Part shown: one piece after another, positions 1-64,000 of the stretch
Layout of the letters: the number at the start of each line of letters is the position of its first letter
How positions within the stretch are numbered: position 1 is the stretch's first letter
Source: Secundilactobacillus odoratitofui DSM 19909 = JCM 15043
Lineage (GTDB): Bacteria; Bacillota; Bacilli; Lactobacillales; Lactobacillaceae
Direction of reading: 5' to 3'
Length of the DNA stretch: 64,000 nt
Assembly: GCF_001434895.1 (NCBI RefSeq)
Contig: NZ_AZEE01000027.1
Location: forward strand, 93,173 to 157,172
Program-made: the position numbers and the translations under genes
Notes under the pieces: generated by a model
Told to the model about the DNA's origin: nothing
Database searches by the model: none
What the model saw: the letters and a program-made list of their open reading frames with translations, nothing else

Positions 1-14
1 CTACGTTTCTCATT

Positions 15-788
15 TTAATGACTTGTTTCAACCCACCTCTTAAGCATCAAAACGTTCAGCAATGATTCGATGACGATGACAACCGCGATCCAAATCAGGT
101 TGATCAGCACTGGACCAGCTCCCGTAGATGTTGTATGCAAAGCGCTCATGGTCCCAGTTGGCGCACGGAAGACCAGTTGAGCGATGTACAAAATAACAAA
201 GGTCACGAAAATGTACAAAATCACCTGAACAGCTTTTTGTCGACTAGCTGGCAGAAACAGTGAAATACTGGTGGTGACCAAGTGAATCAATGAGATGGTT
301 GTCCACATCATCACGAGCACCAAAAACATTAAACACAGGATGCTCAAAACAATCACCCAGATGGGATAGTTACCAGGATGGGCGACCCACATTTCAGATA
401 GTGTTTTAGAAAACGCATGCCAGCTCAACAAACCACCCACGACGTGTAACAACACTTGCAATAAAACACCATAAAGAAAGGCAACCATCGAAGCAGTTAA
501 ATTAGCGAGATACAACTTCGTATCATTCAACGGCATCAGTCGAATCGAATCACTGACGAAAGCCCGCTCTGTGAATCGAGCCATTTCAACAAAGAGGACC
601 AGATAAACGACAAATGACCAACCACCGATAATGCCGAATAGATCCCCATTTGCCAAATCAAAGTTACCCGAAATCATGGTCCAAGCAGTGGTCACCACAA
701 TGGCAATCAGTCCCGTTAGTGCAACTTGATGTACTCGTCTGATTCGGCCGCTTAACAATGCACCGAAAACTGAACTAAATTTCGTCAT
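15..788 (-). CDS. ABC exporter, membrane subunit
   Basis: Probable membrane-spanning half of an ABC exporter whose ATPase is the gene just upstream. The 257-residue product is almost wholly hydrophobic, with about six membrane segments and no soluble domain. The ATG at 788 is chosen because GAGGAGG lies nine bases upstream, inside the end of the ATPase gene; the two genes overlap by 14 bp, so translation is probably coupled. It is the last gene of a gntR-ATPase-permease operon. That layout with a YtrA-like regulator is known for envelope-stress ABC systems, but the substrate cannot be read from the sequence, so that role is inference. Confidence 0.75.
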   Translation of the reverse strand: MTKFSSVFGALLSGRIRRVHQVALTGLIAIVVTTAWTMISGNFDLANGDLFGIIGGWSFVVYLVLFVEMARFTERAFVSDSIRLMPLNDTKLYLANLTASMVAFLYGVLLQVLLHVVGGLLSWHAFSKTLSEMWVAHPGNYPIWVIVLSILCLMFLVLVMMWTTISLIHLVTTSISLFLPASRQKAVQVILYIFVTFVILYIAQLVFRAPTGTMSALHTTSTGAGPVLINLIWIAVVIVIESLLNVLMLKRWVETSH

Positions 789-1491
789 GTGTAACACCCT
801 CCTCATATAATCCTTCATAGTAAGCTTCAATACCTAGGCCAAATTCTTCCCGAATTTCATCGGCATCCTTATGTGCGACAACGGTCTGATCCTTAATGAT
901 CACAACCTCATCAAGGATAGTCGCAATCTCAGACACATAGTGATCACTGATAATCATAATCGCCTCAGCCGGTTTCCACTTTAAAATGCTATTAATGATT
1001 TTTTTACGACTCATACTGTCAATACCGCTAAAGGGTTCATCCAACAGATAGACACTGGTTTGACGCGCCAAGGTCAGAGAAATGACAAGTTTCTCGCGTG
1101 TTCCTTTTGACAATGCAGCCAATTTTAGGGACTCATCTAACTGTAGAAAATCAGCTAGTTGTTGATACTTAGCCTGATCAAAATCTGGATAGACTTTTTC
1201 ATAGAAGGCCACCACTTTGCTGATTGGTGTATTAGGCGCAAAACCACCTAACGGATTGCTATAACTCACCAAGGCCTTCTTTGTATCAGCTTCAGTATCA
1301 TCTTTGATGGCAATTGTGCCACTAGCGTTTTTAGCCGTGCCAGCAATTAATCTCATCAAAGTCGTTTTACCAGCACCATTTTCACCCAATAAGCCGATAA
1401 TTTTATCGCCTTCAAGCGAAAGCGAGACATCTTTTAAAATCGTTTTTAAATTTCGTCGATAATTCAGTTTTTCAATTTCAATGGTTGTCAT
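775..1491 (-). CDS. ABC transporter ATP-binding protein
   Basis: Nucleotide-binding subunit of an ABC exporter, 238 residues, the normal size for a stand-alone ATPase. Visible motifs in order are the Walker A GENGAGKTT near residue 40, a degenerate signature LSKGTREK near residue 130 in place of LSGGQ, the Walker B LLDEPFSGID near residue 155, and the H-loop ISDH near residue 185. The ATG at 1491 is used because a GGGGGAA ribosome site precedes it; a longer reading would start inside the regulator. It overlaps the end of the GntR gene by 14 bp and the permease by 14 bp, giving a tightly coupled three-gene operon. The altered signature is common in YtrB-like ATPases. Confidence 0.88.
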   Translation of the reverse strand: MTTIEIEKLNYRRNLKTILKDVSLSLEGDKIIGLLGENGAGKTTLMRLIAGTAKNASGTIAIKDDTEADTKKALVSYSNPLGGFAPNTPISKVVAFYEKVYPDFDQAKYQQLADFLQLDESLKLAALSKGTREKLVISLTLARQTSVYLLDEPFSGIDSMSRKKIINSILKWKPAEAIMIISDHYVSEIATILDEVVIIKDQTVVAHKDADEIREEFGLGIEAYYEGLYEEGVTHDEI

Positions 1492-1858
1492 CTGAATTCC
1501 CCCGTCTCTCAATGTACGTCACTAACGCATTGATGATATCTTGATCATCGATATTTAACCGATGCAGCTGTTCATACAAATTCGATAAGTGCTCTGTAAT
1601 CAACTGTGTCTTAATTGTTTCAATCACTTGCGTATCCTCCGTCACAAAATTGCCCTTACCACGTTTTGAGACAATCGCACCCTCGGCAATCATTTCACTC
1701 AGCGCACGTTGCACGGTATTCACATTGACTGTAAGCGAAACTGCCAATTGGCGAACTGCCGGTAGTTTTTCACCGGGCTGCCGTTCACCAGCGATGATCT
1801 GGTCGTAAATAACTGTTTTGATTTGGTAGTAGATGGGGACTTTATCGTTAAATTCCAA
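1478..1858 (-). CDS. GntR-family regulator (YtrA type)
   Basis: DNA-binding regulator of the operon it heads. The 126 residues hold an N-terminal winged helix (residues 1-70, with the recognition region NVNTVQRALSEM) and only a short C-terminal tail. That short form is typical of the YtrA subfamily, which lacks a large ligand domain and partners ABC exporters. The start is TTG at 1858, with AGGAGG seven bases upstream. A perfect inverted repeat (1875-1883 and 1904-1912) covers its promoter, so autoregulation is likely. The inducer is unknown; cell-wall-active compounds are the usual signal in this subfamily. Confidence 0.85.
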   Translation of the reverse strand: MEFNDKVPIYYQIKTVIYDQIIAGERQPGEKLPAVRQLAVSLTVNVNTVQRALSEMIAEGAIVSKRGKGNFVTEDTQVIETIKTQLITEHLSNLYEQLHRLNIDDQDIINALVTYIERRGNSDDNH

Positions 1859-1874
1859 AGCTACGCCTCCTAAC

Positions 1875-1922
1875 GTGTACTAGCTTACTATTACACTATA
1901 TCACTAGTACACGAATTGGCAA
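1875..1922 (-). promoter_or_regulatory. promoter and GntR operator of the ABC operon
   Basis: Two perfect 9-bp arms, GTGTACTAG (1875-1883) and CTAGTACAC (1904-1912), are separated by 20 bases. On the minus strand a TTGCCA -35 (1917-1922) and a TATAGT -10 with a 16-base spacer overlap the palindrome. The arm sequence resembles known YtrA-type operators (GTGTACTA-like), so repression by the adjacent regulator is the natural reading. Confidence 0.65.
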
Positions 1923-2208
1923 GTTATTTCGTCATTTTGGCCCCAAAATCATTGTAATAAAAATGTAATAAAACTTTTTTTTACTGAATTATCGGACCAA
2001 TTTTTTGAATCGGTTAACAATTTTTATTCGCATCTCTGTTTCGAATAAACCGCGCCATACCGGTAATCATTAAGTGACTTTTTAATTGAGACCCTTAATT
2101 ATGATTTCTATACTATTTCAATAACCCAAAACCAATAAATTTCAATTTGTTATGGCATCTTCACAATTTCTTCACATTTATAGCCTATATTGTACCCATA
2201 GCCTAATA

Positions 2209-2234
2209 TTTATATTAAGGTATAAATATTAAGT
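2209..2234. repeat. AT-rich palindrome
   Basis: A perfect 10-bp inverted repeat, AATATTTATA and TATAAATATT around a 6-base loop, sits at the head of the candidate small RNA below. It could be part of that transcript or of its promoter region. The rest of 1923-2208 shows no gene or clear signal. Confidence 0.35.
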
Positions 2235-2239
2235 AAGCT

Positions 2240-2342
2240 TTTTCATTTTACTCCTCCAAAGTAAAATTAATATTTCCGTGAACCCCATCACGAAAATGCC
2301 TACTCCTATATTAGATCACCCTCCCCCGGGTGATCTTTTTTT
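2240..2342 (+). ncRNA. candidate small RNA with C-rich hairpin loops
   Basis: Three hairpins follow one another. ATTTTACT/AGTAAAAT (2245-2267) has the loop CCTCCAA. TTCCGTGA/TCACGAA (2274-2294) has the loop ACCCCA. AGATCACCC/GGGTGATCT (2313-2336) has the loop TCCCCC and runs straight into seven T residues, a textbook intrinsic terminator. No open reading frame is present. C-rich loops that can pair with Shine-Dalgarno sequences are known in Gram-positive regulatory RNAs such as RsaE. I could not settle on a promoter, so the 5' end is a guess. Confidence 0.45.
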
Positions 2343-2347
2343 GTAGA

Positions 2348-2472
2348 GCGATATAAAAGGCCCTTAGATTCCAGAAGACAAGAAGAACCCATCAGAACAC
2401 AAAAGCCTGATCTTAGGATTTTATGTTCTGATGGGTTCTTCTTGTCTGGCCGGAATCTGCCTTTTATATCGC
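2348..2472. repeat. very long hairpin
   Basis: Outer arms of 14 bp (2348-2361 and 2459-2472), a 7-bp segment (AGATTCC/GGAATCT) and a perfect 24-bp inner stem (2376-2399 and 2424-2447) enclose a 24-base loop. There is no coding potential and no T-run. It resembles the core of MITE-like hairpins common in lactobacillus intergenic DNA, but no terminal repeats are visible. Confidence 0.6.
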
Positions 2473-2534
2473 GTTTCGTCTATACCCAAAATTAAAGATT
2501 GTCACAATCAAACCAAATAAACACAACAAAAAAA

Positions 2535-2845
2535 CACTCACAACTCGTCTCCCCAGACGGACAATGACTGTTTTTTTCAACTATTTGGGTCTAATTCATT
2601 AATTCCTCCAAGAATTAATAACGCTGACTCCATAATGACAACGCCAAAGGGCGCTCCAACTATGAGAACCGAATGACAAGTTTGCATCCCCATGCAAACC
2701 TTAGTTACACTGCAAGTGGCCTCCAACCACATTAGGACGGTATCGCTTATGGGTGTCCAATTCCCGTTGATCACGACGCATCGTGATATTTCTAAAAGTT
2801 AGCGACTCCACTCGCTGAGACAATTAGATTCAAGCGATATCTGCA
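2535..2845. other. non-coding cluster of small hairpins
   Basis: Five or six short perfect stems occur in a row: CGTCT/AGACG (about 2548-2561), AGCGCC/GGCGTT (about 2643-2658), GTTTGCAT/ATGCAAAC (about 2680-2699), GTGG/CCAC, ATCACGA/TCGTGAT (about 2773-2790) and AGCGA/TCGCT. On the plus strand most loops are C-rich (TCCCC, CTCC); on the minus strand they are G-rich (GGGG, GGAG). T-runs exist on both strands (2524-2537 region on minus, 2572-2578 on plus), so the orientation is undecided. A 65-codon minus-strand frame crosses it but ignores the stems and has no ribosome site. Confidence 0.35.
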
Positions 2846-2929
2846 ACAATCATAGTAGGCTTTTTCATTTTATCGCATCCCTACCAGTCCATGAATCCCC
2901 CGGAACTGATAGCAATTTCTGTTAAGAAT

Positions 2930-3036
2930 AAAAAAGACCCGGTCATTCGACAGGTCGTTAAACCTCCGAGAACGGGTCGTGTCCCAATAAAGGAACTGAG
3001 CATTTAGATTAAATTGCTTTTTTATATTCTTAATAT
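2930..3036 (-). ncRNA. small RNA, copy A of a paralogous pair
   Basis: On the minus strand a promoter (TTGTCA at 3066-3071, 17-base spacer, TAAAGT at 3043-3048) is followed by about 107 nt with no convincing reading frame. The transcript would hold an A/U-rich 5' part, the box GCTCAG, a short stem (GTTCC/GGGAC), the box ACACGACCCG, a second stem, and CCGGGTC running into six T residues. The same boxes in the same order occur at 7486-7607, where the stem sequences differ. The terminator stem is formed by GACCCG and CGGGTC. No known RNA family is recognised. Confidence 0.6.
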
Positions 3037-3220
3037 ATATGTACTTTATCACATAATCATGGCATTGACAAGTATAATACGGAGATTTTTTTGATTTTCG
3101 TTCATTTTTGTATCCGTTGCCATTCCACATATGTCTAATAAAGCAGCCACCTCCGCATCGTGTGACTGCCGAAATCAATTCTGTTCATGATGCTGTGTCT
3201 CTTGTACCGCAGTGACATGA

Positions 3221-3339
3221 TTAGGTGTTCGTCATGCCAAACGTTAGCACCCATCGTTTACCCATTTGATTCAAATTAAAATAAATCACATGCGGATAAC
3301 GTCTGACCATCACGCGTTGGGGTACACCCTCTTCTTCAC
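3221..3339 (-). other. two overlapping short reading frames with a strong ribosome site
   Basis: A GTG frame (3310-3339, nine residues, MKKRVYPNA) has GGAGGAGG seven bases upstream. Its TGA overlaps the ATG of a 29-codon frame (3221-3310, MVRRYPHVIYFNLNQMGKRW then LTFGMTNT) as TGATG, an arrangement typical of coupled translation. No family is recognised and the frames are short enough to be chance. They could be the remains of a decayed gene. Confidence 0.25.
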
Positions 3340-3826
3340 TTTAGCGCCTCCTCCACCAGGGGTCGGTAGCGGACTATTCAAAACTCAGGTATCGACAAAC
3401 TGCTGATTCCCATCACTTACCTTCTCCCACCTCCATCAGCTAGTAAAATTTAATCAGATCCATCCCCCGACCTGATCATTATCACGGGATTGTCTAGCTT
3501 AGGAACAATATAACGAATAAGGTTATCATAGTCAAGTATTTACGCCCGATTTCCTTATAATTTAAATCAGTTCCATTCAGTACTGGTAAACACTGGTAAC
3601 GTTGATTTTATCGTCGTATCTCACAGAATTAAGATAAGAACAAATCATATATTTACGTTATTTCGAAATATATAGATTATATATCACATGATAAATAAAT
3701 ATAATTATCACGCGAAAATTTGAGCTTATTTTCAACCTTAACGGCCCCAATATGCGATAATGCCCCCAAAGATACTTAACGGCAAAAGTGCACTGCAGTT
3801 TGATAGAAAAGAAATGGGGGATTCAT
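3340..3826. other. intergenic region without a supported gene
   Basis: AT-rich leader region of the acyltransferase gene. It holds scattered very short frames and no convincing terminator, repeat or known regulatory motif. The promoter of the downstream gene must lie here but cannot be assigned with confidence. Confidence 0.4.
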
Positions 3827-5584
3827 ATGACCGCGAAATATACAACTGACTTAATCAGTAAGCTATCAAAGCGACCGTTACCAACCTTAGAAGCGACACT
3901 AGCACGTCTCACTGAATCTGCTCAACCTTTGTTAGGTGATGCGGAACAAGCAAAATTAGCCGACCTCATCGCGGCCTTTCAACAAAGTGACGGTCCAGTA
4001 CTTCAATCGGCATTACATCGGTTACAAGTCGAAACAAACGCCAATTGGACGACACCACTTCAGTCAGAGCGGTATTTGACTAACCAATCCGCTCTTCAAG
4101 TCGCCACGAACTTTGCCTTCACAATTTCACCATCCCATTTACCTGATCGACCACCGATTGAACTAGCGGCCAAACTACTGCAAAACATCGCCGATCAATA
4201 CCTCGCTTTTGCAAACGAAACGGCCCCGGTCGAAGTTGACGATGACGGTCGGCCACTTGATATGAGTGGTTACATTCCCTTGTTTCGCTCACAACGACTC
4301 CCCCACACACATCGAGATCATTTTCACCAAACCCGTTTGGCACTGAAAAATATTGAAGCTACCGTTATTTACCGCCAAACGGTGTACCAAATTTTGCTGA
4401 TTGACCACGCTGGTCGAGTTGCGACCCTTCATTCATTAACTGAGGCACTTCGCTTAATATTCGCTCAATCAGACCCAGACGACCGCTTCATCGGCCAATA
4501 TACTGGTTTGCCACGTCAGCTAGCGGCCAAAACCTGGCATCGTCTAAATAAAAACGATCAAAATCACCAAAATTTCGAACGTGTCGCAAATAGTCTACTT
4601 GTCATGACTTTTGCCGATTTAGAAGCATCCGCAGGTTTACGCCAGACTTTGCTTGGACCCAATGAACACTTTTTCGATAAAACTATGCAGGTGGTGATCG
4701 ATTACGAAAAGGGCATTGGTTTTAGCTTCGAACACAGTCACATTGATAGTCAACCGGCGGGCCACATCGTTGATGCCGTTATTGCGGACCTCAAAAAGCC
4801 TGAAGATCAGTGGGACAGCAAAGGGAAGCCTCATTTTGAACGCTTAGCTTGGGAGCTTGATTCAAAGTCACTTATCGCACTCCAACAAGCTCAGATCAAA
4901 ACCACGGTTTTTTCCGCTAAGTTACAGTTTGCTGCCGCAACACTTACCCAGTTTGGTCGCACAGCGTTAGAAGCACTTCACGTTTCACCAGACGCTTTTT
5001 TCCAACTCGTACTGACATTGGCACAATACCGATTGACGGGTGGCTGGCACCGGCTTAACGAACCCGTTTCGATGCGCCACTTTTATCAAGGTCGCCCTGA
5101 AAGCCTCAACACATTATCAACTTCGGCCAAACAGTTTGTCACCGACTTTGCCAGTGGCCAACGTGATGCCGCAATTCGCCAATCCTTTAATCAGGCAATC
5201 ACGCAACACACTGCTGCTATTCAGGAAGTCCAAGAAGGTAATGGCACGGATCAGCACCTCCTTGGACTCCAAACGATGATGAACACTCACGGTGGCAAAG
5301 CAGCCTTTCCAGACGCAGCAGAGCTGTTTGATTCCGATGTTTACCAGCAGCTCACCACCAACTTCTTTGCCACGGCTAGCGTCGCCTGCGACATTATCGA
5401 TAACTTCTCATTTGCACCACTGGATCCATCGGGATATGGGATTTACTACGGCATTTTACCGGAAAAAGTCCTGCTCACTGTGTCTGCCTGGCAAACGAAT
5501 CCTTTTTCAGCTCAGGAAGTGGCCGACGTAATCGTGTCCAGCGCTGAAGAGATCTATGACTGGTTAGTCGCCTTTGATGAATAG
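3827..5584 (+). CDS. choline/carnitine O-acyltransferase family protein
   Basis: 585-residue protein resembling carnitine/choline acetyltransferases, which move acyl groups between coenzyme A and carnitine or choline. The catalytic histidine motif is visible as EHSHIDSQP (about residue 305), and the family's C-terminal part is recognisable in RPESLNTLST (about 425) and YGIYYGILPEKVLLTVSAW (about 545). The length fits the family (about 600). The ATG at 3827 has GGGGG six bases upstream; an earlier GTG frame start has no ribosome site. It is monocistronic, ending in a hairpin terminator. The family is mostly eukaryotic and patchy in bacteria, so the true substrate is open. I see no carnitine transporter beside it. 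Confidence 0.8.
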   Translation: MTAKYTTDLISKLSKRPLPTLEATLARLTESAQPLLGDAEQAKLADLIAAFQQSDGPVLQSALHRLQVETNANWTTPLQSERYLTNQSALQVATNFAFTISPSHLPDRPPIELAAKLLQNIADQYLAFANETAPVEVDDDGRPLDMSGYIPLFRSQRLPHTHRDHFHQTRLALKNIEATVIYRQTVYQILLIDHAGRVATLHSLTEALRLIFAQSDPDDRFIGQYTGLPRQLAAKTWHRLNKNDQNHQNFERVANSLLVMTFADLEASAGLRQTLLGPNEHFFDKTMQVVIDYEKGIGFSFEHSHIDSQPAGHIVDAVIADLKKPEDQWDSKGKPHFERLAWELDSKSLIALQQAQIKTTVFSAKLQFAAATLTQFGRTALEALHVSPDAFFQLVLTLAQYRLTGGWHRLNEPVSMRHFYQGRPESLNTLSTSAKQFVTDFASGQRDAAIRQSFNQAITQHTAAIQEVQEGNGTDQHLLGLQTMMNTHGGKAAFPDAAELFDSDVYQQLTTNFFATASVACDIIDNFSFAPLDPSGYGIYYGILPEKVLLTVSAWQTNPFSAQEVADVIVSSAEEIYDWLVAFDE

Positions 5585-5629
5585 TCATTTCATCGTGGGA
5601 CAAGCTCGTCTAGGTACCAAGATGTCAAG

Positions 5630-5674
5630 AAAACCACCACAGTTTCTGGAATTTAGGGACTGTGGTAGTTTTAG
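5630..5674 (+). terminator. terminator of the acyltransferase gene
   Basis: A 14-bp stem with one mismatch (5630-5643 and 5659-5672) ends in TTTT. Just before it, 5594-5616 resembles the start of the MITE-like element at 12.8 kb (TGGGACAAGCTCGTCTAGGT), perhaps a remnant. Confidence 0.6.
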
Positions 5675-5805
5675 GTTGGCGCCAGATTTTTATTCTTAAA
5701 ATTTGTCAATTAAATTATGTATCATGCGTAATTGGCGTAAAATTTTCGTACACGTATGCGTTAGAATGTTGTTTTAATTCGCCGGGTGTCTACAACAACA
5801 TAAGT

Positions 5806-5996
5806 AGTCGGAAGTTACCAGAAATCGGGGGCTTGCCGTGAAATGACTGGTGGGGCTTTCCCACCAGTCAGGGTCAAATTAAAGACCCGCACGACCTTTG
5901 GTGGGGCTTGAATTTGAGGCCCGAGACCGACCTTTGGCTCGGACCGACCCCACGGCAACACCGCCCCCGATTTCTGGTAACTGGAGACGGCAGTCT
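5806..5996 (-). repeat. structured intergenic element, copy 1 of 5
   Basis: A perfect 20-bp terminal inverted repeat, AGTTACCAGAAATCGGGGGC (5813-5832) with its complement (5963-5982), encloses three internal stem-loops. These are ACTGGTGG/CCACCAGT (about 5846-5868), TCAAATT/AATTTGA with an inner CCCGC/GTGGG, and a CCGAG/CTCGG stem. Read on the minus strand it carries the core shared by all five copies (GTGGGGTCGG, AAGCC..., GAGTCTT-like, then TTTCACG). Copy 4 at 47.5 kb is the closest relative. The remaining intergenic DNA (5675-5805, 5997-6091) shows nothing else. Confidence 0.7.
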
Positions 5997-6091
5997 CTGA
6001 ACTAATTTGAAAAATGGTAGTCTACGAATTACTGATAATCACCTAAAATTTGTCAACAGGCCATCCACATACCCGATATTGCGTAAAAAGG

Positions 6092-6126
6092 CAAAAAAAT
6101 ATCCGCCCCCCCGGACGGATATTTAT
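6092..6126 (-). terminator. terminator of the metalloprotease gene
   Basis: On the minus strand ATATCCG and CGGATAT arms close a G-rich loop and run into a stretch of T residues, directly downstream of the protease stop codon. Confidence 0.75.
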
Positions 6127-6147
6127 TTCTAGTTATTCATCTGTCGA

Positions 6148-6807
6148 TTAACGGTAACTTTGTTTTAAGCCATTCACATCAGGCTTAGAAACTGATTGTG
6201 ACCGTGTTGCGTAATACATAACACTTGCTTTACCAACGTTATGTTGTAACCCAAGTGCGTGACCTAATTCATGTTCAGCAACGTGAGCACGTTCAGCCTT
6301 TGAATACTTGTAACGGCTAGCAACATTTCGATAAACATATGACTTCGCACTTGCCATCACTTTCAATGAATGAATCGTTGAATTGTTATAGTAAGACGAG
6401 TAGGTGATGCCGACGGTACCGTTTGTACTGCTCTTAGCATTAGCCGTTGATAGCGTAATGTCTGCTTTGCCCTTAGTTGGCACTAAATCAATGACGCCTG
6501 ACTTATTCCAACGTGATACGGCGGTTTTCCAAACGGACTTATAATAACTTGAACCACTTGAAATCTTGTAAGTGATCGTGCTTGATTTCCACCGCTTAGA
6601 AGCAGGTGTTAAGCTAGCTGAGCCGGTTGCATTGATATCACTTGCTGATGACACGGTATTGGCTAAAATACTGGTCTGAATCTGGGCCCCGCTACCATCT
6701 GACTCTGTTACGATCTTGGCACTTGCTTGATTACTTGATACAAAACTCAAACCTGCTGCAACTGCGACAATAGCAACTAAACGACCTAAAACATTTTTCT
6801 TATTCAC
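6148..6807 (-). CDS. secreted matrixin-like zinc metalloprotease
   Basis: Exported 219-residue protein with a signal peptide (residues 1-30, basic start, hydrophobic core, then SNQASA before the likely cut). The mature part ends in a zinc protease active site HELGHALGLQH (about residues 178-188), the HExGHxLGLxH form of matrixins (M10-like), followed by SVMYY as the Met-turn. The start is GTG at 6807 with GGAG about eight bases upstream. It is a single gene with its own terminator. It probably acts at the cell surface or in the medium on peptides or proteins; the substrate is unknown. Related small secreted proteases are common in lactobacilli. Confidence 0.85.
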   Translation of the reverse strand: MNKKNVLGRLVAIVAVAAGLSFVSSNQASAKIVTESDGSGAQIQTSILANTVSSASDINATGSASLTPASKRWKSSTITYKISSGSSYYKSVWKTAVSRWNKSGVIDLVPTKGKADITLSTANAKSSTNGTVGITYSSYYNNSTIHSLKVMASAKSYVYRNVASRYKYSKAERAHVAEHELGHALGLQHNVGKASVMYYATRSQSVSKPDVNGLKQSYR

Positions 6808-7198
6808 TGATGAGTCTCCTTTAAATAAACCAGGTTGTCTCGACTATCAGCTTTTTCGTAATGTCTCCAAATAAACTTATATACACAGAACAAAAGAGAA
6901 GTGCGTATCCCACAAATACATGTGTTGCAAACGATTGCTCAAAAAAAGAGCAAGTTGTCCCCGTGAGTTAATTATTGACCCCCCAATAAGTAACACAACA
7001 CCGAAACTATAACACCGGATTCCAAGCTTTACCATTACAGAAATGTTACAAAAATGAGAAGGGGCTTGCTTGTGAATTAACCATTTTAACCAATTTTAAC
7101 CAAAGTTTACCGGTTTAATAAGCTTACAAATAGTAACAACGTTATAACGATTTCAAAATTTATCTCATAAACCGTTTAATTCACAAGTAAATTATTTT
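6808..7198. other. upstream region of the metalloprotease
   Basis: Non-coding and AT-rich. It holds an imperfect inverted repeat (TTGTGAATTAA near 7076 and TTAATTCACAA near 7174) and short CTC/GAG stems near 6950. No promoter stands out with confidence and there is no gene. Confidence 0.35.
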
Positions 7199-7248
7199 CA
7201 AAAAAAGATACTTTCCCTAGAAATTGGTCTAGACAAAGTATCTTTTTT
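7199..7248. terminator. orphan terminator-like hairpin
   Basis: AAAAAAGATACTTT and AAAGTATCTTTTTT arms flank a smaller TCTAGA-type stem. The A-run and T-run allow termination on either strand. No gene ends here, so it may close a short untranslated transcript. 7274-7485 holds nothing I recognise. Confidence 0.55.
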
Positions 7249-7485
7249 AGTTTAACTAGAAATAAATATCCGTTACCTTTTTACGAATTCATTTGCCACG
7301 ATGGAGACAATCACCATGACTTCCAGAATCGTACCGGTGCAACCTCACTTTGAATAAAAGCCAAAGTTGCTAATTAAATCGTGCTTAATCGTTACAGTTA
7401 ATTTGGGGGGTAGTATTAACTCAACTGGGACTCGATTGCTCGAATCAAAAGGTAAACTTTTAAAGCTAAATTTAAAATAATCTTG

Positions 7486-7607
7486 TAAAAAGCTCATGAG
7501 AGCATAATAACCCGGCCAGGTCTCTCTCTTGTCCGGGTCGTGTCACTAGAAAGCTTCTCTAGTGCTGAGCAATTTTATTTAATTAATCTAAATCAACTTT
7601 AATTCAA
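7486..7607 (-). ncRNA. small RNA, copy B of a paralogous pair
   Basis: On the minus strand a strong promoter (TTGCAC at 7636-7641, 17-base spacer, TATAAT at 7613-7618) precedes about 120 nt with no reading frame. The transcript holds GCTCAG, a stem CACTAGA/TCTAGTG, ACACGACCCG, a second stem, CCGGGTT, and a final short hairpin GCTC-TCAT-GAGC followed by TTTTT. Box order matches copy A (2930-3036), while the first stem has a different sequence, which argues for a conserved structured RNA rather than chance. Confidence 0.65.
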
Positions 7608-7789
7608 GACTCATTATACATACGATCTATGGTTTGTGCAAGCCTTTTTTTAACTTTTGTAGAAAGTTTTTTGCATCGCGTTGATATCACACGTGCTGCC
7701 TTCATCTATGCCAACTTAGTAGCAGAAAATCATGCATCTCTCGCTACTTTGGCATATGATTAGGATATCTTATATTGGAGGTTTTTGCA

Positions 7790-8731
7790 ATGCGAAACGT
7801 GTACTTCAACCACGACGGTAATGTCGACGATTTAGTTTCCCTACTATTGTTGTTACAAATGCCAGACGTTAACCTATTGGGCGTTGGTGTTACTGATGCC
7901 GATGGTTACGTTGGTCCAGCATCTTCGGCTTCTCGTAAGATTATTGACTTATTCGGGCACGAGGATCGTAAACCTGTTGATGTTGCCAAATCAAATTCTC
8001 GTGCGGTTCACCAATTTCCAAAAGAATGGCGCCTAAGTGCTTTTTCGTTTGACGATTTTCCCATTTTAAACGAACACGGTCCCGCAAAAACGCCCCTTGC
8101 TGACAAACCTGGCCACCTTGATATGATCGAAAAAATCCAAAACGCCGATGCCCCCGTCACGTTAGTTATGACTGGGCCCTTAACTGATTTGGCCCGTGCA
8201 CTCACAATCGAGCCAAGTATTGCTGATAAAATTGATCGCCTATTTTGGATGGGCGGTGCCATGAACGAACAGGGTAACGTAGCAGAACCTGAACAAGATG
8301 GCACCATGGAATGGAACGCCTACTGGGATCCTGAAGCCGTCAAAACCGTCTGGGATTCAAGTCTCGCCATTACCGTCGTTAGTTTGGATAGCACGGACCA
8401 AGTGCCGCTAACACCTGAACTACGTGCGCGTTGGGCAACCCAACGACGTTATCCCGCTCTGGATCTCATCGGTCAAGGCTACTCGTTAGTCCACTCCTTT
8501 GAAGCTAATTCTACCTATTATTTATGGGATGTCTTAACAACACTAGTTAGCCGTTATCCTGAATTAGTGGATAGTAAGCCCATCAAGAGTGACGTGATAG
8601 CTTCAGGACCAGCTGCCGGCCGAACTTTCATTACCGAACAGGGTCGTGATGTCACCTTCGTCACCAGCGTCCACGCTGACGCTTTTTACGATAAAATTGA
8701 TGAGTTAGCTCAATCCGCAACTGAAAAATAA
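7790..8731 (+). CDS. nucleoside hydrolase (IunH family)
   Basis: Cytosolic enzyme of the inosine-uridine nucleoside hydrolase family, which splits ribonucleosides into base and ribose for salvage. The metal-binding N terminus reads HDGNVDDLVS (residues 7-16), a known variant of the usual DTDPGIDD. LVMTGPLTDLARAL (about residue 125) and FWMGGAMNEQGN (about 155) are family blocks. The 313-residue length is typical. The start is ATG at 7790 with GGAGG seven to eight bases upstream; an upstream TTG frame extension lies inside the ribosome site. It is monocistronic and shares a bidirectional terminator with the convergent EAL gene. Substrate range cannot be read from sequence. Confidence 0.87.
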   Translation: MRNVYFNHDGNVDDLVSLLLLLQMPDVNLLGVGVTDADGYVGPASSASRKIIDLFGHEDRKPVDVAKSNSRAVHQFPKEWRLSAFSFDDFPILNEHGPAKTPLADKPGHLDMIEKIQNADAPVTLVMTGPLTDLARALTIEPSIADKIDRLFWMGGAMNEQGNVAEPEQDGTMEWNAYWDPEAVKTVWDSSLAITVVSLDSTDQVPLTPELRARWATQRRYPALDLIGQGYSLVHSFEANSTYYLWDVLTTLVSRYPELVDSKPIKSDVIASGPAAGRTFITEQGRDVTFVTSVHADAFYDKIDELAQSATEK

Positions 8732-8778
8732 TGGTTAGAGGTGATCTGAAAATTTTAGATCAACCTTCCCCGGACACA

Positions 8779-8830
8779 ATAAAAATGGTTCAAGTTAAGT
8801 GTAATTTGCATAACTTGAACCATTTTTTTA
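8779..8830. terminator. bidirectional terminator
   Basis: A 17-bp perfect stem (AAAAATGGTTCAAGTTA and its complement) has an A-run on one side and a T-run on the other. It serves both the nucleoside hydrolase and the convergent EAL gene. Confidence 0.85.
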
Positions 8831-8834
8831 TTTA

Positions 8835-9500
8835 TTAGAGAAAACTAGCCTGCAATTCGTCTGGCAAGACCGGCTTGGAATAAAAGAAGCCTTGGCAACG
8901 ACTGACACCGATTGAGGCAACCATTTCCAAATCACTTCTAGTTTCGATGCCCTCCAGCGTAAACCGTAATTTTTCACGTTGTGCCAGGGTCATCCAATTG
9001 ATAATTGTCGGTCTTAATTCACGCAAAGTCGCCCCTTGGCGACGTAAATTTTGAATCGCAAATTTCAGCGTATCAACGAAAGGTAGTAAATCAACCGTTT
9101 CATCATAGGTATTATCCGACCCAACATCATCAATCGCAATCAAGATGCCAGCCTCATGATAAGCTGGTGCCATCCGTTGAATCACCGCCAACGTAGGTGC
9201 TTTAACCAATTCAACCGTTAACGTAACCGTGCCGTTTTGACTATTCACGAAGTCAATAAACTTGGCTTGAGTGCTTGCATCGGCAAACTGAGCCGTCGTC
9301 AAATTAATCGTTACGTTTTTGAGTTTGAGGTGCGGTAAAACCTGCTTCATTAGCCTCAGTTGGGTATCGGCATCGATATCAAAGTGATCTGGCAAGCGCC
9401 AGTTCCGTTCAGTCGCATCCCACGTGCGAAGGAGTAATTCGTAGCTGATAGCGCGCTGCTGCTCAATATTAAAAATCGGTTGAACAAAATAAGTGTACAT
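8835..9500 (-). CDS. EAL-domain protein, probable c-di-GMP phosphodiesterase
   Basis: A stand-alone EAL domain of 221 residues, predicted to hydrolyse cyclic di-GMP. The signature is YELLLR instead of EALLR (about residue 20), but the other metal and catalytic blocks appear kept: INLT (about 66), VELV (about 93), IDDVGSDN (about 122), a lysine in TLKFAI, and LEGIET (about 183). It could therefore be active. There is no signal or membrane segment. The ATG at 9500 has GGAG eight bases upstream. It lies downstream of a diguanylate cyclase gene on the same strand, with a terminator-like hairpin (9529-9563) between its likely promoter and start. Confidence 0.85.
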   Translation of the reverse strand: MYTYFVQPIFNIEQQRAISYELLLRTWDATERNWRLPDHFDIDADTQLRLMKQVLPHLKLKNVTINLTTAQFADASTQAKFIDFVNSQNGTVTLTVELVKAPTLAVIQRMAPAYHEAGILIAIDDVGSDNTYDETVDLLPFVDTLKFAIQNLRRQGATLRELRPTIINWMTLAQREKLRFTLEGIETRSDLEMVASIGVSRCQGFFYSKPVLPDELQASFL

Positions 9501-9851
9501 CGTCTAGTCTCCATTATTGTCATAACATCAAAAAACGGTGGAAGTCGCCGTGACATCCCCCGTTTTAACGTTAATATTCTAAATTTAATTGCCAAAACCG
9601 TGCTCATACCCCATGAATTACCGTTTTGGTTTTATAGCGACTAATACTTGTAACGCTTTTTCCCACTCTATTCCTACAATTATTTTAACACTCTTGATTA
9701 AATATGCTAGAAATTCTTATCAAAACTTTTGAATCAAATTCAAGACGACATATCCTGTCTCATCGGCCTTTGTAGCCTTTAAAAAGTCATTTAAAAAGTA
9801 ATCGCGTTATAACCTTTTCACGGTTACCGTCCTATTTTTCATAAGTGGTAT
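9501..9851. other. EAL-GGDEF intergenic region with an attenuator-like hairpin
   Basis: At 9529-9563 the minus strand forms AAAACGG...CCGTTTTTT with an inner GGA..GTC/GAC..TCC stem. It looks like an intrinsic terminator placed just upstream of the EAL ribosome site. It could end transcripts from the cyclase or attenuate EAL expression. I find no conserved GEMM (c-di-GMP riboswitch) core. The remainder is AT-rich without signals. Confidence 0.45.
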
Positions 9852-10979
9852 CTAATGTTTGACTTGACCTTCAACCGTTAGTTGGTCACGGCCATTTTGC
9901 TTGGACTGATACAGATAAGCATCGGCACGCTCATAAACCGTTTCAAAGGTTTCGTCTTCGTCTGAGAGTGCGGTTAGTCCCAGCGACAAGGTAATGTGAA
10001 CCGTAACCTCTTCATAACTAAAGTAGGCCATTTTAACGTGTTCCTGTAGCGTCTGAACAAACGGTATCACTTCGGCAATATCGGCCATAAAAATGACGTT
10101 GAACTCCTCTCCGCCAGTTCTGTAAAACGTCGGCTCTAGTTCAGCCACTTGCTTTAATTCGGTTAACACGAGCTTGCCAATTTCACTTAACACACGATTA
10201 CCGGTGGCGTGACCATACGTGTCATTCACGTTTTTAAAGTAATCTATATCAAACATCAAGAGACTCATTGGTTGTTTTTTCTGCCGTGCTAACGCAAATT
10301 TTGTCACGCTATCACTACGAAAGGCAAAAAAACTACCAGCCTGAGTTAACGTATCAAGATTAACCTGTTGTTCCAAACGATGATGTTCAAGTTCCGTCAC
10401 CCGTTCAGTTGACCAGTAAAAAGCAGTAAACATGTTCATCAACAAAAACATCACGATGCTCATAGTGACGCTCAACGTCGTTAATTGGGTTTGGCTTAAC
10501 CAAAAATCCAAGCCAATCCATAAGACCAGTTCCATCCGTAATAACCAGTTACCATTGATCACATACCGATACAAATATATCAACACTAATATAATGATTA
10601 GGAATGCAACTGAAACGTAAAAATTAGCACTATTTAAATTGTTATTTGCTGCCCAAAAGGCCATTGCAATAACACTGCGCGCTATGTATTCCGGCAACCG
10701 GACTTTTTGATCCAGTAACGGAATGAACAGGATGTAGAGCGCCCAATTCGTATAGGCCGATTCATTAATTGGATTTAAATACTGCGCCAACTGGCAAAAC
10801 GCAACCATTGCAAGCGTAAAAATCGTCGCAATCAGCCGGTCATAGCGGACCAAAATTAACCAGCGTTCTCGGTGTGTCTGAGTGGCTGCTGTTAAGCCTT
10901 GGTTATAAAACACAACGAATCCAGAAATGAAAAACGCTGCGATAATCGTTTGGATGACCCAATTGCCCCAGTCAAACAT
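9852..10979 (-). CDS. membrane-bound diguanylate cyclase (GGDEF)
   Basis: 375 residues: an N-terminal half with about six membrane segments (residues 5-190) as a probable sensor, and a C-terminal GGDEF domain that makes cyclic di-GMP from GTP. Visible are FDIDYFKNVNDTYGHATGN (about residue 240) and the active-site RTGGEEF (about 290), the GGEEF variant known to be active. No RxxD inhibition site stands five residues before GGEEF. The start is ATG at 10979, with AGGAGG six bases upstream; an earlier in-frame ATG overlaps that ribosome site. It pairs with the EAL gene downstream. Confidence 0.88.
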   Translation of the reverse strand: MFDWGNWVIQTIIAAFFISGFVVFYNQGLTAATQTHRERWLILVRYDRLIATIFTLAMVAFCQLAQYLNPINESAYTNWALYILFIPLLDQKVRLPEYIARSVIAMAFWAANNNLNSANFYVSVAFLIIILVLIYLYRYVINGNWLLRMELVLWIGLDFWLSQTQLTTLSVTMSIVMFLLMNMFTAFYWSTERVTELEHHRLEQQVNLDTLTQAGSFFAFRSDSVTKFALARQKKQPMSLLMFDIDYFKNVNDTYGHATGNRVLSEIGKLVLTELKQVAELEPTFYRTGGEEFNVIFMADIAEVIPFVQTLQEHVKMAYFSYEEVTVHITLSLGLTALSDEDETFETVYERADAYLYQSKQNGRDQLTVEGQVKH

Positions 10980-11097
10980 GACATACCTCCTAAAAGGATC
11001 TGATTTCATTATTGGACTATCGGCAATTGCGTGTCAAGGGTTAGAATAGAGTCATCAGAAATTAACTTACTAACTGCACTTTGAGAAGGACAAACTT

Positions 11098-12732
11098 ATG
11101 AAGCAATCGACGACCATTCAACTTATTATTACGACTGGCATTCTACTATTAATTGGGACGACTTATGGCGTTAACCACGTTCCAAACCAAACTAAAACAA
11201 TTTCAAAACAAACTCTGAACATTGGTACCAACACGCCGATCGAAACGATGGATAGCAACTTGTATACCTCCCATGAGGCATACGAAGCCCTCCATGCTAC
11301 AATGATTGGCCTGTATTCACACAATGCTAAAAACCAGGTAATTCCAGCTATCAGTGATAACCATCCGCAAAAAAGCCATACCGGTTTAACCTACGTCTTT
11401 ACCCTCCGCAAATTCAAATGGAGTAACGGTGACACAGTCCGTGCCCAAGACTTTGTTTACGCTTGGCGTCGTCAGGTTGATCCTAAAACCAATTCTCGAA
11501 ACGCCTCAAGGTTGGATTTTATTAAAAACGCTGCAGCGGTCAGAACTGGTAGCAAGCCCGTGACCCAATTGGGGATTAAAGCACTGGACAGCCAACACTT
11601 GCAGATCAAGTTAAGTGCCCCAACGCCTTATTTAACTCAATTGCTGTCAGATGCCACCACCCTGCCAATCAATCAGCGCTTTGCTGAAAAATTAGGGACA
11701 CAATATGGCGATTCTGCCACCCACGTTCTTTCTGATGGGCCTTATGCAATCAGTGGTTGGTCTGGTTCTAAAGACAAGAATTGGGCGTTCATCAAAAATA
11801 ACCAGTACCGATTTAACGATCGCGTCAAAGTCGACCGAGTTGCCTTTCAGGTAATTCATTCTGCTCAAAAAACGACCCACTTATTTAACACTGGTAAATT
11901 AGATTTTGCCCCCTTAACCGCCAATACCATTCCCAATTATACTGATACGCATAACATCAAAATTCAATCTTCAGTCACGTCAGCCTACCTCTTCTTCAAT
12001 ACGATGTCGGGCGCTACCACTGATGTACACCTCAGGCGAGCACTCTCCATGGCTTACGATAAACGACTGTTAACGCAAAGCAAACTGAAAAACGGCGCCA
12101 AACCATTAAATGGTTTAATGCCGCAAGGATTAACCACTGGCCCAGATGGCATGGATTACCGAAAATCCACTGGTCAGCTTGAAGCCTACAACCTCACCAA
12201 AGCTGCCAAAAATTGGCGATTGGCCAAACGAGACTTAGGCGTCAAGCACCTGACGTTAAACCTCTTAATTGCAAATAATAGTACGGCGCGCATTACCGCT
12301 GAATTTCTACGTGGTCAGTTGGAGCATAATTTGCCCGGACTCACCATTACAATTTCTAAAGTATCGCTTGAACATCGCGTTCAGCTTGAAGCGGCTGGCA
12401 AATTCCAACTAGTTTTTTCAACTTGGACGCCTGCTGATGATGATCCGTATAACTTCCTCACGTTCTATCAAACCGGTAACCGTCAAAATATCACGGGCTT
12501 TTCCAGTACTAAGATTGATACCCTCCTGAAGCAGATTACGCAAAACAGCAATAATGCAACCAAGCGTTGGCAACTGATTCAAAAAACAGAACGGTACCTG
12601 ATGCAAGCCGAAGTCCCTTCCAGTGGTGTCTTTCAGGACGGACAAGCATATTTACTGAACCAACGCGTCCAACAATTTCCCATCTCAGCCTCTGGGCTCA
12701 TTAACTATGAGTACGTTCGGCTGAAACCATAA
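11098..12732 (+). CDS. oligopeptide-binding protein (OppA-like), membrane-anchored
   Basis: A 544-residue solute-binding protein of family 5, the kind that delivers peptides to Opp permeases. Family features are TLNIGTNTPIETMDSNLYTS (residues about 40-60), YVFTLRKFKWSNGDTVRAQD (about 100-120), LSDGPYAISGW (about 210) and LRRALSMAYDK (about 315). It begins with a basic stretch and one hydrophobic helix but has no lipobox cysteine, so it is probably held by an uncleaved helix or released, unlike ordinary lipoprotein OppA. The ribosome site AAGG precedes ATG 11098. There are no permease genes nearby. It diverges from the GGDEF gene, so a signalling role is possible but unproven. Confidence 0.85.
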   Translation: MKQSTTIQLIITTGILLLIGTTYGVNHVPNQTKTISKQTLNIGTNTPIETMDSNLYTSHEAYEALHATMIGLYSHNAKNQVIPAISDNHPQKSHTGLTYVFTLRKFKWSNGDTVRAQDFVYAWRRQVDPKTNSRNASRLDFIKNAAAVRTGSKPVTQLGIKALDSQHLQIKLSAPTPYLTQLLSDATTLPINQRFAEKLGTQYGDSATHVLSDGPYAISGWSGSKDKNWAFIKNNQYRFNDRVKVDRVAFQVIHSAQKTTHLFNTGKLDFAPLTANTIPNYTDTHNIKIQSSVTSAYLFFNTMSGATTDVHLRRALSMAYDKRLLTQSKLKNGAKPLNGLMPQGLTTGPDGMDYRKSTGQLEAYNLTKAAKNWRLAKRDLGVKHLTLNLLIANNSTARITAEFLRGQLEHNLPGLTITISKVSLEHRVQLEAAGKFQLVFSTWTPADDDPYNFLTFYQTGNRQNITGFSSTKIDTLLKQITQNSNNATKRWQLIQKTERYLMQAEVPSSGVFQDGQAYLLNQRVQQFPISASGLINYEYVRLKP

Positions 12733-12813
12733 CACAAGTGATTGCTAATTCTTTTCAAGTGCAGTTCCTTGGACAATCAAATTGAGTCTCATCGATAACT
12801 TGCCTTGCACAGT

Positions 12814-13135
12814 ACCTATTGCAAAATAGGTGCAATGAGCTCAAAAATAAGAGAGTGGGCAAAAACTCGTTTAGGTCCCGGCCATATATGAGAACCGGCC
12901 CGTGGATTCCTGGTTTTGGAATCTACGGGCCGGTTCTCATATATGGCCGGGACCTGAGTTTTGGCGCACGACCCAGCGAAGCTTGGAAGCCTATCTGGCG
13001 TTTAGACTAGATAACAGTCTTGAGATAAAGTGAAATTTTTTACTCACCTCGAATTAAGAAATTAATTCGATACTTACCAATATGGACTTTTTTCCCAGCC
13101 TCTTATGACTTAGTTGCACCTATTTCACAATAGGT
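12814..13135. mobile_element. MITE-like element
   Basis: A 322-bp non-coding element. Its ends are imperfect inverted repeats of about 50 bp (ACCTATTGCAAAATAGGTGC at 12814 against ACCTATTGTGAAATAGGTGC read inward from 13135), continuing through AAGAG-TGGG-AAAAA. Inside lies a perfect 31-bp hairpin (12873-12903 and 12925-12955) with GGATTCC/GGAATC in its loop. There is no transposase. Similar TGGG-AAAACTCG-AGGTCCCGGCC sequences are common in lactobacillus intergenic DNA, and parts recur here at 5594 and 61161. Confidence 0.65.
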
Positions 13136-13176
13136 TCTATATATTTAATGTGGCTACTATCGCGCAAATCGACGGC

Positions 13177-13542
13177 CTAAATTTTTTGTTCAACGTCGTC
13201 AATACTAATCTTCAGCACCTTACGAACCCACGGAAACTGTGCTTTTTTTGCGTCAAACTCTTCACCACTGTCTAAAAATGAACCATGGCCATGGATATGA
13301 AAACCTGCACCTGGCCCCTGAGTACCTTCAACTTCCTTGGTACCCAGCGTCACCGTTACTGTGTTATCAGTTTCAAAGTCGTGCTCGATACTGCGCATTC
13401 CAGCAGCAGGTGCTAAGATGTAGTCATCGGTCACTGTTAAGTATGACATCCACGTGTTCACAATACTACTAGGTTGAGCATTAATCGTAACGATGGTGAC
13501 GACACCTTCGTGTGCTAAAACCGCCTTTAACTTATCATTCAT
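13177..13542 (-). CDS. pyridoxamine 5'-phosphate oxidase-like flavin protein
   Basis: 121-residue protein with the look of the flavin-binding split barrel family (PNPOx-like). The N-terminal block VVTIVTINAQPSSIVNTWMS and the central EVEGTQGPGAGFHIHGHGSF fit small FMN-binding members. It is probably cytosolic and binds FMN or a similar cofactor; the reaction is unknown. Sequence upstream of the ATG at 13542 (GGAAGAAGG) gives a plausible ribosome site. It stands alone, divergent from yaaA. Confidence 0.7.
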   Translation of the reverse strand: MNDKLKAVLAHEGVVTIVTINAQPSSIVNTWMSYLTVTDDYILAPAAGMRSIEHDFETDNTVTVTLGTKEVEGTQGPGAGFHIHGHGSFLDSGEEFDAKKAQFPWVRKVLKISIDDVEQKI

Positions 13543-13666
13543 TTTTAAAAGCCTTCTTCCTTAAAGAGTTGTGACATTGACGGTTATATTATAGCAAATT
13601 TCCAGCATCTTACTTACAATAAGAATTATTAAATATCATTAAAATATATAAAGGAGTGAGTCCACA

Positions 13667-14422
13667 ATGAAAATCATCATCGCACCCACTAAAAAAATGG
13701 TCGTAAACACCGATGACTTCGACGTTTTAAGTCAGCCCCAGTACCTTGATGACGCCCAAGCAATTTTACAGGTGCTTAAACAGCTCACCTACGAACAAGC
13801 AAAGGCAATGTGGCACTGTAGCGATAAATTAGCTCGTGAGAACTTTGCTTGGTTGCAAGAAATGTCACTGACACAGCACCAAACACCCGCAATTTTAGGC
13901 TACACCGGTATTCAATACCAGTACATGGCGCCCGACCTGTTTACCGCGCCAGCATTAGACTACATTCAGGCAAATTTACGCATTCTAACGGGATTCTATG
14001 GCATTCTACGCCCCTTTGATGGTGTAGTGCCTTATCGTTTGGAAATGCAATCGGCCGTTGCCGTTAACCAGACTGCTAACCTCTACCAATTCTGGGGTGA
14101 TCGGCTCCATGCTGCACTACAGGCGAATGATGGTCTAATATTAAATTTGGCCTCCCAGGAGTATGCCAAGGCAATTACGCCCTATCTTACCGCTGATGAG
14201 CACATGGTTGATGTCGTTTTTGCCAGCCTCGTCAATGGCAAGCCAAAAGTAAAAGCCACCTTCGCAAAGATGGCCCGTGGGGAAATGGTACGCTATTTAG
14301 CTGAAAATCAAATCAGTGATCTTGCTGACGTGGCCAAATTTGACCACCCTGACTGGCACTTTGATGCGGACCGGTCAACGGCTAACCAGTTAGTCTTCAT
14401 TGACAATGGTCATCGTCACTAG
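13667..14422 (+). CDS. yaaA: peroxide stress protein YaaA
   Basis: 251 residues matching the YaaA (UPF0246) family: the N terminus MKIIIAPTKKM, then YTGIQYQYMAPDLF (about residue 85), LRILTGFYGILRPFDGVVPYRLEM (in part, about 104), and the C-terminal FAKMARGEMVRYLAEN. In E. coli YaaA limits free iron and protects DNA and proteins during peroxide stress. The ATG at 13667 has AAGGAG about ten bases upstream. Its stop lies one base from the convergent TetR gene's stop, with no terminator between. Confidence 0.92.
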   Translation: MKIIIAPTKKMVVNTDDFDVLSQPQYLDDAQAILQVLKQLTYEQAKAMWHCSDKLARENFAWLQEMSLTQHQTPAILGYTGIQYQYMAPDLFTAPALDYIQANLRILTGFYGILRPFDGVVPYRLEMQSAVAVNQTANLYQFWGDRLHAALQANDGLILNLASQEYAKAITPYLTADEHMVDVVFASLVNGKPKVKATFAKMARGEMVRYLAENQISDLADVAKFDHPDWHFDADRSTANQLVFIDNGHRH

Positions 14423-14423
14423 T

Positions 14424-15011
14424 TTAAGCAATTTCGGATTGAAGCTGACTAGGCTGTCGTTTGCGTCGCATGAGGTAACCGTTAATACCATCTTCGAGAT
14501 AGGCCTTCAGAAATTGGTTTTCCTGTTGCAACGAAACTTCATCCGTCCGGTAAAGCCAATCTTTAAGTGCCTGATATAACGTGCCACCCAACGTCTTTTG
14601 GAGAAAGGTACAATACTTTGTATCGATACTAACTTTCTCGTAATCACCCAGACTGGTAAAGATTTCGCCCACCATAGTTTGGAGGTGCGTCAAAATGACC
14701 TCTTCAGGGGCGTTTTGAACATCCAATTTCAACACATGTTGGTAAAAGACCTGGTTTTGATTGAAGTACGTCAACATCGATGTTAGCGTCTGTGGCCAGA
14801 ACTGGTAGTTGCCACAGTAACGAACAGCCGCCTTCACTTCGGTCGCATAGATTTCAGCCAACACATCGTATTTGTCGCGAAAATGATCGTAAAACGTCTG
14901 CCGGCGCATCCCAGCTTCCGCCATGATGGTCGTGACCGTAATTTTATCAAACGCCTGTGAAACCACCAATCGCTTCGTTGCAGCCATGATTTTCCTTTTT
15001 GCTACTGCCAC
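14424..15011 (-). CDS. TetR-family regulator (DhaS-like)
   Basis: 195-residue regulator with an N-terminal helix-turn-helix (ITVTTIMAEAGMRRQTFYDHF, about residues 30-50) and a helical C-terminal half resembling the DhaS/TetR_C subgroup. DhaS proteins activate dihydroxyacetone kinase genes, but no such genes are nearby, so the target is unknown. I start at GTG 15011 because an upstream GTG (15023) would sit on top of the AGAAGG ribosome site. It has a helical C-terminal domain and no membrane segment. Confidence 0.8.
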   Translation of the reverse strand: MAVAKRKIMAATKRLVVSQAFDKITVTTIMAEAGMRRQTFYDHFRDKYDVLAEIYATEVKAAVRYCGNYQFWPQTLTSMLTYFNQNQVFYQHVLKLDVQNAPEEVILTHLQTMVGEIFTSLGDYEKVSIDTKYCTFLQKTLGGTLYQALKDWLYRTDEVSLQQENQFLKAYLEDGINGYLMRRKRQPSQLQSEIA

Positions 15012-15126
15012 GTTGTCACGCACCCTTCTATCGAGAATTTAGTATGTGCTTATTGTAAAACTGTCGGTGGTATCGGTCAAAACATTAACATCGTACGCTC
15101 ATTTAATAGTGCAATCATCAATCAAG

Positions 15127-15176
15127 AATAACGTCTGAAACAACCAACGTGGTTGGCGCCTCAGACGTTATTCTTT
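15127..15176. terminator. hairpin terminator after the WYL regulator
   Basis: AAGAATAACGTCTGA and TCAGACGTTATTCTT arms (15 bp) enclose a loop with its own small CCAACG/GGTTGG stem and end in TTTT. It can act in both directions between the TetR promoter region and the WYL gene. Confidence 0.7.
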
Positions 15177-15178
15177 TG

Positions 15179-16192
15179 CTATTCAGCATCGTCTTCATAA
15201 AAAGCAAGTGTTGCTTTTAAATTGGCTTTTACCAAATCAACTAAACTTTGCGGGCGAATCACTTTGAGGTTTTTTCCCTGGCTTAACACCCACAACAATG
15301 CACCTTGTGCGCCCAGGTCCGCACCTTCAATATCGACGCTACCATCCGGATAAGTGTGTGTCACCCGTGAGTTAGGCAACTTATCCAACGCCGTTTGCGG
15401 GTAGGCCCAATAACGAAATTTATAATTGATTTTTTTACCACCCGGCAACAAGTAGGTTTGATTACGTAAAGTGCCAATATCGACCCGTTTTTCAAGTGGG
15501 AATATGCCTCATGACGACCGGAGACGGTGAACTTCATCAAACCGATCCAATCGAAAAATCTGACTCTCATCGCGGTCTTCTATGTACATCACCACGTAAA
15601 AATAGAACTCCGCAAAATAAATGCCAAGCGGGATGCCGACTTGATCAACGGTTTCAAATTGTCCATTGTGTTTGACACTGTGATGATAGTTGAAGCGAAT
15701 CATGGTACTGTTATCCACGTATTCGGAAAATTCGCGCAATCGCGATAACACCTCGGCATCATTGTTTACGGGGTTATACTTCGCCCACGTATCCGCAATC
15801 AATCGTTTCGCCGTTGATTGTTGCTCTTCTGAGAGTAGTCCCAACAAGTGAGCTTTGATTTGCGCCACTCGGTCCTTACTCAATGAACGCGACCCAATCA
15901 CAATTTTTAAAAGTGCCAGCACTTCTTCGTACGACCAATCGTCTCCTTTGATCAAACGATAGTCTTTGAACTTAAAATCGTGTTTGAGTTCCAAATTCAT
16001 CCGATTTTCAGCCAGAATGTTACGAATAATATCCGCATCCCGTTGAACCGTTCGAATGGTGACGTCATACTGGCTCACAGCATCCGCCACTTTGATTTTA
16101 TCACCCCGTAGCAGTCGAATTAAGAAATCAGTGATCCGAACTTGTCCGGTAACCCCGTGTCTAGATTTTGCCTTGTCACTCTTCTCAACCAT
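15179..16192 (-). pseudogene. WYL-domain transcriptional regulator, interrupted by an in-frame TGA
   Basis: A helix-turn-helix plus WYL regulator split by one stop codon (TGA at 15509-15511) with no change of frame. The upstream part (from ATG 16192, ribosome site GGGGTG) has the HTH (DAVSQYDVTIRTVQRDADII) and most of the WYL domain, including PLGIYFAEFYFYVVMYIEDR, and ends RLRSS. Reading on in the same frame gives GIFPLEKRVDIGTLRNQTYL and then the normal C-terminal extension to 15179. A single base change (for example CGA to TGA) explains it. Either it is a recent pseudogene or a truncated or read-through product is made. Confidence 0.8.
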
Positions 16193-16426
16193 GCAAGCAC
16201 CCCCTAATCCTGTGCGTTGGATCAAATCATCTGCCGTGTTAAAACACCATTGAATCATTTAGTTGTCGCCAAATTTGACTATGTAAGCATTATTTTCAAA
16301 AGTACCCAGAGTTGATTTTGATGATATCTATGAAGCAATTAGATTGTGTACTTTCACTTCAAATTTTATCACATTTATACATTTATGCGTAATAAATTAT
16401 TTGACATATCATGGCTTCTAAAAATG

Positions 16427-16462
16427 AAAAAAAGCAGCCCACCCACTGAGGGTGCGCTGCTT
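16427..16462 (-). terminator. terminator of the 16.5-kb secreted-protein gene
   Basis: On the minus strand AAGCAGCGCACCCTC pairs imperfectly with GGGTGGGCTGCTT and runs into T residues, just after the stop codon. Confidence 0.7.
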
Positions 16463-16478
16463 AATTGATTCCGTTAAA

Positions 16479-17315
16479 TTACTTAACGTGAACTGTTTTA
16501 GTTGAAGTCACTGCCTTGTAGTGGCCGTTTGCATAATGACCAACGGTAACCTTAACCGTCTTAGCCTTTGGTGCGTAGATGCTCTTGCTGAAGTTATGCT
16601 TGCTGTTCAGCTTAGCGTAACGGTAGCCCTTGTAAGTCTTAATGTGGGCGTAGTTAGCTGACTTGTAGAGTTTAGCACTGCCAGAAACTTTGACGTACTT
16701 CTTGGAAGTCTTCTTAGCAGATAGTTTTGAGATATAGCTCTTTGGTGTTGAAGGAATTCCAGTTACTTTTACCCCATTGAATGCACCGTCAAAGCCCTGA
16801 CTAAATGCCCATTGGTAACCAGGAAAGCCGTCATAATCAGTCCATCCATCCCCATCATTAGCTACAATGCTGTCATATGCATCCTGAACAGTAGATTGAC
16901 CATTTGACGTAAACTCACCAATAAAATGATTGCTCAGTGCCTGGATTGCTTTCCAATCTTTTGTTGATTCAGTTGTTAAATGTCCATCCGAATCAAGATT
17001 TTTGGTTCCGTCATTACATAAAGCTGTCATGATAGAAACAAATGAGTTAGAAGCATTAACATTATACGCGTTCGTTGGATTTTTCTCTAACTTGGTAAAA
17101 AATTTAGAATTAAGGATTTGCTGTGCAGCTGGCGTTGCTAGTTTAACTGCACTTTTAGCTGCAGCAACATCATCTTTAAATTCAGCATAAGAAATCTTTG
17201 CTGAAGCCTGTGCCGTCGTAGTTGTCAGGGCATTTGGCACCGTCACAAACACGCCCCCTAATAGCGTGGCACTTAACATAACCATTGCAGCCTTTTTCCC
17301 AAACTTTTTCGTCAT
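16479..17315 (-). CDS. secreted protein of unknown function
   Basis: Exported 278-residue protein. A signal peptide (about residues 1-37, ending TTAQASA) is followed by a helical, Asp/Asn-rich middle region (to about 205) and a basic, Tyr/Lys-rich C-terminal part with short repeats (YAHIKTYKGYRYAKLNSKH, KTVKVTVGHYANGHYKA). That part resembles the cell-surface SLAP/GW-like modules of lactobacilli that bind wall polymers; this is inference. The ATG at 17315 has GGAGG eight bases upstream, while an ATG two codons earlier is too close. It stands with another secreted-protein gene on the same strand; each has its own terminator. Confidence 0.7.
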   Translation of the reverse strand: MTKKFGKKAAMVMLSATLLGGVFVTVPNALTTTTAQASAKISYAEFKDDVAAAKSAVKLATPAAQQILNSKFFTKLEKNPTNAYNVNASNSFVSIMTALCNDGTKNLDSDGHLTTESTKDWKAIQALSNHFIGEFTSNGQSTVQDAYDSIVANDGDGWTDYDGFPGYQWAFSQGFDGAFNGVKVTGIPSTPKSYISKLSAKKTSKKYVKVSGSAKLYKSANYAHIKTYKGYRYAKLNSKHNFSKSIYAPKAKTVKVTVGHYANGHYKAVTSTKTVHVK

Positions 17316-17494
17316 AAACATTTCCTCCCAAAAAATGAAATTATAATTTTGTTATGTCACTAATTTATCACTGCACCATGTCAGATACTGTCGTGTTATC
17401 GCAAATTACTTTATTTGTTTAAAATATGTTATTTGCTGATTAGACATTCACCGACTTTTACATCAATCACTTTAAAATACGACTAAACTTTTCG

Positions 17495-17533
17495 TTAAAA
17501 AAGGTGTCGTTCACAAATAATGAGCGGCACCGC
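17495..17533 (-). terminator. terminator of the 17.6-kb secreted-protein gene
   Basis: On the minus strand GGTGCCGCTC pairs with GAACGACACC and is followed by TTTTTT. Confidence 0.75.
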
Positions 17534-17565
17534 ATTGAATCTTAAATTCTCCGACAATCAATCAC

Positions 17566-18078
17566 TTAAAGTGATCCAAATTGTTTGTTTGTTTTCTGCC
17601 CTTTATATAGCCATAATGAATTGCTCTTAGTAAGTCCTTCAAACAGAGTTGGCTGAACTGACTTACCTTTTTTATTGGTTAAAAGGTAAGTCTTAAAACG
17701 CAACTTTTTACCATTAACTTGGAATTTATAGTAATTAGTTGAACTTCCGAGCTTACCCTTCACGTAATAATAGTGCGAACCTTTGGCATGATGGTATGAA
17801 GGCTTTTCAACAAAAGTTGGATTGACCGTTGAGCGAACGATTACCGTTATCATCGAGTTTTTTCCATTATAAAATTGTTGAATCGTTTCAGTGGTGCCAA
17901 ATGCCGTTTTACCAGTATACATTGACTTTGAACGCCACGTCCCCTTAAGTGCAGTTGGAATGCCCTTCGTCCACTTGGTTTTAGCTTGCGCTGTCGTGTT
18001 CGTCATCGCGAGTGGTGCAATTAAGGCCATACTCCCAAGAAGTGTAAAAACAGCTCGTTTCAATGAAAATTGTTTCAT
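17566..18078 (-). CDS. small secreted protein of unknown function
   Basis: 170 residues with a clear signal peptide (LKRAVFTLLGSMALIAPLAM, then TAQA before the likely cleavage near residue 32). The mature part begins WTKGIPTALKGTWRSK and is rich in Lys, Thr and Tyr, a composition typical of small lactobacillus exported proteins with beta-sheet folds. I recognise no catalytic motif. The ATG at 18078 has a GGGGAT-like ribosome site. It has its own terminator, and the divergent neighbour is the ThrE exporter. Confidence 0.65.
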   Translation of the reverse strand: MKQFSLKRAVFTLLGSMALIAPLAMTNTTAQAKTKWTKGIPTALKGTWRSKSMYTGKTAFGTTETIQQFYNGKNSMITVIVRSTVNPTFVEKPSYHHAKGSHYYYVKGKLGSSTNYYKFQVNGKKLRFKTYLLTNKKGKSVQPTLFEGLTKSNSLWLYKGQKTNKQFGSL

Positions 18079-18311
18079 CCCTATCCCCGTCTTTCTATAA
18101 ATATTTTATTTTACGTCTATAAGGATAGCATTTAAATATGTCATTAATTGTCGTTTTAACCACGATTTTAGACATTTATGCAAAATTTTCAGATATCCGT
18201 CCCGCAAAATCAATAGGCCGGTACTACTTATTTCCATTGTATTCCGATGATGGTTTCACACCATTCAAGTTATTCGCGTATAATAGTACTAAACACTAAT
18301 TGGAGGGGTTA

Positions 18312-19667
18312 ATGGTGACAGAAACGGGCAACAATACCCAAGAAAACTACATCCCATCAGAGCAGCACCACATGGCAATTCCGTGGAAGGAGTTTACTTC
18401 CAGTGAAAATGTTCTGGTCAAACAAGCTCACGTGAAAGCTAGAGCTTCGATTGTCGGGCGCATTGGTATCATGATGTTATCTTGTGGAACTGGGGCTTGG
18501 CGCGTACGCGATGCCATGAACACCGTAGCACGGGTGTTGGATCTGACTTGTAGCGCCGACATCGGCCTCACTTCGATTAACTTTACCTGCTTTGACGCCG
18601 GTCACAGTTACTCACAGGTATTAGCGTTGCCCAACACTGGCGTGAATACGGATAAGTTGTACACGTTGGAACAATTCGTCAAGCACTTTGAAGCCGATTA
18701 CGCCGACCTCACCGTTCACCAACTGCATCAGCAACTAGACCAGATTCAACAAAAACCTGGTCATTACACACCGATTATTAAAGGGCTCGCTGCCGCTCTA
18801 GCCTGTGCCGCCTTTATTTTTCTACTCGGTGGGGGCTGGATTGAGATGGTCTGTACCTTCTTTGGTGCCGGCGTCGGTAACTGGGTGCGTGGTGAGATGG
18901 GAAAACGCCACATCACAACGTTAGCTGGAATTGCCACCAGTGTAGCCCTCGCTGGTATTGTTTACCTGCTGGTTTTTAAGGGAATCAACCTCATTTATCC
19001 AATTGCCGGTCATCACGAGGCTGGCTATATCGGTGCAATGCTATTCGTGATTCCAGGCTTTCCGTTTATCACCAGCTTTTTGGATCTATCAAAACTAGAC
19101 ATGCGCTCTGGCCTTGAAAGACTGGCTTACGCCCTGATGATCACCATTGTGGCAACTTTGTGTGGTTGGCTCATTGCCCTTATCGTCAATTTTAAACCAG
19201 AAGATTTCACACCACTGGGATTGAGTACCACAGCGCTATTATTACTGCGCTTACCGGCCAGTTTCTTTGGGGTCTACGGCTTCTCTATGATGTTTAACAG
19301 TTCTCAGAAAATGGCGACTGCAGCTGGTTTAATCGGCGCGATTGCTAACACCTTACGACTCGAATTGGTCGACTTTAACACGATGCCCGCTCCGGCCGCC
19401 GCCTTTTGTGGGGCCCTGTTAGCTGGACTATTGGCATCCGTCATCAATCACTACAACGGCTATCCGCGAATTTCACTAACAGTCCCATCTATCGTCATTA
19501 TGGTACCGGGGCTTTACATCTACCGGGGCATTTACGACATTGGTTTGAACCAGATTGGCAACGGTGCCCTCTGGTTATCTCGAGCAGCTCTGATGATCAT
19601 GTTCCTACCCCTTGGTTTGTTTGTTGCCAGATACCTCATGGATCATGATTGGCGGCATTTCGATTAA
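18312..19667 (+). CDS. threonine/serine exporter family protein (ThrE-like)
   Basis: 451-residue protein combining the two halves of the ThrE family. An N-terminal soluble part (to about residue 150) holds the conserved LSCGTGAWRVRDAM and DIGLTSINFTCFD. The C-terminal membrane part has about ten helices in two groups, including LRLPASFFGVYGFSMMFNSSQKM and IVIMVPGLYIYRGIYDIG. Such proteins export small amino acids or peptides. The ATG at 18312 follows GGAGGGG; an upstream TTG is inside the ribosome site. It is monocistronic with a terminator shared with the convergent AI-2E gene. Confidence 0.85.
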   Translation: MVTETGNNTQENYIPSEQHHMAIPWKEFTSSENVLVKQAHVKARASIVGRIGIMMLSCGTGAWRVRDAMNTVARVLDLTCSADIGLTSINFTCFDAGHSYSQVLALPNTGVNTDKLYTLEQFVKHFEADYADLTVHQLHQQLDQIQQKPGHYTPIIKGLAAALACAAFIFLLGGGWIEMVCTFFGAGVGNWVRGEMGKRHITTLAGIATSVALAGIVYLLVFKGINLIYPIAGHHEAGYIGAMLFVIPGFPFITSFLDLSKLDMRSGLERLAYALMITIVATLCGWLIALIVNFKPEDFTPLGLSTTALLLLRLPASFFGVYGFSMMFNSSQKMATAAGLIGAIANTLRLELVDFNTMPAPAAAFCGALLAGLLASVINHYNGYPRISLTVPSIVIMVPGLYIYRGIYDIGLNQIGNGALWLSRAALMIMFLPLGLFVARYLMDHDWRHFD

Positions 19668-19687
19668 TGATCATTTTACTAAATCGT

Positions 19688-19737
19688 TCAAAAAGACCTG
19701 CACACCGACAGTTAGTCGATGATGCAGGTCTTTTAGT
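19688..19737. terminator. bidirectional terminator
   Basis: AAAAGACCTGCA and TGCAGGTCTTTT arms surround a smaller stem, between the convergent ThrE and AI-2E family genes. Confidence 0.85.
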
Positions 19738-19746
19738 AGCCAAAAT

Positions 19747-20877
19747 TTAGTTTTCTTCAGCGGGCAAAATTCCCTCTTTACGGAAAGTTGCGTTCCGCAT
19801 TAAACGGTAAAGCGTTGCGGTAACCGGCACCCCTAGGAGCATCCCAACGATACCGCCCAGGCCACCACCAACGGTTACAGCAGCTAAAACTAAGATGCCT
19901 GGCAACCCGATCGAGCCGCCCACGACCCGTGGGTAAATCACGTTACCTTCGACTTGTTGCAGAATCATGATGTAGACCACAAACAACACCGCTTTGATTG
20001 GTGATGTCACCGCAATGAGCACGAAGCCGACGGTCCCGCCGATCCACGCCCCAACCATTGGAATCAGAGCGGTGATACCAATCAATGCGCCGACTGGCAG
20101 CGCATTGGGAAATTGGAACAGTAGCATCCCTAGTGTACATAACGTGCCAAGGATAAAACCTTCCAGCACTTGGCCACCAATGAAGCTTGAAAACATACTG
20201 TCCGTCACGTGAACCACATAACGGGTCTTCGCCACGAATTTTGCGGGTAAAAAGTCGTCCATCAACCGGTTGAGCCAGCCACCGATTTTCTCCTTACCAC
20301 TAATAATGTAGAGCGCAAACACAAACGACAGCACAAAGTTAATCAACCCAGAGAAAATCGAACTGAACACCGAAACGGTGGAAGTGAACACACCTGACGC
20401 CCCGGTGGTCAAAAATTTCATTACCTTTGATTGAATTGACGTCCAATCAATTGACGCACTGGATAGTTTCGCTGTAATGGCGTTGTTTTTATCCAACGAA
20501 TTCAGCCAATGATTGACATCATTGATTGTCCCCGGCATCGCTTTAAAGAACCCATTTAAAGCGTTCACGAATTGTGGAATGACCAGTCGCAAAACGCCGC
20601 TAATGATCAGTAAAATAAGTAATATCGATACCAAAATAGCCAGTGGACGTCGCAACCCAACCGCCCACTTAGCCGTTGCATTCGGCCACATGTAACGCTC
20701 CAACAACCGACATAAAATGTTAACGCAGTAGGCCATGGCCGCCCCTAAAATCAGTGGATTTAATACCGAAACAAAATTCCCAATCGCGCCAAAAATGGCG
20801 TGCGGATAAATTAATAAGGCTAGTACGACAATCGCAAGGATTCCGTACTTCAGCACTTGTGATCTAGTTACTTTCAC
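19747..20877 (-). CDS. AI-2E family transporter (PerM/YdiK-like)
   Basis: 376-residue membrane protein of the AI-2E transporter family. Two N-terminal helices, a soluble stretch (about 95-150), further helices, and the family block VLEGFILGTLCTLGM through VGALIGITALIPMVGAWIGG (about 250-290), ending with PGILVLAAVTVGGGLGGIVG. Members export varied small molecules or act in pH and ion homeostasis; despite the name few move AI-2. The start is GTG at 20877 with GGGGGA six bases upstream. Confidence 0.87.
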   Translation of the reverse strand: MKVTRSQVLKYGILAIVVLALLIYPHAIFGAIGNFVSVLNPLILGAAMAYCVNILCRLLERYMWPNATAKWAVGLRRPLAILVSILLILLIISGVLRLVIPQFVNALNGFFKAMPGTINDVNHWLNSLDKNNAITAKLSSASIDWTSIQSKVMKFLTTGASGVFTSTVSVFSSIFSGLINFVLSFVFALYIISGKEKIGGWLNRLMDDFLPAKFVAKTRYVVHVTDSMFSSFIGGQVLEGFILGTLCTLGMLLFQFPNALPVGALIGITALIPMVGAWIGGTVGFVLIAVTSPIKAVLFVVYIMILQQVEGNVIYPRVVGGSIGLPGILVLAAVTVGGGLGGIVGMLLGVPVTATLYRLMRNATFRKEGILPAEEN

Positions 20878-20942
20878 ATCAATTCCCCCAATGAATCAGA
20901 TTGTTATCACCAGTGTAACCTAAACAACGGCTATCGCCTAGC

Positions 20943-21527
20943 CTATTCTTGTTTCATACCGCCCCAGATAAGTGAGTAGAAGGTTTCAAAATCATAGTCG
21001 TTAGACGCATACCGATTTTTTTGCAGATTTAACGTATGCGTATGAATGACCGAAAACACCATCGACATGAGTAAACTCACTGGCACCGGTTTGATCACGC
21101 CGGCATCGATGGCCTCCTGAAGAACGCTAATTACGACATTTTCATGTTCGGGATAGTCTTCAAACGGGTTGGTGTCGTGCTGTCCAAGCAGGAATTTAAC
21201 TTGCTGAATGAGGGTCAGACTATCTGGATTGGCCAACGCAAAGTCGTAGACCGCTTTAATGTAGCCACGAACCCGCTTGGCAACGGGAATGCTTTGATCC
21301 GTGGCCAGTTCTAAATCGCCGGTGGCATCAATCTTATTCAGTTCTCGTCGATAGACGCTCATAATCAAGTCATCCTTATCTTTAAAGTACAGGTAGACAT
21401 TGGACTGCGAGATACCCACGTGTTTGGCAACCTTCACAGTCGAGACTGCGGCTGCACCCTCTTTTAGGATTATTTCAGCCGTCGCATCTAGGATTCGCGG
21501 CTCCTTGGTTTCATCTTTTTTTCTCAT
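20943..21527 (-). CDS. TetR-family regulator
   Basis: 194 residues with an N-terminal helix-turn-helix (VSTVKVAKHVGISQSNVYLYFKDKDDLI in part, residues about 25-50) and a C-terminal ligand domain without a recognised subfamily. It is divergent from the NmrA-like oxidoreductase gene. Two copies of the half-site pair AAAGATAG/CTATCTTT in that promoter are the obvious binding sites. It probably represses the oxidoreductase and releases it on binding an unknown compound. Confidence 0.85.
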   Translation of the reverse strand: MRKKDETKEPRILDATAEIILKEGAAAVSTVKVAKHVGISQSNVYLYFKDKDDLIMSVYRRELNKIDATGDLELATDQSIPVAKRVRGYIKAVYDFALANPDSLTLIQQVKFLLGQHDTNPFEDYPEHENVVISVLQEAIDAGVIKPVPVSLLMSMVFSVIHTHTLNLQKNRYASNDYDFETFYSLIWGGMKQE

Positions 21528-21597
21528 TATATTTGTCCTCTTATTCCGTTACACAACGTCCTAGTCAGTGTACCGGGATTTTTTTTGAAATACAAGG

Positions 21598-21657
21598 TTG
21601 ACAAAGATAGCTCTATCTTTTATGATGATGAAGATTTAAAAAGATAGAACTATTTTT
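21598..21657 (+). promoter_or_regulatory. promoter with two TetR operators
   Basis: TTGACA (21598-21603) and TATGAT (21621-21626) are 17 bases apart. The spacer is filled by the inverted repeat AAAGATAG-CT-CTATCTTT (21603-21620). A second, weaker copy AAAGATAG...CTATTTTT lies at 21640-21657, before the AAGGAG ribosome site. Repressor binding here would block polymerase directly. Confidence 0.7.
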
Positions 21658-21675
21658 TAAAAGGAGTCTTCACGA

Positions 21676-22587
21676 ATGAAAATAACTTTACTTGGTTCAC
21701 TTGGTAATATTAACCGAATCGTGGTGCCACGACTGATTGCTGATGGTCATGATGTTACTGTGATTAGTTCAAGCGAAAAACGGATTGCAGCCATCGAAGC
21801 CCTTGGTGCTCATGCAGCTGTTGGTGACATGAGTGACGTGACCTTCCTCACCGAACAATTTACTGGTCGCGACGTCGTTTACCTCATGATTTCAGGCTCA
21901 TCACCCGATTTATTCGGCAGCGCCAAACAACTCGGTGATATTTTTAAAAATGCGGTTATGGCTGCAAAGGTTAAAAAAGTCGTCAATCTTAGCAGCATTG
22001 GTGCCCAAGATGACCTCTCAGGCTCTCTGTACGCCTACCACTTCATCGAAGACGCTTTGAGCAGTCTGTCTGGGGTCGACGTGGCCTTCGTGCGACCAAC
22101 TGGGTTTTACAATAACCTGTATGGCAATCTTGCTAGCGTCAAAGCCGACCACGCGATCTATTCAAATGTGCCAGCTGATATCAGTCGAAAGTACGTTGAT
22201 CCTGAAGACATTGCCCATGTCGTTTACGACGTTATATCTCAAACACCAGTTGGCAAAACGGTGCGCTACGTGGTCAGCGATACCTTCGATGGTCAACAAT
22301 TGGTTGACGCATTGAGCAACGCACTTGGCTTTGACGTCAAATTAATTGAGATTACTGATGAACAGTATGCAGACGCTCTCCGTAATAACGGTGTGCCGGA
22401 GTCAATCGTCGTGCCGTTTGTTAAGAGCAGCCAACTACAAAAGCAACCAGCAGAAATGTACGCTGATTTGGCTCATCAACCGGTTCACGAAGGTCACGTT
22501 AAGTTGGCGGACTTTGCTTTGAAGTTCGCGGCAGCCTATCATGCTGGTGATGATGCGCCTAAAGCACACACTATTGTTAATAAATAA
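21676..22587 (+). CDS. NAD(P)-binding NmrA-like oxidoreductase
   Basis: 303-residue protein of the atypical short-chain dehydrogenase group (NmrA/SDR_a5-like). The N terminus MKITLLGSLGNINRIVVPRL carries a modified glycine motif for NAD(P), and VNLSSIGAQDDLSGSLYAYHFIEDAL includes a serine and tyrosine where SDRs have active residues. VAFVRPTGFYNNL is also typical. It is likely a sensor or quinone- or aldehyde-type reductase induced through the divergent TetR. The ATG at 21676 has AAAAGGAG just upstream. Confidence 0.82.
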   Translation: MKITLLGSLGNINRIVVPRLIADGHDVTVISSSEKRIAAIEALGAHAAVGDMSDVTFLTEQFTGRDVVYLMISGSSPDLFGSAKQLGDIFKNAVMAAKVKKVVNLSSIGAQDDLSGSLYAYHFIEDALSSLSGVDVAFVRPTGFYNNLYGNLASVKADHAIYSNVPADISRKYVDPEDIAHVVYDVISQTPVGKTVRYVVSDTFDGQQLVDALSNALGFDVKLIEITDEQYADALRNNGVPESIVVPFVKSSQLQKQPAEMYADLAHQPVHEGHVKLADFALKFAAAYHAGDDAPKAHTIVNK

Positions 22588-22747
22588 TTATCAGTTTCAA
22601 ACGTGCTCATAGTTGATCTGTTCTAGATTAAAAACGATATTACTTTTTTCGTTGTCGCACAGCCACGAAAACCCGAAAATGAATAACGTCTTATCAAAAG
22701 TTGCAACAGACAATTATTTTTAGCTATCAACTATTCCTTTTGTTAAG

Positions 22748-22762
22748 TGGTAACTGGAGACG
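22748..22762. repeat. remnant of the structured-element flank
   Basis: Fifteen bases, TGGTAACTGGAGACG, are identical to the right end and flank of structured elements 1 and 4 (5.98 and 47.68 kb). No left arm or core accompanies them, so this may be a decayed copy. The rest of 22588-22803 has no recognisable feature. Confidence 0.4.
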
Positions 22763-22803
22763 AAAGTTTCATTAATCTAAAATGAATATATCATTTCATA
22801 ATC

Positions 22804-22833
22804 AAAAAACTGCCCAAACGGGCAGTTTTTTGA
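22804..22833 (+). terminator. intrinsic terminator
   Basis: AAAAAACTGCCC and GGGCAGTTTTTT arms with a four-base loop. It closes the oxidoreductase transcript ahead of the ABC fusion gene. Confidence 0.85.
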
Positions 22834-22908
22834 TGTCCTTTTGGTCGATGTTGCACCTCACTAACAAAGTTAAGATAGTGTCACTTAATCAAATTGGGAG
22901 GCAACAAC

Positions 22909-24936
22909 GTGAGCTATTTAGAACTAAGGGACATTCATAAGTCCTACTACTTAGGTAAGGAAGAGTTTCCGGTGCTCAAGGGCATCGATTTAAATTTTGA
23001 CTTAGGCGAATTCGTATCAATTTTAGGTGAATCCGGTGGTGGCAAGTCTACCTTGATGAACATCATCGGTGGCCTTGATCGCCAATTTCAGGGAAGTGTG
23101 ACTATTGATGGCAAACGTCTGAATCACAATGACGAAAAAGCCATGGATACTTATCGCCGGGATACAATTGGGTACATCTATCAGGCATACAATCTGATCA
23201 ACCATCTCACCGTGCTTGATAACGTCTTGATTCCATTGGACATGACGACCCTCAATAAAACTGAACGTCACGAACGCGCCATGTCTTTGTTGAAGCGGGT
23301 TGGATTAAAAGACCAAGCCGCTAAGTACCCCAACCAACTCTCTGGTGGCCAAAAACAACGGGTCGCGATTGCTAGGGCCCTTGCAAGTGATCCGAAAGTG
23401 ATTATTGCTGATGAGCCAACTGGTGCACTTGATGCTCAAAACACTGAGGAAGTTCTCCAGATTTTGGACGGTATCGCACAAGAAGGTCGACTAGTCATCA
23501 CTGTGACCCACTCTCAGTCAGTCGCAGACGCCGGCACCCGAATCGTTCACCTTGAAGATGGTAAGATCGACCACGATACTACGCTTCGGGATGCATACGC
23601 CGTCAGTAAGAAACCACGACTAAAATCCAAATTGCTTCCGGCCTCAGTTGCATATCGTACTGCCTACAAGCATTTTAAATACAATTTCTGGCGTAACTCG
23701 CTAATCGTCTTGGGAACTGCCATCGGGTTATTTGCCGTTATGCTCTTCTCTGGGTTGGGTAACGGTATCAACGGCTACATCAATAAACAGGTTAATGACA
23801 TGGTTAACCCACAAGTTGTGACGGTGAGTCGCTATCAAAAAACGAGTAAGTCAGCTGCTGGTGGTCAACAAGCAGCTCAGCAACAACAAGCGGCTGCAGC
23901 TCAAAGCACAGGCACGGCTAGTCCAACTACTGCCGCAACTGCTAAAAAAGCAACCATCTCTGATAAAAATATCAGTCAGTTAAAATCACTTAACCACGTC
24001 ACTAAAGTTGATAAAATTTACTCAGCCAGTGCCGTTACGGCCAAATATGCTGGGAAGTCAGCCACGATTTCAACGCTTCAAAACTGGACGGCCAGTGCGA
24101 CCGAAAATACCATCAAAAATGGTCATCAACCAAAGGCCGGCGAAATTGTGATCGATAAAGCGAGTGTTGCTAAAAAGTTTAAAAAGAACTATAAATCACT
24201 GATCGGTAAAACCATTACCTTATCCTACAAGACGTTGAATCAGAACAACCGTATGGTAACCGTTAAGTTTAAAGCTAAGGTTGCCGGTATCACCTCAAGT
24301 TCGAACAGTATGGGCATGGCTAACGACACGTACGTCAACACGAAGACGTTTACTGATGCTATGAAGAAAGCAAACGTTTCAACCACTGCAACCAGTGCTG
24401 CCGTCAAGGTCAACACCCTGGATAACGTGAAGTCAACCACGAAGCAGATGAATCAGTTGAAAACAAATGGAAAGCGTCAGTTCACGGCCGTTTCCGTTGA
24501 ATCCTTAATTGGGACCATTCAGACTTACGTCAGTCTTGCTACCAACATTTTGGCAGCCATCGCCGCCATTTCATTAGTGGTTTCTGCTCTGATGATCATC
24601 GTCACCATGTACATGTCTGTCAGCGCCCGAACCAAGGAAATTGGTATTTTACGTGCGCTTGGTGAAAGTAAACGTGACGTGCGTCGTTTATTCATTAGCG
24701 AATCACTCATCATCGGGGTACTAAGTGCTGCCTTTGCCACGGTCGTCGCCTTCATTGGGAGTGCCGTGACCAACCACCTTTTGGCAAATATTGCCAACTA
24801 CCCATTCGTTCAAATCTCTGCAAGTAGCGTCATTGTGGTCTTCATCATCGCGCTCATTATTTCGCTCTTAGCTGCGATGTTACCGGCTCGAAGTGCAGCG
24901 CGATTAAACCCAATTGACGCACTGTCAGCTGATTAA
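22909..24936 (+). CDS. MacB-like ABC transporter, ATPase fused to FtsX-type permease
   Basis: 675 residues carrying both halves of a type VII ABC system. Residues 1-225 form the ATPase (Walker [10 protein letters not shown], signature [15 protein letters not shown], Walker [12 protein letters not shown]). Then come a first membrane helix (about 260), a large extracellular domain (about 290-535) and three C-terminal helices with the FtsX block [20 protein letters not shown]. The extracellular domain has a low-complexity Ala/Gln stretch ([15 protein letters not shown], about 325). The start is GTG at 22909 with GGGAGG before it. The downstream two-component system may respond to the same envelope stress. 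Confidence 0.88.
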
Positions 24937-25029
24937 CGTCATTGTGTTAATGAAGTCCAAATTCACGTGATTTCTCAAATCGTTATTCATTAGATATCAC
25001 CCTAACAACATATCTAATTGAATCATTTC

Positions 25030-25078
25030 CATAGTGCTAGTAACCCGTATGACCTCCCTAAGTCATGCGGGTTATTTC
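25030..25078 (+). terminator. terminator after the ABC fusion gene
   Basis: AACCCGTATGAC and GTCATGCGGGTT pair (12 bp, one G-T) and are followed by ATTTCG, a moderate T-run. Confidence 0.65.
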
Positions 25079-25150
25079 GTGAATAAGATCATTCATCTAG
25101 GTCCAGAAAGTGTAAAATAATAACCAAGAAACGTTGAAGGGAGTATCATC

Positions 25151-26404
25151 ATGGGGAACCTGACCAAAACACAAAAAATTCAAACCCTGCGTTCCGTTCG
25201 GGGGCCACTCATCGTCTGGATGATCATGATTGGCTTTGTTGCCATCTATGTTTTGACCAGTAGTGTGGTGGCGATTGCCTTACAAACCAAAGGGATTAAT
25301 TGGTCTAAGTTATCATCACAAAGGCCACCAGCTAATCATGCCATGATGTCTCTGTTAGTCACTCTAATGATATTTTGTATCATTTGCGTCATCTGGTTTA
25401 GCCCCCGGATCTTTGCCTGGCACCGTCGTCTAGTGATTGGGCTACCTGTGTTACTATTACTGGCTTACATTATTATGATGCCGGTTAGTGCGCCTGTCAT
25501 TACGATTGGTACCTACCCGGTGTTTACTATCGAAGCCATCATTTGCTACGAACATCCAAATCGAATCCTAGCTTGGCTAACGGCCATTTACCTCATGATG
25601 TGGGTTGCCTATTCTTGGATCGTGGGTTGGATCATGGCACTCGTGACCATGCAGGCTTTCGTTTTTGTGATGGCCATCGTGTTTTACTACTGGCGCTTCT
25701 ACCAACGTCAAGTCGCCGAACGTCGTCGAGTTGAGGCGCTCTATGATGAATTACAGCTCGCCTACCAGCAAGTCGAAGCTTCCGCCATTCGAACTGAACG
25801 TCAGCGGGTGGCACGTGAACTCCACGATACACTCACTCAGGGACTGGCTGGCGTGGTCATGCAACTTGAAGCCGCAAGTAGCTTTTTGGACCAAAGTAAA
25901 CCGCAACGAGCTAAAGAGATCATTGATACCAGTGTTGATTCAGCTCGGAATGCGTTGCAAGAATCACGAACAACGTTAACCGAACTGCGTAGCACGACCG
26001 AAGAAAGTTTACCTGCCCGACTACAATTGACAACCGAAGCCATCCGCAAAAATTACCGCATCACCACTACCATTCAACTTAGTGAAATTCCTGATTACTC
26101 ACCTAGTCAGTTGACTGAAATCACTCGAATCGTAACAGAAGCGCTCACTAACGTCGCTAAACACGCTGAAACTGACCAAGCATTGATTACTAGCCAGCTT
26201 CATGATGATATTTTCAAGCTGAAAATTATTGATTTTGGAACTGGGTTTGACATCACCGCTAAGCCCAAGCATGGCCACTTTGGACTTCAAGGACTTCAAG
26301 AACGAGCCCAGCAACTCAATGGCGTGATTACCGTTTTAAGTTCACCGGGCGAAGGGACGACCGTCACACTCACCCTACCAACTGAAAGAAAGGAGCTGGC
26401 TTAA
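25151..26404 (+). CDS. sensor histidine kinase (NarL-type partner)
   Basis: 417-residue membrane kinase. The first 190 residues contain about five membrane helices with almost no extracellular loop, an intramembrane-sensing plan like LiaS/DesK. A coiled-coil (about 190-215) leads into the HisKA_3 phosphoacceptor RQRVARELHDTLTQGL (His about 226), and an HATPase follows with the box HFGLQGLQERAQQLNG. The ATG at 25151 has GAAGGGAG upstream. It is co-transcribed with its response regulator. Confidence 0.87.
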   Translation: MGNLTKTQKIQTLRSVRGPLIVWMIMIGFVAIYVLTSSVVAIALQTKGINWSKLSSQRPPANHAMMSLLVTLMIFCIICVIWFSPRIFAWHRRLVIGLPVLLLLAYIIMMPVSAPVITIGTYPVFTIEAIICYEHPNRILAWLTAIYLMMWVAYSWIVGWIMALVTMQAFVFVMAIVFYYWRFYQRQVAERRRVEALYDELQLAYQQVEASAIRTERQRVARELHDTLTQGLAGVVMQLEAASSFLDQSKPQRAKEIIDTSVDSARNALQESRTTLTELRSTTEESLPARLQLTTEAIRKNYRITTTIQLSEIPDYSPSQLTEITRIVTEALTNVAKHAETDQALITSQLHDDIFKLKIIDFGTGFDITAKPKHGHFGLQGLQERAQQLNGVITVLSSPGEGTTVTLTLPTERKELA

Positions 26405-26405
26405 A

Positions 26406-27038
26406 TTGATCAACGTTTTAATTGTGGATGATCACCAATTGTTACGGGCAGGTCTCGAATTAATTTTCGAAACGGTTTCTGATATAACCGTGATTGGAAC
26501 CGCCGTTGACGGCGAAGATGGACTTGACCAAGTTCATCAATTACAGCCAGACTTAGTCATCACCGACATCCGCATGCCCAAACTGGATGGCATCTCGCTC
26601 ATCAAGCAGTTACACGACGAGTCACCTGAGTTGTCAATCGTCGTCCTCACAACATTCGATGATCAACAGCCTATCCAGCAAGCCATGCAGCTCGGTGCAC
26701 GTGGCTTTTTGCTGAAAGATGCCGATAAAGAAACCATTTTAAACGTGGTGCGTGGTGCCATGAACGGTGAGACCTACATTGAACCACGGATTGCGAGCAA
26801 AGCCTTTTCGGCAACTCCGGCGCCTGCCACAACGATTGACCTTTCACCCCGAGAACACCAGATTTTAACGGAAGTAGCGGAGGGCTATCACAGCAAGGAA
26901 ATTGCGTCTGATATTGGCGTTAGTGAACGGACCGTTAAATCGCATTTGACCAGTATTTATAATAAACTGGGCGTCTTTTCCAGGGCCGAAGCGGTAGCCA
27001 AGGCACTTCAGTTACACCTGATTGACCTGACAAACTGA
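26406..27038 (+). CDS. NarL/LuxR-type response regulator
   Basis: 210 residues: a receiver domain (acid pocket VDDHQ at 7-11, phosphorylated Asp in VITDIRMPKLDG near 54, Lys in LLKDAD near 105) and a LuxR helix-turn-helix (LSPREHQILTEVAEGYHSKE through ERTVKSHLTSIYNKL). The start is TTG at 26406, one base after the kinase stop, with AAAGGAG inside the kinase end. The likely targets include the adjacent ABC fusion gene. Confidence 0.87.
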   Translation: MINVLIVDDHQLLRAGLELIFETVSDITVIGTAVDGEDGLDQVHQLQPDLVITDIRMPKLDGISLIKQLHDESPELSIVVLTTFDDQQPIQQAMQLGARGFLLKDADKETILNVVRGAMNGETYIEPRIASKAFSATPAPATTIDLSPREHQILTEVAEGYHSKEIASDIGVSERTVKSHLTSIYNKLGVFSRAEAVAKALQLHLIDLTN

Positions 27039-27046
27039 TTTATCGT

Positions 27047-27096
27047 CATAAAAAAGTGTCGCAACTTCAATGAGCGAAGTTGCGACACTTTTCTTT
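27047..27096. terminator. bidirectional terminator
   Basis: AAAAAAGTGTCGCAACTTC and GAAGTTGCGACACTTTTC form a strong stem between the response regulator and the convergent surface-protein gene. Confidence 0.9.
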
Positions 27097-27102
27097 GTTT
27101 GG

Positions 27103-30100
27103 TTAATGTTCATGTTTCTTGAATCGAATACCAATTAAGTTCAACGCGCCAAGCAGTGCTAAACCAATCAGACTAAAAATAGTGCTACGTTGTTCACTGG
27201 TTTGTGGCAATGTAGTCGTAGTCGAGTCTTTTTCAACTGGCGTACTGATCAATGACTGGATGGTGACGCCATTGGCTGTCGCCTGCTGGTTCAGCTTATC
27301 TGGTTCGGTTAGTTGATTAACCTGATCGCCATCCGACTCAGTAATTGGCGTGACCGTTTGATTATCGTCTGTCCCAGATGAAATTGAGGGTGGTGTCGTT
27401 TCAACTGACGTTTCAGGTGTACTGGTCGGTGTTTCTGCTGGTGTCCCCGTCGGCGTGTCAGTTGATGTGCCCTCATTTGTCGGTGGCACCGTATTATCGT
27501 AATACTTGTCTGGCGTCACGAACACGCCAACTGGTACTTGCGTTTTGATTGCGACACCCGTTGTTGGCGTCTGGACCTTGATTGCCACACCTTCTGGTAC
27601 TTGAACTTTCGTCATCACGTGGATGCCATCGTCCAACTGGCCCGTCCCATAGCCAACCAACAAGCCTGCTTTAAGTCCTTCAGTCGCGTTAAGACCATTG
27701 GCTGCCACACTGTAACTCATGTACGCTGTTTGGGCAACAAGCGCTTGTGAGTTAACCTTCACTGGCACAACTAGCGAAGTGGTATCGGTAGGTAAGTACG
27801 CGTCGCCAGTATAAGTGATCTTGAAGCTAGCTACCTGACTAAAGTTTGACACTTCCGCTTCTGCCAAGTATTGGTCTGGTGCCGATTTCAGCGCATAACT
27901 CACAGTTGCTAAGCCTTGCCAATCAGCTGGTAATACCACTGGACCCGTCATAGTAACGGTTACCGTCGTGTCACGGGCAACGGTCGGATCACTGATGGAA
28001 ACGTCATTAATGGCAGGTAACGTCCCAATAATCGTAACGTTTTGCAACCCTTGATCCGAAGTTGGCGTAAATGATAAGCCATACTGAGCCTTCTGCCCGA
28101 CCGCGGTCTTCACTAATTGGCCTGTTTCACCGGCTTGGTTGGTTGCGGTTGCTGCAACGTGGATTTCATTTGAATCAGAATTTAATAAGAACGTCTGCGG
28201 CAACACGAAGACGTTTTCGGTTGCAGCATTCCCATCAATATCGCTAGTATCAGGTAGTAGCTGAACTGGTGATGTACTGGTTGGATCTAAATTAGATGGC
28301 GCCACCGTATCAGTTTCAGTGACAGTTGAATAAATAACTGGCGTTAATGAACCCACTTTGAGCGTTGGATCGATGTTAACGGCTAGTTGCAACCAATTTT
28401 GTTGTGCCGGTGCTAAGGCAGTCGCAGCCCAGTTAATGGTGAGCATGGTACCATTATCCACCGCAGTTGTCGTGACGTTGGCATCCGTACCCGTATAAGT
28501 CATGCCAGTTGGTAGGAACACATAACTCTTTAAGCCACTAAAGGATTGGAGCGATGCCTGGTTGTTTTCAACCATGACCTGTAACACGTTATCACCGGTA
28601 GTTGCCCGATCGTTGGTCTGATTGAGAAGTTGAAGGCTTTCATTGAGGACCCGTGGTGAGTTTTCTGCTGGGGCTACGATTTCGGCGGTTTGGGGCTGCA
28701 TAAATTGGTTGTATTCTTCGCGCTGGTCCAAAGCTGAACCGTCTGGTACTAAATACCCTGTTCCATCAAGCTGGTTAACGTCCTCTCCCGTTTTACTGCT
28801 TGGTGTCCCATCAAGATTTCCGACAATAATCGCACCCTTTTTAGAAAACAGTACTTCTTGAGCGTCAAAATCACCCGTTGGATCGGTACCCGCAATATCA
28901 ACGGTAAAATCATTGGAAACCGTGCCATAGTACCCTGCTTTAGGCGACATGATGAACTTTACAGCCGTCGTAAGCCCTTGAGGACTGACCGTATAATCAA
29001 ATTTGATTTGGGCAACTCCCCGTGCATTATCCACATATTGGGACATATCAATAAACCCATTGGTGGTCGTAACATTAGTTAAAATGGGAGTATCCTCAAA
29101 TTCAGACTCATCTTGGTAACGAACGTAAATATTCATTAGCGGTGTCACAAGGAACGGTATCGGCGTATCATCACCCAAAACCCACGATTCCGGCTGACTA
29201 ATTGCCATCTGATCTACATTCAAATGAGCGTCAACGTTATAAACGGCAACGTACTTTTTGATCATAAAGTAGCCCCAGTCTGGTCCTTTATCCGAACCAT
29301 CTTCATAATAAAATTCAGCAGGACCAGTCTGCATTTGAAACGCTAACTTTGCATTCGAATAAACCGTTGGATCAACATGTCCGGCGCCCGAGGCTAAATT
29401 ACCTTCACCATCAGCCGGACCCCAGTTATAATGATAAGTTATAGTACCATTTACAGGAATGTAATCTGACGGATAATACTTTGAAACTTGAATTGTACTT
29501 TCCGCAGTAGCCGAAGTAATTTGTTCACCGTTAACTGAGGTTGCTTCAACTTGGCTCAACGTTGATAGCGAAGTAAAAGCAGGTGTGTCAGAATTAATTC
29601 GAAGAACGATGTTGAAATATTGATTAAATAAGTTATCCGTCGCTGCCAACTGGTCTTCTAAGCTAGGTGCCTCCAAACTGAATACCAAGATAGGATCACC
29701 ATTCGCATTCAGATACCCTGTAGGCTTGACCGTACTATTATCCACGGCAACAAAAGTCATTCCCTTAGGTACTAAATAGGATAACTTTATAGGTGTTCCA
29801 GGTTCAAAGTATGCTTGACCAACCAGGTTTTTAGGCGCTGAAATACCAACTTGATAAACCATTAAATCGCCTGCGTAACCAGAAATTTTAGTCTTGTCAA
29901 TTGGTGAGTCGCCATTCTCATCAACCGCAATATCACCGTTCTCATCATGAGCAAGAACCCCGATAACCTGATTGGTGACCCCGTACTGAGCAGTCGACGT
30001 CACCGTCACTGTCTGTTCGCCAGAATCAGCGAGTTGCGTATCCCCATCAAAATAGTGTGCACTCATCGTCGCCTTGGCGCCATTTAAAACCACTTGGTCG

Positions 30101-30921
30101 GCTGTTGAATAGACGAACTGTTTAGAAATCGATAAGCCATTTGTCGGTGCCGTGAATTGATAAATCAGTTGCGTTCCATCCTGATTAATCGTTGGTGTCA
30201 CACCATCGATTGTTAAATCAAGATCATTTGAGAGTTTAAACTGTTCCGGCAGGTTGATGACCAACCGCTGCTGATTCATCGTTTGGTTAATACCATTAAC
30301 TACTAAATTAAGGTCAAATGTGGCTGATTGGCCAGCTTGAACTTCAGTGTTTTCAGCCGTTAAATTTAAATCTGCCTTGACGACAGATGCAGCAACAGCT
30401 GTTTGAACTGATCGAGCCGATTTATAACTAACCGTCGGCGCCACCGGTGTCGTTTGACTCTTGGCAGCACTCACCTGAGAAGTTGATGCCGATTTCTCTG
30501 ACGTCTTAGGTACATTGGTAGTTGAAGTATCGCTTTGAACGGTCGCAGTAACTTTTTCCGCTTCGCTCACTTTAGTGGACTCACTAAACTGCTTGTCACT
30601 AGTTGCAGGTTGCGAATCAGTTGATTGGCTGTTTGCCGCCTGCCCAGTTGTCTGATTGGCAGTGGTTGACTTCGCTGATGTTTCGCTTACTGATGATGAC
30701 CCACTTGTCTCAGAATTGACCACTGCAGAGCTGGCAGAACTCGAAGACTGCAGTGTTACCGAATTACTTGTCGTTTGCGTCGTACTCACAGTTGCAGTCG
30801 ACGCCTCACTGGATTCTGTCTGCCCATCGCTCGCCTGTGCTTGTATCGCACCAGAAATTAAGAAACCACTCAAAACTGCACCAGAAACCAGGACCCGTTT
30901 AGCAATAGTTGTTTGTTTCAT
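27103..30921 (-). CDS. LPxTG-type cell-wall-anchored surface protein
   Basis: 1272-residue surface protein. It begins with a signal peptide (about residues 1-32, cut after QASA), then a Ser/Thr-rich linker (to about 170) and a long series of beta-rich domains (about 180-1150). A duplicated acidic stretch, DENGDIAVDENGDSPIDK, near 325 may bind calcium. A valine-rich quasi-repeat (VQVPEGVAIKVQTPTTGVAI, then IKTQVPVGVFV) and a Pro/Thr wall-spanning part lead to the sorting signal LPQTS, a hydrophobic helix and the tail KKHEH. Sortase A would link it to peptidoglycan. The ATG at 30921 is chosen since GGGGG abuts the earlier ATG. It is probably an adhesin; the ligand is unknown. Confidence 0.88.
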   Translation of the reverse strand: MKQTTIAKRVLVSGAVLSGFLISGAIQAQASDGQTESSEASTATVSTTQTTSNSVTLQSSSSASSAVVNSETSGSSSVSETSAKSTTANQTTGQAANSQSTDSQPATSDKQFSESTKVSEAEKVTATVQSDTSTTNVPKTSEKSASTSQVSAAKSQTTPVAPTVSYKSARSVQTAVAASVVKADLNLTAENTEVQAGQSATFDLNLVVNGINQTMNQQRLVINLPEQFKLSNDLDLTIDGVTPTINQDGTQLIYQFTAPTNGLSISKQFVYSTADQVVLNGAKATMSAHYFDGDTQLADSGEQTVTVTSTAQYGVTNQVIGVLAHDENGDIAVDENGDSPIDKTKISGYAGDLMVYQVGISAPKNLVGQAYFEPGTPIKLSYLVPKGMTFVAVDNSTVKPTGYLNANGDPILVFSLEAPSLEDQLAATDNLFNQYFNIVLRINSDTPAFTSLSTLSQVEATSVNGEQITSATAESTIQVSKYYPSDYIPVNGTITYHYNWGPADGEGNLASGAGHVDPTVYSNAKLAFQMQTGPAEFYYEDGSDKGPDWGYFMIKKYVAVYNVDAHLNVDQMAISQPESWVLGDDTPIPFLVTPLMNIYVRYQDESEFEDTPILTNVTTTNGFIDMSQYVDNARGVAQIKFDYTVSPQGLTTAVKFIMSPKAGYYGTVSNDFTVDIAGTDPTGDFDAQEVLFSKKGAIIVGNLDGTPSSKTGEDVNQLDGTGYLVPDGSALDQREEYNQFMQPQTAEIVAPAENSPRVLNESLQLLNQTNDRATTGDNVLQVMVENNQASLQSFSGLKSYVFLPTGMTYTGTDANVTTTAVDNGTMLTINWAATALAPAQQNWLQLAVNIDPTLKVGSLTPVIYSTVTETDTVAPSNLDPTSTSPVQLLPDTSDIDGNAATENVFVLPQTFLLNSDSNEIHVAATATNQAGETGQLVKTAVGQKAQYGLSFTPTSDQGLQNVTIIGTLPAINDVSISDPTVARDTTVTVTMTGPVVLPADWQGLATVSYALKSAPDQYLAEAEVSNFSQVASFKITYTGDAYLPTDTTSLVVPVKVNSQALVAQTAYMSYSVAANGLNATEGLKAGLLVGYGTGQLDDGIHVMTKVQVPEGVAIKVQTPTTGVAIKTQVPVGVFVTPDKYYDNTVPPTNEGTSTDTPTGTPAETPTSTPETSVETTPPSISSGTDDNQTVTPITESDGDQVNQLTEPDKLNQQATANGVTIQSLISTPVEKDSTTTTLPQTSEQRSTIFSLIGLALLGALNLIGIRFKKHEH

Positions 30922-31097
30922 AGTTGCCATCCCCCTATTGGACTGTTACTTCAAACCGACTGATAATCCATCAAAAACCCCAAAACGACTATTTTCCAAC
31001 CATAGATTACCATAATTATGTCACTATAACTAGTAATTCACTTGAAAAATTCAATTATTTTTTAATGTAATTAATATTACAAAAGCGTGACAATGTA

Positions 31098-31146
31098 AAA
31101 GGCCTTTCAAAGCTGACAACTTAACGTCCACGCTCTGAAAGGTCTA
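31098..31146 (-). terminator. terminator of the aldolase gene
   Basis: AGACCTTTCAGAGC and GCTTTGAAAGGCCTTTT on the minus strand form a stem ending in T residues. It lies between the aldolase stop and the surface-protein upstream region. Confidence 0.7.
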
Positions 31147-31177
31147 TTCCGAAAGTCAATTATTTGCGATTTTTATT

Positions 31178-32203
31178 TTATAAATATGAAATGAGTTGCT
31201 GGACTTCTGTCTCGGTTGTCGACCAGCTGGTGACAAAGCGAATCGCCGTATGCTGCTCATCTACTTTTTCCCAAAATGATAGCTCAATATGCTGTTTTAA
31301 TTGATCGTACTGCTCGTTGGTCACAACGACGAATTGTTGATTGGTCGGCGAATCAACTAAGAAGGTGTACCCCTTATCGTGCAACGTCTGTTTCAAAGTC
31401 ATGGCTAAATCAATCGCATGTTGGCTGATATCAAAGTACAGGCCGTTGGTAAACAAAGCATCAAACTGAACGCCCAGTAATCGGCCCTTCGCAAGCATGG
31501 CACCTTGTCGCTTGATTTTAGTTGAAAACCGTTTAGGCGTATTGCGCTTTGTGAAAACCACTGCCTCACCACATAACGCACCGACTTTGGTACCGCCGAT
31601 ATAAAATACGTCACAGTACTTGGCAACGTCGGCTAAGGTCAGGTCACTCGCTGGACTCATTAAACCATAGCCTAGCCGCGCACCATCCATGAATAAAGGT
31701 AAGTGGTTAGTCTGGCAAACGGCTGCTAAATCAGCTAATTCACGTTTGCTATACAGCGTTCCAAGCTCAGTTGGGTGCGAAATGTAGACAACACCTGGTG
31801 CCACCATCTGGCCGTGGTTCTCATCCGCCTGCCAGTCATCCAAGTAGTCTTGAACGGCCTCTGCAGTCAACTTACCGTTTCGTTGAGGTATCGTGAGCAC
31901 TTTGTGGCCGGTGTATTCAATCGAACCGGCTTCATGAAAGTTCACGTGGCCCGAATCGGCGGCCAGCACCCCTTCATCACCATCTAATAGATTAGAGATC
32001 ACCACCGCATTGGTTTGTGTCCCACCAGCGATGAAGAAAACATCCGCATCTGGACACTGCGCTTCAGCTTTGATTTTTTCAGCTGCTTGTAAACTATATT
32101 GATCAACTCCGTACCCTGGCTGAGCATCTAAGTTGGTATCAACCAAAGCCTGAAGTACTTTAGGGTGCGCACCCCGTGAATAATCATTTGCAAAAGGTAA
32201 CAT
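31178..32203 (-). CDS. low-specificity threonine aldolase (beta-eliminating lyase family)
   Basis: 341-residue PLP enzyme of the fold that includes threonine aldolases, which cleave threonine or allo-threonine to glycine and acetaldehyde. It starts FANDYSRGAHPKVLQAL. It has FFIAGGTQTNAVV (about 55), DSGHVNFHEAGSIEYTGHKV (about 83), FMDGARLGYGL (about 173) and the lysine motif YIGGTKVGALCGEAVVF (about 203), which holds the PLP-linked Lys. The length is normal. It is a single gene with its own terminator. Confidence 0.87.
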   Translation of the reverse strand: MLPFANDYSRGAHPKVLQALVDTNLDAQPGYGVDQYSLQAAEKIKAEAQCPDADVFFIAGGTQTNAVVISNLLDGDEGVLAADSGHVNFHEAGSIEYTGHKVLTIPQRNGKLTAEAVQDYLDDWQADENHGQMVAPGVVYISHPTELGTLYSKRELADLAAVCQTNHLPLFMDGARLGYGLMSPASDLTLADVAKYCDVFYIGGTKVGALCGEAVVFTKRNTPKRFSTKIKRQGAMLAKGRLLGVQFDALFTNGLYFDISQHAIDLAMTLKQTLHDKGYTFLVDSPTNQQFVVVTNEQYDQLKQHIELSFWEKVDEQHTAIRFVTSWSTTETEVQQLISYL

Positions 32204-32423
32204 GAGAAGGCCTCCGAATTTTTAATGATGCTTTAATCATACCATTTGTTTGAACATCACTAATAATTTTTTGGAATTTAAAGTACTTTCTTGGTGCTTA
32301 ATAATGATTATCCGTGATTTTCAAATTAACTGGGTTTATCAAGTCGTCGCTCTCCCAACAGTAATGACTTTTTAATCAATTTAAGTTGAAGCGTCCCAGA
32401 AACAAATACCAACTCTGCAGACA

Positions 32424-32460
32424 AAAAAGCACCAACCCCGCCTGAGCGAAGTTAGTGCAC
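32424..32460 (-). terminator. terminator of the cytochrome b5-like gene
   Basis: GTGCACTAACTTC and its partner GGTTGGTGC form a stem on the minus strand followed by TTTTTT. The rest of 32204-32423 shows no feature. Confidence 0.65.
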
Positions 32461-32491
32461 GAATCAAATTCGATTTTGTAACGATAAGTAA

Positions 32492-32725
32492 CTAGTCAAC
32501 TAATTGCCCAACAACTGGCAACTTAGCCAAAACGCTCTTCTTGTGAGGGGCGTTTAAAATTTGTTCAGAAAGGTCGTTACCAGCAGTTAAACCATGATGG
32601 TTACCGCCCTTCCAAGCATCGATATCCGTTAAATCATAAATTGTACCATCGATTGCAACGTATGCTTTGTGACCGTCTTTACCATCATACTGCTTGAGTT
32701 CTTCTTTAGTGAGGTTTAATGCCAT
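32492..32725 (-). CDS. cytochrome b5-like heme/steroid-binding domain protein
   Basis: A 77-residue single domain of the cytochrome b5 type. YVAIDGTIYDLTDIDAWKGGNHHGLTAGNDLSEQ (quoted in pieces: YVAIDGTIYDLTDIDAW, KGGNHHGLTAGND) matches the family, where the HPGG-like turn carries the first heme histidine. A second histidine lies in NAPHKKSVLAKLPVVG. HPGG is replaced by HHGL, as in many bacterial stand-alone members. There is no signal or membrane helix. Function in lactobacilli is unknown; they import rather than make heme. Confidence 0.82.
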   Translation of the reverse strand: MALNLTKEELKQYDGKDGHKAYVAIDGTIYDLTDIDAWKGGNHHGLTAGNDLSEQILNAPHKKSVLAKLPVVGQLVD

Positions 32726-32808
32726 GTAATCCCATCCCTTCGTTTTCTTACTCTTAGTCTATCATTTATCAGTTGAAAAGTCAGATGAAATACAATGGAT
32801 TTGTAAAA

Positions 32809-34209
32809 TTAACTTTGGGACAACTGACCTTTCACAGTCTCTGACTGCGTTTTAAGGCCTAACCCGGTAAAACCACTTACGAGTGACATAATTGGGCAAA
32901 GCAAGCTGAAGAATACGAATGGCAAGTAACTCATCGTAGCGACACCGAGTGTGTTGGCCAAGAACACGCCACCAACGCCCCATGGAACCAAGTAGTTCAA
33001 CACAGTCCCACCATCTTCAAGCACTCGACCTAATGCCGAACTCTTTAGACCATCGTGATTAAAGGTTTCCTTAAATGAACGTCCTGGCAGGATAATTGAC
33101 AAGAACTGTTCGCCAACAAAAATGTTAATGCCGATGCAAGCCGCCAATGCAGCTGTAATCAGTTTGGCATGGGAATTAAGTTTAGCAGCCAGCGGTGTCA
33201 TTACCGCGCTAATCAAGCCAAAGTTAACTAACAAACCACCAAGTGACAGGGTTAAAACGATCAAGGCCACAGTTGGCATCATGCTGACGATGCCACCACG
33301 AGATAGCAGCAGATTGACCTCAGTATTTGAAGTCTTTGCAACAAATCCGTTAGTAATGATCGTGCTAGCCTTCGTCATGTTAAGTTGCGGGTTATTGAAA
33401 AACATCATAATCGTAGAAACCAGTACATTTAAGAGCATCGTTGGAATGGCTGCCATTTTAAAGCCAGCACAAACGAAAACCAAAACGATTGGGATGAGTG
33501 CGATCCAAGAGATATGGAAGTTTTGGCTGAGTGCGGCCACCGTTGTATTAATTTTAGTTAGATTGGCATGGTTGTGACCAAAACCAAGAATGGCGTACGC
33601 GATGGCTGAAACCCCAGCGGCTGGCAACGTTGACCAAAGGATTGTCTTCATGTGATCAAATAAATCGGTATCGACAACGGCAGCTGCCAAGTTGTTCGTT
33701 TCAGAAAGTGGTGAGCACTTATCACCAAAGACACCACCAGAAATTACGGCACCGGCAACCAGCGCCGGACTAAAGTTCATAGTGACCCCAATCCCAAAGA
33801 AGGCGATTCCTACGGTAGATACCACGGTGAAACAGCTCCCCACTGCAGCGCCGACCAGCGAACAAACTAAGAAGACGGTCGGTAAGAACCACTGCGCACT
33901 AATTGCTTTAAAGCCGATCACCATTAGCGTGGGAATTGTCCCGGCTGCGATCCAAGTACTGATCATGGCACCAATTAAAATAAAAATCACAATGGGAATA
34001 ATGCCTTTATCGATACCATCTTTAATCCCCGCGTTAATTGTATCCCAGCTCAAGCCCTTAAACTTAGCCCAAAAAATCGTCACGGTAATTGCCAATAACA
34101 CGGGTACTTGCGGTGAAAGCCCTAATCCAATCACGCCGACACCCATAATCGCCAAAATCAAAATTAACATCACTAGCGCTTCTCTTAAGCTCAACTTTAT
34201 CTTTTGCAT
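32809..34209 (-). CDS. NhaC-family transporter, probably tyrosine-linked
   Basis: 466-residue membrane protein of the NhaC Na+/H+ antiporter family with about 12 helices. The family blocks GAAVGSCFTVVSTVGIAFFG and GGVFGDKCSPLSETNNLAA are clear. It is controlled by a T-box leader whose specifier position reads TAC (Tyr). A tyrosine T-box in front of an NhaC-family gene is known from comparative work on YheL, proposed as a tyrosine transporter, so tyrosine uptake or exchange is more likely here than plain sodium export. The start is uncertain: ATG 34209 gives the best spacing to GAGG, and ATG 34215 is possible. Confidence 0.8.
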   Translation of the reverse strand: MQKIKLSLREALVMLILILAIMGVGVIGLGLSPQVPVLLAITVTIFWAKFKGLSWDTINAGIKDGIDKGIIPIVIFILIGAMISTWIAAGTIPTLMVIGFKAISAQWFLPTVFLVCSLVGAAVGSCFTVVSTVGIAFFGIGVTMNFSPALVAGAVISGGVFGDKCSPLSETNNLAAAVVDTDLFDHMKTILWSTLPAAGVSAIAYAILGFGHNHANLTKINTTVAALSQNFHISWIALIPIVLVFVCAGFKMAAIPTMLLNVLVSTIMMFFNNPQLNMTKASTIITNGFVAKTSNTEVNLLLSRGGIVSMMPTVALIVLTLSLGGLLVNFGLISAVMTPLAAKLNSHAKLITAALAACIGINIFVGEQFLSIILPGRSFKETFNHDGLKSSALGRVLEDGGTVLNYLVPWGVGGVFLANTLGVATMSYLPFVFFSLLCPIMSLVSGFTGLGLKTQSETVKGQLSQS

Positions 34210-34258
34210 ATTCATCAACCTCGTTTTCATTTTTTTGTTTCAACGTCTGCTTAGTCAA

Positions 34259-34300
34259 TCAATATCGCGCAATCCCGCCATTGGTTTGTCTCATCGTCAT
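34259..34300 (-). CDS. possible 13-residue leader peptide
   Basis: Between the T-box terminator and the NhaC gene, an ATG with AGGAGAG in front opens a short frame, MTMRQTNGGIARY, whose last sense codon is a Tyr codon (TAT). It may be a translated leader adding a second amino-acid check, or chance. It is too short to judge by composition. Confidence 0.35.
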   Translation of the reverse strand: MTMRQTNGGIARY

Positions 34301-34310
34301 CTCTCCTAAA

Positions 34311-34545
34311 ATAAAAAATCGCCCCCATTGCATTTCTGCAACAGGGACGATCAGACATCTACCGTGGTACCACCCAAATTGTGTACACTTGTACACCACT
34401 CACCAGAAGATAATGGTTTCTAGCGTTACCCATCGTCGACGTCTACGTAGTTCGACAACTTTACCCTGATTGGCTCGCAGCAACCGCCAACTTCCTGACA
34501 CCCAGATAAAGTGCTACTTGTTTGTAAGTCCGACATTAAATATTA
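34311..34545 (-). promoter_or_regulatory. T-box leader, tyrosine specifier
   Basis: On the minus strand a promoter (TTGCAT, 16 bases, TATAAT at 34553-34558) is followed by Stem I, the T-box TGGGTGGTACCACGG (34362-34376) and a terminator (GATCGTCCCTGTTGCA paired to TGCAATGGGGGCGATTTTTT, 34313-34352). Aligning Stem I with the asnA T-box of this window (CGAA-N-specifier) places the specifier at TAC (34447-34449), meaning tRNA-Tyr. Uncharged tRNA-Tyr should let transcription through. Confidence 0.85.
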
Positions 34546-34583
34546 ATTAGAATTATAACGAATTAAATGAGAAATGCAAGAGC

Positions 34584-35690
34584 TTATTTAAGTTTCGCCT
34601 GAAAATCTCGACTATAAGCATCAACGCCCTTCATAGCCTGAACAACGTCGTATGGTGTAACTTCAAATGGCATCTGCTTCATAGTATCTTCTGGAGAGGT
34701 CGCTTGTTGACCGACTTTCATTAAATCCTCATCACTAACGTCTGCCAACTTTAAGTCTGCAAACGTTGTTGGTAGCCCAAGTTCAAGGTCAAATTTGAGG
34801 TATTTCTCAAATCGATCACGATCTGCACCCTCTAAGAACAATTGTGTCAACGTCCCAAAGGCCACCTTCTCACCATGAGTCATTTCATGAACTGGTCCGT
34901 TTAACGCCGTCAATCCGTCATGAATCGCGTGTGCTGCAGCTAACCCACCACTTTCGAAGCCAAGACCACTCATTAAAGTGTTAGCTTCAACAACGTTATC
35001 AAGTGCTTTCGAAACAACGTGATTTTTCACCGACGTAACGGCTTCTAACCCATACTTAAACAGTGTCTCCTCACACTTTTCGCCAATTGCAGCACCAACA
35101 GCGGTTTGCTTTGCGCCAAGCATCGTATCATTATGACCCTTTGCGACTGCTTGGGCTTCGACGTTAGTTGCCAAAGCATCAGCAATACCTGATGCCAAAA
35201 GACGAACTGGCGCTCCAGCAACAATTTTAGTATCAATCAAAACTAAATCGGGGTTCTTAGCGTAGAAACGATACTTTGAGAAGGCGCCATCATCGGTATA
35301 AAGCACCGATAATCTTGAGCATGGTGCATCAGTTGAAGCTAAAGTTGGCAAAATACCAACTTTAATTTTTAAATCATCACCAATGGCTTTAGCGCTATCA
35401 AGCGTCTTACCACCACCAAGGCCTAAAATGACATCAGCGCCAAATTCTTCGCCAATTTTAACCACGCGTTTGATTTCGGTTGTCGATGCTTCACCATTAA
35501 ACTCAACTTTTTTGACAGTTACGCCATTATCAGTTAAATAATCAACGTACTTATCCCCAACGATGCCAAAAACGATTGAATCAGCTAATACAATTGCACG
35601 GTGACCAAGTGCAGTAATATGATCAATACTGTTAAATAGCACGTCAATTCGTTGTACATACGTAGATGGGCTTCCAAAAATTCGTGTCAT
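34584..35690 (-). CDS. gldA: glycerol dehydrogenase
   Basis: 368-residue iron/zinc-dependent polyol dehydrogenase that oxidises glycerol to dihydroxyacetone with NAD+. It shows the NAD-binding GLGGGKTLDSAKAI (about residue 93), LPTLASTDAPCSRLSVLY (about 115) and the metal ligands in GIADALATNVEAQ (Asp), AAAHAIHDGL (His) and GPVHEMTHGEKVAFG (His). Length and order match GldA. The gene lies downstream of a DeoR regulator on the same strand, with a perfect inverted repeat in its promoter. No dihydroxyacetone kinase genes are adjacent. Confidence 0.92.
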   Translation of the reverse strand: MTRIFGSPSTYVQRIDVLFNSIDHITALGHRAIVLADSIVFGIVGDKYVDYLTDNGVTVKKVEFNGEASTTEIKRVVKIGEEFGADVILGLGGGKTLDSAKAIGDDLKIKVGILPTLASTDAPCSRLSVLYTDDGAFSKYRFYAKNPDLVLIDTKIVAGAPVRLLASGIADALATNVEAQAVAKGHNDTMLGAKQTAVGAAIGEKCEETLFKYGLEAVTSVKNHVVSKALDNVVEANTLMSGLGFESGGLAAAHAIHDGLTALNGPVHEMTHGEKVAFGTLTQLFLEGADRDRFEKYLKFDLELGLPTTFADLKLADVSDEDLMKVGQQATSPEDTMKQMPFEVTPYDVVQAMKGVDAYSRDFQAKLK

Positions 35691-35718
35691 GGTAAGAACC
35701 TCGTTTCGTTTTTATTTT

Positions 35719-35738
35719 CGAAAGTAAATGTACTTTCG
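35719..35738. promoter_or_regulatory. probable DeoR-family operator upstream of gldA
   Basis: Perfect 8-bp arms CGAAAGTA and TACTTTCG are separated by four bases. Further TTTCG/CGAAA repeats flank it (35703-35745), and a single TTTCGAAA lies just upstream of the DeoR gene itself (about 36553). DeoR/GlpR-type repressors use such TTTCG-rich direct and inverted repeats, so control by the neighbour is likely. Confidence 0.6.
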
Positions 35739-35777
35739 TTCGAAACAAGTATAAATCTATTTAATCATAAAAACAAG

Positions 35778-36539
35778 CTATTTTTCCTTCGCAACGGTCT
35801 GTATGTTAACCTGTGCTTGATGAATGGCTTTTTTCGCACGCGGTTCAATTCGATCATCAGTGATAACGTTGTCAACTTCGTCTAACGAAAATTGGTGCAC
35901 TAAATCACTTTTTTCAAACTTAGAGCTATCCGTTAAGATTGTTAGCTGTTGCGCACTCGCTCTCATTTTTTTAACCACTTCGGCACGCATCATATCACTA
36001 CAATAAAACCCTTTTTGAGCATCGAAACCATCCGTTCCAACGAACAGATAATTGACACTAAAATTCTCAATCGCTTGGCTAGTTAATGGTCCCACCATCA
36101 CTTGAGAGTGTGGTTGATAATTACCACCTAACAGAATGATTGTTAAAGAGGCAAAATTTCTGACAAAGTTTGCAATAAAAGCCGAGTTGGTAATAATCGT
36201 AACTTGCTTTTTTTGCTTACCTAGTTGCTGTGCTAAAAGCGCGCATGTTGAACCCGATTCAATCATAATGGTATCTTGACTCTCAACAAGATTCGCCGCC
36301 TCAATCGCTATTTTTTGCTTGACTTCATAGTTTTGGGCTAACCGATAATTTAAGTCGTCGCTATCATTAACGGTGGCCATACCGTGATGCCTTTTTAGTA
36401 ATCCCTTTTCTTCGAGAGTTGTTAAATCCTTGCGAATTGTCACTAATGACACATCAAATGCTGCTGCCAACTCACTCACAGCAACTTGATGATGTTGATT
36501 GACAAACTCTAAAATTGACTCACTTCTGTTTTTTTTCAT
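35778..36539 (-). CDS. DeoR/GlpR-family regulator
   Basis: 253 residues: an N-terminal winged helix (VAVSELAAAFDVSLVTIRKDLTTLEEKGLLKRHHG, shown here in parts) and a C-terminal sugar-phosphate sensor domain (IMIESGSTCALLAQQLG, ITNSAFIANFV, LLGGNYQPHSQVMVGPLT, FVGTDGFDAQKGFY). These proteins repress sugar or polyol genes until a phosphorylated intermediate binds. Its position before gldA and the shared TTTCG sites suggest control of glycerol or dihydroxyacetone use. The ATG at 36539 has a weak ribosome site. Confidence 0.87.
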   Translation of the reverse strand: MKKNRSESILEFVNQHHQVAVSELAAAFDVSLVTIRKDLTTLEEKGLLKRHHGMATVNDSDDLNYRLAQNYEVKQKIAIEAANLVESQDTIMIESGSTCALLAQQLGKQKKQVTIITNSAFIANFVRNFASLTIILLGGNYQPHSQVMVGPLTSQAIENFSVNYLFVGTDGFDAQKGFYCSDMMRAEVVKKMRASAQQLTILTDSSKFEKSDLVHQFSLDEVDNVITDDRIEPRAKKAIHQAQVNIQTVAKEK

Positions 36540-36757
36540 ATTTTCACTTTCTTTCGAAACTTTTTATTTTATTTTAGAAACATACAAATTCATTATAAAG
36601 TACTGGTTTCTGCAATTAAAGCCAGAAAATTAATCTTCTCATTATAATCACCTGAGCTCACAACCCTTAATCACATCAACTCAAGCAAAAATAGTTGACC
36701 TACACCCCACCCCAAGTTTTATGATGGATGTATTAATGATTAAAGGAGTACACAACT

Positions 36758-37603
36758 ATGGCAAACAAAACATGGCTCATTACTGGTACCTCAACTGGCT
36801 TCGGCCGATCATTAGCAACCCTACTCGCTCAAAAAACTGACCTCAACTTAGTCGCCACCGCAAGACATACTGATCAACTCGACTACTTGGATCAATATGA
36901 CCATGGTCAGATTCAAAAGTTAACCCTGGATGTCACTGATCAAGCTCAAATCAAAGACGTCGTCAAAGCCGTGAAAGACCGTTTCGGCACTATTGACGTG
37001 TTAGTTAATAACGCTGGTTTAGGCTACTTCGGAACTTTTGAAGAAAGTGACCGGGACGCAGTACGCTATATGTTTGACGTCAACGTCTGGGGCTTAGTCG
37101 ATATGACTCGCGCCGTACTGCCCATCATGCGACAACAACGGAATGGTATCATCGTAAACTTCAGTTCAATTGCCGGCCTGTTCTCATTTCCAACCACTTC
37201 GTTCTACCACGGCACCAAGTATGCCGTCGAAGGCCTGAGTGAATCACTGGCCAAAGAAGTGGGCGAACTCGGCATTAAAGTCATGCTGATCGAACCAAGC
37301 GGCTTCCGGACTGACTGGGCTGGCCGGTCCTCTCAAAAAGCCATGCCTGCTATCGATGATTACGCCGAATTTAAAGGCTCCATCGAATGGAACGAACAGA
37401 CCGCCCATCACGAAGACGGCGACCCTGACAAAGCCGCTGAAATCATCTATGATCAAGTTACCAACCATGCCGATACTCTTCCGTTACGCCTGCCACTCGG
37501 CAAATTTGCCACCGATATGGCCATTGATAAGTACACCAAAACACTAGCTGATTTTAAGCAACTTCATGATTTGTCGGCTTCGGCGGACCAACCTGAAAAG
37601 TAA
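36758..37603 (+). CDS. short-chain dehydrogenase/reductase
   Basis: 281-residue classical SDR. The cofactor motif TGTSTGFGRSLA (residues 8-19), NNAGLGYFG (about 87), the catalytic Ser in VNFSSIAG (about 140) and the YxxxK in YHGTKYAVEGLSE (about 153) are all present. It is an NAD(P)-dependent oxidoreductase of unknown substrate. The ATG at 36758 follows AAAGGAG. It is a single gene ending in a terminator shared with the convergent small membrane protein gene. Confidence 0.88.
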   Translation: MANKTWLITGTSTGFGRSLATLLAQKTDLNLVATARHTDQLDYLDQYDHGQIQKLTLDVTDQAQIKDVVKAVKDRFGTIDVLVNNAGLGYFGTFEESDRDAVRYMFDVNVWGLVDMTRAVLPIMRQQRNGIIVNFSSIAGLFSFPTTSFYHGTKYAVEGLSESLAKEVGELGIKVMLIEPSGFRTDWAGRSSQKAMPAIDDYAEFKGSIEWNEQTAHHEDGDPDKAAEIIYDQVTNHADTLPLRLPLGKFATDMAIDKYTKTLADFKQLHDLSASADQPEK

Positions 37604-37626
37604 TTATTCTACCCTAATAAAACAAT

Positions 37627-37663
37627 AAAAGAGCCGCCCATTATGGACGACTCTTTATTTTTT
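37627..37663. terminator. bidirectional terminator
   Basis: AAAGAGCCG and CGACTCTTT form an imperfect stem with A- and T-runs at its ends, between the convergent SDR and small membrane protein genes. Confidence 0.7.
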
Positions 37664-37879
37664 CACCCGCCGAATAATCATCATCACCCACCGAATGAGT
37701 ATCAAGACTAACCCCAAAAAGATGGCTAAATCGCCAATGATCACCAAATAAAACGGTTGTTGAACAAATCCTTGAGCATCCAAGGTTGCAGGTGAAAACC
37801 ATAAAATGGTGTAACACACGATGCCGATTGCTAGTCCTAATAAGCCACCCAGCAACATTTTCTTGAACTGTATCTGCAT
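37655..37879 (-). CDS. small membrane protein
   Basis: 74 residues with two clear membrane helices (about 8-28 and 43-66), a connecting segment SPATLDAQGFVQQ and a basic tail IIRRVKK, so both ends are probably inside. AAAGGAG lies eight bases before ATG 37879, which makes it a credible gene rather than a shadow of an overlapping 95-codon frame that lacks such a site. No family is recognised. Confidence 0.7.
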   Translation of the reverse strand: MQIQFKKMLLGGLLGLAIGIVCYTILWFSPATLDAQGFVQQPFYLVIIGDLAIFLGLVLILIRWVMMIIRRVKK

Positions 37880-38035
37880 TGAATTTCGCTCCTTTTTGAT
37901 GACACTCTATCATGCGCCATAGCCTCACTCAAGGCGGACGACTTACAACAAAACTTGACCTGACAAACGGCTTCATGATTGCTATGATGAGACTATGTTC
38001 ATATCATAAATTCTATTTGAAATCGGGGAGTTCAA

Positions 38036-39820
38036 ATGAATCATTTTAGTTTCGTCAATAAAATTCGCCATGAATTTTTCCAGAAGTGGGTCGCTTACAC
38101 CACCTTAATTTTAGGCATTAACTTGACCGTGAGTTTAATCATCATACCAGTGTTGAATTGGCTGACGGCCCGCATCCTGCAACTCGGTCGTATTGACTAC
38201 GTTTCATACACCAACGTTGGTAATATTTTAATTACTCATCCAATCGTGTCAATTTTACTGGTCGTGGTGCTGATTCTGGCCTTACTATTCGTTTACTGGC
38301 AATTCACCTTCTTGATGCTTGGCATTTACCACATCCGGATGGGGCACGGCTATTCGATCCGAGAAATGCTTGCGGATACCCTGTCATTGACGCCAAGCCT
38401 ATCGTTATCATCATTCGGCTTCTTCTTAGGGTATTTCATCCTAATTTTGCCTTTTTCTGAAATTGGTTTTAAAACGGCTCTGCTAGCAAAGGTTAAAATT
38501 CCAGATTTTATCTTAACTTATATCAACGCTAATCCCTGGCTGCTTTTATTACTTACGATTGCCTATCTCATCGTACTGTACCTTGGTATCCGACTGCTCT
38601 TCGTCTTACCCAACCTTGTCATTTTACAACACAGTGTTCGGCAAGCAATTGCTGAAAGTTGGCGAAAAACTCGGGGCAAGACCTGGTCGTACTTTTTAAA
38701 CATTACAATTTTATCGTTAATGATCTCAGCTGCGGCGTTAATCTGCTACAGTGTGATTCTGATTGGGCAAGCTCTAGCTGACGGTCAAACGACCGCGTTT
38801 GCTTTGACTGTTGCCGTCATTAACCTGGTACTAATCGAACTGGTTGCGCAATTTGTCGTCATCTTTTCTACTTTCGGGTTAATGCGCATTCTGCTGAATG
38901 ATCTCCTCTCACCCGTCAGATTACTACCAAGCTTCATCCGCAAACGACGAAAACCTCGGGTGCTGATCATCGGTGCCATGCTGCTGGTCGCCCTCTCCGT
39001 TGTGACCTTTAATGTGGTTTATTTGCAAGGCTTTACGGTCACTAAGCCACTCGAAATCTCTCACCGTGGTGTCGACAGTGGCAACGGTGTGCAAAACACC
39101 ATTCCGGCACTGAAAAAAACCAGCAAAGAACACCCAGATTACGTTGAGATGGATATTCACGAAACTAAAGATCACCAATTTGTGGTGATGCATGACGAAA
39201 ATTTGAAACAATTAACTGGTGTTAACCGAGCTCCTTACCAAATGACGCTCAAGCAACTTACCGCTTTGACCGCTCACGAAAACGGCTATTCTGCAAAAAT
39301 AGCCAGTTTTGACGATTACCTAACAGCAGCCGAATCAATTCATCAAAAATTGCTGGTTGAAATTAAAGTCACTTCCCACGACTCAAGTAATATGCTAAAA
39401 CTGTTTACCTCAAAATACGCCAAACGGTTACGGGCCGATCACGATGAGATTCACTCACTGTCATATCGCGTGGTCAAAGGATTGAAACAAACGGATCCTA
39501 AGCAGTATGTCAGCTTTATTTTACCGTATAACTTGGCCTTTCCTCACACGCCGGCCAACGGCTACACCATGGAGTATTCGACCTTAAACGACGATTTTGT
39601 GGATGAAGCTAACGCCAATCATCAACGCGTCTATGCTTGGACCGTTAATTCAGATACGGCCATTCAAGCCGCATTATTTCAAAATGTGAATGGGATTATC
39701 ACTGACCATTTGCATGATCTCCAGGTGACCGTGAACGATAATATTAACCATCCAACTTATACAACACGCCTGCTCGATTACATTATTGATATTCCATCTA
39801 CCAATATGCCGTTGAACTAG
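38036..39820 (+). CDS. glycerophosphodiester phosphodiesterase with membrane domain
   Basis: 594 residues in two parts. The first 340 hold about seven to eight membrane helices typical of the GPDPase_memb domain. The last 240 form a GDPD catalytic barrel facing outside, with ISHRGVDSGNGVQNTIPALK (catalytic HRG, about 342), VEMDIHETKDHQFVVMHDEN (Glu and His, about 370) and a C-terminal VYAWTVNSD. It would hydrolyse glycerophosphodiesters, possibly lipoteichoic-acid fragments or lipid headgroups. The ATG at 38036 follows GGGGAG. Confidence 0.9.
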   Translation: MNHFSFVNKIRHEFFQKWVAYTTLILGINLTVSLIIIPVLNWLTARILQLGRIDYVSYTNVGNILITHPIVSILLVVVLILALLFVYWQFTFLMLGIYHIRMGHGYSIREMLADTLSLTPSLSLSSFGFFLGYFILILPFSEIGFKTALLAKVKIPDFILTYINANPWLLLLLTIAYLIVLYLGIRLLFVLPNLVILQHSVRQAIAESWRKTRGKTWSYFLNITILSLMISAAALICYSVILIGQALADGQTTAFALTVAVINLVLIELVAQFVVIFSTFGLMRILLNDLLSPVRLLPSFIRKRRKPRVLIIGAMLLVALSVVTFNVVYLQGFTVTKPLEISHRGVDSGNGVQNTIPALKKTSKEHPDYVEMDIHETKDHQFVVMHDENLKQLTGVNRAPYQMTLKQLTALTAHENGYSAKIASFDDYLTAAESIHQKLLVEIKVTSHDSSNMLKLFTSKYAKRLRADHDEIHSLSYRVVKGLKQTDPKQYVSFILPYNLAFPHTPANGYTMEYSTLNDDFVDEANANHQRVYAWTVNSDTAIQAALFQNVNGIITDHLHDLQVTVNDNINHPTYTTRLLDYIIDIPSTNMPLN

Positions 39821-39837
39821 CAACCAATTTATCCAAA

Positions 39838-39886
39838 TGGAGCCACTGAGAACGTCCAAATGACATCTCAGTGGCTCTTATTTTTA
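39838..39886 (+). terminator. terminator of the GDPD gene
   Basis: GAGCCACTGAGA and TCTCAGTGGCTC (perfect 12-bp arms) followed by TTATTTTT. Confidence 0.85.
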
Positions 39887-39892
39887 CACTGT

Positions 39893-40097
39893 CACTACCA
39901 CTCCGGACTAGCGGACCTTGCCCATTGTAATGGGACCAGCTTCAGCCACGCAAAACCCACGTGTCTTACGCTTCGGTTGTGAGCCTCAAGAACCGAGTCT
40001 CACAACCGTCCAGTCAATCTAAGCGCTAAAGCGCAAAGATTGACTTGTCACTACTACGGACAAGCCCCGCTAGTCCTCCGTTCTCGTTACAATGTGG
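39893..40097 (+). repeat. structured intergenic element, copy 2 of 5
   Basis: Closing arms GGACTAGCGG (39905-39914) and CCGCTAGTCC (40067-40076). Inside are CCCATT/AATGGG, the core TGGGACCAGCTTCA, a stem CGGTTGTGAG/CTCACAACCG (39974-39983, 39999-40008), and a stem AGTCAATCT/AGATTGACT (40012-40020, 40037-40045) capped by GCGC-TAAA-GCGC. TTGTCACT follows. The right flank CTCCGTTCTCGTTACAATGTGG is identical to that of copy 5. Copy 3 follows in the opposite direction after about 180 bp. Confidence 0.75.
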
Positions 40098-40275
40098 TCC
40101 ACATCTTACAAAAAATATTGATTACTACTAATTCCATATAAACAGCAGATAAATTGTAAATTAGTTCAGCCAGTGACAATAACTACCCAGTACTTAATGT
40201 TTATTCGAGCGAACTAAATCTACTTCTGAGAGTCATGATTCACTTTTCAATCGTTCAGTAGCCGTAGTGCCAGAA

Positions 40276-40475
40276 GTAGTCTGGTTGGCGGGTGGTGGCA
40301 GTGATAAATGATGTTAGGGTGAAGTGACGCAAGGCGGACTTGGCCTTGGGTTACTTCACGCTTACATCATTGGACAGGTTTGAGACTTGTGGTTTTCAGC
40401 AAGGCTCAAACCTGAGGCGGAAAACGCGCAGCGGTTGAAGCCGGTCCCACAGCCACTAACCGCCAACCAGACTAC
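40276..40475 (-). repeat. structured intergenic element, copy 3 of 5
   Basis: Perfect 16-bp closing arms GTAGTCTGGTTGGCGG (40276-40291) and its complement (40460-40475). Inside are a long stem (AATGATGT/ACATCATT, GTGAAGT/ACTTCAC, CAAGGC/GCCTTG, 40307-40371) and a stem CAGGTTTGAG/CTCAAACCTG (40375-40384, 40405-40414). Read on the minus strand it holds the shared core CTGTGGGACCGGCTTCA, GAGCCT, AAGTCTCA and TATCACTGCCACC. 40098-40275 and 40476-40519 hold nothing else. Confidence 0.75.
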
Positions 40476-40519
40476 TGGCGGCCGAAGGCGGCAGTTAACT
40501 ACTAATTTTTTCTAAATGA

Positions 40520-41770
40520 TTATTTAACAATCTGACGTTGCCAATCTTTACTAAAGTAAGCATCATTCAAATGCAATTTAGGCAGTGGCTGTGCATTCTC
40601 CAAAAACGGTTGAACTCGTTTATCAACGGCCAACCACCCCCGCCAACCAAGGTGAATGGTATCTTGCATGAAGTAATCCTGACCGCCATCGCGACTCAAA
40701 TCTACGATGTTGGTAAACCCTTGGCGACGAAGTTGTTGCGTAATTTTAGTACTGGTCTGTTGCATCATTGACGTCGACAAACCAGTATAGCGAGACCACT
40801 TAGCATTTACTGGCGGAATCACAAACATCACATTGGTATGTTGTTGTTTGAAAGTCGTTAGCACTAATTGCAGATCGGCGTACTCTGGTGACTGCCGATA
40901 ATCATAGTGGCGCTGACTATTCTTTAACCGCTTCATTCGCCCATGACTCAACCGGTGACTGTACAGTGAATTATCGATACCATACCGATTATTGGACGTA
41001 TCGTGTCGACCAAGTTTGACCGCCACACTATCCAATAAGGTAGCGTTGTCATGTTTTGGCAACTGTTTTTTCCCATGTTTCAATTTTTTGAGCTTATCAT
41101 TCAACCCAATTTGGCCGAATAACTGATCCTCGTGCTGTAACATGGTTAACCGAACCTGAAGATAGCGTCGTTGTGCCACCGTAATTGCTTTTCCCCGAGC
41201 AATTCGTTTAACGGCAGCCCCCATTGTCCCCTTACTTGCGGACGTTTTCATGTTCAGTAAACGTTTAGCAGCATATTGGTTGGCCTCAGAAGGCTTTGCC
41301 TGCAATAACCACCGACTCGTAGCCAGCGGTGAATAATAAATTGCGAAGGCTTCACGTAACTGACCGTGTTTGGTGAACCACTGTGGTGAAATAATCATGA
41401 CAGCTTTCTTACGGTATAGCTGCGGTGTCATATCTTGCATAGCAAAGTATTGCGCCAACGACTGTGTTCCGGCTCGACCCAGTAAAAAAGGTCGGTAAGA
41501 GCGCTTATATTTGGCAGCGAGTACGCTTGGATGCATGGCATCTAGTCGTGCTAACTCGGACGAACCAAAGAACGGCACATAACCACGATCCATGGCCTGC
41601 GTTTTAATGGCCTGCCCCTTAAAAACGTTAGTCGATAGCGAAATGGCAGCCCTTTGTAACGTCTTTTTTTGATAATGTGGTGCCCGTCTTGGTAATCCAA
41701 ATAGCAGCGCCACAATTGCAACTGCGATGACAACCGGCATCACAGCTAACGCTAAGCGATGCTTTTTCAT
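40520..41770 (-). CDS. dltD: D-alanyl-lipoteichoic acid biosynthesis protein DltD
   Basis: 416-residue membrane-anchored protein with one N-terminal helix and an extracellular SGNH-like esterase domain. GSSELARLD (catalytic Ser, about 82) and [13 protein letters not shown] are visible near the start, and [15 protein letters not shown] (Asp/His pair, about 375) near the end. DltD takes part in the last, extracellular step that puts D-alanine on teichoic acids. Its ATG at 41770 overlaps the dltC stop (ATGA), the usual coupling at the end of the dlt operon. Confidence 0.93.
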
Positions 41771-42000
41771 TGTAAAGCAGTCACTTTCGCCACAATTTTG
41801 TTGACCGTATCCCACTCGCTACGATCAAATTCAGAAATTGGAATTGAAACGCCGCAACGTTCTTCCAACTCAATCACCAGTTGGACTGAAGCCATCGAAT
41901 CCAGCAAGCCGGTATCAAACAAGTTATCATCTAATTTTTGGCTCACGTCATTGCCCGTTAAATCGTTTAAAATTTCAATTACCGTTGCTTGTGTTGTCAT
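41767..42000 (-). CDS. dltC: D-alanyl carrier protein
   Basis: 77-residue acyl-carrier-type protein. The phosphopantetheine serine lies in [13 protein letters not shown] (about residue 36). DltA loads D-alanine on it and it delivers the residue to DltB at the membrane. AGGAG precedes ATG 42000. It is the fourth gene of the dltXABCD operon. Confidence 0.95.
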
Positions 42001-42024
42001 AAAAAGTTCTCCTCTTCAAAAAAG

Positions 42025-43239
42025 TTAATGCCGCCAAAGCGTGTCTAAGAAACCTGAGAATATTAAGAAACTCAGGCAAACCGTGTTAAACGTGATAAAA
42101 ATACTGAATAGTTCTGTCCACTGGTTATGTGGCACGAGTTGTCGATGCCGCTTCTTGAACCGTAACCAACAATCGTTGAGGATAATGGCACAGGCGTGGA
42201 ACAAACCATACACAATGTAATACCAGGTCACACCGTGCCAAAAGCCCATAATTAAAAAGTTAATCAAGTAAGCTAGCTGCGAGATTCGAACCGACCCTTT
42301 GACCAGTCGTTTTTTCATCATGAAAAAGGTTACCCGCATGAAAATGAAATCACGGAACCAAAACGACAGCGACATGTGCCACCGATTCCAGAAATCCTTA
42401 ATGTTGTGGGCAATGAACGGGGCGTTGAAGTTAGCCGGAGTTTTGACACCCAAAAAGTAACTCACACCAATCGCAAACAAACTGTAGCCCGCAAAATCAA
42501 AGAACAAGTACATGCTGTAATCGTACATATAAAGTATCAGCTGCCATGAAATACCAGTGCCACCCAATGCGTTTCGATTCGCCAACGCCATGTGGGCTAG
42601 GTTAGGCAGCCAAAGCGTACCAAAGACATAGCCAAGCAGGTATTTATAAACAAAACCTCGGAACAGATACTGAATCCCAGTATCTAGCATTTCAACGTAC
42701 TGGCCTCGATCTGGTACCACCGTAATGTCTGCTTGGAAGCGCCGAAAGCGGTCGATTGGTCCAGATGATACCGTGGGAAAGAATAGCAAGAACCGTAAAA
42801 ATTCCCACGTTCGGATTGTTTTGATCGTCCCATCGCGCAGTTCCATGATCACCTGCACCGCCTTGAACGTCAGATAACTAATGCCCAAAAAGCCGAGCAA
42901 TGATAATGAATGCGCTGGCACGACCGGTGCTAATTTCACACCCACTAACGGCAAGATGCTAGCGATAACTAGGGTCACAAATACCGATGTCTGGTTTGAC
43001 CGTTGCCGATACCACTGGTACCCTGCCACTAATAGTGCTTGATAAATCATGTAACCAATTAACGCAAGGCCTTGATGCCAATGATTACCGCCGAAGGTGA
43101 CGACCAGAAAACCAAACGTCCAGAGTGCTTCATAGACGGGTAATCGTTTTCCGAAATACAGCGCCACCATGGCTGGTAATAACGTGCCAATCAAAATCAA
43201 AAAGTAAGTTGGACTGGCATATGGCTGCAAATTAATCAT
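42025..43239 (-). CDS. dltB: D-alanine transfer membrane protein DltB (MBOAT)
   Basis: 404-residue MBOAT-family membrane protein with about 11 helices. The conserved region FWNRWHMSLSFWFRDFIFMR (about 290) and the catalytic histidine in GFWHGVTWYYIVYGLFHA (about 340) are present. It moves D-alanine from carrier DltC across the membrane. I start at ATG 43239, where it overlaps the dltA end by eight bases; a TTG 18 bases earlier is possible. Confidence 0.93.
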   Translation of the reverse strand: MINLQPYASPTYFLILIGTLLPAMVALYFGKRLPVYEALWTFGFLVVTFGGNHWHQGLALIGYMIYQALLVAGYQWYRQRSNQTSVFVTLVIASILPLVGVKLAPVVPAHSLSLLGFLGISYLTFKAVQVIMELRDGTIKTIRTWEFLRFLLFFPTVSSGPIDRFRRFQADITVVPDRGQYVEMLDTGIQYLFRGFVYKYLLGYVFGTLWLPNLAHMALANRNALGGTGISWQLILYMYDYSMYLFFDFAGYSLFAIGVSYFLGVKTPANFNAPFIAHNIKDFWNRWHMSLSFWFRDFIFMRVTFFMMKKRLVKGSVRISQLAYLINFLIMGFWHGVTWYYIVYGLFHACAIILNDCWLRFKKRHRQLVPHNQWTELFSIFITFNTVCLSFLIFSGFLDTLWRH

Positions 43240-44734
43240 GAGGGTTAACGCCCGCAATCAAGGCTTTGATGTCAACTTTACCGTTAGCACTAAGCGGTAG
43301 TTGTTTCTTAAAAATAAACCGTTGTGGCACCATATATGGCATCATATCTTGACTAAGCTGTTGCTTGATAGCCATGGTGTAATTTTGTGTTTGATCAAGT
43401 GCATCATCTAAAACGACGATTGCCACCAGCTGCTTAACTTTATGTTGCCGGTCATACTTCGGTACTGCTACACCTTGTTTGATCATCGTAACACTGGACA
43501 AGTGATGGTTAACTTCCTCCAACTCAATTCGGTAGCCGTTCAACTTAATTTGAAAGTCGGTTCGACCGTTATAAAACAGCAAGTCACCCTTGTAGTAACC
43601 CAAATCACCACTTCGATATCCCCGCTCAGAATGTTGTTGATAAAAGGCTGTCTCAGTTTTAACTGGGTTGTTCAGATACCCCTTAGACACACCAGGCCCG
43701 GCAATTAACAATTCACCACTACCATCGGCACGATCATTATCAATTAAAATCTGAGTATCTGGTTTAACGTATCCAATCGGTAGCCGGTCGCAAGTTGCTA
43801 GAATATCAGCCGTGATTTCGACACTAGTCACAGCAACGGTAGCTTCAGTAGGCCCATAAGTGTTAAACACCTTGGCAGCAGGAAATTGCTGTTTGAGCTT
43901 CATAGCCGTTTGATGCGTTAACTCTTCACCGCAGAACAAGAACCGGTCAAGCGTTGGGTAGTGTGCCTGATCAAAATTTGAATCAAGCAGACAGATATCA
44001 ATCAGCGACGGCGTAGAAATCCAAGTATTTAAATCTAGTGTCGGTAAGGTTTGAAACATCACCGCAAAATTATCCGTGGTGTTTTTTGGTAAGACCTTCA
44101 AAGTCCCCCCACTGACCAGCGTTGGGTAAAGTGCCATGACTGACAGGTCAAATGAAAAGGCCGGTTGTAGCAAGGTATTGCGGTCTTCAAAAGCTTGCCA
44201 ACTTATCATCCAATTCACAAAACTGACCAAATTTTGATGACTGATTTGAACCCCTTTTGGTTTGCCAGTGGTACCAGACGTAAAAATAATGTAAAACGTT
44301 TCATCATCAAAGATTGGATTATTAACCACCTCAGTGACCGGCTTCACCATGAGCGTCTGCATATCATTACGCGTTAAAACTGGCACTGCGACTTTCACAG
44401 GCAATGGTTCAACCGCGATCACTAAAGCCGGTTGGGCCGTTTCTAAAATTGATGTGATCCGATCACTTGCTGAATGAACATCAACAGGAATGTAACCATG
44501 TCCCGACTTAACAGCGCCCAAAAAGGCTACCAGCATCTCAAACGTTTGACCACCATAGACTAGGATGGGCTGTTGGTTATCAACGCCAAATTGCTGCGTC
44601 AGGTGATTGGCCAGTATCGTGGACTGCGTTTCTAATTCTTGATAGGTATAAGTTTGACCGAGGTAATCGTATGCGACCCGATCAGGGTGAGCAACAGCTT
44701 GAGCGCTAATTGCTCTAATAACGTCTTCAATCAT
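43232..44734 (-). CDS. dltA: D-alanine--D-alanyl carrier protein ligase
   Basis: 500-residue adenylate-forming enzyme that activates D-alanine with ATP and loads it on DltC. Visible core motifs are IIFTSGTTGKPKGVQISH (about 150), FNTYGPTEATVAVT (about 292), YRSGDLGYYKGDLLFYNGR (about 375) and the C-terminal lysine region LSANGKVDIKAL (about 485). Length is as usual for DltA. ATG 44734 follows a GAGG-type ribosome site. Confidence 0.95.
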   Translation of the reverse strand: MIEDVIRAISAQAVAHPDRVAYDYLGQTYTYQELETQSTILANHLTQQFGVDNQQPILVYGGQTFEMLVAFLGAVKSGHGYIPVDVHSASDRITSILETAQPALVIAVEPLPVKVAVPVLTRNDMQTLMVKPVTEVVNNPIFDDETFYIIFTSGTTGKPKGVQISHQNLVSFVNWMISWQAFEDRNTLLQPAFSFDLSVMALYPTLVSGGTLKVLPKNTTDNFAVMFQTLPTLDLNTWISTPSLIDICLLDSNFDQAHYPTLDRFLFCGEELTHQTAMKLKQQFPAAKVFNTYGPTEATVAVTSVEITADILATCDRLPIGYVKPDTQILIDNDRADGSGELLIAGPGVSKGYLNNPVKTETAFYQQHSERGYRSGDLGYYKGDLLFYNGRTDFQIKLNGYRIELEEVNHHLSSVTMIKQGVAVPKYDRQHKVKQLVAIVVLDDALDQTQNYTMAIKQQLSQDMMPYMVPQRFIFKKQLPLSANGKVDIKALIAGVNPHD

Positions 44735-44752
44735 ATCTCTGCCTCATTTTCG

Positions 44753-44935
44753 CTAAAATTCGTTATAAATAAAGTGTCCACCGTTGACACCGTTGTAGTC
44801 ATAAAGGTAAATCAAAGCGAGCAAAATTACGGTGTAAGCGACAACTTTGATACAGAAGTGTACGCCAACGCGATGTTGATGAAGCCAAGTTGAGATAACT
44901 TGGTCACCATGACTGGCGCTACGATCATTAAACAT
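44753..44935 (-). CDS. dltX: teichoic acid D-Ala incorporation-associated protein DltX
   Basis: 60-residue single-helix membrane protein (helix about 28-46) with the typical DltX ending YDYNGVNGGHFIYNEF. DltX is needed with DltB/DltD for D-alanine transfer; its C terminus is conserved. It is the first gene of the operon. Its ribosome site AAAGGGG lies in the 3' arm of the terminator hairpin at 44944-44989 and its ATG directly follows the T-run, an odd and potentially regulatory layout. Confidence 0.9.
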   Translation of the reverse strand: MFNDRSASHGDQVISTWLHQHRVGVHFCIKVVAYTVILLALIYLYDYNGVNGGHFIYNEF

Positions 44936-44943
44936 AAAAAAGC

Positions 44944-44989
44944 CCCTTTCCGATGACTAAGCTTAGTTTACTTAGTCTTGAAAAGGGGT
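44944..44989 (-). terminator. terminator hairpin between the two-component system and dltX
   Basis: On the minus strand CCCCTTTTC and GAAAGGGG arms enclose an inner GACTAAG/CTTAGTC stem and are followed by TTTTTT and at once by the dltX ATG. The 3' arm is also the dltX ribosome site, so the hairpin could both stop read-through from the kinase gene and hide the site in read-through transcripts. Confidence 0.75.
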
Positions 44990-45009
44990 TCACTCTAAAA
45001 CAAGCGAAT

Positions 45010-46431
45010 TTAGTTTGAGAATTTCTCAGAATCTTGTTGAACCGGCTTTAAGCGTGGTAACGTCACTATAAATCGCGTCCCTTGAGGCTGATTATCTTCA
45101 ACGGTAATTTGGCCCTGTGCTAAATTCACCAACTGCTGAACAATTGCCAATCCAAGCCCATTGCCTTCAATTTGGTCGCGGACTGATTTAGCGCGGTAGA
45201 ATCGGTTGAAAACCTGTGACTTTTGACTATCTTCAATCCCACAGCCTTCATCGGCTACCGTCAAAGTGAAGTTCTTGGTATCGGCCGTCAACGAAACCGT
45301 CATGGTCGTATCTGCCGGTGAATACTTATTGGCGTTGGCCATCAGGCTGTTCAAAATCTGTCGTACAGCATCACCATTTGTTTCAGCACTAACATGGGCC
45401 TGTACGTGTACATCGATGGTCCGAGGCATCGATGTCTGGGCACTTTGTACCACTTGGTGCACGAGTTGGCTCACATCAATAACCGCCGTTGTTAACTCTA
45501 ATTGATTAGCGTGTGACAATCGCAACAGACTTTCGATCAAGCGCTGCATCCGCTCAGACTCTTCGTCAATGTACGCTAACGACGTTGGAATGATTTCCGG
45601 ATGCTGTTCTCCCCGTCGTTGAATCAGCGAGACGTGCCCCCTAATGGCCGCGATTGGCGTTTTAAGTTCATGAGAGGCATTTGACACGAACTGCCGGTCC
45701 GCTTGCGCTTGGTCACTCAACGATTTAAGTAGCCGATTAAACTCGACACTTAAATCATGGACTTCTTGCGGCGAGGCGGGAATGGGTAATTGGTTTTGGT
45801 AAGTTTTTGAAATATCTCGATTAGTACGTTTCGAGGCTTCAGTCAACTGGACTAGCGGTCGATTCAATCGTCGTGCCAACAGGTAAATCAGCCAGGTTCC
45901 CAAAACTAAGAACAGTAAGGTAATTAAGATAATTAAACGAATCAATAACCATAATAGATTAATTGCACCATTTAACTCCACCCAGACGTCGTAACGAGCA
46001 GCCGGCCACTTACCATCAGCTGGCGCGTTGGATTGGGCATGATAATAAAACCCAGTCTTTGCTGAATAATGAACGTTGTCAGTTAATTGATAGGTCTTAC
46101 CAAGTTGGTTGTTTTTCAAAAACTTTTTCGTATGAGGTGAATAAAATAATTTTTGTTTTTTATGCTGCGGTGAAACCTGAATTTTAATAAATGTATGGTG
46201 ACTATTGGTAGAACTCCCAACTCGCCACCACAGCCAGTCATCCTTAGTCGCTATCGAACTACGCTTCAAAGCACGCGCAATTCCGATGGCTTTTTGAGTT
46301 TGGGCCTGATACTGCTTAACCCCTACTACTAGGATGATCACCAGGCTCATCATGACAGCTAACCCAGCGAGTAACATCGCATACACGCGTGTAATCCGCC
46401 ATGCGCTGGTATTGAATAGCTTAATTTTCAT
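45010..46431 (-). CDS. sensor histidine kinase (OmpR-type partner)
   Basis: 473 residues: two membrane helices (about 15-40 and 160-190) enclosing an extracellular domain of about 115 residues, a HAMP linker, HisKA (SNASHELKTPIAAIRGHV, His about 252) and HATPase (NANKYSPAD, DEGCGIEDSQK, GNGLGLAIV). The layout resembles ArlS/LisK/CiaH kinases of Gram-positive bacteria. Its ATG overlaps the response-regulator stop by 11 bp. Placed directly upstream of dlt, it may influence D-alanylation, but this is context only. Confidence 0.88.
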   Translation of the reverse strand: MKIKLFNTSAWRITRVYAMLLAGLAVMMSLVIILVVGVKQYQAQTQKAIGIARALKRSSIATKDDWLWWRVGSSTNSHHTFIKIQVSPQHKKQKLFYSPHTKKFLKNNQLGKTYQLTDNVHYSAKTGFYYHAQSNAPADGKWPAARYDVWVELNGAINLLWLLIRLIILITLLFLVLGTWLIYLLARRLNRPLVQLTEASKRTNRDISKTYQNQLPIPASPQEVHDLSVEFNRLLKSLSDQAQADRQFVSNASHELKTPIAAIRGHVSLIQRRGEQHPEIIPTSLAYIDEESERMQRLIESLLRLSHANQLELTTAVIDVSQLVHQVVQSAQTSMPRTIDVHVQAHVSAETNGDAVRQILNSLMANANKYSPADTTMTVSLTADTKNFTLTVADEGCGIEDSQKSQVFNRFYRAKSVRDQIEGNGLGLAIVQQLVNLAQGQITVEDNQPQGTRFIVTLPRLKPVQQDSEKFSN

Positions 46432-47119
46432 CGGCCACGTCCTTCAAACGATACCCGACACCACGCACGGTTTCAATCAAATCATCTGAAACATGATCCT
46501 TAAATTTATTTCGTAAATAACGCACGTAGACATCGACAATATTGATTTGGCCGTCAAAATTGGTGCCCCAAACCTGGTCCAATAATTCGTCTCGGGTTAA
46601 AACTTCACCTGGTTGTTTCATAAACGTCAGCAACAAATCATACTCCCGTTGTGTCAATTGAATCTCAGCATCTTCGTAAAAGACCTGACGGGTTTTAGTA
46701 TCTAGGGTCACTTCACCGACATGGTAAAGTCGATCAGTGACGTTCTTGCGGTTGTTGTGTCGTAAAATCACGCGAATTCGGGCCAATAATTCCTCCGTTT
46801 CAAATGGCTTCGTGATGTAATCGTCTGCCCCGGCATCAAGGCCTGAAACCTTATCACCAACGTAATCACGAGCAGTCATCATAATCACGGGCACCTCATA
46901 ATGACGGCGAATTTTACGCAACACACCTAGGCCATCAATCCCCGGTAGCATCCAATCTAGAATAATTAACGAAATATCATTTTGTCGTTCTTTAAAGACA
47001 TCTAGAGCATCTTCACCGGTTGAAACGGCAATTACATCGTACTCTTCGAATTTTAATTCAGACGCCAAATACGACCGTAAACCCGATTCGTCTTCTACTA
47101 ATAAAATAGTCACTTTCAA
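46421..47119 (-). CDS. OmpR-type response regulator
   Basis: 232 residues: a receiver (VEDESG near 8, phosphorylated Asp in IILDWMLPGIDG near 54, Lys in ITKPFETEELL near 103) and a winged-helix DNA-binding domain (QLTQREYDLLLTFMKQPGEV, RYLRNKFKDHV, VRGVGYRL). The start is TTG at 47119 with AGGAG nine bases upstream. It is transcribed with the kinase. Confidence 0.9.
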   Translation of the reverse strand: MKVTILLVEDESGLRSYLASELKFEEYDVIAVSTGEDALDVFKERQNDISLIILDWMLPGIDGLGVLRKIRRHYEVPVIMMTARDYVGDKVSGLDAGADDYITKPFETEELLARIRVILRHNNRKNVTDRLYHVGEVTLDTKTRQVFYEDAEIQLTQREYDLLLTFMKQPGEVLTRDELLDQVWGTNFDGQINIVDVYVRYLRNKFKDHVSDDLIETVRGVGYRLKDVADEN

Positions 47120-47509
47120 GGTCCAATACTCCTTTAATCAGTCTCTTCAATTTGTTCCCAATGTTTAACAGTTTACCATGATTTAACCGCAAAAAAAGAT
47201 GACCTGTCAGGTAACCAGCCTAAGTTTTAGCAGAATTTAAAGTTATTCTTTACTTTATGATAATTACATACGCTGATTGGACGGCTTTATATTCCGTAAG
47301 AATGTACATCAATACAGTTAGCCATATCCCGACAAATCAACTTGATGGGCATAGCAAGCATACTGATTAGCACTTAAAAGTGAATGATCATTGCAACAAC
47401 ATGTTGACTCATAATCAATTTCGTTCAATTCACTTACCAGTAACAATTCACTTTTTTTGGTACGTTCCCCAAGGTAGTCCTGATTGACTTATTTTCAAAC
47501 AACAACCGT

Positions 47510-47700
47510 AGTCGGAAGTTACCAGAAATCGGGGGCTTGTCGTGAAATGACTGGTGGTTTTTCCACCAGTCAGGGTCGAATTGAAGACTCGCACGGGTTT
47601 TGGCGAGGCTTGAATTCGAGGTTCGAGACCGCCCTTCGGCTCGGACCGACCCCACGGCAACGCCGCCTCCGATTTCTGGTAACTGGAGACGGCAGTCTCA
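47510..47700 (-). repeat. structured intergenic element, copy 4 of 5
   Basis: Terminal inverted repeat AGTTACCAGAAATCGGGGGC (47517-47536) against 47665-47684, with one G-T change. Inside, ACTGGTGG/CCACCAGT, TCGAATT/AATTCGA and CTCGC/GCGAG take the place of the TCAAATT/AATTTGA and CCCGC/GTGGG pairs of copy 1, so both sides of each stem changed together. Flanks (GTAGTCGGA, GGAGACGGCAGTCTC) match copy 1. The rest of 47120-47509 is the AT-rich upstream region of the response regulator and holds no gene. Confidence 0.75.
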
Positions 47701-47706
47701 CAAATC

Positions 47707-47757
47707 AAAAAAGAGTTGTCCAGCCAAACAAGAAGCTGACAACTCTCTTATTAATCT
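47707..47757 (-). terminator. terminator of ahpCF
   Basis: On the minus strand GAGTTGTC and GACAACTC arms end in TTTTTT, after the ahpF stop. Confidence 0.8.
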
Positions 47758-47766
47758 CATGAAAAA

Positions 47767-49305
47767 TTACATGCGCGTTAAAGCATCAAACGCACCAAGT
47801 GCCGCAGTGGCACCAGCACCCATTGAAATGATGATTTGCTTGTAGGCCGAATCAGTACAATCACCGGCCGCAAATACGTTTGGCATGCTGGTAGCACCGA
47901 AGCGATCCACTTCAATTTCATGACGATCGTTACACTTCAATGTGTCACCCAGCCAAGCAGTGTTAGGCACTAGTCCAATTTGAACGAACACGCCGTCCAC
48001 ACTTAACTGATGGGTTGACTGATCCGTTCGATCCGTATAATTGAGACCGTTCACGCGACCATCACCGGTAATTTCGGTGGTTTCAGCATTAGTCAGCAAA
48101 TCAACGTTTGCTAACGACTGGGCCTTCTTCAGTAAAACGGCATCCGCAGCAATGTGATCGCCAAATTCAAGAACGGTGACGTGCTTAGCAAGGCCAGCCA
48201 AGTCAATAGCTGCCTCAATACCAGAGTTACCACCGCCAATCACTGCGACTTGCTTGCCCTTATATAATGGGCCGTCACAGTGTGGGCAATATGCCACACC
48301 TTTGTTGAGAAATCCCGCCTCGCCAGGAACATTAACCTGGCGCCAGTGTGCACCAGTCGCAACGATGACCGTTTTAGCTTCAAGCATTGTATCGCCTTTC
48401 AAACTCACACTAATTGGTGTGCCAGCGGTAACCCCCGTTACCTCCTGGCCGTCAATTAACGTCACGTCATACTTAGTCATCTGGGCTTGGATGTTTTGCA
48501 TCAGTTGTTCGCCTTCGATGTAGTCGGTGCCAATCACATTTTCAATCCCGACTGTCTCAAGTGGTTGACCACCAATATGGTCGGCTACAACGGCAGTTTG
48601 CAGACCTTTTCTAGCTGCATAAACCGCTGCAGCACCCGCAGCAGGACCACCACCAATTATCAAAACATCATATAGTTGTTTGGCAACCGTGTCATTTACG
48701 GCAGCTACAGCCGCATGGCCGCGTGCCTTGTTGACCAATTGTTCCAGTGTTGCTCGGCCATTATGCCATTCCTCACCGTTTAAGAAAACGGTCGGGACGG
48801 CCATAATATCCTTAGCAGTTGCTTCATCTTGGAACATACCACCCTCAATCATTGTATGAGTGATATGTGGGTTCAAGACACTCATGATGTCCAGCGCTTG
48901 CACAACGTCTGGACAGTTATGACAACTCAAACTAGCGAAAGTTTCAAAGTGCAGGTCCTGATCAATTGCCTCGATTTGTTGACGAACCGTCGCCGAAATT
49001 TTCGGTGCGTGGCCTGAAACTTGTAAGAGTGCCAATACAAATGACTCAAACTCATGACCGAGTGGAATTCCCGCAAAGGTAATCCCAGAAGGGGTTTGAT
49101 CCTGAGCATCAATCGTAAAACTTGGTTGACGCTTAAGCTGTCCTTCAACCAGTGTTAGCTTGGGTGAGAGGGCAACCACTTCGTTTAAGAAGTCACGAAC
49201 TTTCTGGCCGTTTGCGGACGAACCAGCATCAAGTGTAAAGATGACCGGCCGTTGCAATAACTGCAGATAACTACTCAGCTGTTGTTTTAATTGCGTATCG
49301 AGCAT
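47767..49305 (-). CDS. ahpF: alkyl hydroperoxide reductase subunit F
   Basis: 512-residue flavoprotein that passes electrons from NADH to AhpC. The N-terminal double thioredoxin fold has the redox pair in LSCHNCPDV (about 130). The thioredoxin-reductase part has the FAD motif IIGGGPAAGAAAVYAARKGL (about 215), the active disulphide VAYCPHCDGPLYKGK (about 345) and the NADH motif IGGGNSGIEAAIDLAG. It follows ahpC by one base, a tight two-gene operon. Confidence 0.94.
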   Translation of the reverse strand: MLDTQLKQQLSSYLQLLQRPVIFTLDAGSSANGQKVRDFLNEVVALSPKLTLVEGQLKRQPSFTIDAQDQTPSGITFAGIPLGHEFESFVLALLQVSGHAPKISATVRQQIEAIDQDLHFETFASLSCHNCPDVVQALDIMSVLNPHITHTMIEGGMFQDEATAKDIMAVPTVFLNGEEWHNGRATLEQLVNKARGHAAVAAVNDTVAKQLYDVLIIGGGPAAGAAAVYAARKGLQTAVVADHIGGQPLETVGIENVIGTDYIEGEQLMQNIQAQMTKYDVTLIDGQEVTGVTAGTPISVSLKGDTMLEAKTVIVATGAHWRQVNVPGEAGFLNKGVAYCPHCDGPLYKGKQVAVIGGGNSGIEAAIDLAGLAKHVTVLEFGDHIAADAVLLKKAQSLANVDLLTNAETTEITGDGRVNGLNYTDRTDQSTHQLSVDGVFVQIGLVPNTAWLGDTLKCNDRHEIEVDRFGATSMPNVFAAGDCTDSAYKQIIISMGAGATAALGAFDALTRM

Positions 49306-49306
49306 G

Positions 49307-49870
49307 TTAAATCTTGCCTACGAGATCGAGGCCTGGGGTTAAGGTTTCTGAACCTTCCTTCCACTTGGCAGGACATACTTCACCGGGGTGGGCTTCAACA
49401 TATTGACCAGCTTTGATTCGGTCAATGTATTCACTGGCATTCCGGCCAATGCCATCAGCGTTGATTTCAAGTGATTGTACCACGCCATCCTTGTCTAAGA
49501 TGAACGTCCCACGTTGTGCCAGCCCTGCTTCTTCGTCAAATACGTCAAACATGTTAGCTAGCTTATGGGAAGGATCACCAATCATGGCATACTGTAACTT
49601 GCCAACAGCTTCTGACTCATCATGCCATGCTTTGTGGACGAAGTGAGTATCTTCAGAAACTGAGTAAACTTCAACACCAAGGCTTTGTAACGTCTGGTAT
49701 TGATCTTGTAAATCTTCCAATTCGGTTGGGCAGACGAATGAGAAGTCAGCGGGGTAAAACATGACCACGCTCCAGTGACCCTTTAAATCAGTATCACTTA
49801 CCTCAATAAATTCACCATTCTGATAGGCCTGTGCCTTAAATTCTTCAATTTGTTTACCAACTAAACTCAT
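49307..49870 (-). CDS. ahpC: alkyl hydroperoxide reductase subunit C (peroxiredoxin)
   Basis: 187-residue typical 2-Cys peroxiredoxin that reduces hydrogen peroxide and organic peroxides. The peroxidatic cysteine lies in [14 protein letters not shown] (about 47) and the resolving one in [13 protein letters not shown] (about 165). AGGAGG precedes ATG 49870. A PerR-like box sits in its promoter. Confidence 0.96.
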
Positions 49871-49904
49871 GTGAAATGCCTCCTTAGAATTTACTACACG
49901 TTCA

Positions 49905-49942
49905 TTGTAACCTGTAATTATTCTAAATTAAACCCCAAAATG
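49905..49942 (-). promoter_or_regulatory. ahpC promoter with possible PerR box
   Basis: On the minus strand TTTAAT and TACAAT are spaced by 17 bases, and the spacer holds TTAGAATAATTACAG (plus-strand 49912-49926). It matches the PerR consensus TTATAATNATTATAA at 12 of 15 positions. Peroxide control of ahpCF through PerR is common in Gram-positive bacteria. Confidence 0.45.
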
Positions 49943-50100
49943 AAAATTTTTCAAAAATAGGCTTACAAAGCTTGATAGCGTATACTTAACCTGTGACGTG
50001 CCAGATTAAGCCTAACGTTCTGGCACCGCTAATGGTCAACTTGACCACACCAATCCACATCATGATCGCCATAAATCAATTTCCAACTTGGAGGTTTTCT

Positions 50101-50781
50101 ATGAACAAGCAAAAACGACGTCGATTTAAAATCACCATTACAATTATTGTGATTGGGCTGATTATTGTTATTGGCTGGCGTTTTCGACTACAATTTAACG
50201 ACCTCGTCCACGCGATGTCAAACCGTCAGTTATTGATCGATACTTTTCAGCACCACGGACCAATCGATCTCATTACCTATACTGCATTACTGGTGGTTTG
50301 CATCTGGTTGCCTGGTGCACCCGTCGCTGTTCTAGCGATAGCAGCCGGTGTTTGTTTCGGTCATTGGACGGCCTTTTTACTCAACGTAATTGGCATGACA
50401 ATTGGCAACTTTGTCGCCGCAAACGTCATTCCAGATTTTTTCAAAACGCCCACTCACGGCTTTTCGAGGAAGCTGTACACCGATTTATTGAAAATTCAGC
50501 ACCCCAGGTTAGGGATCATTCTTGGCTACACAATTCCATTTATCCCGAGCACCGTCATTAATTTGGCCGCTAAACGGCTTATCACAAGACGCGAACAGTT
50601 GCTGGGGCTGTGTATGCTTGGCAGTGTAACGCCAGCGTTCCTCTATGCATTTGGTGGGGACGCAGCTCTCCGGGGAAACCTCAAGGCACTGCTACCAGTC
50701 GTGATTATCGGTGCACTACTCTTCGGGCTCATCTGGGTCATTCACATTGACCGCAAACGAATTCGAGCAAAAGCCGAGTAA
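50101..50781 (+). CDS. VTT-domain (DedA/TVP38-like) membrane protein
   Basis: 226-residue membrane protein with about five to six helices. The VTT block is seen in LPGAPVAVLAIAAGVCFGHWTAFLLNVIG (in part, about 78-105) and in GYTIPFIPSTVINLAAKRLI (about 142). These proteins are thought to act in lipid scrambling or membrane homeostasis. The ATG at 50101 has GGAGG six to seven bases upstream. Two small inverted repeats lie in its leader (GTGCCAG/CTGGCAC and TGGTCA/TGACCA, about 49998-50046), with no clear function. Confidence 0.82.
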   Translation: MNKQKRRRFKITITIIVIGLIIVIGWRFRLQFNDLVHAMSNRQLLIDTFQHHGPIDLITYTALLVVCIWLPGAPVAVLAIAAGVCFGHWTAFLLNVIGMTIGNFVAANVIPDFFKTPTHGFSRKLYTDLLKIQHPRLGIILGYTIPFIPSTVINLAAKRLITRREQLLGLCMLGSVTPAFLYAFGGDAALRGNLKALLPVVIIGALLFGLIWVIHIDRKRIRAKAE

Positions 50782-50839
50782 CGGAAACTTTTCTGCGTTA
50801 CGATTAAAGATAGCTTATGTATGAAAGTCAGGTAATTAA

Positions 50840-53359
50840 ATGCCAAATAAAATTGATCATATCGAAGTACGTGGCGGTAACGTCAACAACTTAAAAAACA
50901 TCGATGTCGATATTCCTTTGAACCAATTTGTCGCAATTTCAGGGCCATCGGGTTCGGGTAAAAGTTCGCTGGCATTGGGGATTTTATACGCAGAAGGATC
51001 TCGTCGCTATTTAGAATCACTATCAGCTTATACAAGAAGACGGATTTCACAAGGTAATCAATCTCAGGTGCACAGTGTAAAACACATTCCCTCTGCACTT
51101 GCCCTTCGTCAACGGCCAACGGTACCATCAGAGCGGTCGACGGTCGGCTCACTCACCGAGGCGTTTAACGTGATTCGTTTGATTTTTTCAAGACTCGGTT
51201 CAATCGTCTGCCCAAACGGCCACCGAATGGCGCCAACCATCAAAATTGCTCAGGCGATGGATCGCGCTGGCGCGGACATGGGCATGGTTACTTGTCCAAC
51301 CTGTGGCGTCCGATTTATGGCAACCAGCGCCGAAGATTTTTCTTTTAATTCTACCGGTGCTTGTCCAACTTGTGACGGCCTCGGTGTCGTCCGTGAACTG
51401 GATGAAAATAAACTGATTGGTGACGAGTCACTCTCGATTGACGAAGGCGTGGTGGCTTCTTGGCACCTACCTGGCCGTAACTTTATGCCCAAGGTCGTGG
51501 CAACTCTCGGTGTGAGGACTAACGTGCCCTACCGCGATTTAACGGCCAAGGAAAAACAAATTGTGCTGCATGGTGAAAAGAAGCAATACGCGGTTGATTT
51601 ATCATCAAGTACCGGCCGGGTTTTTCACATGGATAACGCGCTGTACGAGAACGCTTATGAGGCAGTCACGGACTCTTTAAAACGTGTGAACAGTGAGCGC
51701 TCCATTGCACGGATCAACCAGTTCTACCATTTCTCAACCTGTCCAACTTGCCATGGTTCACGGCTAAATCCTGAACGACTCACGCACTTAGTTGCGGGTC
51801 AAACAATTGCCCAGGTCGCCGATATGCAACTCGATCAGTTGGCCAACTGGGAGGCTCAGACGAAACAAGCTCTGCCTGATGACATGCAAAACCTTGCCAA
51901 CATCTTATTTACCGAACTTGACGACGACCTTCGTCCCCTACTTGAATTAGGGCTCGATTACCTCAGTTTGTCGCGAAACGGCAACACTCTATCAACTGGT
52001 GAACTGCAACGTATTCAGTTAGCCCGAACGTTACGGACTGAAACAACTGGTGTGCTTTACGTCCTTGATGAGCCCTCGATTGGTTTACATCCTGATAACA
52101 TCCGTGGTCTGATCGACGTTTTTCGTGAACTAATTGCGCAAGGTAACTCACTGGTCGTTGTCGATCACGAGGTCGACATTATCGACGCTGCTGATTGGGT
52201 GATCGAAATTGGACCTGGATCGGGCGAAGCCGGTGGCCAAGTCATCGCTCAAGGCACCCCGGAACAGTTGACGACCAATGCTAACTCATTGATTGGGCCG
52301 TTCATTTCTGGTCGGACAAGTATTTTACAAAATACCGCGCCAACAACGGCATCTCAGTCAACACAACTCAAAATCAGCGACTACTTTAACTTACACAATA
52401 TCGACATGACATTTCCAGATAATCAAGTTACGGCAATCACCGGTTTTTCTGGGGCCGGCAAGACCAGTTTGGTCCTCGATAGTTTGGTACCAGCAATCCA
52501 GGCGCAAAAAAAGCATCAACATCTCCCTCGCCAAGTCGCGGATCTTCAGACTGACTTACAGGATGTTGTCAGTGTTGATGCAACCCCCGTTGGCAAAAAT
52601 GCCCGCTCAACGTTAGCGACCTACACTAGCATTATGGATGCCCTCCGCCACCTATTTGCAGATCTACCAGAATCCAAAAAGCGCGGTTATGGTATTGCTG
52701 ACTTTTCTTATAACAACAAGGAAGGCGCTTGTCCAAACTGTGGTGGCTTAGGTAACATCACACTGGACATTCAATACCTACCGGACATGGAAGAAGTTTG
52801 TCCGGTCTGTCACGGGACTCGTTACAAACAAGAAATCCAAGAAATCAAGTGGCACGGCTATTCAATCGTCGACTTACTTGCGCTTTCCGTGAAGGATGCC
52901 ATTCCAGTTTTCAAAGGAGTTCCTAAAATTACACGTCAGCTCAAGCAGCTTTCACAAGTGGGTCTTGACTACTTACACCTCGGCGAAAGTACTCCAAGCC
53001 TATCTGGTGGTGAAGCACAACGCTTAAAGTTGGTCAGTCATTTGACTAAAAAACAAGCGGGGACGCTCTTTGTGTTCGATGAACCTTCAATCGGCCTACA
53101 TCCCCTAGATGTTCAAACGTTGTTGAAAATTATTGCGCGTCTCCGTGATAAAGGCGCGACCATCTTAATCATCACCCATGATTTAGATTTAATGCTTAAC
53201 GCCGATTACCTGATTGATATGGGGCCCCGGGGTGGTGCAGCTGGTGGTAAAATTGTTGCCACTGGTAACCCACTTGCGTTAGCGGCTAAGCCTAACAGCT
53301 TGACCACCAACTATTTAGCAGAACATTGGCAAAAATTTGACAGACCGACTTACGCATGA
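50840..53359 (+). CDS. UvrA-like ATPase (class II, drug-resistance type)
   Basis: 839-residue double ATPase of the UvrA family but about 100 residues shorter than the repair UvrA, as in UvrA2/DrrC-like proteins linked to drug tolerance. The first half has SGPSGSGKSSLALGILYAEG and zinc knuckles (CPTCGVRF, CPTCDGLG). The second half has TGFSGAGKTSLVLDSL and CPNCGGLG/CPVCHGT. Signature and Walker B motifs occur twice (STGELQRIQLART, LSGGEAQRLKLV, DEPSIGLHP). The short size suggests loss of the UvrB-binding insert. It stands before an Lsa-type ABC-F gene and may share a protective role; this is inference. Confidence 0.87.
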   Translation: MPNKIDHIEVRGGNVNNLKNIDVDIPLNQFVAISGPSGSGKSSLALGILYAEGSRRYLESLSAYTRRRISQGNQSQVHSVKHIPSALALRQRPTVPSERSTVGSLTEAFNVIRLIFSRLGSIVCPNGHRMAPTIKIAQAMDRAGADMGMVTCPTCGVRFMATSAEDFSFNSTGACPTCDGLGVVRELDENKLIGDESLSIDEGVVASWHLPGRNFMPKVVATLGVRTNVPYRDLTAKEKQIVLHGEKKQYAVDLSSSTGRVFHMDNALYENAYEAVTDSLKRVNSERSIARINQFYHFSTCPTCHGSRLNPERLTHLVAGQTIAQVADMQLDQLANWEAQTKQALPDDMQNLANILFTELDDDLRPLLELGLDYLSLSRNGNTLSTGELQRIQLARTLRTETTGVLYVLDEPSIGLHPDNIRGLIDVFRELIAQGNSLVVVDHEVDIIDAADWVIEIGPGSGEAGGQVIAQGTPEQLTTNANSLIGPFISGRTSILQNTAPTTASQSTQLKISDYFNLHNIDMTFPDNQVTAITGFSGAGKTSLVLDSLVPAIQAQKKHQHLPRQVADLQTDLQDVVSVDATPVGKNARSTLATYTSIMDALRHLFADLPESKKRGYGIADFSYNNKEGACPNCGGLGNITLDIQYLPDMEEVCPVCHGTRYKQEIQEIKWHGYSIVDLLALSVKDAIPVFKGVPKITRQLKQLSQVGLDYLHLGESTPSLSGGEAQRLKLVSHLTKKQAGTLFVFDEPSIGLHPLDVQTLLKIIARLRDKGATILIITHDLDLMLNADYLIDMGPRGGAAGGKIVATGNPLALAAKPNSLTTNYLAEHWQKFDRPTYA

Positions 53360-53365
53360 TAAGTT
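53337..53365 (+). promoter_or_regulatory. candidate promoter of the ABC-F leader
   Basis: TTGACA at 53337-53342 inside the last codons of the UvrA-like gene, a 17-base spacer and a weak -10 TAAGTT. It would start a leader transcript near 53372. Confidence 0.4.
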
Positions 53366-53379
53366 AGTGACACGAAATA

Positions 53380-53554
53380 AAAGGGAGGCTTCAGCCGTTG
53401 AGAATCTAAGCCAATTGTTAGAACTTAGCACCGTCATCACCCATCAAGGGGGATACTGCACAGTTCTGGCGTTGACCTAGATTTCTCTGGCGAGCCTAAA
53501 GTCCGCGAATTAACGCGGATCAGCGCACCTGGAGAAAATCTTCAGGTGCTTTTT
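53380..53554 (+). promoter_or_regulatory. attenuator leader of the ABC-F gene
   Basis: The leader holds a GGGAGG-led micro-frame (TTG AGA ATC TAA, 53398-53409) and a long stem: GAGAATCTA (53400-53408) with TAGATTTCTC (53478-53487), and AGAACT with AGTTCT (53420-53425, 53462-53467). A hairpin TCCGCG/CGCGGA follows, then a terminator GCACCTG/CAGGTGC with TTTTT (53525-53554) about 50 bases before the gene. ABC-F resistance genes are often induced by ribosome stalling on such leaders. Here a stalled ribosome would block the first stem. Confidence 0.6.
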
Positions 53555-53606
53555 GTATGCCAAAATTGTGTCCACGGTGTCCACAGATTCAAGGAGGACC
53601 ACTATT

Positions 53607-55106
53607 ATGTCGACAATTCAACTCACTCACCTCACCTTTGCCTATCCTGGCAAACCCAACTTATTCACTGACCAGTCCCTACAATTTGACAGTTCTTGGA
53701 AACTGGGCCTAACCGGCCGCAATGGCCGTGGCAAAACCACGTTATTAAACCTACTTCGCGGTAAATTGAGTGGTACCGGTCAAATTAAGTCACCACTGAG
53801 CTTAAATTATTTCCCGCAATCGATTCCCGACCCAACGCTTCAAACGTGGCAAATAATTGATGCCATCAGTCCTGTAGAGCTTTGGCTGGTACAACGCGAA
53901 CTAGCTATGATGAACACTGACGACGCGCTGTTATATCGGTCTTTTTCAAGCCTATCTGGTGGCGAACAAACCAAGGTCTTATTGGCCACGATTTTCGCTG
54001 ATGATACCGGTTTTGCACTATTAGATGAACCTACGAACCACCTTGATATTGCTGGCCGTCAGCAAATTGCTAACTATCTGCACAGTAAAAAACAGGGGTT
54101 TATCGTCATTTCACATGATCGGCAATTTTTAAACACCGCCACGGACCACACCTTAACCATTGAAAAGCAGCAACTCGTCATCACACAGGGCAATTTTGCA
54201 GCTTACGAACGCGCTAAAGCGGTGAAGGACCAAACGGAACTTGCTGAACAAAGTAAATTAAAACAAGAGATCGGTCGTCTCAAACAAACTGCTGCTGACA
54301 AGCGTCAGTGGAGTCGTTCACGTGAAGGTGACAAATACGGCAATCCACATAAAAAGGGCAGTGGTGCCGTCTACGATACCGGTTTTATCGGTGCCCGGTC
54401 AGCTCGTGTAATGCAAAAGGCAAAAAACCTTGAACATCGGCTGGATCAATCCATTGAAGACAAATCAGCGTTATTGAAAAACATTGAATTTGTTGAACCG
54501 CTGAAGATGAATTACCAACCAGATCATCACGACACACTCCTGCGCGTTCATCAGGTTCAACTGTATTACGACCAAGTACCACTGCTAAAAGAATCGGTTA
54601 GTTTTGATATCAAACGTGGTGAACGCGTTGCTTTAATTGGCCCAAATGGCAGCGGTAAAAGTTCGCTGATTGCGGCTATTTTAGGCCACTTCACTGGTGA
54701 CATCACTGGTACGGTTGACCTCACTCAAACAGCTACCCGTAGTCAAGTTCGCCAATTTTACCCGGATAACGTTGGCGACCTGGCAAGCTTTGCTGAAGCC
54801 CACCACTTAAGCCACCAAGACCTATTGAACAACCTCAAAAAACTGGGTGTCGAACGCGACGCCTTTAAGACACCCATTCAAGCGTTATCTTCTGGCCAAC
54901 AAAAGAAAGTGGAATTGGCAGCCAGCCTGGTGACACCAACTAGTTTTTACCTCTGGGACGAACCGCTCAACTACCTGGACGTTTTTAACCAAGAACAGTT
55001 AGAAGACCTGATTTCGACCGTTCAACCCACTATGTTATTCACCGAACACGACGCAGCGTTTATCGAACACGTCGCCACAAAAAAGATTGAACTTTTCCCA
55101 CGGTAA
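53607..55106 (+). CDS. ABC-F ribosomal protection protein, Lsa type
   Basis: 499 residues with two ATPase domains and no membrane part, like Lsa(A) in size. Domain 1 has GRNGRGKTTLLNLL and SSLSGGEQTKVLLA; domain 2 has GPNGSGKSSLIAAI and LSSGQQKKVELAASL, with the Lsa-like WDEPLNYLDVFNQEQLE. The linker between (about 205-310), rich in Lys and Gln, is the part that reaches the ribosome's peptidyl-transferase centre. Relatives protect against lincosamides, streptogramin A and pleuromutilins. The ATG at 53607 has GGAGG nine bases upstream. Attenuator control upstream fits drug induction. Confidence 0.85.
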   Translation: MSTIQLTHLTFAYPGKPNLFTDQSLQFDSSWKLGLTGRNGRGKTTLLNLLRGKLSGTGQIKSPLSLNYFPQSIPDPTLQTWQIIDAISPVELWLVQRELAMMNTDDALLYRSFSSLSGGEQTKVLLATIFADDTGFALLDEPTNHLDIAGRQQIANYLHSKKQGFIVISHDRQFLNTATDHTLTIEKQQLVITQGNFAAYERAKAVKDQTELAEQSKLKQEIGRLKQTAADKRQWSRSREGDKYGNPHKKGSGAVYDTGFIGARSARVMQKAKNLEHRLDQSIEDKSALLKNIEFVEPLKMNYQPDHHDTLLRVHQVQLYYDQVPLLKESVSFDIKRGERVALIGPNGSGKSSLIAAILGHFTGDITGTVDLTQTATRSQVRQFYPDNVGDLASFAEAHHLSHQDLLNNLKKLGVERDAFKTPIQALSSGQQKKVELAASLVTPTSFYLWDEPLNYLDVFNQEQLEDLISTVQPTMLFTEHDAAFIEHVATKKIELFPR

Positions 55107-55145
55107 TGGGTACACTATTTTCAATTAACCTGTGGGGGTGCTACT

Positions 55146-56477
55146 ATTCTCGTTTTTATAACTGGACTGTCATTTGCTTTACTTCTATATTGCGTTTTCA
55201 GTGGTATTCCCCTGGCCTACGCGTTACTCGTTTGCTGGGGACTCTTCATGGGGTTAGGGCTGCGTGAATATCGACTTGGGGAATTACTCCGCTTTTCCTG
55301 GACTGGTGCTAAAACTTCATTCGGTGTCATCAAAACGCTGTTATTAATTGGCGCAACGATTGGGATTTGGATGGCAAGTGGCACAATTTCAAGCATCGTG
55401 TACTATGCCTTTTTACTGATCAATCCACACCTGTTTGTGGTTGTGACATTTTTAGTCTGTGCCGCAGTATCGTTTGTAATTGGCACCTCATTTGGTACCG
55501 TCAGCGTGATTGGTTTGCCACTCATGCTCATTGCCAAAAGTGGGCACACTAATCTTGACCTGGTGGCGGGCGCTATCATCGCCGGTATTTACTTTGGCGA
55601 CCGCTGCTCACCACTATCTTCCAGCGCCAGTTTGGTGGCAACAATCAGTTTGACAAACTTATTTGATAACATTAAAAATATGCTACGAACCTCCTGGTTA
55701 GCGCTTTTAGTGAGTACACTAGCCTATGGTGCACTGTCGTTGATATTTCCTCTCAATCATTTGAGTCACACACTTTTAGGTCAGTTAAACGCGCAATTTA
55801 TCGTGGCCTGGCCACTCCTATTACCTGCGGCCGTTATTCTGATATTGTCCCTTTTCAAACGTCCGTTGGTTGAATCCATCACGGTGAGCATCCTCCTGGC
55901 AATCGTCTTGGGACTCCACTACCAACAAACATCTTGGTTAAAACTGGGGCGTGCGGTGGTACTAGGCGTTCAAGCTGGTCATGGTCAACTGATTGGTGGT
56001 GGCGGCCTGATTTCAATGGTAACGCCACTTACCATCGTCTTTTTGTCGTGTTGCATTTCCGGCATTTTAAACCACTTAACACAGCTCAAGCAGCTTGAAC
56101 ACCGCCTCACTCAAACTGAGTTAACGCCACGCCTTCGATTTGGTCTAACCGCTGCAATGGCCTTAATGACAAGCGCAATTGGCTGTAATCAATCCGTGGC
56201 CATCATTATGACCAATACTTTAATCAAAAATAACTATCAGCATCAAAATAATGCGTTAGCAGTAGAATTGGAAAACACAAGCGTACTACTGGCCCCAATC
56301 GTGCCATGGAATATTGCGGTGTTTGTGCCAATCTCAATTCTGGGAACCAGCTTTATTGGCTACTTACCTTACGCTTTTTTCCTGTACTTGGTACCGATTG
56401 TCTACGCTATTTTTTACGTCCCTCATCAGCAGAAAGGAAGGTGTCACCTTGCCACAAATTCCAACGCTCGATCTTAA
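55146..56477 (+). CDS. NhaC-family Na+/H+ antiporter-like protein
   Basis: 443-residue membrane protein with about 12 helices and the NhaC blocks GTSFGTVSVIGLPLM and GIYFGDRCSPLSSSASLVA. The first ATG (55248) falls after a whole predicted helix. Reading back in frame gives FITGLSFALLLYCVF and GIPLAYALLVCWGLF, typical of NhaC N termini. No ATG, GTG or TTG lies in the right place, but an ATT at 55146 has GGGGGTG just upstream, so a rare ATT start is proposed; the minimal certain gene is 55248-56477. No T-box precedes this copy. It overlaps the next gene by 29 bp. Confidence 0.75.
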   Translation: MLVFITGLSFALLLYCVFSGIPLAYALLVCWGLFMGLGLREYRLGELLRFSWTGAKTSFGVIKTLLLIGATIGIWMASGTISSIVYYAFLLINPHLFVVVTFLVCAAVSFVIGTSFGTVSVIGLPLMLIAKSGHTNLDLVAGAIIAGIYFGDRCSPLSSSASLVATISLTNLFDNIKNMLRTSWLALLVSTLAYGALSLIFPLNHLSHTLLGQLNAQFIVAWPLLLPAAVILILSLFKRPLVESITVSILLAIVLGLHYQQTSWLKLGRAVVLGVQAGHGQLIGGGGLISMVTPLTIVFLSCCISGILNHLTQLKQLEHRLTQTELTPRLRFGLTAAMALMTSAIGCNQSVAIIMTNTLIKNNYQHQNNALAVELENTSVLLAPIVPWNIAVFVPISILGTSFIGYLPYAFFLYLVPIVYAIFYVPHQQKGRCHLATNSNARS

Positions 56478-57021
56478 CAAAACGGCTTACGTTGCCATTG
56501 ATCTTCAAGACGATATTTTAAACGCGCCCGGCATTGACGCAGCTCATCGCCATGCTGTTTTGACCGCTAACAATCAGTTAGCCGATTACTTTAAAAATAC
56601 CGGTGCTTTGATCGTTCAAGTGACGGTCAACGTGGCTTCAGTTCAGAATTTATTTCCGAGACGTGAAGTCACTCAACCAGTGACGCCAAATCAGGCAAAA
56701 CTGGTGATGCCAATTGCCATCGACTCTGAGGCAACCAACGTCATTAAAATTACTAAACATAATCCTGGCGCCTTTTTTGGCACTGATTTAGATTTGCAGC
56801 TACGCCGTCGTGGCATTGATACTATCATCCTCGGTGGTATCTCGACCTCTAACGGTGTCTATGCAACTGCGCTCGACGCTTATCAAAATGCCTATCGTCT
56901 AATTGTTGTTGAAGATGCCTGCATGGATCGTGACGCGGAGAAACATGCCTTTTTCTTCGACAAGATGTTTAACCGAATCAGTTATGTCACAACGACCAGT
57001 GACTTATTAGCGTCCTTTTAG
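56449..57021 (+). CDS. isochorismatase-fold hydrolase lacking the catalytic cysteine
   Basis: 190-residue protein of the isochorismatase/nicotinamidase fold. The Asp (YVAIDLQDD, about 18) and Lys (IKITKHNPGAFFGTDLD, about 103) of the usual triad are there. Where amidases have a cysteine the sequence reads ISTSNGVYATALDA, with Gly instead, as in true isochorismatases such as EntB/PhzD. It is therefore not a cysteine amidase. The start is TTG at 56449 with AAGGAAGG upstream, inside the end of the antiporter gene, so the two are co-translated. Confidence 0.82.
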   Translation: MPQIPTLDLNKTAYVAIDLQDDILNAPGIDAAHRHAVLTANNQLADYFKNTGALIVQVTVNVASVQNLFPRREVTQPVTPNQAKLVMPIAIDSEATNVIKITKHNPGAFFGTDLDLQLRRRGIDTIILGGISTSNGVYATALDAYQNAYRLIVVEDACMDRDAEKHAFFFDKMFNRISYVTTTSDLLASF

Positions 57022-57050
57022 TGATATTTGTCATTAATGATTCTTTATTC

Positions 57051-57085
57051 AGGAGCACTAGTCTGAGGCTAGTGCTCCTATTGTT
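57051..57085 (+). terminator. terminator with a duplicated tail
   Basis: AGGAGCACTAG and CTAGTGCTCCT (11-bp arms), then ATTGTTGTC. The tail AGTGCTCCTATTGTTGTCTA is repeated once with one change (57071-57112). Confidence 0.65.
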
Positions 57086-57118
57086 GTCTAAGTGCTTCTA
57101 TTGTTGTCTAAACGTGCC

Positions 57119-57324
57119 CACTACCACTACGACTAGCGGCGCTTTCCGGCTGCTGTGGGATCAGCTTCAGACGGACTTAAAACCGTCCGTCTTACGCTTC
57201 GGTTCTGAGCCTCATAGACCCGAGTCTCAGAACCGTCCAGAACTTGTAACCGCCAAAGGCGCTAACAAGTTCTTGTCACTGCCACCGAAAAGCGCCGCTA
57301 GACTCCGTTCTCGTTACAATGTGG
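57119..57324 (+). repeat. structured intergenic element, copy 5 of 5
   Basis: Closing arms CTAGCGGCGCTTT (57133-57145) and AAAGCGCCGCTAG (57289-57301). Core TGTGGGATCAGCTTCA. Stems GACGGAC/GTCCGTC (57170-57176, 57185-57191), CGGTTCTGAG/CTCAGAACCG (57200-57209, 57226-57235) and AGAACTTGT/ACAAGTTCT (57239-57247, 57265-57273) capped by CGCC-AAA-GGCG. Then TTGTCACTGCCACC. Against copy 2 the same stems carry different paired bases. 57325-57576 holds only the uppP leader with a small TTGGTC/GACCAA stem. Confidence 0.78.
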
Positions 57325-57576
57325 CTAATTCCACACACACGTCGGAGAAGCAATAAAAAGCATTTAGAAAATACTAGCACTTTTCAATAAATCAAATTGG
57401 TCGAATATTTAATTGACCAAGATACTAAACAATACCTCGTAAAAAGGTTGTCACTTAAACACTGTTACCCTTCCCCACTTCATCCTTTACCAGTTTTTTA
57501 CACAAACTCAGCAGGAATTTTACACCGCTTCGCTAAAATAATGGCAATCCATAGCTCTCAAGGGGGAACTTTTTTC

Positions 57577-58407
57577 GTGATTGAAATTATTCAAGCGATT
57601 ATTTTAGGTGTAATCGAAGGGATTACCGAATTTTTACCGATTAGCTCAACCGGACATCTTTACTTGGCCAATGAATTTATTCACTTGCATGAATCCACGG
57701 CGTTTATCAATATGTTCATGGTCGTTATTCAACTGGGTGCCATTCTTGCCGTTGTCGTGTTGTACTTCCATAAATTAAATCCTTGGTCACCAAGTAAGGC
57801 GCGCATTGAACGGCGTCAGACTTGGCAACTCTGGGGGAAAGTCATTATTGCCGTCCTACCATCCGTCGTCATCGGCCTCCCCGCTAACGACTGGATGGAC
57901 GCACACTTAACCAGTTGGCAAGTCATCGCCACTACCCTAATTGTGTATGGCGTCCTGTTCATTGTGATTGAACATTTCAATCAGGGACGGCGGGCTCGTT
58001 TTACTGATTTAAATCAGATGCCCATCAAAATCGCCATTGCGATTGGCCTCTTCCAAATTTTATCGTTAGTACCCGGTACCTCTCGCTCAGGCGCTACCAT
58101 TCTGGGCGCAATTTTAATTGGCACCTCTCGCTACGTTGCCACTGAGTTTTCATTTTTCTTAGCAATTCCAACAATGTTTGGTGCTTCGCTGCTTAAGATT
58201 ACTAAATACTTCTTACACGGCAACACCTTCTCTTACACACAGGTAGTGGTTTTAATTACCGGCGTCGTCATCTCGTTTCTAATCGCCTATTTAGCCATCA
58301 AATTCTTACTGGATTACATCAAACGAAACGATTTTAAACTTTTTGGTTGGTATCGAATTGTGCTTGGAATCGTTGTGGTGCTTTACTTTGGCTTCGCTCA
58401 AAAGTAG
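57577..58407 (+). CDS. uppP: undecaprenyl-diphosphatase (UppP/BacA)
   Basis: 276-residue integral membrane phosphatase that recycles undecaprenyl diphosphate for wall synthesis and confers bacitracin tolerance. The signature blocks are [20 protein letters not shown] (residues about 11-30) and [19 protein letters not shown] (about 170). About eight helices. The start is GTG at 57577 with AAGGGGG before it; an upstream extension has no family similarity. Confidence 0.95.
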
Positions 58408-58429
58408 CTCGACAAAAATTATTTTTCAT

Positions 58430-58747
58430 TTTCAGTTTACAAATTATGAAAAAATGGTAAGATACTGCTTAGAGATTAAAAACGGAGGAAAGACGAGTAC
58501 GATTTGTCGACCTGTCAGTGAGTTGGGACTTGGTGTGAACCCAATCAGTGTACGACTTATCCGAATAACACTTTCTTAGTTGCGGGCTGAACCCTTGGGT
58601 AGTAGGCTTCGCCGTCACCGAAACGTTACCATCGGAGCGTATGTTAGTACGCGTGTGAGGTGGCCTGTCTATGGATGGGCAACTTGGGTGGTACCGCGAA
58701 ATGAAGTCTTTCGTCCCTTGATTCTGGGATGGAAGACTTCTTTTTTT
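58430..58747 (+). promoter_or_regulatory. T-box leader of asnA, asparagine specifier
   Basis: The promoter TTTACA (58436-58441) and TAAGAT (58458-58463) is followed by a full T-box leader. It has a Stem I with the specifier AAC at 58567-58569 in the context CGAATAACA, the T-box TGGGTGGTACCGCG (58685-58698), and a terminator (GAAGTCTTTCGTCCC paired with GGGATGGAAGACTTC, T7 to 58747). Uncharged tRNA-Asn should permit asnA expression. Confidence 0.92.
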
Positions 58748-58778
58748 GTCCCAAATCTAATTTTAAGGAGCAGTACCT

Positions 58779-59786
58779 ATGCATTTAATTGTACCTAAGT
58801 CATACGAACCAAAATTGTCTGTGCGTGAAACACAGGACGCCATTCGTTACATCCGTGAAACTTTCCAGGATGAATTCGGCAAGCAATTGAACCTCTCTCG
58901 TCTTTCAGCCCCAATGTTTGTTGAAAAGAAGACTGGTTTAAACGATAACTTGAACGGTATCGAGAAGCCCGTTTCATTCACGATGAAGGATATGGGCGAT
59001 TCAACCATCGAAATCGTCCACTCACTTGCAAAGTGGAAGCGTGTGGCTTTGAAGCGGTACGGCTTCAAACTTGGTGAAGGCCTCTACACTAACATGAACG
59101 CCATCCGTAAAGATGAAGATTTGGACAACTACCACTCAGCCTACGTCGACCAATGGGACTGGGAAAAGGTCATTCGCAAAGAAGACCGTAACCTTGAAAC
59201 TTTGAAGGCCACTGTTAAGCAAATTTTCAAAGTCATCAAACACATGGAACACGAAGTTTGGTACAAGTTCCCACAATCTGTTCACCATTTACCTGACGAA
59301 ATTCACTTTGTGACGACCCAAGAGTTGGAGGATCGTTGGCCTGATATGACACCACGTGAACGTGAAAATGCCATTACTAAAGAATTGGGCTGTGTCTTCT
59401 TAATGAAGATTGGCGGTGCCATGAAGAGTGGCAAGCGTCATGATGGCCGTGCCCCTGACTACGATGACTGGGACTTAAACGGTGATATCATGTTCTGGTA
59501 TGAACCACTTGATCAAGCTATTGAAATTTCAAGCATGGGGATTCGGGTTGATTCAGAATCATTACAACGTCAACTGAAGATTGCCGACGCTGAAGACCGC
59601 TTGAGCTTGCCTTATCACCAAATGGTCTTAAACGAAGAAGTACCGTTCACCATTGGTGGCGGGATCGGTCAATCTCGTTTATGCATGTTGTTACTTGGTA
59701 AGGCCCACGTTGGCGAAGTTCAAGCCGCTCTATGGCCACAAGAAATGATTGACCAGTGTGAAGCACACAACATTCACTTGCTTTAA
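58779..59786 (+). CDS. asnA: aspartate--ammonia ligase
   Basis: 335-residue AsnA that makes asparagine from aspartate, ammonia and ATP. The fold is like class II tRNA synthetases. Features are [17 protein letters not shown] (about 27), [17 protein letters not shown] (about 75), [11 protein letters not shown] (about 120) and the C-terminal motif 3-like [21 protein letters not shown] (in part, about 293). The ATG at 58779 has AAGGAG upstream. An asparagine T-box in front fits its role. Codon use is strongly biased, as in a highly expressed gene. Confidence 0.96.
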
Positions 59787-59807
59787 TCGTTGACCGTTGA
59801 TTTAACG

Positions 59808-59858
59808 TTAAAAAACCGGTAGCCGTCCTTGTGAGGATGGGCTGCCGGTTTTTGTTTA
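59808..59858 (+). terminator. terminator of asnA
   Basis: AAAAAACCGGTAGCC and GGCTGCCGGTTTTT form a strong stem with a GTCC/GGAT inner part. Confidence 0.88.
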
Positions 59859-59917
59859 CAGTCAGTGAATTAGCTATTACCCTGTGGAAACATGCGTCAC
59901 AAAACTGAAAGCTGCAC

Positions 59918-59982
59918 ATAAGTGAGTTCCCCCGCACAAAGTCGAAAATTCACGACTTCATGCGAGGGGACTCACTTATGCG
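59918..59982. repeat. long imperfect hairpin
   Basis: CATAAGTGAGTTCCCCCGCA and TGCGAGGGGACTCACTTATG, extended by AAGTCG/CGACTT, give arms of about 28 bp with few mismatches around a seven-base loop. No T-run follows, so it is not a classical terminator. It sits between the convergent asnA and hydrolase genes. Confidence 0.6.
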
Positions 59983-60010
59983 ACGCTTTTAAACCGTTTT
60001 GTTCCGCACT

Positions 60011-60841
60011 CTACCAAATGAACTCATTCACCGCCCTTGCCACGTTTGGGTTCGTTCTTAACCTCGTGTGCTCTGCGTCCCAGCCGGTAAAGCGGCGCTC
60101 ACGGTAACTCTTCACTCGGTTACGAACCAGGTAACCTAGTGAGCGTGAACTAGGATTTAGAATTTTCCCATCAAAGTGAACATGTCGGTTTAACCGACCA
60201 TAGATGTTTAAAATACGTGCTTGCCTGATCCTCAAGTTTTGACGATGTGCCAGTGCCCAGCGATACTTTGGTGCGAGCCACTTAGGCCGACCACTGGTCA
60301 GTAATTGATTGGGATGCTGATCCTTGTGTACACCTGGTACACCATCAAAGTTACCAGCAATCGCAACGTACTTTTTCAATTGTGGCAGTTTTTTATCACG
60401 ACTAAATTTTAATTCATCAAACAAAACTGCAGCATTTCCAAGCGAATGCGCCACCACGTTAAACTTTTTAAAGCCATATTTGTGTTTTAAAGCTATCAAT
60501 ACATTTCTAAACCAATGACTGATTTTATAGTAGCTGTGAGTGCGATTATTTTTGAAAACTACGTTCACTAACGGCCGTTTAGTGTGTGCCGGCCAATGCC
60601 CCTTTAGCGTCACCTTACCATTATTAGCAACGAAAGCCGTCACACCCGTATGAGCGTGTTTTTCGAAAACTGCGCTTTCCATAAGAGGTGCCATCGATTT
60701 GGGATTACCTCGATGACCATGTAGGTATAACGTCACAGTCTGAGATTTACGCGTCGCTGCAGCTTCAGTGTGCGTTGGTATTGAACTAATAGTCATGAAA
60801 CACAGAACCAACCCCACCACTGCTAGTAATTTACGCAACAC
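60011..60841 (-). CDS. secreted alpha/beta hydrolase (DUF915-like)
   Basis: 276-residue exported hydrolase with a signal peptide (to about residue 27). LYLHGHRGNPKSM (oxyanion part, about 38), the nucleophile elbow VVAHSLGNAAVLF (Ser about 134) and a late DAEHTRL (catalytic His) match the DUF915 surface hydrolases of lactobacilli. It is probably an esterase or lipase acting outside the cell. The start GTG 60841 is chosen because GAGAGGGGG precedes it; the next codon TTG is also possible. Confidence 0.82.
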   Translation of the reverse strand: MLRKLLAVVGLVLCFMTISSIPTHTEAAATRKSQTVTLYLHGHRGNPKSMAPLMESAVFEKHAHTGVTAFVANNGKVTLKGHWPAHTKRPLVNVVFKNNRTHSYYKISHWFRNVLIALKHKYGFKKFNVVAHSLGNAAVLFDELKFSRDKKLPQLKKYVAIAGNFDGVPGVHKDQHPNQLLTSGRPKWLAPKYRWALAHRQNLRIRQARILNIYGRLNRHVHFDGKILNPSSRSLGYLVRNRVKSYRERRFTGWDAEHTRLRTNPNVARAVNEFIW

Positions 60842-61050
60842 GATTCCCCCTCTCAACCGATTGATTTATCCAGTTTATAGCAAGTTATTTCTGGCGTCAC
60901 CTCATTTTTAAAAAATTTAGCATGAGAAATTATCATTTTGGGCGCCGTAACTTGATAAGCTCGATTTTGAGTAATTATGGTATAAGAGCTATGTTCGATA
61001 AACTATCTAATTTTTCGTACCCTTCAACATGATTAACATTGTCAGTATCT

Positions 61051-61273
61051 CTGTTATCTAGCCTAAACGTGGCAAAAAAAGCAGTTCCCGGCCATCTAAG
61101 CGGCACACCCCCAAAAGCCAGAAATGGGCTTTTGCTTCATTACTGTTATCTAGCCTAAACGTGGCAAAAAAAAACAGTTCCCGGCCATCTAAGCGGCACA
61201 CCCCCAAAAGCCAAGGGCGGGCTTTTGGGGGTGTGCCGCTTAGATTCTGGGACCTACCCGCTTTTTTTGCCAC
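61051..61273. repeat. hairpin element with a tandem copy of its left arm
   Basis: A unit of about 70 bp (CTGTTATCTAGCCTAAACGT onward) occurs at 61051-61120 and again at 61143-61213. The second unit pairs with 61220-61273: a perfect 25-bp arm (61188-61212 against 61220-61244) and GTGGCAAAAAAA against TTTTTTTGCCAC. The motif GGCAAAAA...TTCCCGGCCAT is shared with the MITE-like element at 12.8 kb. 60842-61050 holds no gene. Confidence 0.65.
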
Positions 61274-61294
61274 TCTGCTACTTCATGGTATAAT
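61267..61294 (+). promoter_or_regulatory. promoter of the 61.3-kb secreted-protein gene
   Basis: TTGCCA (61267-61272), a 16-base spacer and TATAAT (61289-61294) preceded by TGG, an extended -10. The -35 is the last base pairs of the repeat hairpin, so the element supplies part of the promoter. Confidence 0.7.
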
Positions 61295-61315
61295 TTCCCT
61301 ACAGGGGGAAACACT

Positions 61316-62194
61316 ATGTCAAAATTATCCATTAGTCTCGCGCTATCAGTTTGTCTGGCTGCAATGATTACCTTTGCGCCATCAACTACGGCTGATTCTG
61401 CCAGTCATCCACACCGAACCACTGTTAATACTGATACATATGGTGCAAACGATGGTGGCTTTTCAACCAACTGGTATCGTTTAAATCACGCGACTACCGT
61501 GACTGTCACTTATTCGTCGGTCACAAACTCACACGCTATCAAAAAACAACTCCGCTTACCCAAAGGCACCGTTCTTGGTGCACAACGTTACCACCATGGC
61601 GCAGCGGCTCAAAAACTGGCCTACACCAACGGTTATATGACGCCAAATATCAGTTATCATTTAAAATCAAAACTGGTTAACGATCACGTATACGGTTTCG
61701 GTGCTGTTTCGTTCAAGCTTTCACCCAAGTCAGTCACTCAAATTGTCCGGCCTGCATATGGTTTACCTTATGGGAGTGGCACCCTCTACGCCGGTGGCTT
61801 GAACTCGATTAAAACACTTAACCGCAACGTCAACGCCATCAAGTTAACCTCGGACGGCTACGTTGAGACCTACCGTAATCAACCTGAAGATTACCCTAGC
61901 TTTTGGGGAACGTTGGAAAGTCACTACGACTCAAAACCAAACAATGCGCAAAAAATTAATCTATCAGTTAAAAACGGCAACACAGTTGAACTCTACTATC
62001 AGCACCATCTAAAGGGCGTCCATGATACGCAAGTTCGTAAAACTGGCAACACCCAGTACCGGTTAACCATCAAGAACCAGCATACCCCCTATCAATATAC
62101 CGATTCAGCTTATGCAGGCAATAAAGCTGTCGCCAGCATTTATGCTGTTGGTGGCGTCAACTACTTTACCGTCATTGGCTCTGGCTGGAAGTAA
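61316..62194 (+). CDS. secreted protein of unknown function
   Basis: 292 residues with a signal peptide (about 1-27, ending TTADSA). The mature part is rich in Tyr, His, Asn and Thr, with no catalytic motif I know. It includes DTYGANDGGFSTNWYRLNHA, a middle LPYGSGTLYAGGLNSIKTLN, and a late YRLTIKNQHTPYQYTDSAYA. It resembles lactobacillus-only exported proteins of beta structure. The ATG at 61316 has GGGGG seven bases before it. Confidence 0.68.
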   Translation: MSKLSISLALSVCLAAMITFAPSTTADSASHPHRTTVNTDTYGANDGGFSTNWYRLNHATTVTVTYSSVTNSHAIKKQLRLPKGTVLGAQRYHHGAAAQKLAYTNGYMTPNISYHLKSKLVNDHVYGFGAVSFKLSPKSVTQIVRPAYGLPYGSGTLYAGGLNSIKTLNRNVNAIKLTSDGYVETYRNQPEDYPSFWGTLESHYDSKPNNAQKINLSVKNGNTVELYYQHHLKGVHDTQVRKTGNTQYRLTIKNQHTPYQYTDSAYAGNKAVASIYAVGGVNYFTVIGSGWK

Positions 62195-62217
62195 CCTTAT
62201 CCGTTTAAAAGTGATAT

Positions 62218-62258
62218 CAACCGATCATCTCAATTAATGAGGCGAGCGGTTTTTTTTA
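62218..62258 (+). terminator. terminator of the 61.3-kb gene
   Basis: AACCG...CTC and GAG...CGGTT arms around AATTAAT, followed by eight T residues. Confidence 0.75.
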
Positions 62259-62367
62259 GTTACCGTTGGCTGCCTTCAGTCACAATAAAAACTGATTGAT
62301 TCTTTTTGTTTGCGCAAGCAAATAAATAAATGCTATACTCTCTTTGCATTTGAAAGGAGGTGGCGTG

Positions 62368-63753
62368 ATGGGGCGACTTCGACGATGGTTATGTCTCATT
62401 GTTCTGGGGTTATTTTTCTTCATGATTATTGTCGATGGCAGCATTGTGACGATTGCAATTCCAGTTCTCGCACAGGCTTTTCAAATTGGCACCTCACAAG
62501 CCAATTTAATCATTGGCATCTATCTGATCATCATCAGCGCGTTGCTCTTGCCATTTGGTCAACTAGGCAATCGATTCGGTAGAACCCGCCTATTTCAAAT
62601 CGGTATGATTGTCTTCCTAGTGGGCTCTTGGTTTGCGGGTGCTGCCCAACAACTGCTTATAATTTTGCTGGCTCGTGGTTGCCAAGCAATCGGTGCCAGC
62701 ATGGTCATGGCAAATAGCTACGCCATCGTCACTGATCTATTCCCGCCGACTGAACTCGGTCGAGCCTTTGGCGTTGAGAGTATATTTATTTCAATTGGTG
62801 GGCTGGCGGGACCAGGATTAGGTGGTCTGCTCATTCACTATTGGGGTTGGCGCTACATCTTTTGGTGCAACTTACCAATTGGCATCATTTGTGTTGGACT
62901 AGCTTGGTGGCTGTTCAATCAACCCCATCAAGTGACGTCCACTGGTCCGTTCGATTGGGGTGGCCTGTTTCTATTACTCGCAATGGCCACATCGTTTTAC
63001 AGCATGTCGAGTCTGATGATGAATCGACCTCAATTGGCTGGCAGTTTGTTGGGTATTTTTATCATCGGTTTCGCCTTATTCTGGCAACACGAACAACGCG
63101 TTGCCGTACCACTTTTAAACGTCTCGCTTTTGAAGGAACCCGTTCTTCGTTTACCAACTTTAGCGGCATTTTTCAGTTTTATTGCAGCCTACTTTTTTAC
63201 CCTACTGGCACCAATTTATTTACAACTTGTGGTGGCTTTACCGAGCCAGCTCACCGGACTAATACTAATGATAGCGCCGATCATTGCGATTTTCGCCAAT
63301 CCGCTGGCGGGAATACTAACCGATCACTTTTCCCGGATCAACGTGATGCGCTCAGGCATGCTCATCTTGGTGATTGCCGGCGCTGGTCTCTTAACCCTTA
63401 ACGGTAATCATGAACCGTGGGCCGTCTTAGGTTGGTCGGGGTTATCCGCCATTGGCACCGCACTTTTTTCAACTGCCAATAACACCTTTATTATGTCGAG
63501 TGCTACCGCCGAACAGCGTGGCATGATTGGTGCTATCACGTCACTGGTTCGAGAATTCGGTCTCGTGCTTGGCACATCACTGGTCGGTCTCACGTTTTAC
63601 GGCAAATTATCGCTACTAAAAGGTACCCTGGTTGCCAATGCAATCAATCAGCCGAGACCCGCATTAGTTGACGCCCAACACTTTGCCTATGCGCTGGCCC
63701 TAGTATTACTCCTAATTGCATTCAGATACATTAAACAACTCGAAAGGAAGTGA
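62368..63753 (+). CDS. MFS multidrug exporter, DHA2 family (EmrB/QacA type)
   Basis: 461-residue transporter with about 14 helices. Helix 1 carries FFMIIVDGSIVTIAIPVLAQ (the DHA2 motif D1), loop 2-3 has LGNRFGRTRLFQIG (motif A), and helix 5 has GLAGPGLGGLLIHYWGWRYI (motif C, drug antiporter). It should export drugs or cationic compounds with proton exchange. The ATG at 62368 has AAAGGAGG upstream. It is followed after four bases by a MarR gene, probably its regulator. Confidence 0.9.
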   Translation: MGRLRRWLCLIVLGLFFFMIIVDGSIVTIAIPVLAQAFQIGTSQANLIIGIYLIIISALLLPFGQLGNRFGRTRLFQIGMIVFLVGSWFAGAAQQLLIILLARGCQAIGASMVMANSYAIVTDLFPPTELGRAFGVESIFISIGGLAGPGLGGLLIHYWGWRYIFWCNLPIGIICVGLAWWLFNQPHQVTSTGPFDWGGLFLLLAMATSFYSMSSLMMNRPQLAGSLLGIFIIGFALFWQHEQRVAVPLLNVSLLKEPVLRLPTLAAFFSFIAAYFFTLLAPIYLQLVVALPSQLTGLILMIAPIIAIFANPLAGILTDHFSRINVMRSGMLILVIAGAGLLTLNGNHEPWAVLGWSGLSAIGTALFSTANNTFIMSSATAEQRGMIGAITSLVREFGLVLGTSLVGLTFYGKLSLLKGTLVANAINQPRPALVDAQHFAYALALVLLLIAFRYIKQLERK

Positions 63754-63757
63754 GACA

Positions 63758-64000
63758 GTGGTTTTAGAAGATAAGGATGCCATCGATTTAATGAGTGCCA
63801 CCCTAAATAGCACTTCGCGACAAGCGATTGCCTACCTTGATAAAGTCTTGGCACCACTACATCTAACCGCCAGTAATTACTATTTTATTTTAAAAATTGA
63901 CCGTGCAACAACCCTCACGCAAGAGCAACTGTTCAAGCAAATTCAACTTAGTCACAGTAACGTCACCCGGCGGTTAGATCAACTTATTAATCAAGGCTTG
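63758..64000 (+). CDS. MarR-family regulator (cut by window end)
   Basis: The first 81 codons of a MarR-type repressor run off the window. Starting at GTG 63758 (AAAGGAAG upstream) the protein has a helical N terminus and a winged-helix part (LTQEQLFKQIQLSHSNVTRR then LDQLINQGL), the recognition region of MarR proteins. Its place after a drug exporter suggests local control of that exporter. Confidence 0.8.
   Translation, partial: MVLEDKDAIDLMSATLNSTSRQAIAYLDKVLAPLHLTASNYYFILKIDRATTLTQEQLFKQIQLSHSNVTRRLDQLINQGL

Follow-up and report, generated by a model that had tools for sequence, protein, structure and literature searches.

Divergent structured repeats in Lactobacillaceae probably derive from a MITE-like element with two outward-pointing ends

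Structured RNAs are encoded at the ends of some mobile elements, as bridge RNA in IS110 and as omega-RNA in TnpB/IscB systems. REP/REPIN sequences occur as inverted dimers, lie mostly downstream of genes and undergo compensated changes in their stems (PMC3733652, PMC3116915). REP dimers and RAYTs are described in the first of these papers, in which GT pairs were read as a sign of RNA function and Lactobacill- is not mentioned (PMC3733652). A noncoding RNA survey of 50 genomes reported, as MRSC, covarying motifs that recur in many copies per genome and possibly act as DNA; its main text contains no Lactobacill- term (PMC11109978).

The repeats described here share features with all of these systems and with MITEs, and differ from each. 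Like MITEs, they are short and intergenic, have no recognised gene, carry terminal repeats (TIRs) and target duplications, and number about a hundred copies; unlike MITEs, they are built from two large, multi-hairpin divergent domains with strand-specific covariation, and a parent transposon was not found among the TIR matches listed and fetched from G323, a genome of another genus. Inverted dimers and compensated stem changes are common to our repeats and REP/REPIN sequences, whereas branched domains of about 200 nt and TIRs with 7-9-bp duplications set ours apart. Like the MRSC, the repeats are structured, covarying motifs that occur many times in one genome; the MRSC example illustrated, MRSC-65-2, is a single long stem (PMC11109978). 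Finally, structured RNA-like domains at element ends resemble the IS110 and TnpB/IscB arrangements, but here two domains point outward, TIRs and duplications are present, the elements examined showed no enzyme gene, and no Rfam family matched at gathering score.

Within the window, the 64-kb stretch of DNA analysed here, an earlier note had proposed five copies sharing one plan. All five are in place and the stems quoted for them are present in the sequence. Searched to E 10 with a covariance model, R2, the window gave exactly these five matches (E 1.1e-21 to 5.7e-18). R2 was trained on 52 family members, three of them copies 1, 2 and 4, with copies 3 and 5 left out; these rows were chosen (alignment A5) from the 102 of alignment A4 after opposite-strand echoes and poor rows had been removed. 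Each domain spans about 180-220 nt and has three hairpins. A long stem closes it, one hairpin comes first, and the other two are enclosed by a GGAC/GTCC stem. Copies 1 and 4, which belong to a separate subfamily, fit the core form GTGGGnCnGCTTCA given in the earlier note inexactly.

Copy 2 (39893..40090, minus strand; conserved core 39926-40055) is an A-type domain, a type defined by a score of 150 or more with a second covariance model, R1, in whose training set copy 2 was included; it scored 188.5 bits with R1 and 95.9 bits with R2 (E 1.5e-21). Copy 5 (57119..57317, minus strand; core 57151-57283) is likewise A-type (R1 189.5 bits, R2 96.4 bits) and solo, no partner domain having been found for it. 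Copy 3 (40266..40483, plus strand; conserved core 40297-40454) is a partner-type domain with a long first hairpin and lies outside both training sets (R1 104.8 bits; R2 81.2 bits, E 5.7e-18). The third subfamily is represented by two solos on the plus strand, copy 1 (5804..5989; core 5834-5957; R1 63.7 bits, matched at L001:1525-1710; R2 81.2 bits) and copy 4 (47502..47697; core 47538-47659; R1 71.8 bits, matched at L004:1505-1700; R2 86.7 bits), which are 88% identical over 144 nt. Copy 4 faces the 3' end of an ahpF-like gene. ORFs of 81-111 amino acids from a mechanical ORF list overlap copies 4 and 5, so that the earlier statement that no protein gene lies inside any copy holds for recognisable genes only. 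The four such ORFs that were scanned had no Pfam match up to E 0.1 and copies 1-3 have no overlapping ORF of 80 or more amino acids; a coding-sequence reading was therefore rejected.

The five copies are a small sample. By merging R1, blastn and two R2 matches, and leaving out matches that overlapped a better one, we counted about 125 copies, a few weak fragments included, in the genome of the window (G000); R2 alone gave 138 matches, the model counts for this genome running to a ceiling of 150. Close neighbours in this genome were divergent in 41 of 41 cases. Therefore copies 2 and 3, which had been treated as separate, are the two ends of one composite element (39893..40483) in which copy 2 (outward on the minus strand) and copy 3 (outward on the plus strand) flank a 175-nt spacer, as placed by R1 matches at 133065-133262 (-) and 133438-133655 (+) of the contig (window offset 93172). 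Copies 1, 4 and 5 do stand alone. The composite element begins right after a terminator-like inverted repeat and T-rich run of the upstream GDPD gene (39840..39885, plus strand), read directly in the sequence. Neighbours less than 700 nt apart were also divergent in the fetched stretches of genome G029 (10/10) and of five further genomes (17/18). Over 28 pairs, the identities of the A and partner domains correlate (Pearson 0.71, Spearman 0.50, Mantel 0/2000), in line with co-movement of the two. The unit is often a divergent domain pair rather than a single copy.

Tandem genes flank 22 of the 41 pairs, convergent genes 15 and divergent genes 4 (the gene-context counts leave out 4 of 85 units that lacked flanks), which reduces the reported preference for convergent genes or gene ends to a tendency. 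Because pairs are divergent in every one of these settings, we dropped the idea that each copy forms part of a convergent gene's 3' end.

We examined pairing in 26 copies of the copy 2 type, including copy 5 and copy 2 itself. Standard pairs filled 97.6% of cells (shuffled mean 83.6%), and 42 of 68 pairs had changed on both sides. None of 500 shuffles reached any of five pairing measures, and sliding the partner by 1-3 columns left pairing at 40.2% at most, which excludes chance. The earlier proposal that the stems covary under selection on RNA or single-strand structure is thus borne out, but not the strands listed with it. Read on those strands, the mismatches comprised 13 G-U and 64 A-C (p = 3e-9); being G-U on the opposite strand, they identify the functional strand as the reverse complement, pointing outward from the element. 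On shared pairs of that strand, G-U exceeded A-C in 49 A-type copies (113 versus 26, p 4e-14) and in 39 partner-type copies (96 versus 39, p 1e-6), as it did in 17 copies from other species of the genus (27 versus 3, p 8e-6); the left domain of the G323 elements had no such asymmetry (18 versus 20). Tolerance of G-U fits RNA and single-stranded DNA alike and distinguishes neither, and we infer that the folded strand is RNA.

These data bear on whether the structure matters solely to DNA. The domains could be complex inverted repeats read by a transposase, with compensation arising by template switching and with no function as RNA. According to published work, hairpins can be created and maintained by template switching (PMC8794818); the family has TIRs, duplications and amplification, and the promoter scan reported below revealed no clear promoter. 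Template switching should, however, be strand-blind, so the excess of G-U on the outward strand in three sets counts against this explanation, as do the conservation of unpaired core motifs between two genera and the persistence of the domains beyond their spacers and flanks. We consider it unlikely.

If the domains are RNA, they might form a multi-copy noncoding RNA gene family transcribed from promoters in the spacer and acting in trans, for example by sponging up a protein or regulating the element's own mobility. Selection on the outward strand and the divergent layout are in keeping with this. Among 14 aligned G323 copies, 7 carry a TATAAT resembling a -10 box in their spacer, and TACAAT occurs in 6 of the 11 copies of genome G010. 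A-type ends are also strongly co-oriented with genes (46 of 49). Yet no convincing -35 was seen by eye for the TATAAT-like stretch, itself close to a palindrome. The G000 promoter scan gave no clear enrichment upstream of A-type domains (mean 8.45 versus 8.17 downstream, p = 0.014; shuffled upstream 8.39) and none for the partner type (p = 0.86); upstream flanks are not alignable, and 44 of the 85 units in G000 are solos. Such a family therefore strikes us as rather doubtful, if a little less so than a purely DNA-level role.

The mobile origin that had been raised as a possibility is supported in relatives. In G323, a 14-bp TIR, CTAAAGGTTGAAAG, occurs at 63+69 places (132) versus 0 for the control, and the TIR of G010 at 119+124 places (243) versus 1+1. 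Target duplications of 7-9 bp flank 17 of the 24 G323 elements examined and 17 of the 20 full-length ones, compared with 2 of 552 re-paired flank controls. At one orthologous site the element is present in G323, whereas 70 nt and no element separate the matched genes in G391; at the same site G240 and G223 have about 425 nt of other sequence. Three marks of a MITE (target duplication, TIRs and, at one site, presence/absence) are thus found in G323, the TIRs also in G010. In G000, aligned A-type copies retain a short CTGYC-type end only, and no target duplication can be detected: an 8-mer is shared at 6 of the 41 pairs and at 5 of the 39 solos, no more than in re-paired controls. No autonomous copy with the same ends was found among the TIR matches listed and fetched from the draft G323 genome. 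Two candidates were rejected: L399 (G323, 3.7 kb between TIRs) has other genes inside and no duplication, and L199, with a 1.6-kb gap between domains, contains a beta-lactamase-like ORF, named by eye.

The form of these ends bears on two further explanations. A REP/REPIN relative moved by a single-strand (HUH/RAYT-type) transposase would account for inverted pairs, intergenic placement, strand bias and the GTAG that several domains carry at their 5' end. Against it, the TIRs of the G323 elements come with 7-9-bp duplications, a product not known from HUH transposition, and the domains, with several junctions, are far from the 20-40-nt palindrome with a GTAG or CGTC tag that characterises REP/REPIN sequences; we regard such kinship as very unlikely. 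Outward structured domains near element ends might also suggest a guide-RNA scaffold of the omega-RNA or bridge-RNA kind, its outward end taking flanking DNA as guide, and insertion sequences can indeed use bridge RNAs (PMC11208160). The elements looked at contain no enzyme gene, their domains have no Rfam match at gathering score, and no other family of that kind is known to combine two outward copies with TIRs and duplications. We find this the least credible of the explanations.

The Rfam searches agree with the earlier note, which had recognised no named family. There was no match at gathering score in the window or in ten loci: three loci searched to E 10 gave 10 matches, none at gathering score, and seven further loci gave none up to E 1. 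The sole match inside a domain, SSRC8_2 over the partner domain of L033, reached 15.9 bits (gathering 72; E 0.65). A known RNA family was accordingly rejected. R2 matched at least 94 of 397 Lactobacillaceae genomes, up to 8 candidates per genome being scored, and these counts are probably conservative because R2 keeps only 25 pairs. One other genome has at least 150 copies. Among 23 named genomes, three had matches: Schleiferilactobacillus shenzhenensis (26), Lacticaseibacillus brantae (2) and S. harbinensis (1). Searching plasmids by blastn with five queries gave no match, although one copy makes a weak query when the family is this diverse, and of 67 exact-pattern matches in viral contigs none scored with R2 at E 0.1. 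The top results of a search of the open-licence literature included no published description, and this family of structured mobile elements in lactic acid bacteria is apparently undescribed.

Taken together, our data indicate that the repeats probably represent, as copies or as remnants, a non-autonomous, MITE-like transposable element of Lactobacillaceae with two structured ends. A complete unit would comprise two outward-pointing domains, a spacer and, in young copies, TIRs, on which a transposase supplied in trans may act.

What happens after insertion differs between parts of the element. In G323, identity is 90-92% in the domains, 77% in the spacer and 71-79% in the flanks (shuffled 60%). 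In G000, the domains retain 77% (shuffled 60-61%), while spacer and flanks are at 58-59% (shuffled 57-58%); there, the domains can still be recognised, unlike the spacers and target duplications. Four species sharing one orthologous neighbour gene (86-94% amino acid identity) all keep the domain, with compensation at 11 of 19 variable pairs and broken pairing in 10 of 268 cells; 0 of 1000 shuffles were as high. A single flanking gene establishes orthology of this site; of the four genes on the opposite side, only two are related. The compensatory changes, and domains that outlast spacers, suggest that the domains act where they lie, probably as RNA. Likeness of the domains could also result from gene conversion among copies. 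With less assurance, we envisage that the domains are kept after fixation through such local action, our best guess being that read-through transcripts carry them in their 3' part as a stable RNA structure that might serve as stabiliser or insulator, a role proposed for REP-type repeats. It would also render insertions between genes tolerable. The placement of A-type ends further favours the main reading: 46 of 49 follow the direction of most genes, and 41 of 49 have a parallel gene on their 5' side.

In conclusion, the family is abundant and yet has no Rfam match at gathering score, and its unusual layout couples mobile DNA to RNA structure. More tentatively, the two outward structured RNAs may, alongside the DNA ends, be working parts of a new class of mobile element, with RNA domains retained by the hosts across Lactobacillaceae after mobility was lost, amounting to some 100 related RNA modules dispersed in each genome. 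The age series, with intact ends in one genome and bare domains in another, permits direct tests, in food bacteria that are well cultured, of host takeover of mobile-element RNA.

All five structured intergenic elements reported in the earlier note were present in the window, where a search with model R2, built on the conserved domain core from 52 family members, returned exactly five. When copies 1, 2 and 3 were used as blastn queries, dozens of further copies were found in the same genome, the 2.75-Mb draft G000. Merged with matches to R1, a covariance model made from 26 copies, these amounted to 124 places, or 126 after the addition of two R2-only matches.

On the 26-sequence alignment the fold comprised 68 pairs, with 97.6% of cells paired, and none of 500 shuffles reached the observed pairing or covariation values. 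The compensatory stem changes first noticed in the sequence were borne out, with 42 of the 68 pairs changed on both sides. In the orientation originally listed, non-Watson-Crick combinations were A-C or C-A in 64 cases and G-U in 13 (p = 3e-9), and the outcome was the same when the test was restricted to pairs predicted on both strands. Such an A-C excess would be expected with folding of the complementary strand, on which the mismatches read G-U. Selection on structure stood, and the listed strand had to be reversed. Counted over pairs predicted on both strands and read on the outward strand, G-U outnumbered A-C by 113 to 26 in 49 copy-2-like (A-type) domains with R1 scores of at least 150, by 96 to 39 in 39 partner-type domains of the copy-3 kind, by 27 to 3 in 17 copies from other species of the genus, and by 45 to 21 in 22 right domains of another genome, G323. 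Only the left domain of G323 lacked the asymmetry (18 vs 20). Selection on a folded single strand of outward polarity is very likely, and that strand is likely to be RNA rather than single-stranded DNA.

Read on the functional strand, a domain consists of a long closing stem, GCnGTGA, hairpin 1, GGAC, hairpin 2 (GAGAC...GGCTC), GAGG, hairpin 3 (AGAC...GGCT), GTCC-CACAGC and the return of the closing stem, which in some copies contains a symmetrical purine internal loop. Hairpin 1 is highly variable in sequence with its pairing kept. To our knowledge, this structure is unlike known MITEs. The statement that no named RNA family is involved held, as no Rfam match attained its gathering score; the sole weak match inside a domain was SSRC8_2 at locus L033 (15.9 bits vs a gathering score of 72). 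Of the published kinds found, REP dimers (PMC3733652) come closest, together with the mobile or repeat sequence candidates that a recent ncRNA survey (PMC11109978) describes; the family may be an unnamed entry in that survey's supplements.

The 126 places in G000 fall into 44 solo domains and 82 domains in 41 close pairs, one of which is formed by copies 2 and 3. Without exception the 41 pairs diverge when read on the functional strand, and the orientation of neighbour genes makes no difference to this. Across 28 comparable pairs the divergences of both members correlate (Pearson 0.71, Spearman 0.50, Mantel 0/2000), and the two domains therefore have a common history. Neighbours less than 700 nt apart were divergent in 10 of 10 cases in fetched stretches of G029 and in 17 of 18 in those of G323, G231, G262, G346 and G435 together; among the 150 matches listed for G346, 9 of 10 neighbours with starts at most 1 kb apart were divergent. 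Contrary to this usual divergence, same-strand tandem copies occur at L146:1276-1448 and 1501-1673 (G013), where the first folds at -65.6 kcal/mol and the second, more stably, at -91.8 kcal/mol, and at L156:1251-1443 and 1501-1693 (G008).

In G010, the unit carries long terminal inverted repeats (TIRs), found at 119 places on one strand and 124 on the other vs 1 and 1 for a control pattern; ten facing TIR pairs among the matches listed span about 740-880 bp. The G323 unit, mostly 500-556 bp long, is bounded on either side by the 14-bp repeat CTAAAGGTTGAAAG, which occurs at 63 and 69 places, with none for the control. Of 24 G323 elements picked from the best blast hits and listed TIR pairs, 17 were flanked by a perfect 7-9-bp duplication (8 bp in nine, 7 bp in six, 9 bp in two), one base of play being permitted at the right end; re-paired flanks gave 2 of 552. 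The other seven were three full-length elements (L381, L405 and L409), one 3.7-kb chance pairing and three short derivatives with the same TIRs (L401, L402 and L403; 201, 293 and 319 bp), probably internal deletions. At the L255 site, G323 has the element; in G391 the two gene matches are 70 nt apart, and in G240 and G223 some 425 nt of other sequence lie there instead. No transposase was found in the elements looked at, and target duplication was not detectable in G000. It is nearly certain that the family is a mobile element with paired structured ends; by its behaviour it is a MITE.

The domains evolve more slowly than the surrounding DNA. In 22 of the 24 G323 units (anchors could not cut two), identities were 90 and 92% for domains, 77% for the spacer and 71 and 79% for flanks, against 60% when shuffled; six G010 units gave 91 and 93% for domains and 76% for the spacer (shuffled 58-62%). 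In 28 of the 41 G000 pairs, domains averaged 77% identity (maximum 92%; shuffled 60-61%) and 60-nt spacer and flank windows 58-59% vs 57-58% shuffled, spacers of the closest pairs being scarcely better at 57-68%. The simplest reading of these identities is an old burst in G000, after which ends and spacers would have decayed and domains been kept; alternatively, gene conversion between copies could have kept the domains alike. Retention of domain function in place is suggested. A solo adjoins the same orthologous gene (86-94% amino acid identity) at its 3' end in four of the genus's species. With the structure derived from one of the four, its 67 pairs were invariant in 48 cases, compensatory in 11, one-sided in 4 and broken in some species in 4. 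Paired cells numbered 258 of 268 (shuffled mean 245) and doubly changed pairs 11 (shuffled 3.3), neither equalled in 1000 shuffles. Since just two of the four opposite-side genes are related, a shared origin of the site by descent is likely, though unproven.

Across the family, 94 of 397 genomes and 11 of 40 genera had R2 matches, as did 3 of 23 named genomes. Within the window's genus, 11 of 15 genomes had matches (138 in G000, 92 in G010, 1-6 in nine) and four had none. Among the named relatives seen, Secundilactobacillus folii was the nearest, with 68% protein identity in one flanking gene, and it had no R2 match. R1 matched 13 of 60 relatives, with none of the 23 from other families in the order among them. 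One complete 2.71-Mb genome held at least 150 matches; no plasmid or viral members were found with the queries used. Among the G000 matches listed, from the best 150 candidates scored, contig C5 had no copy over 594 kb (86-680 kb), the genome average being about one per 22 kb.

Other features of the window were also seen. Positions 22748-22785 match the copy 4 3' end at 82% with the rest of the domain absent, possibly a relic end. A near-perfect 38-bp inverted repeat at 12873-12955 (inner arm CGTGGATTCC/GGAATCTACG) resembles a hairpin elsewhere in the genome (L132:268-346), possibly a second small hairpin family. At 61051-61245 an internally complementary unit of about 93 bp is present twice in tandem. 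A T-box leader match at 58476-58721 (+; L022:2858-3103; 88.2 bits, slightly under the gathering score of 93) precedes an ORF at 58779. The ORF at 3788-5584 (+) matches choline/carnitine acyltransferase (PF00755, E 4.5e-100), which we would not have expected in a Lactobacillaceae genome.

In G000, a gene neighbours 121 of the outward ends, 78 of which face its 3' end and the other 43 its 5' end; the 41 pairs lie between tandem (22), convergent (15) or divergent (4) genes. Relative to the contig majority gene direction, defined from element-adjacent genes, 46 of 49 A-type ends run along it, vs 111 of 161 neighbouring genes (p = 4e-5), and 40 of 50 partner-type ends oppose it. No promoter signal stands out. 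Because the 5'-side gene is parallel at 41 of 49 A-type ends (the 3'-side gene at 26 of 48), read-through transcription is the preferred RNA source. Placement and orientation are consistent with our guess that the domains may serve a 3'-end role in such read-through transcripts.
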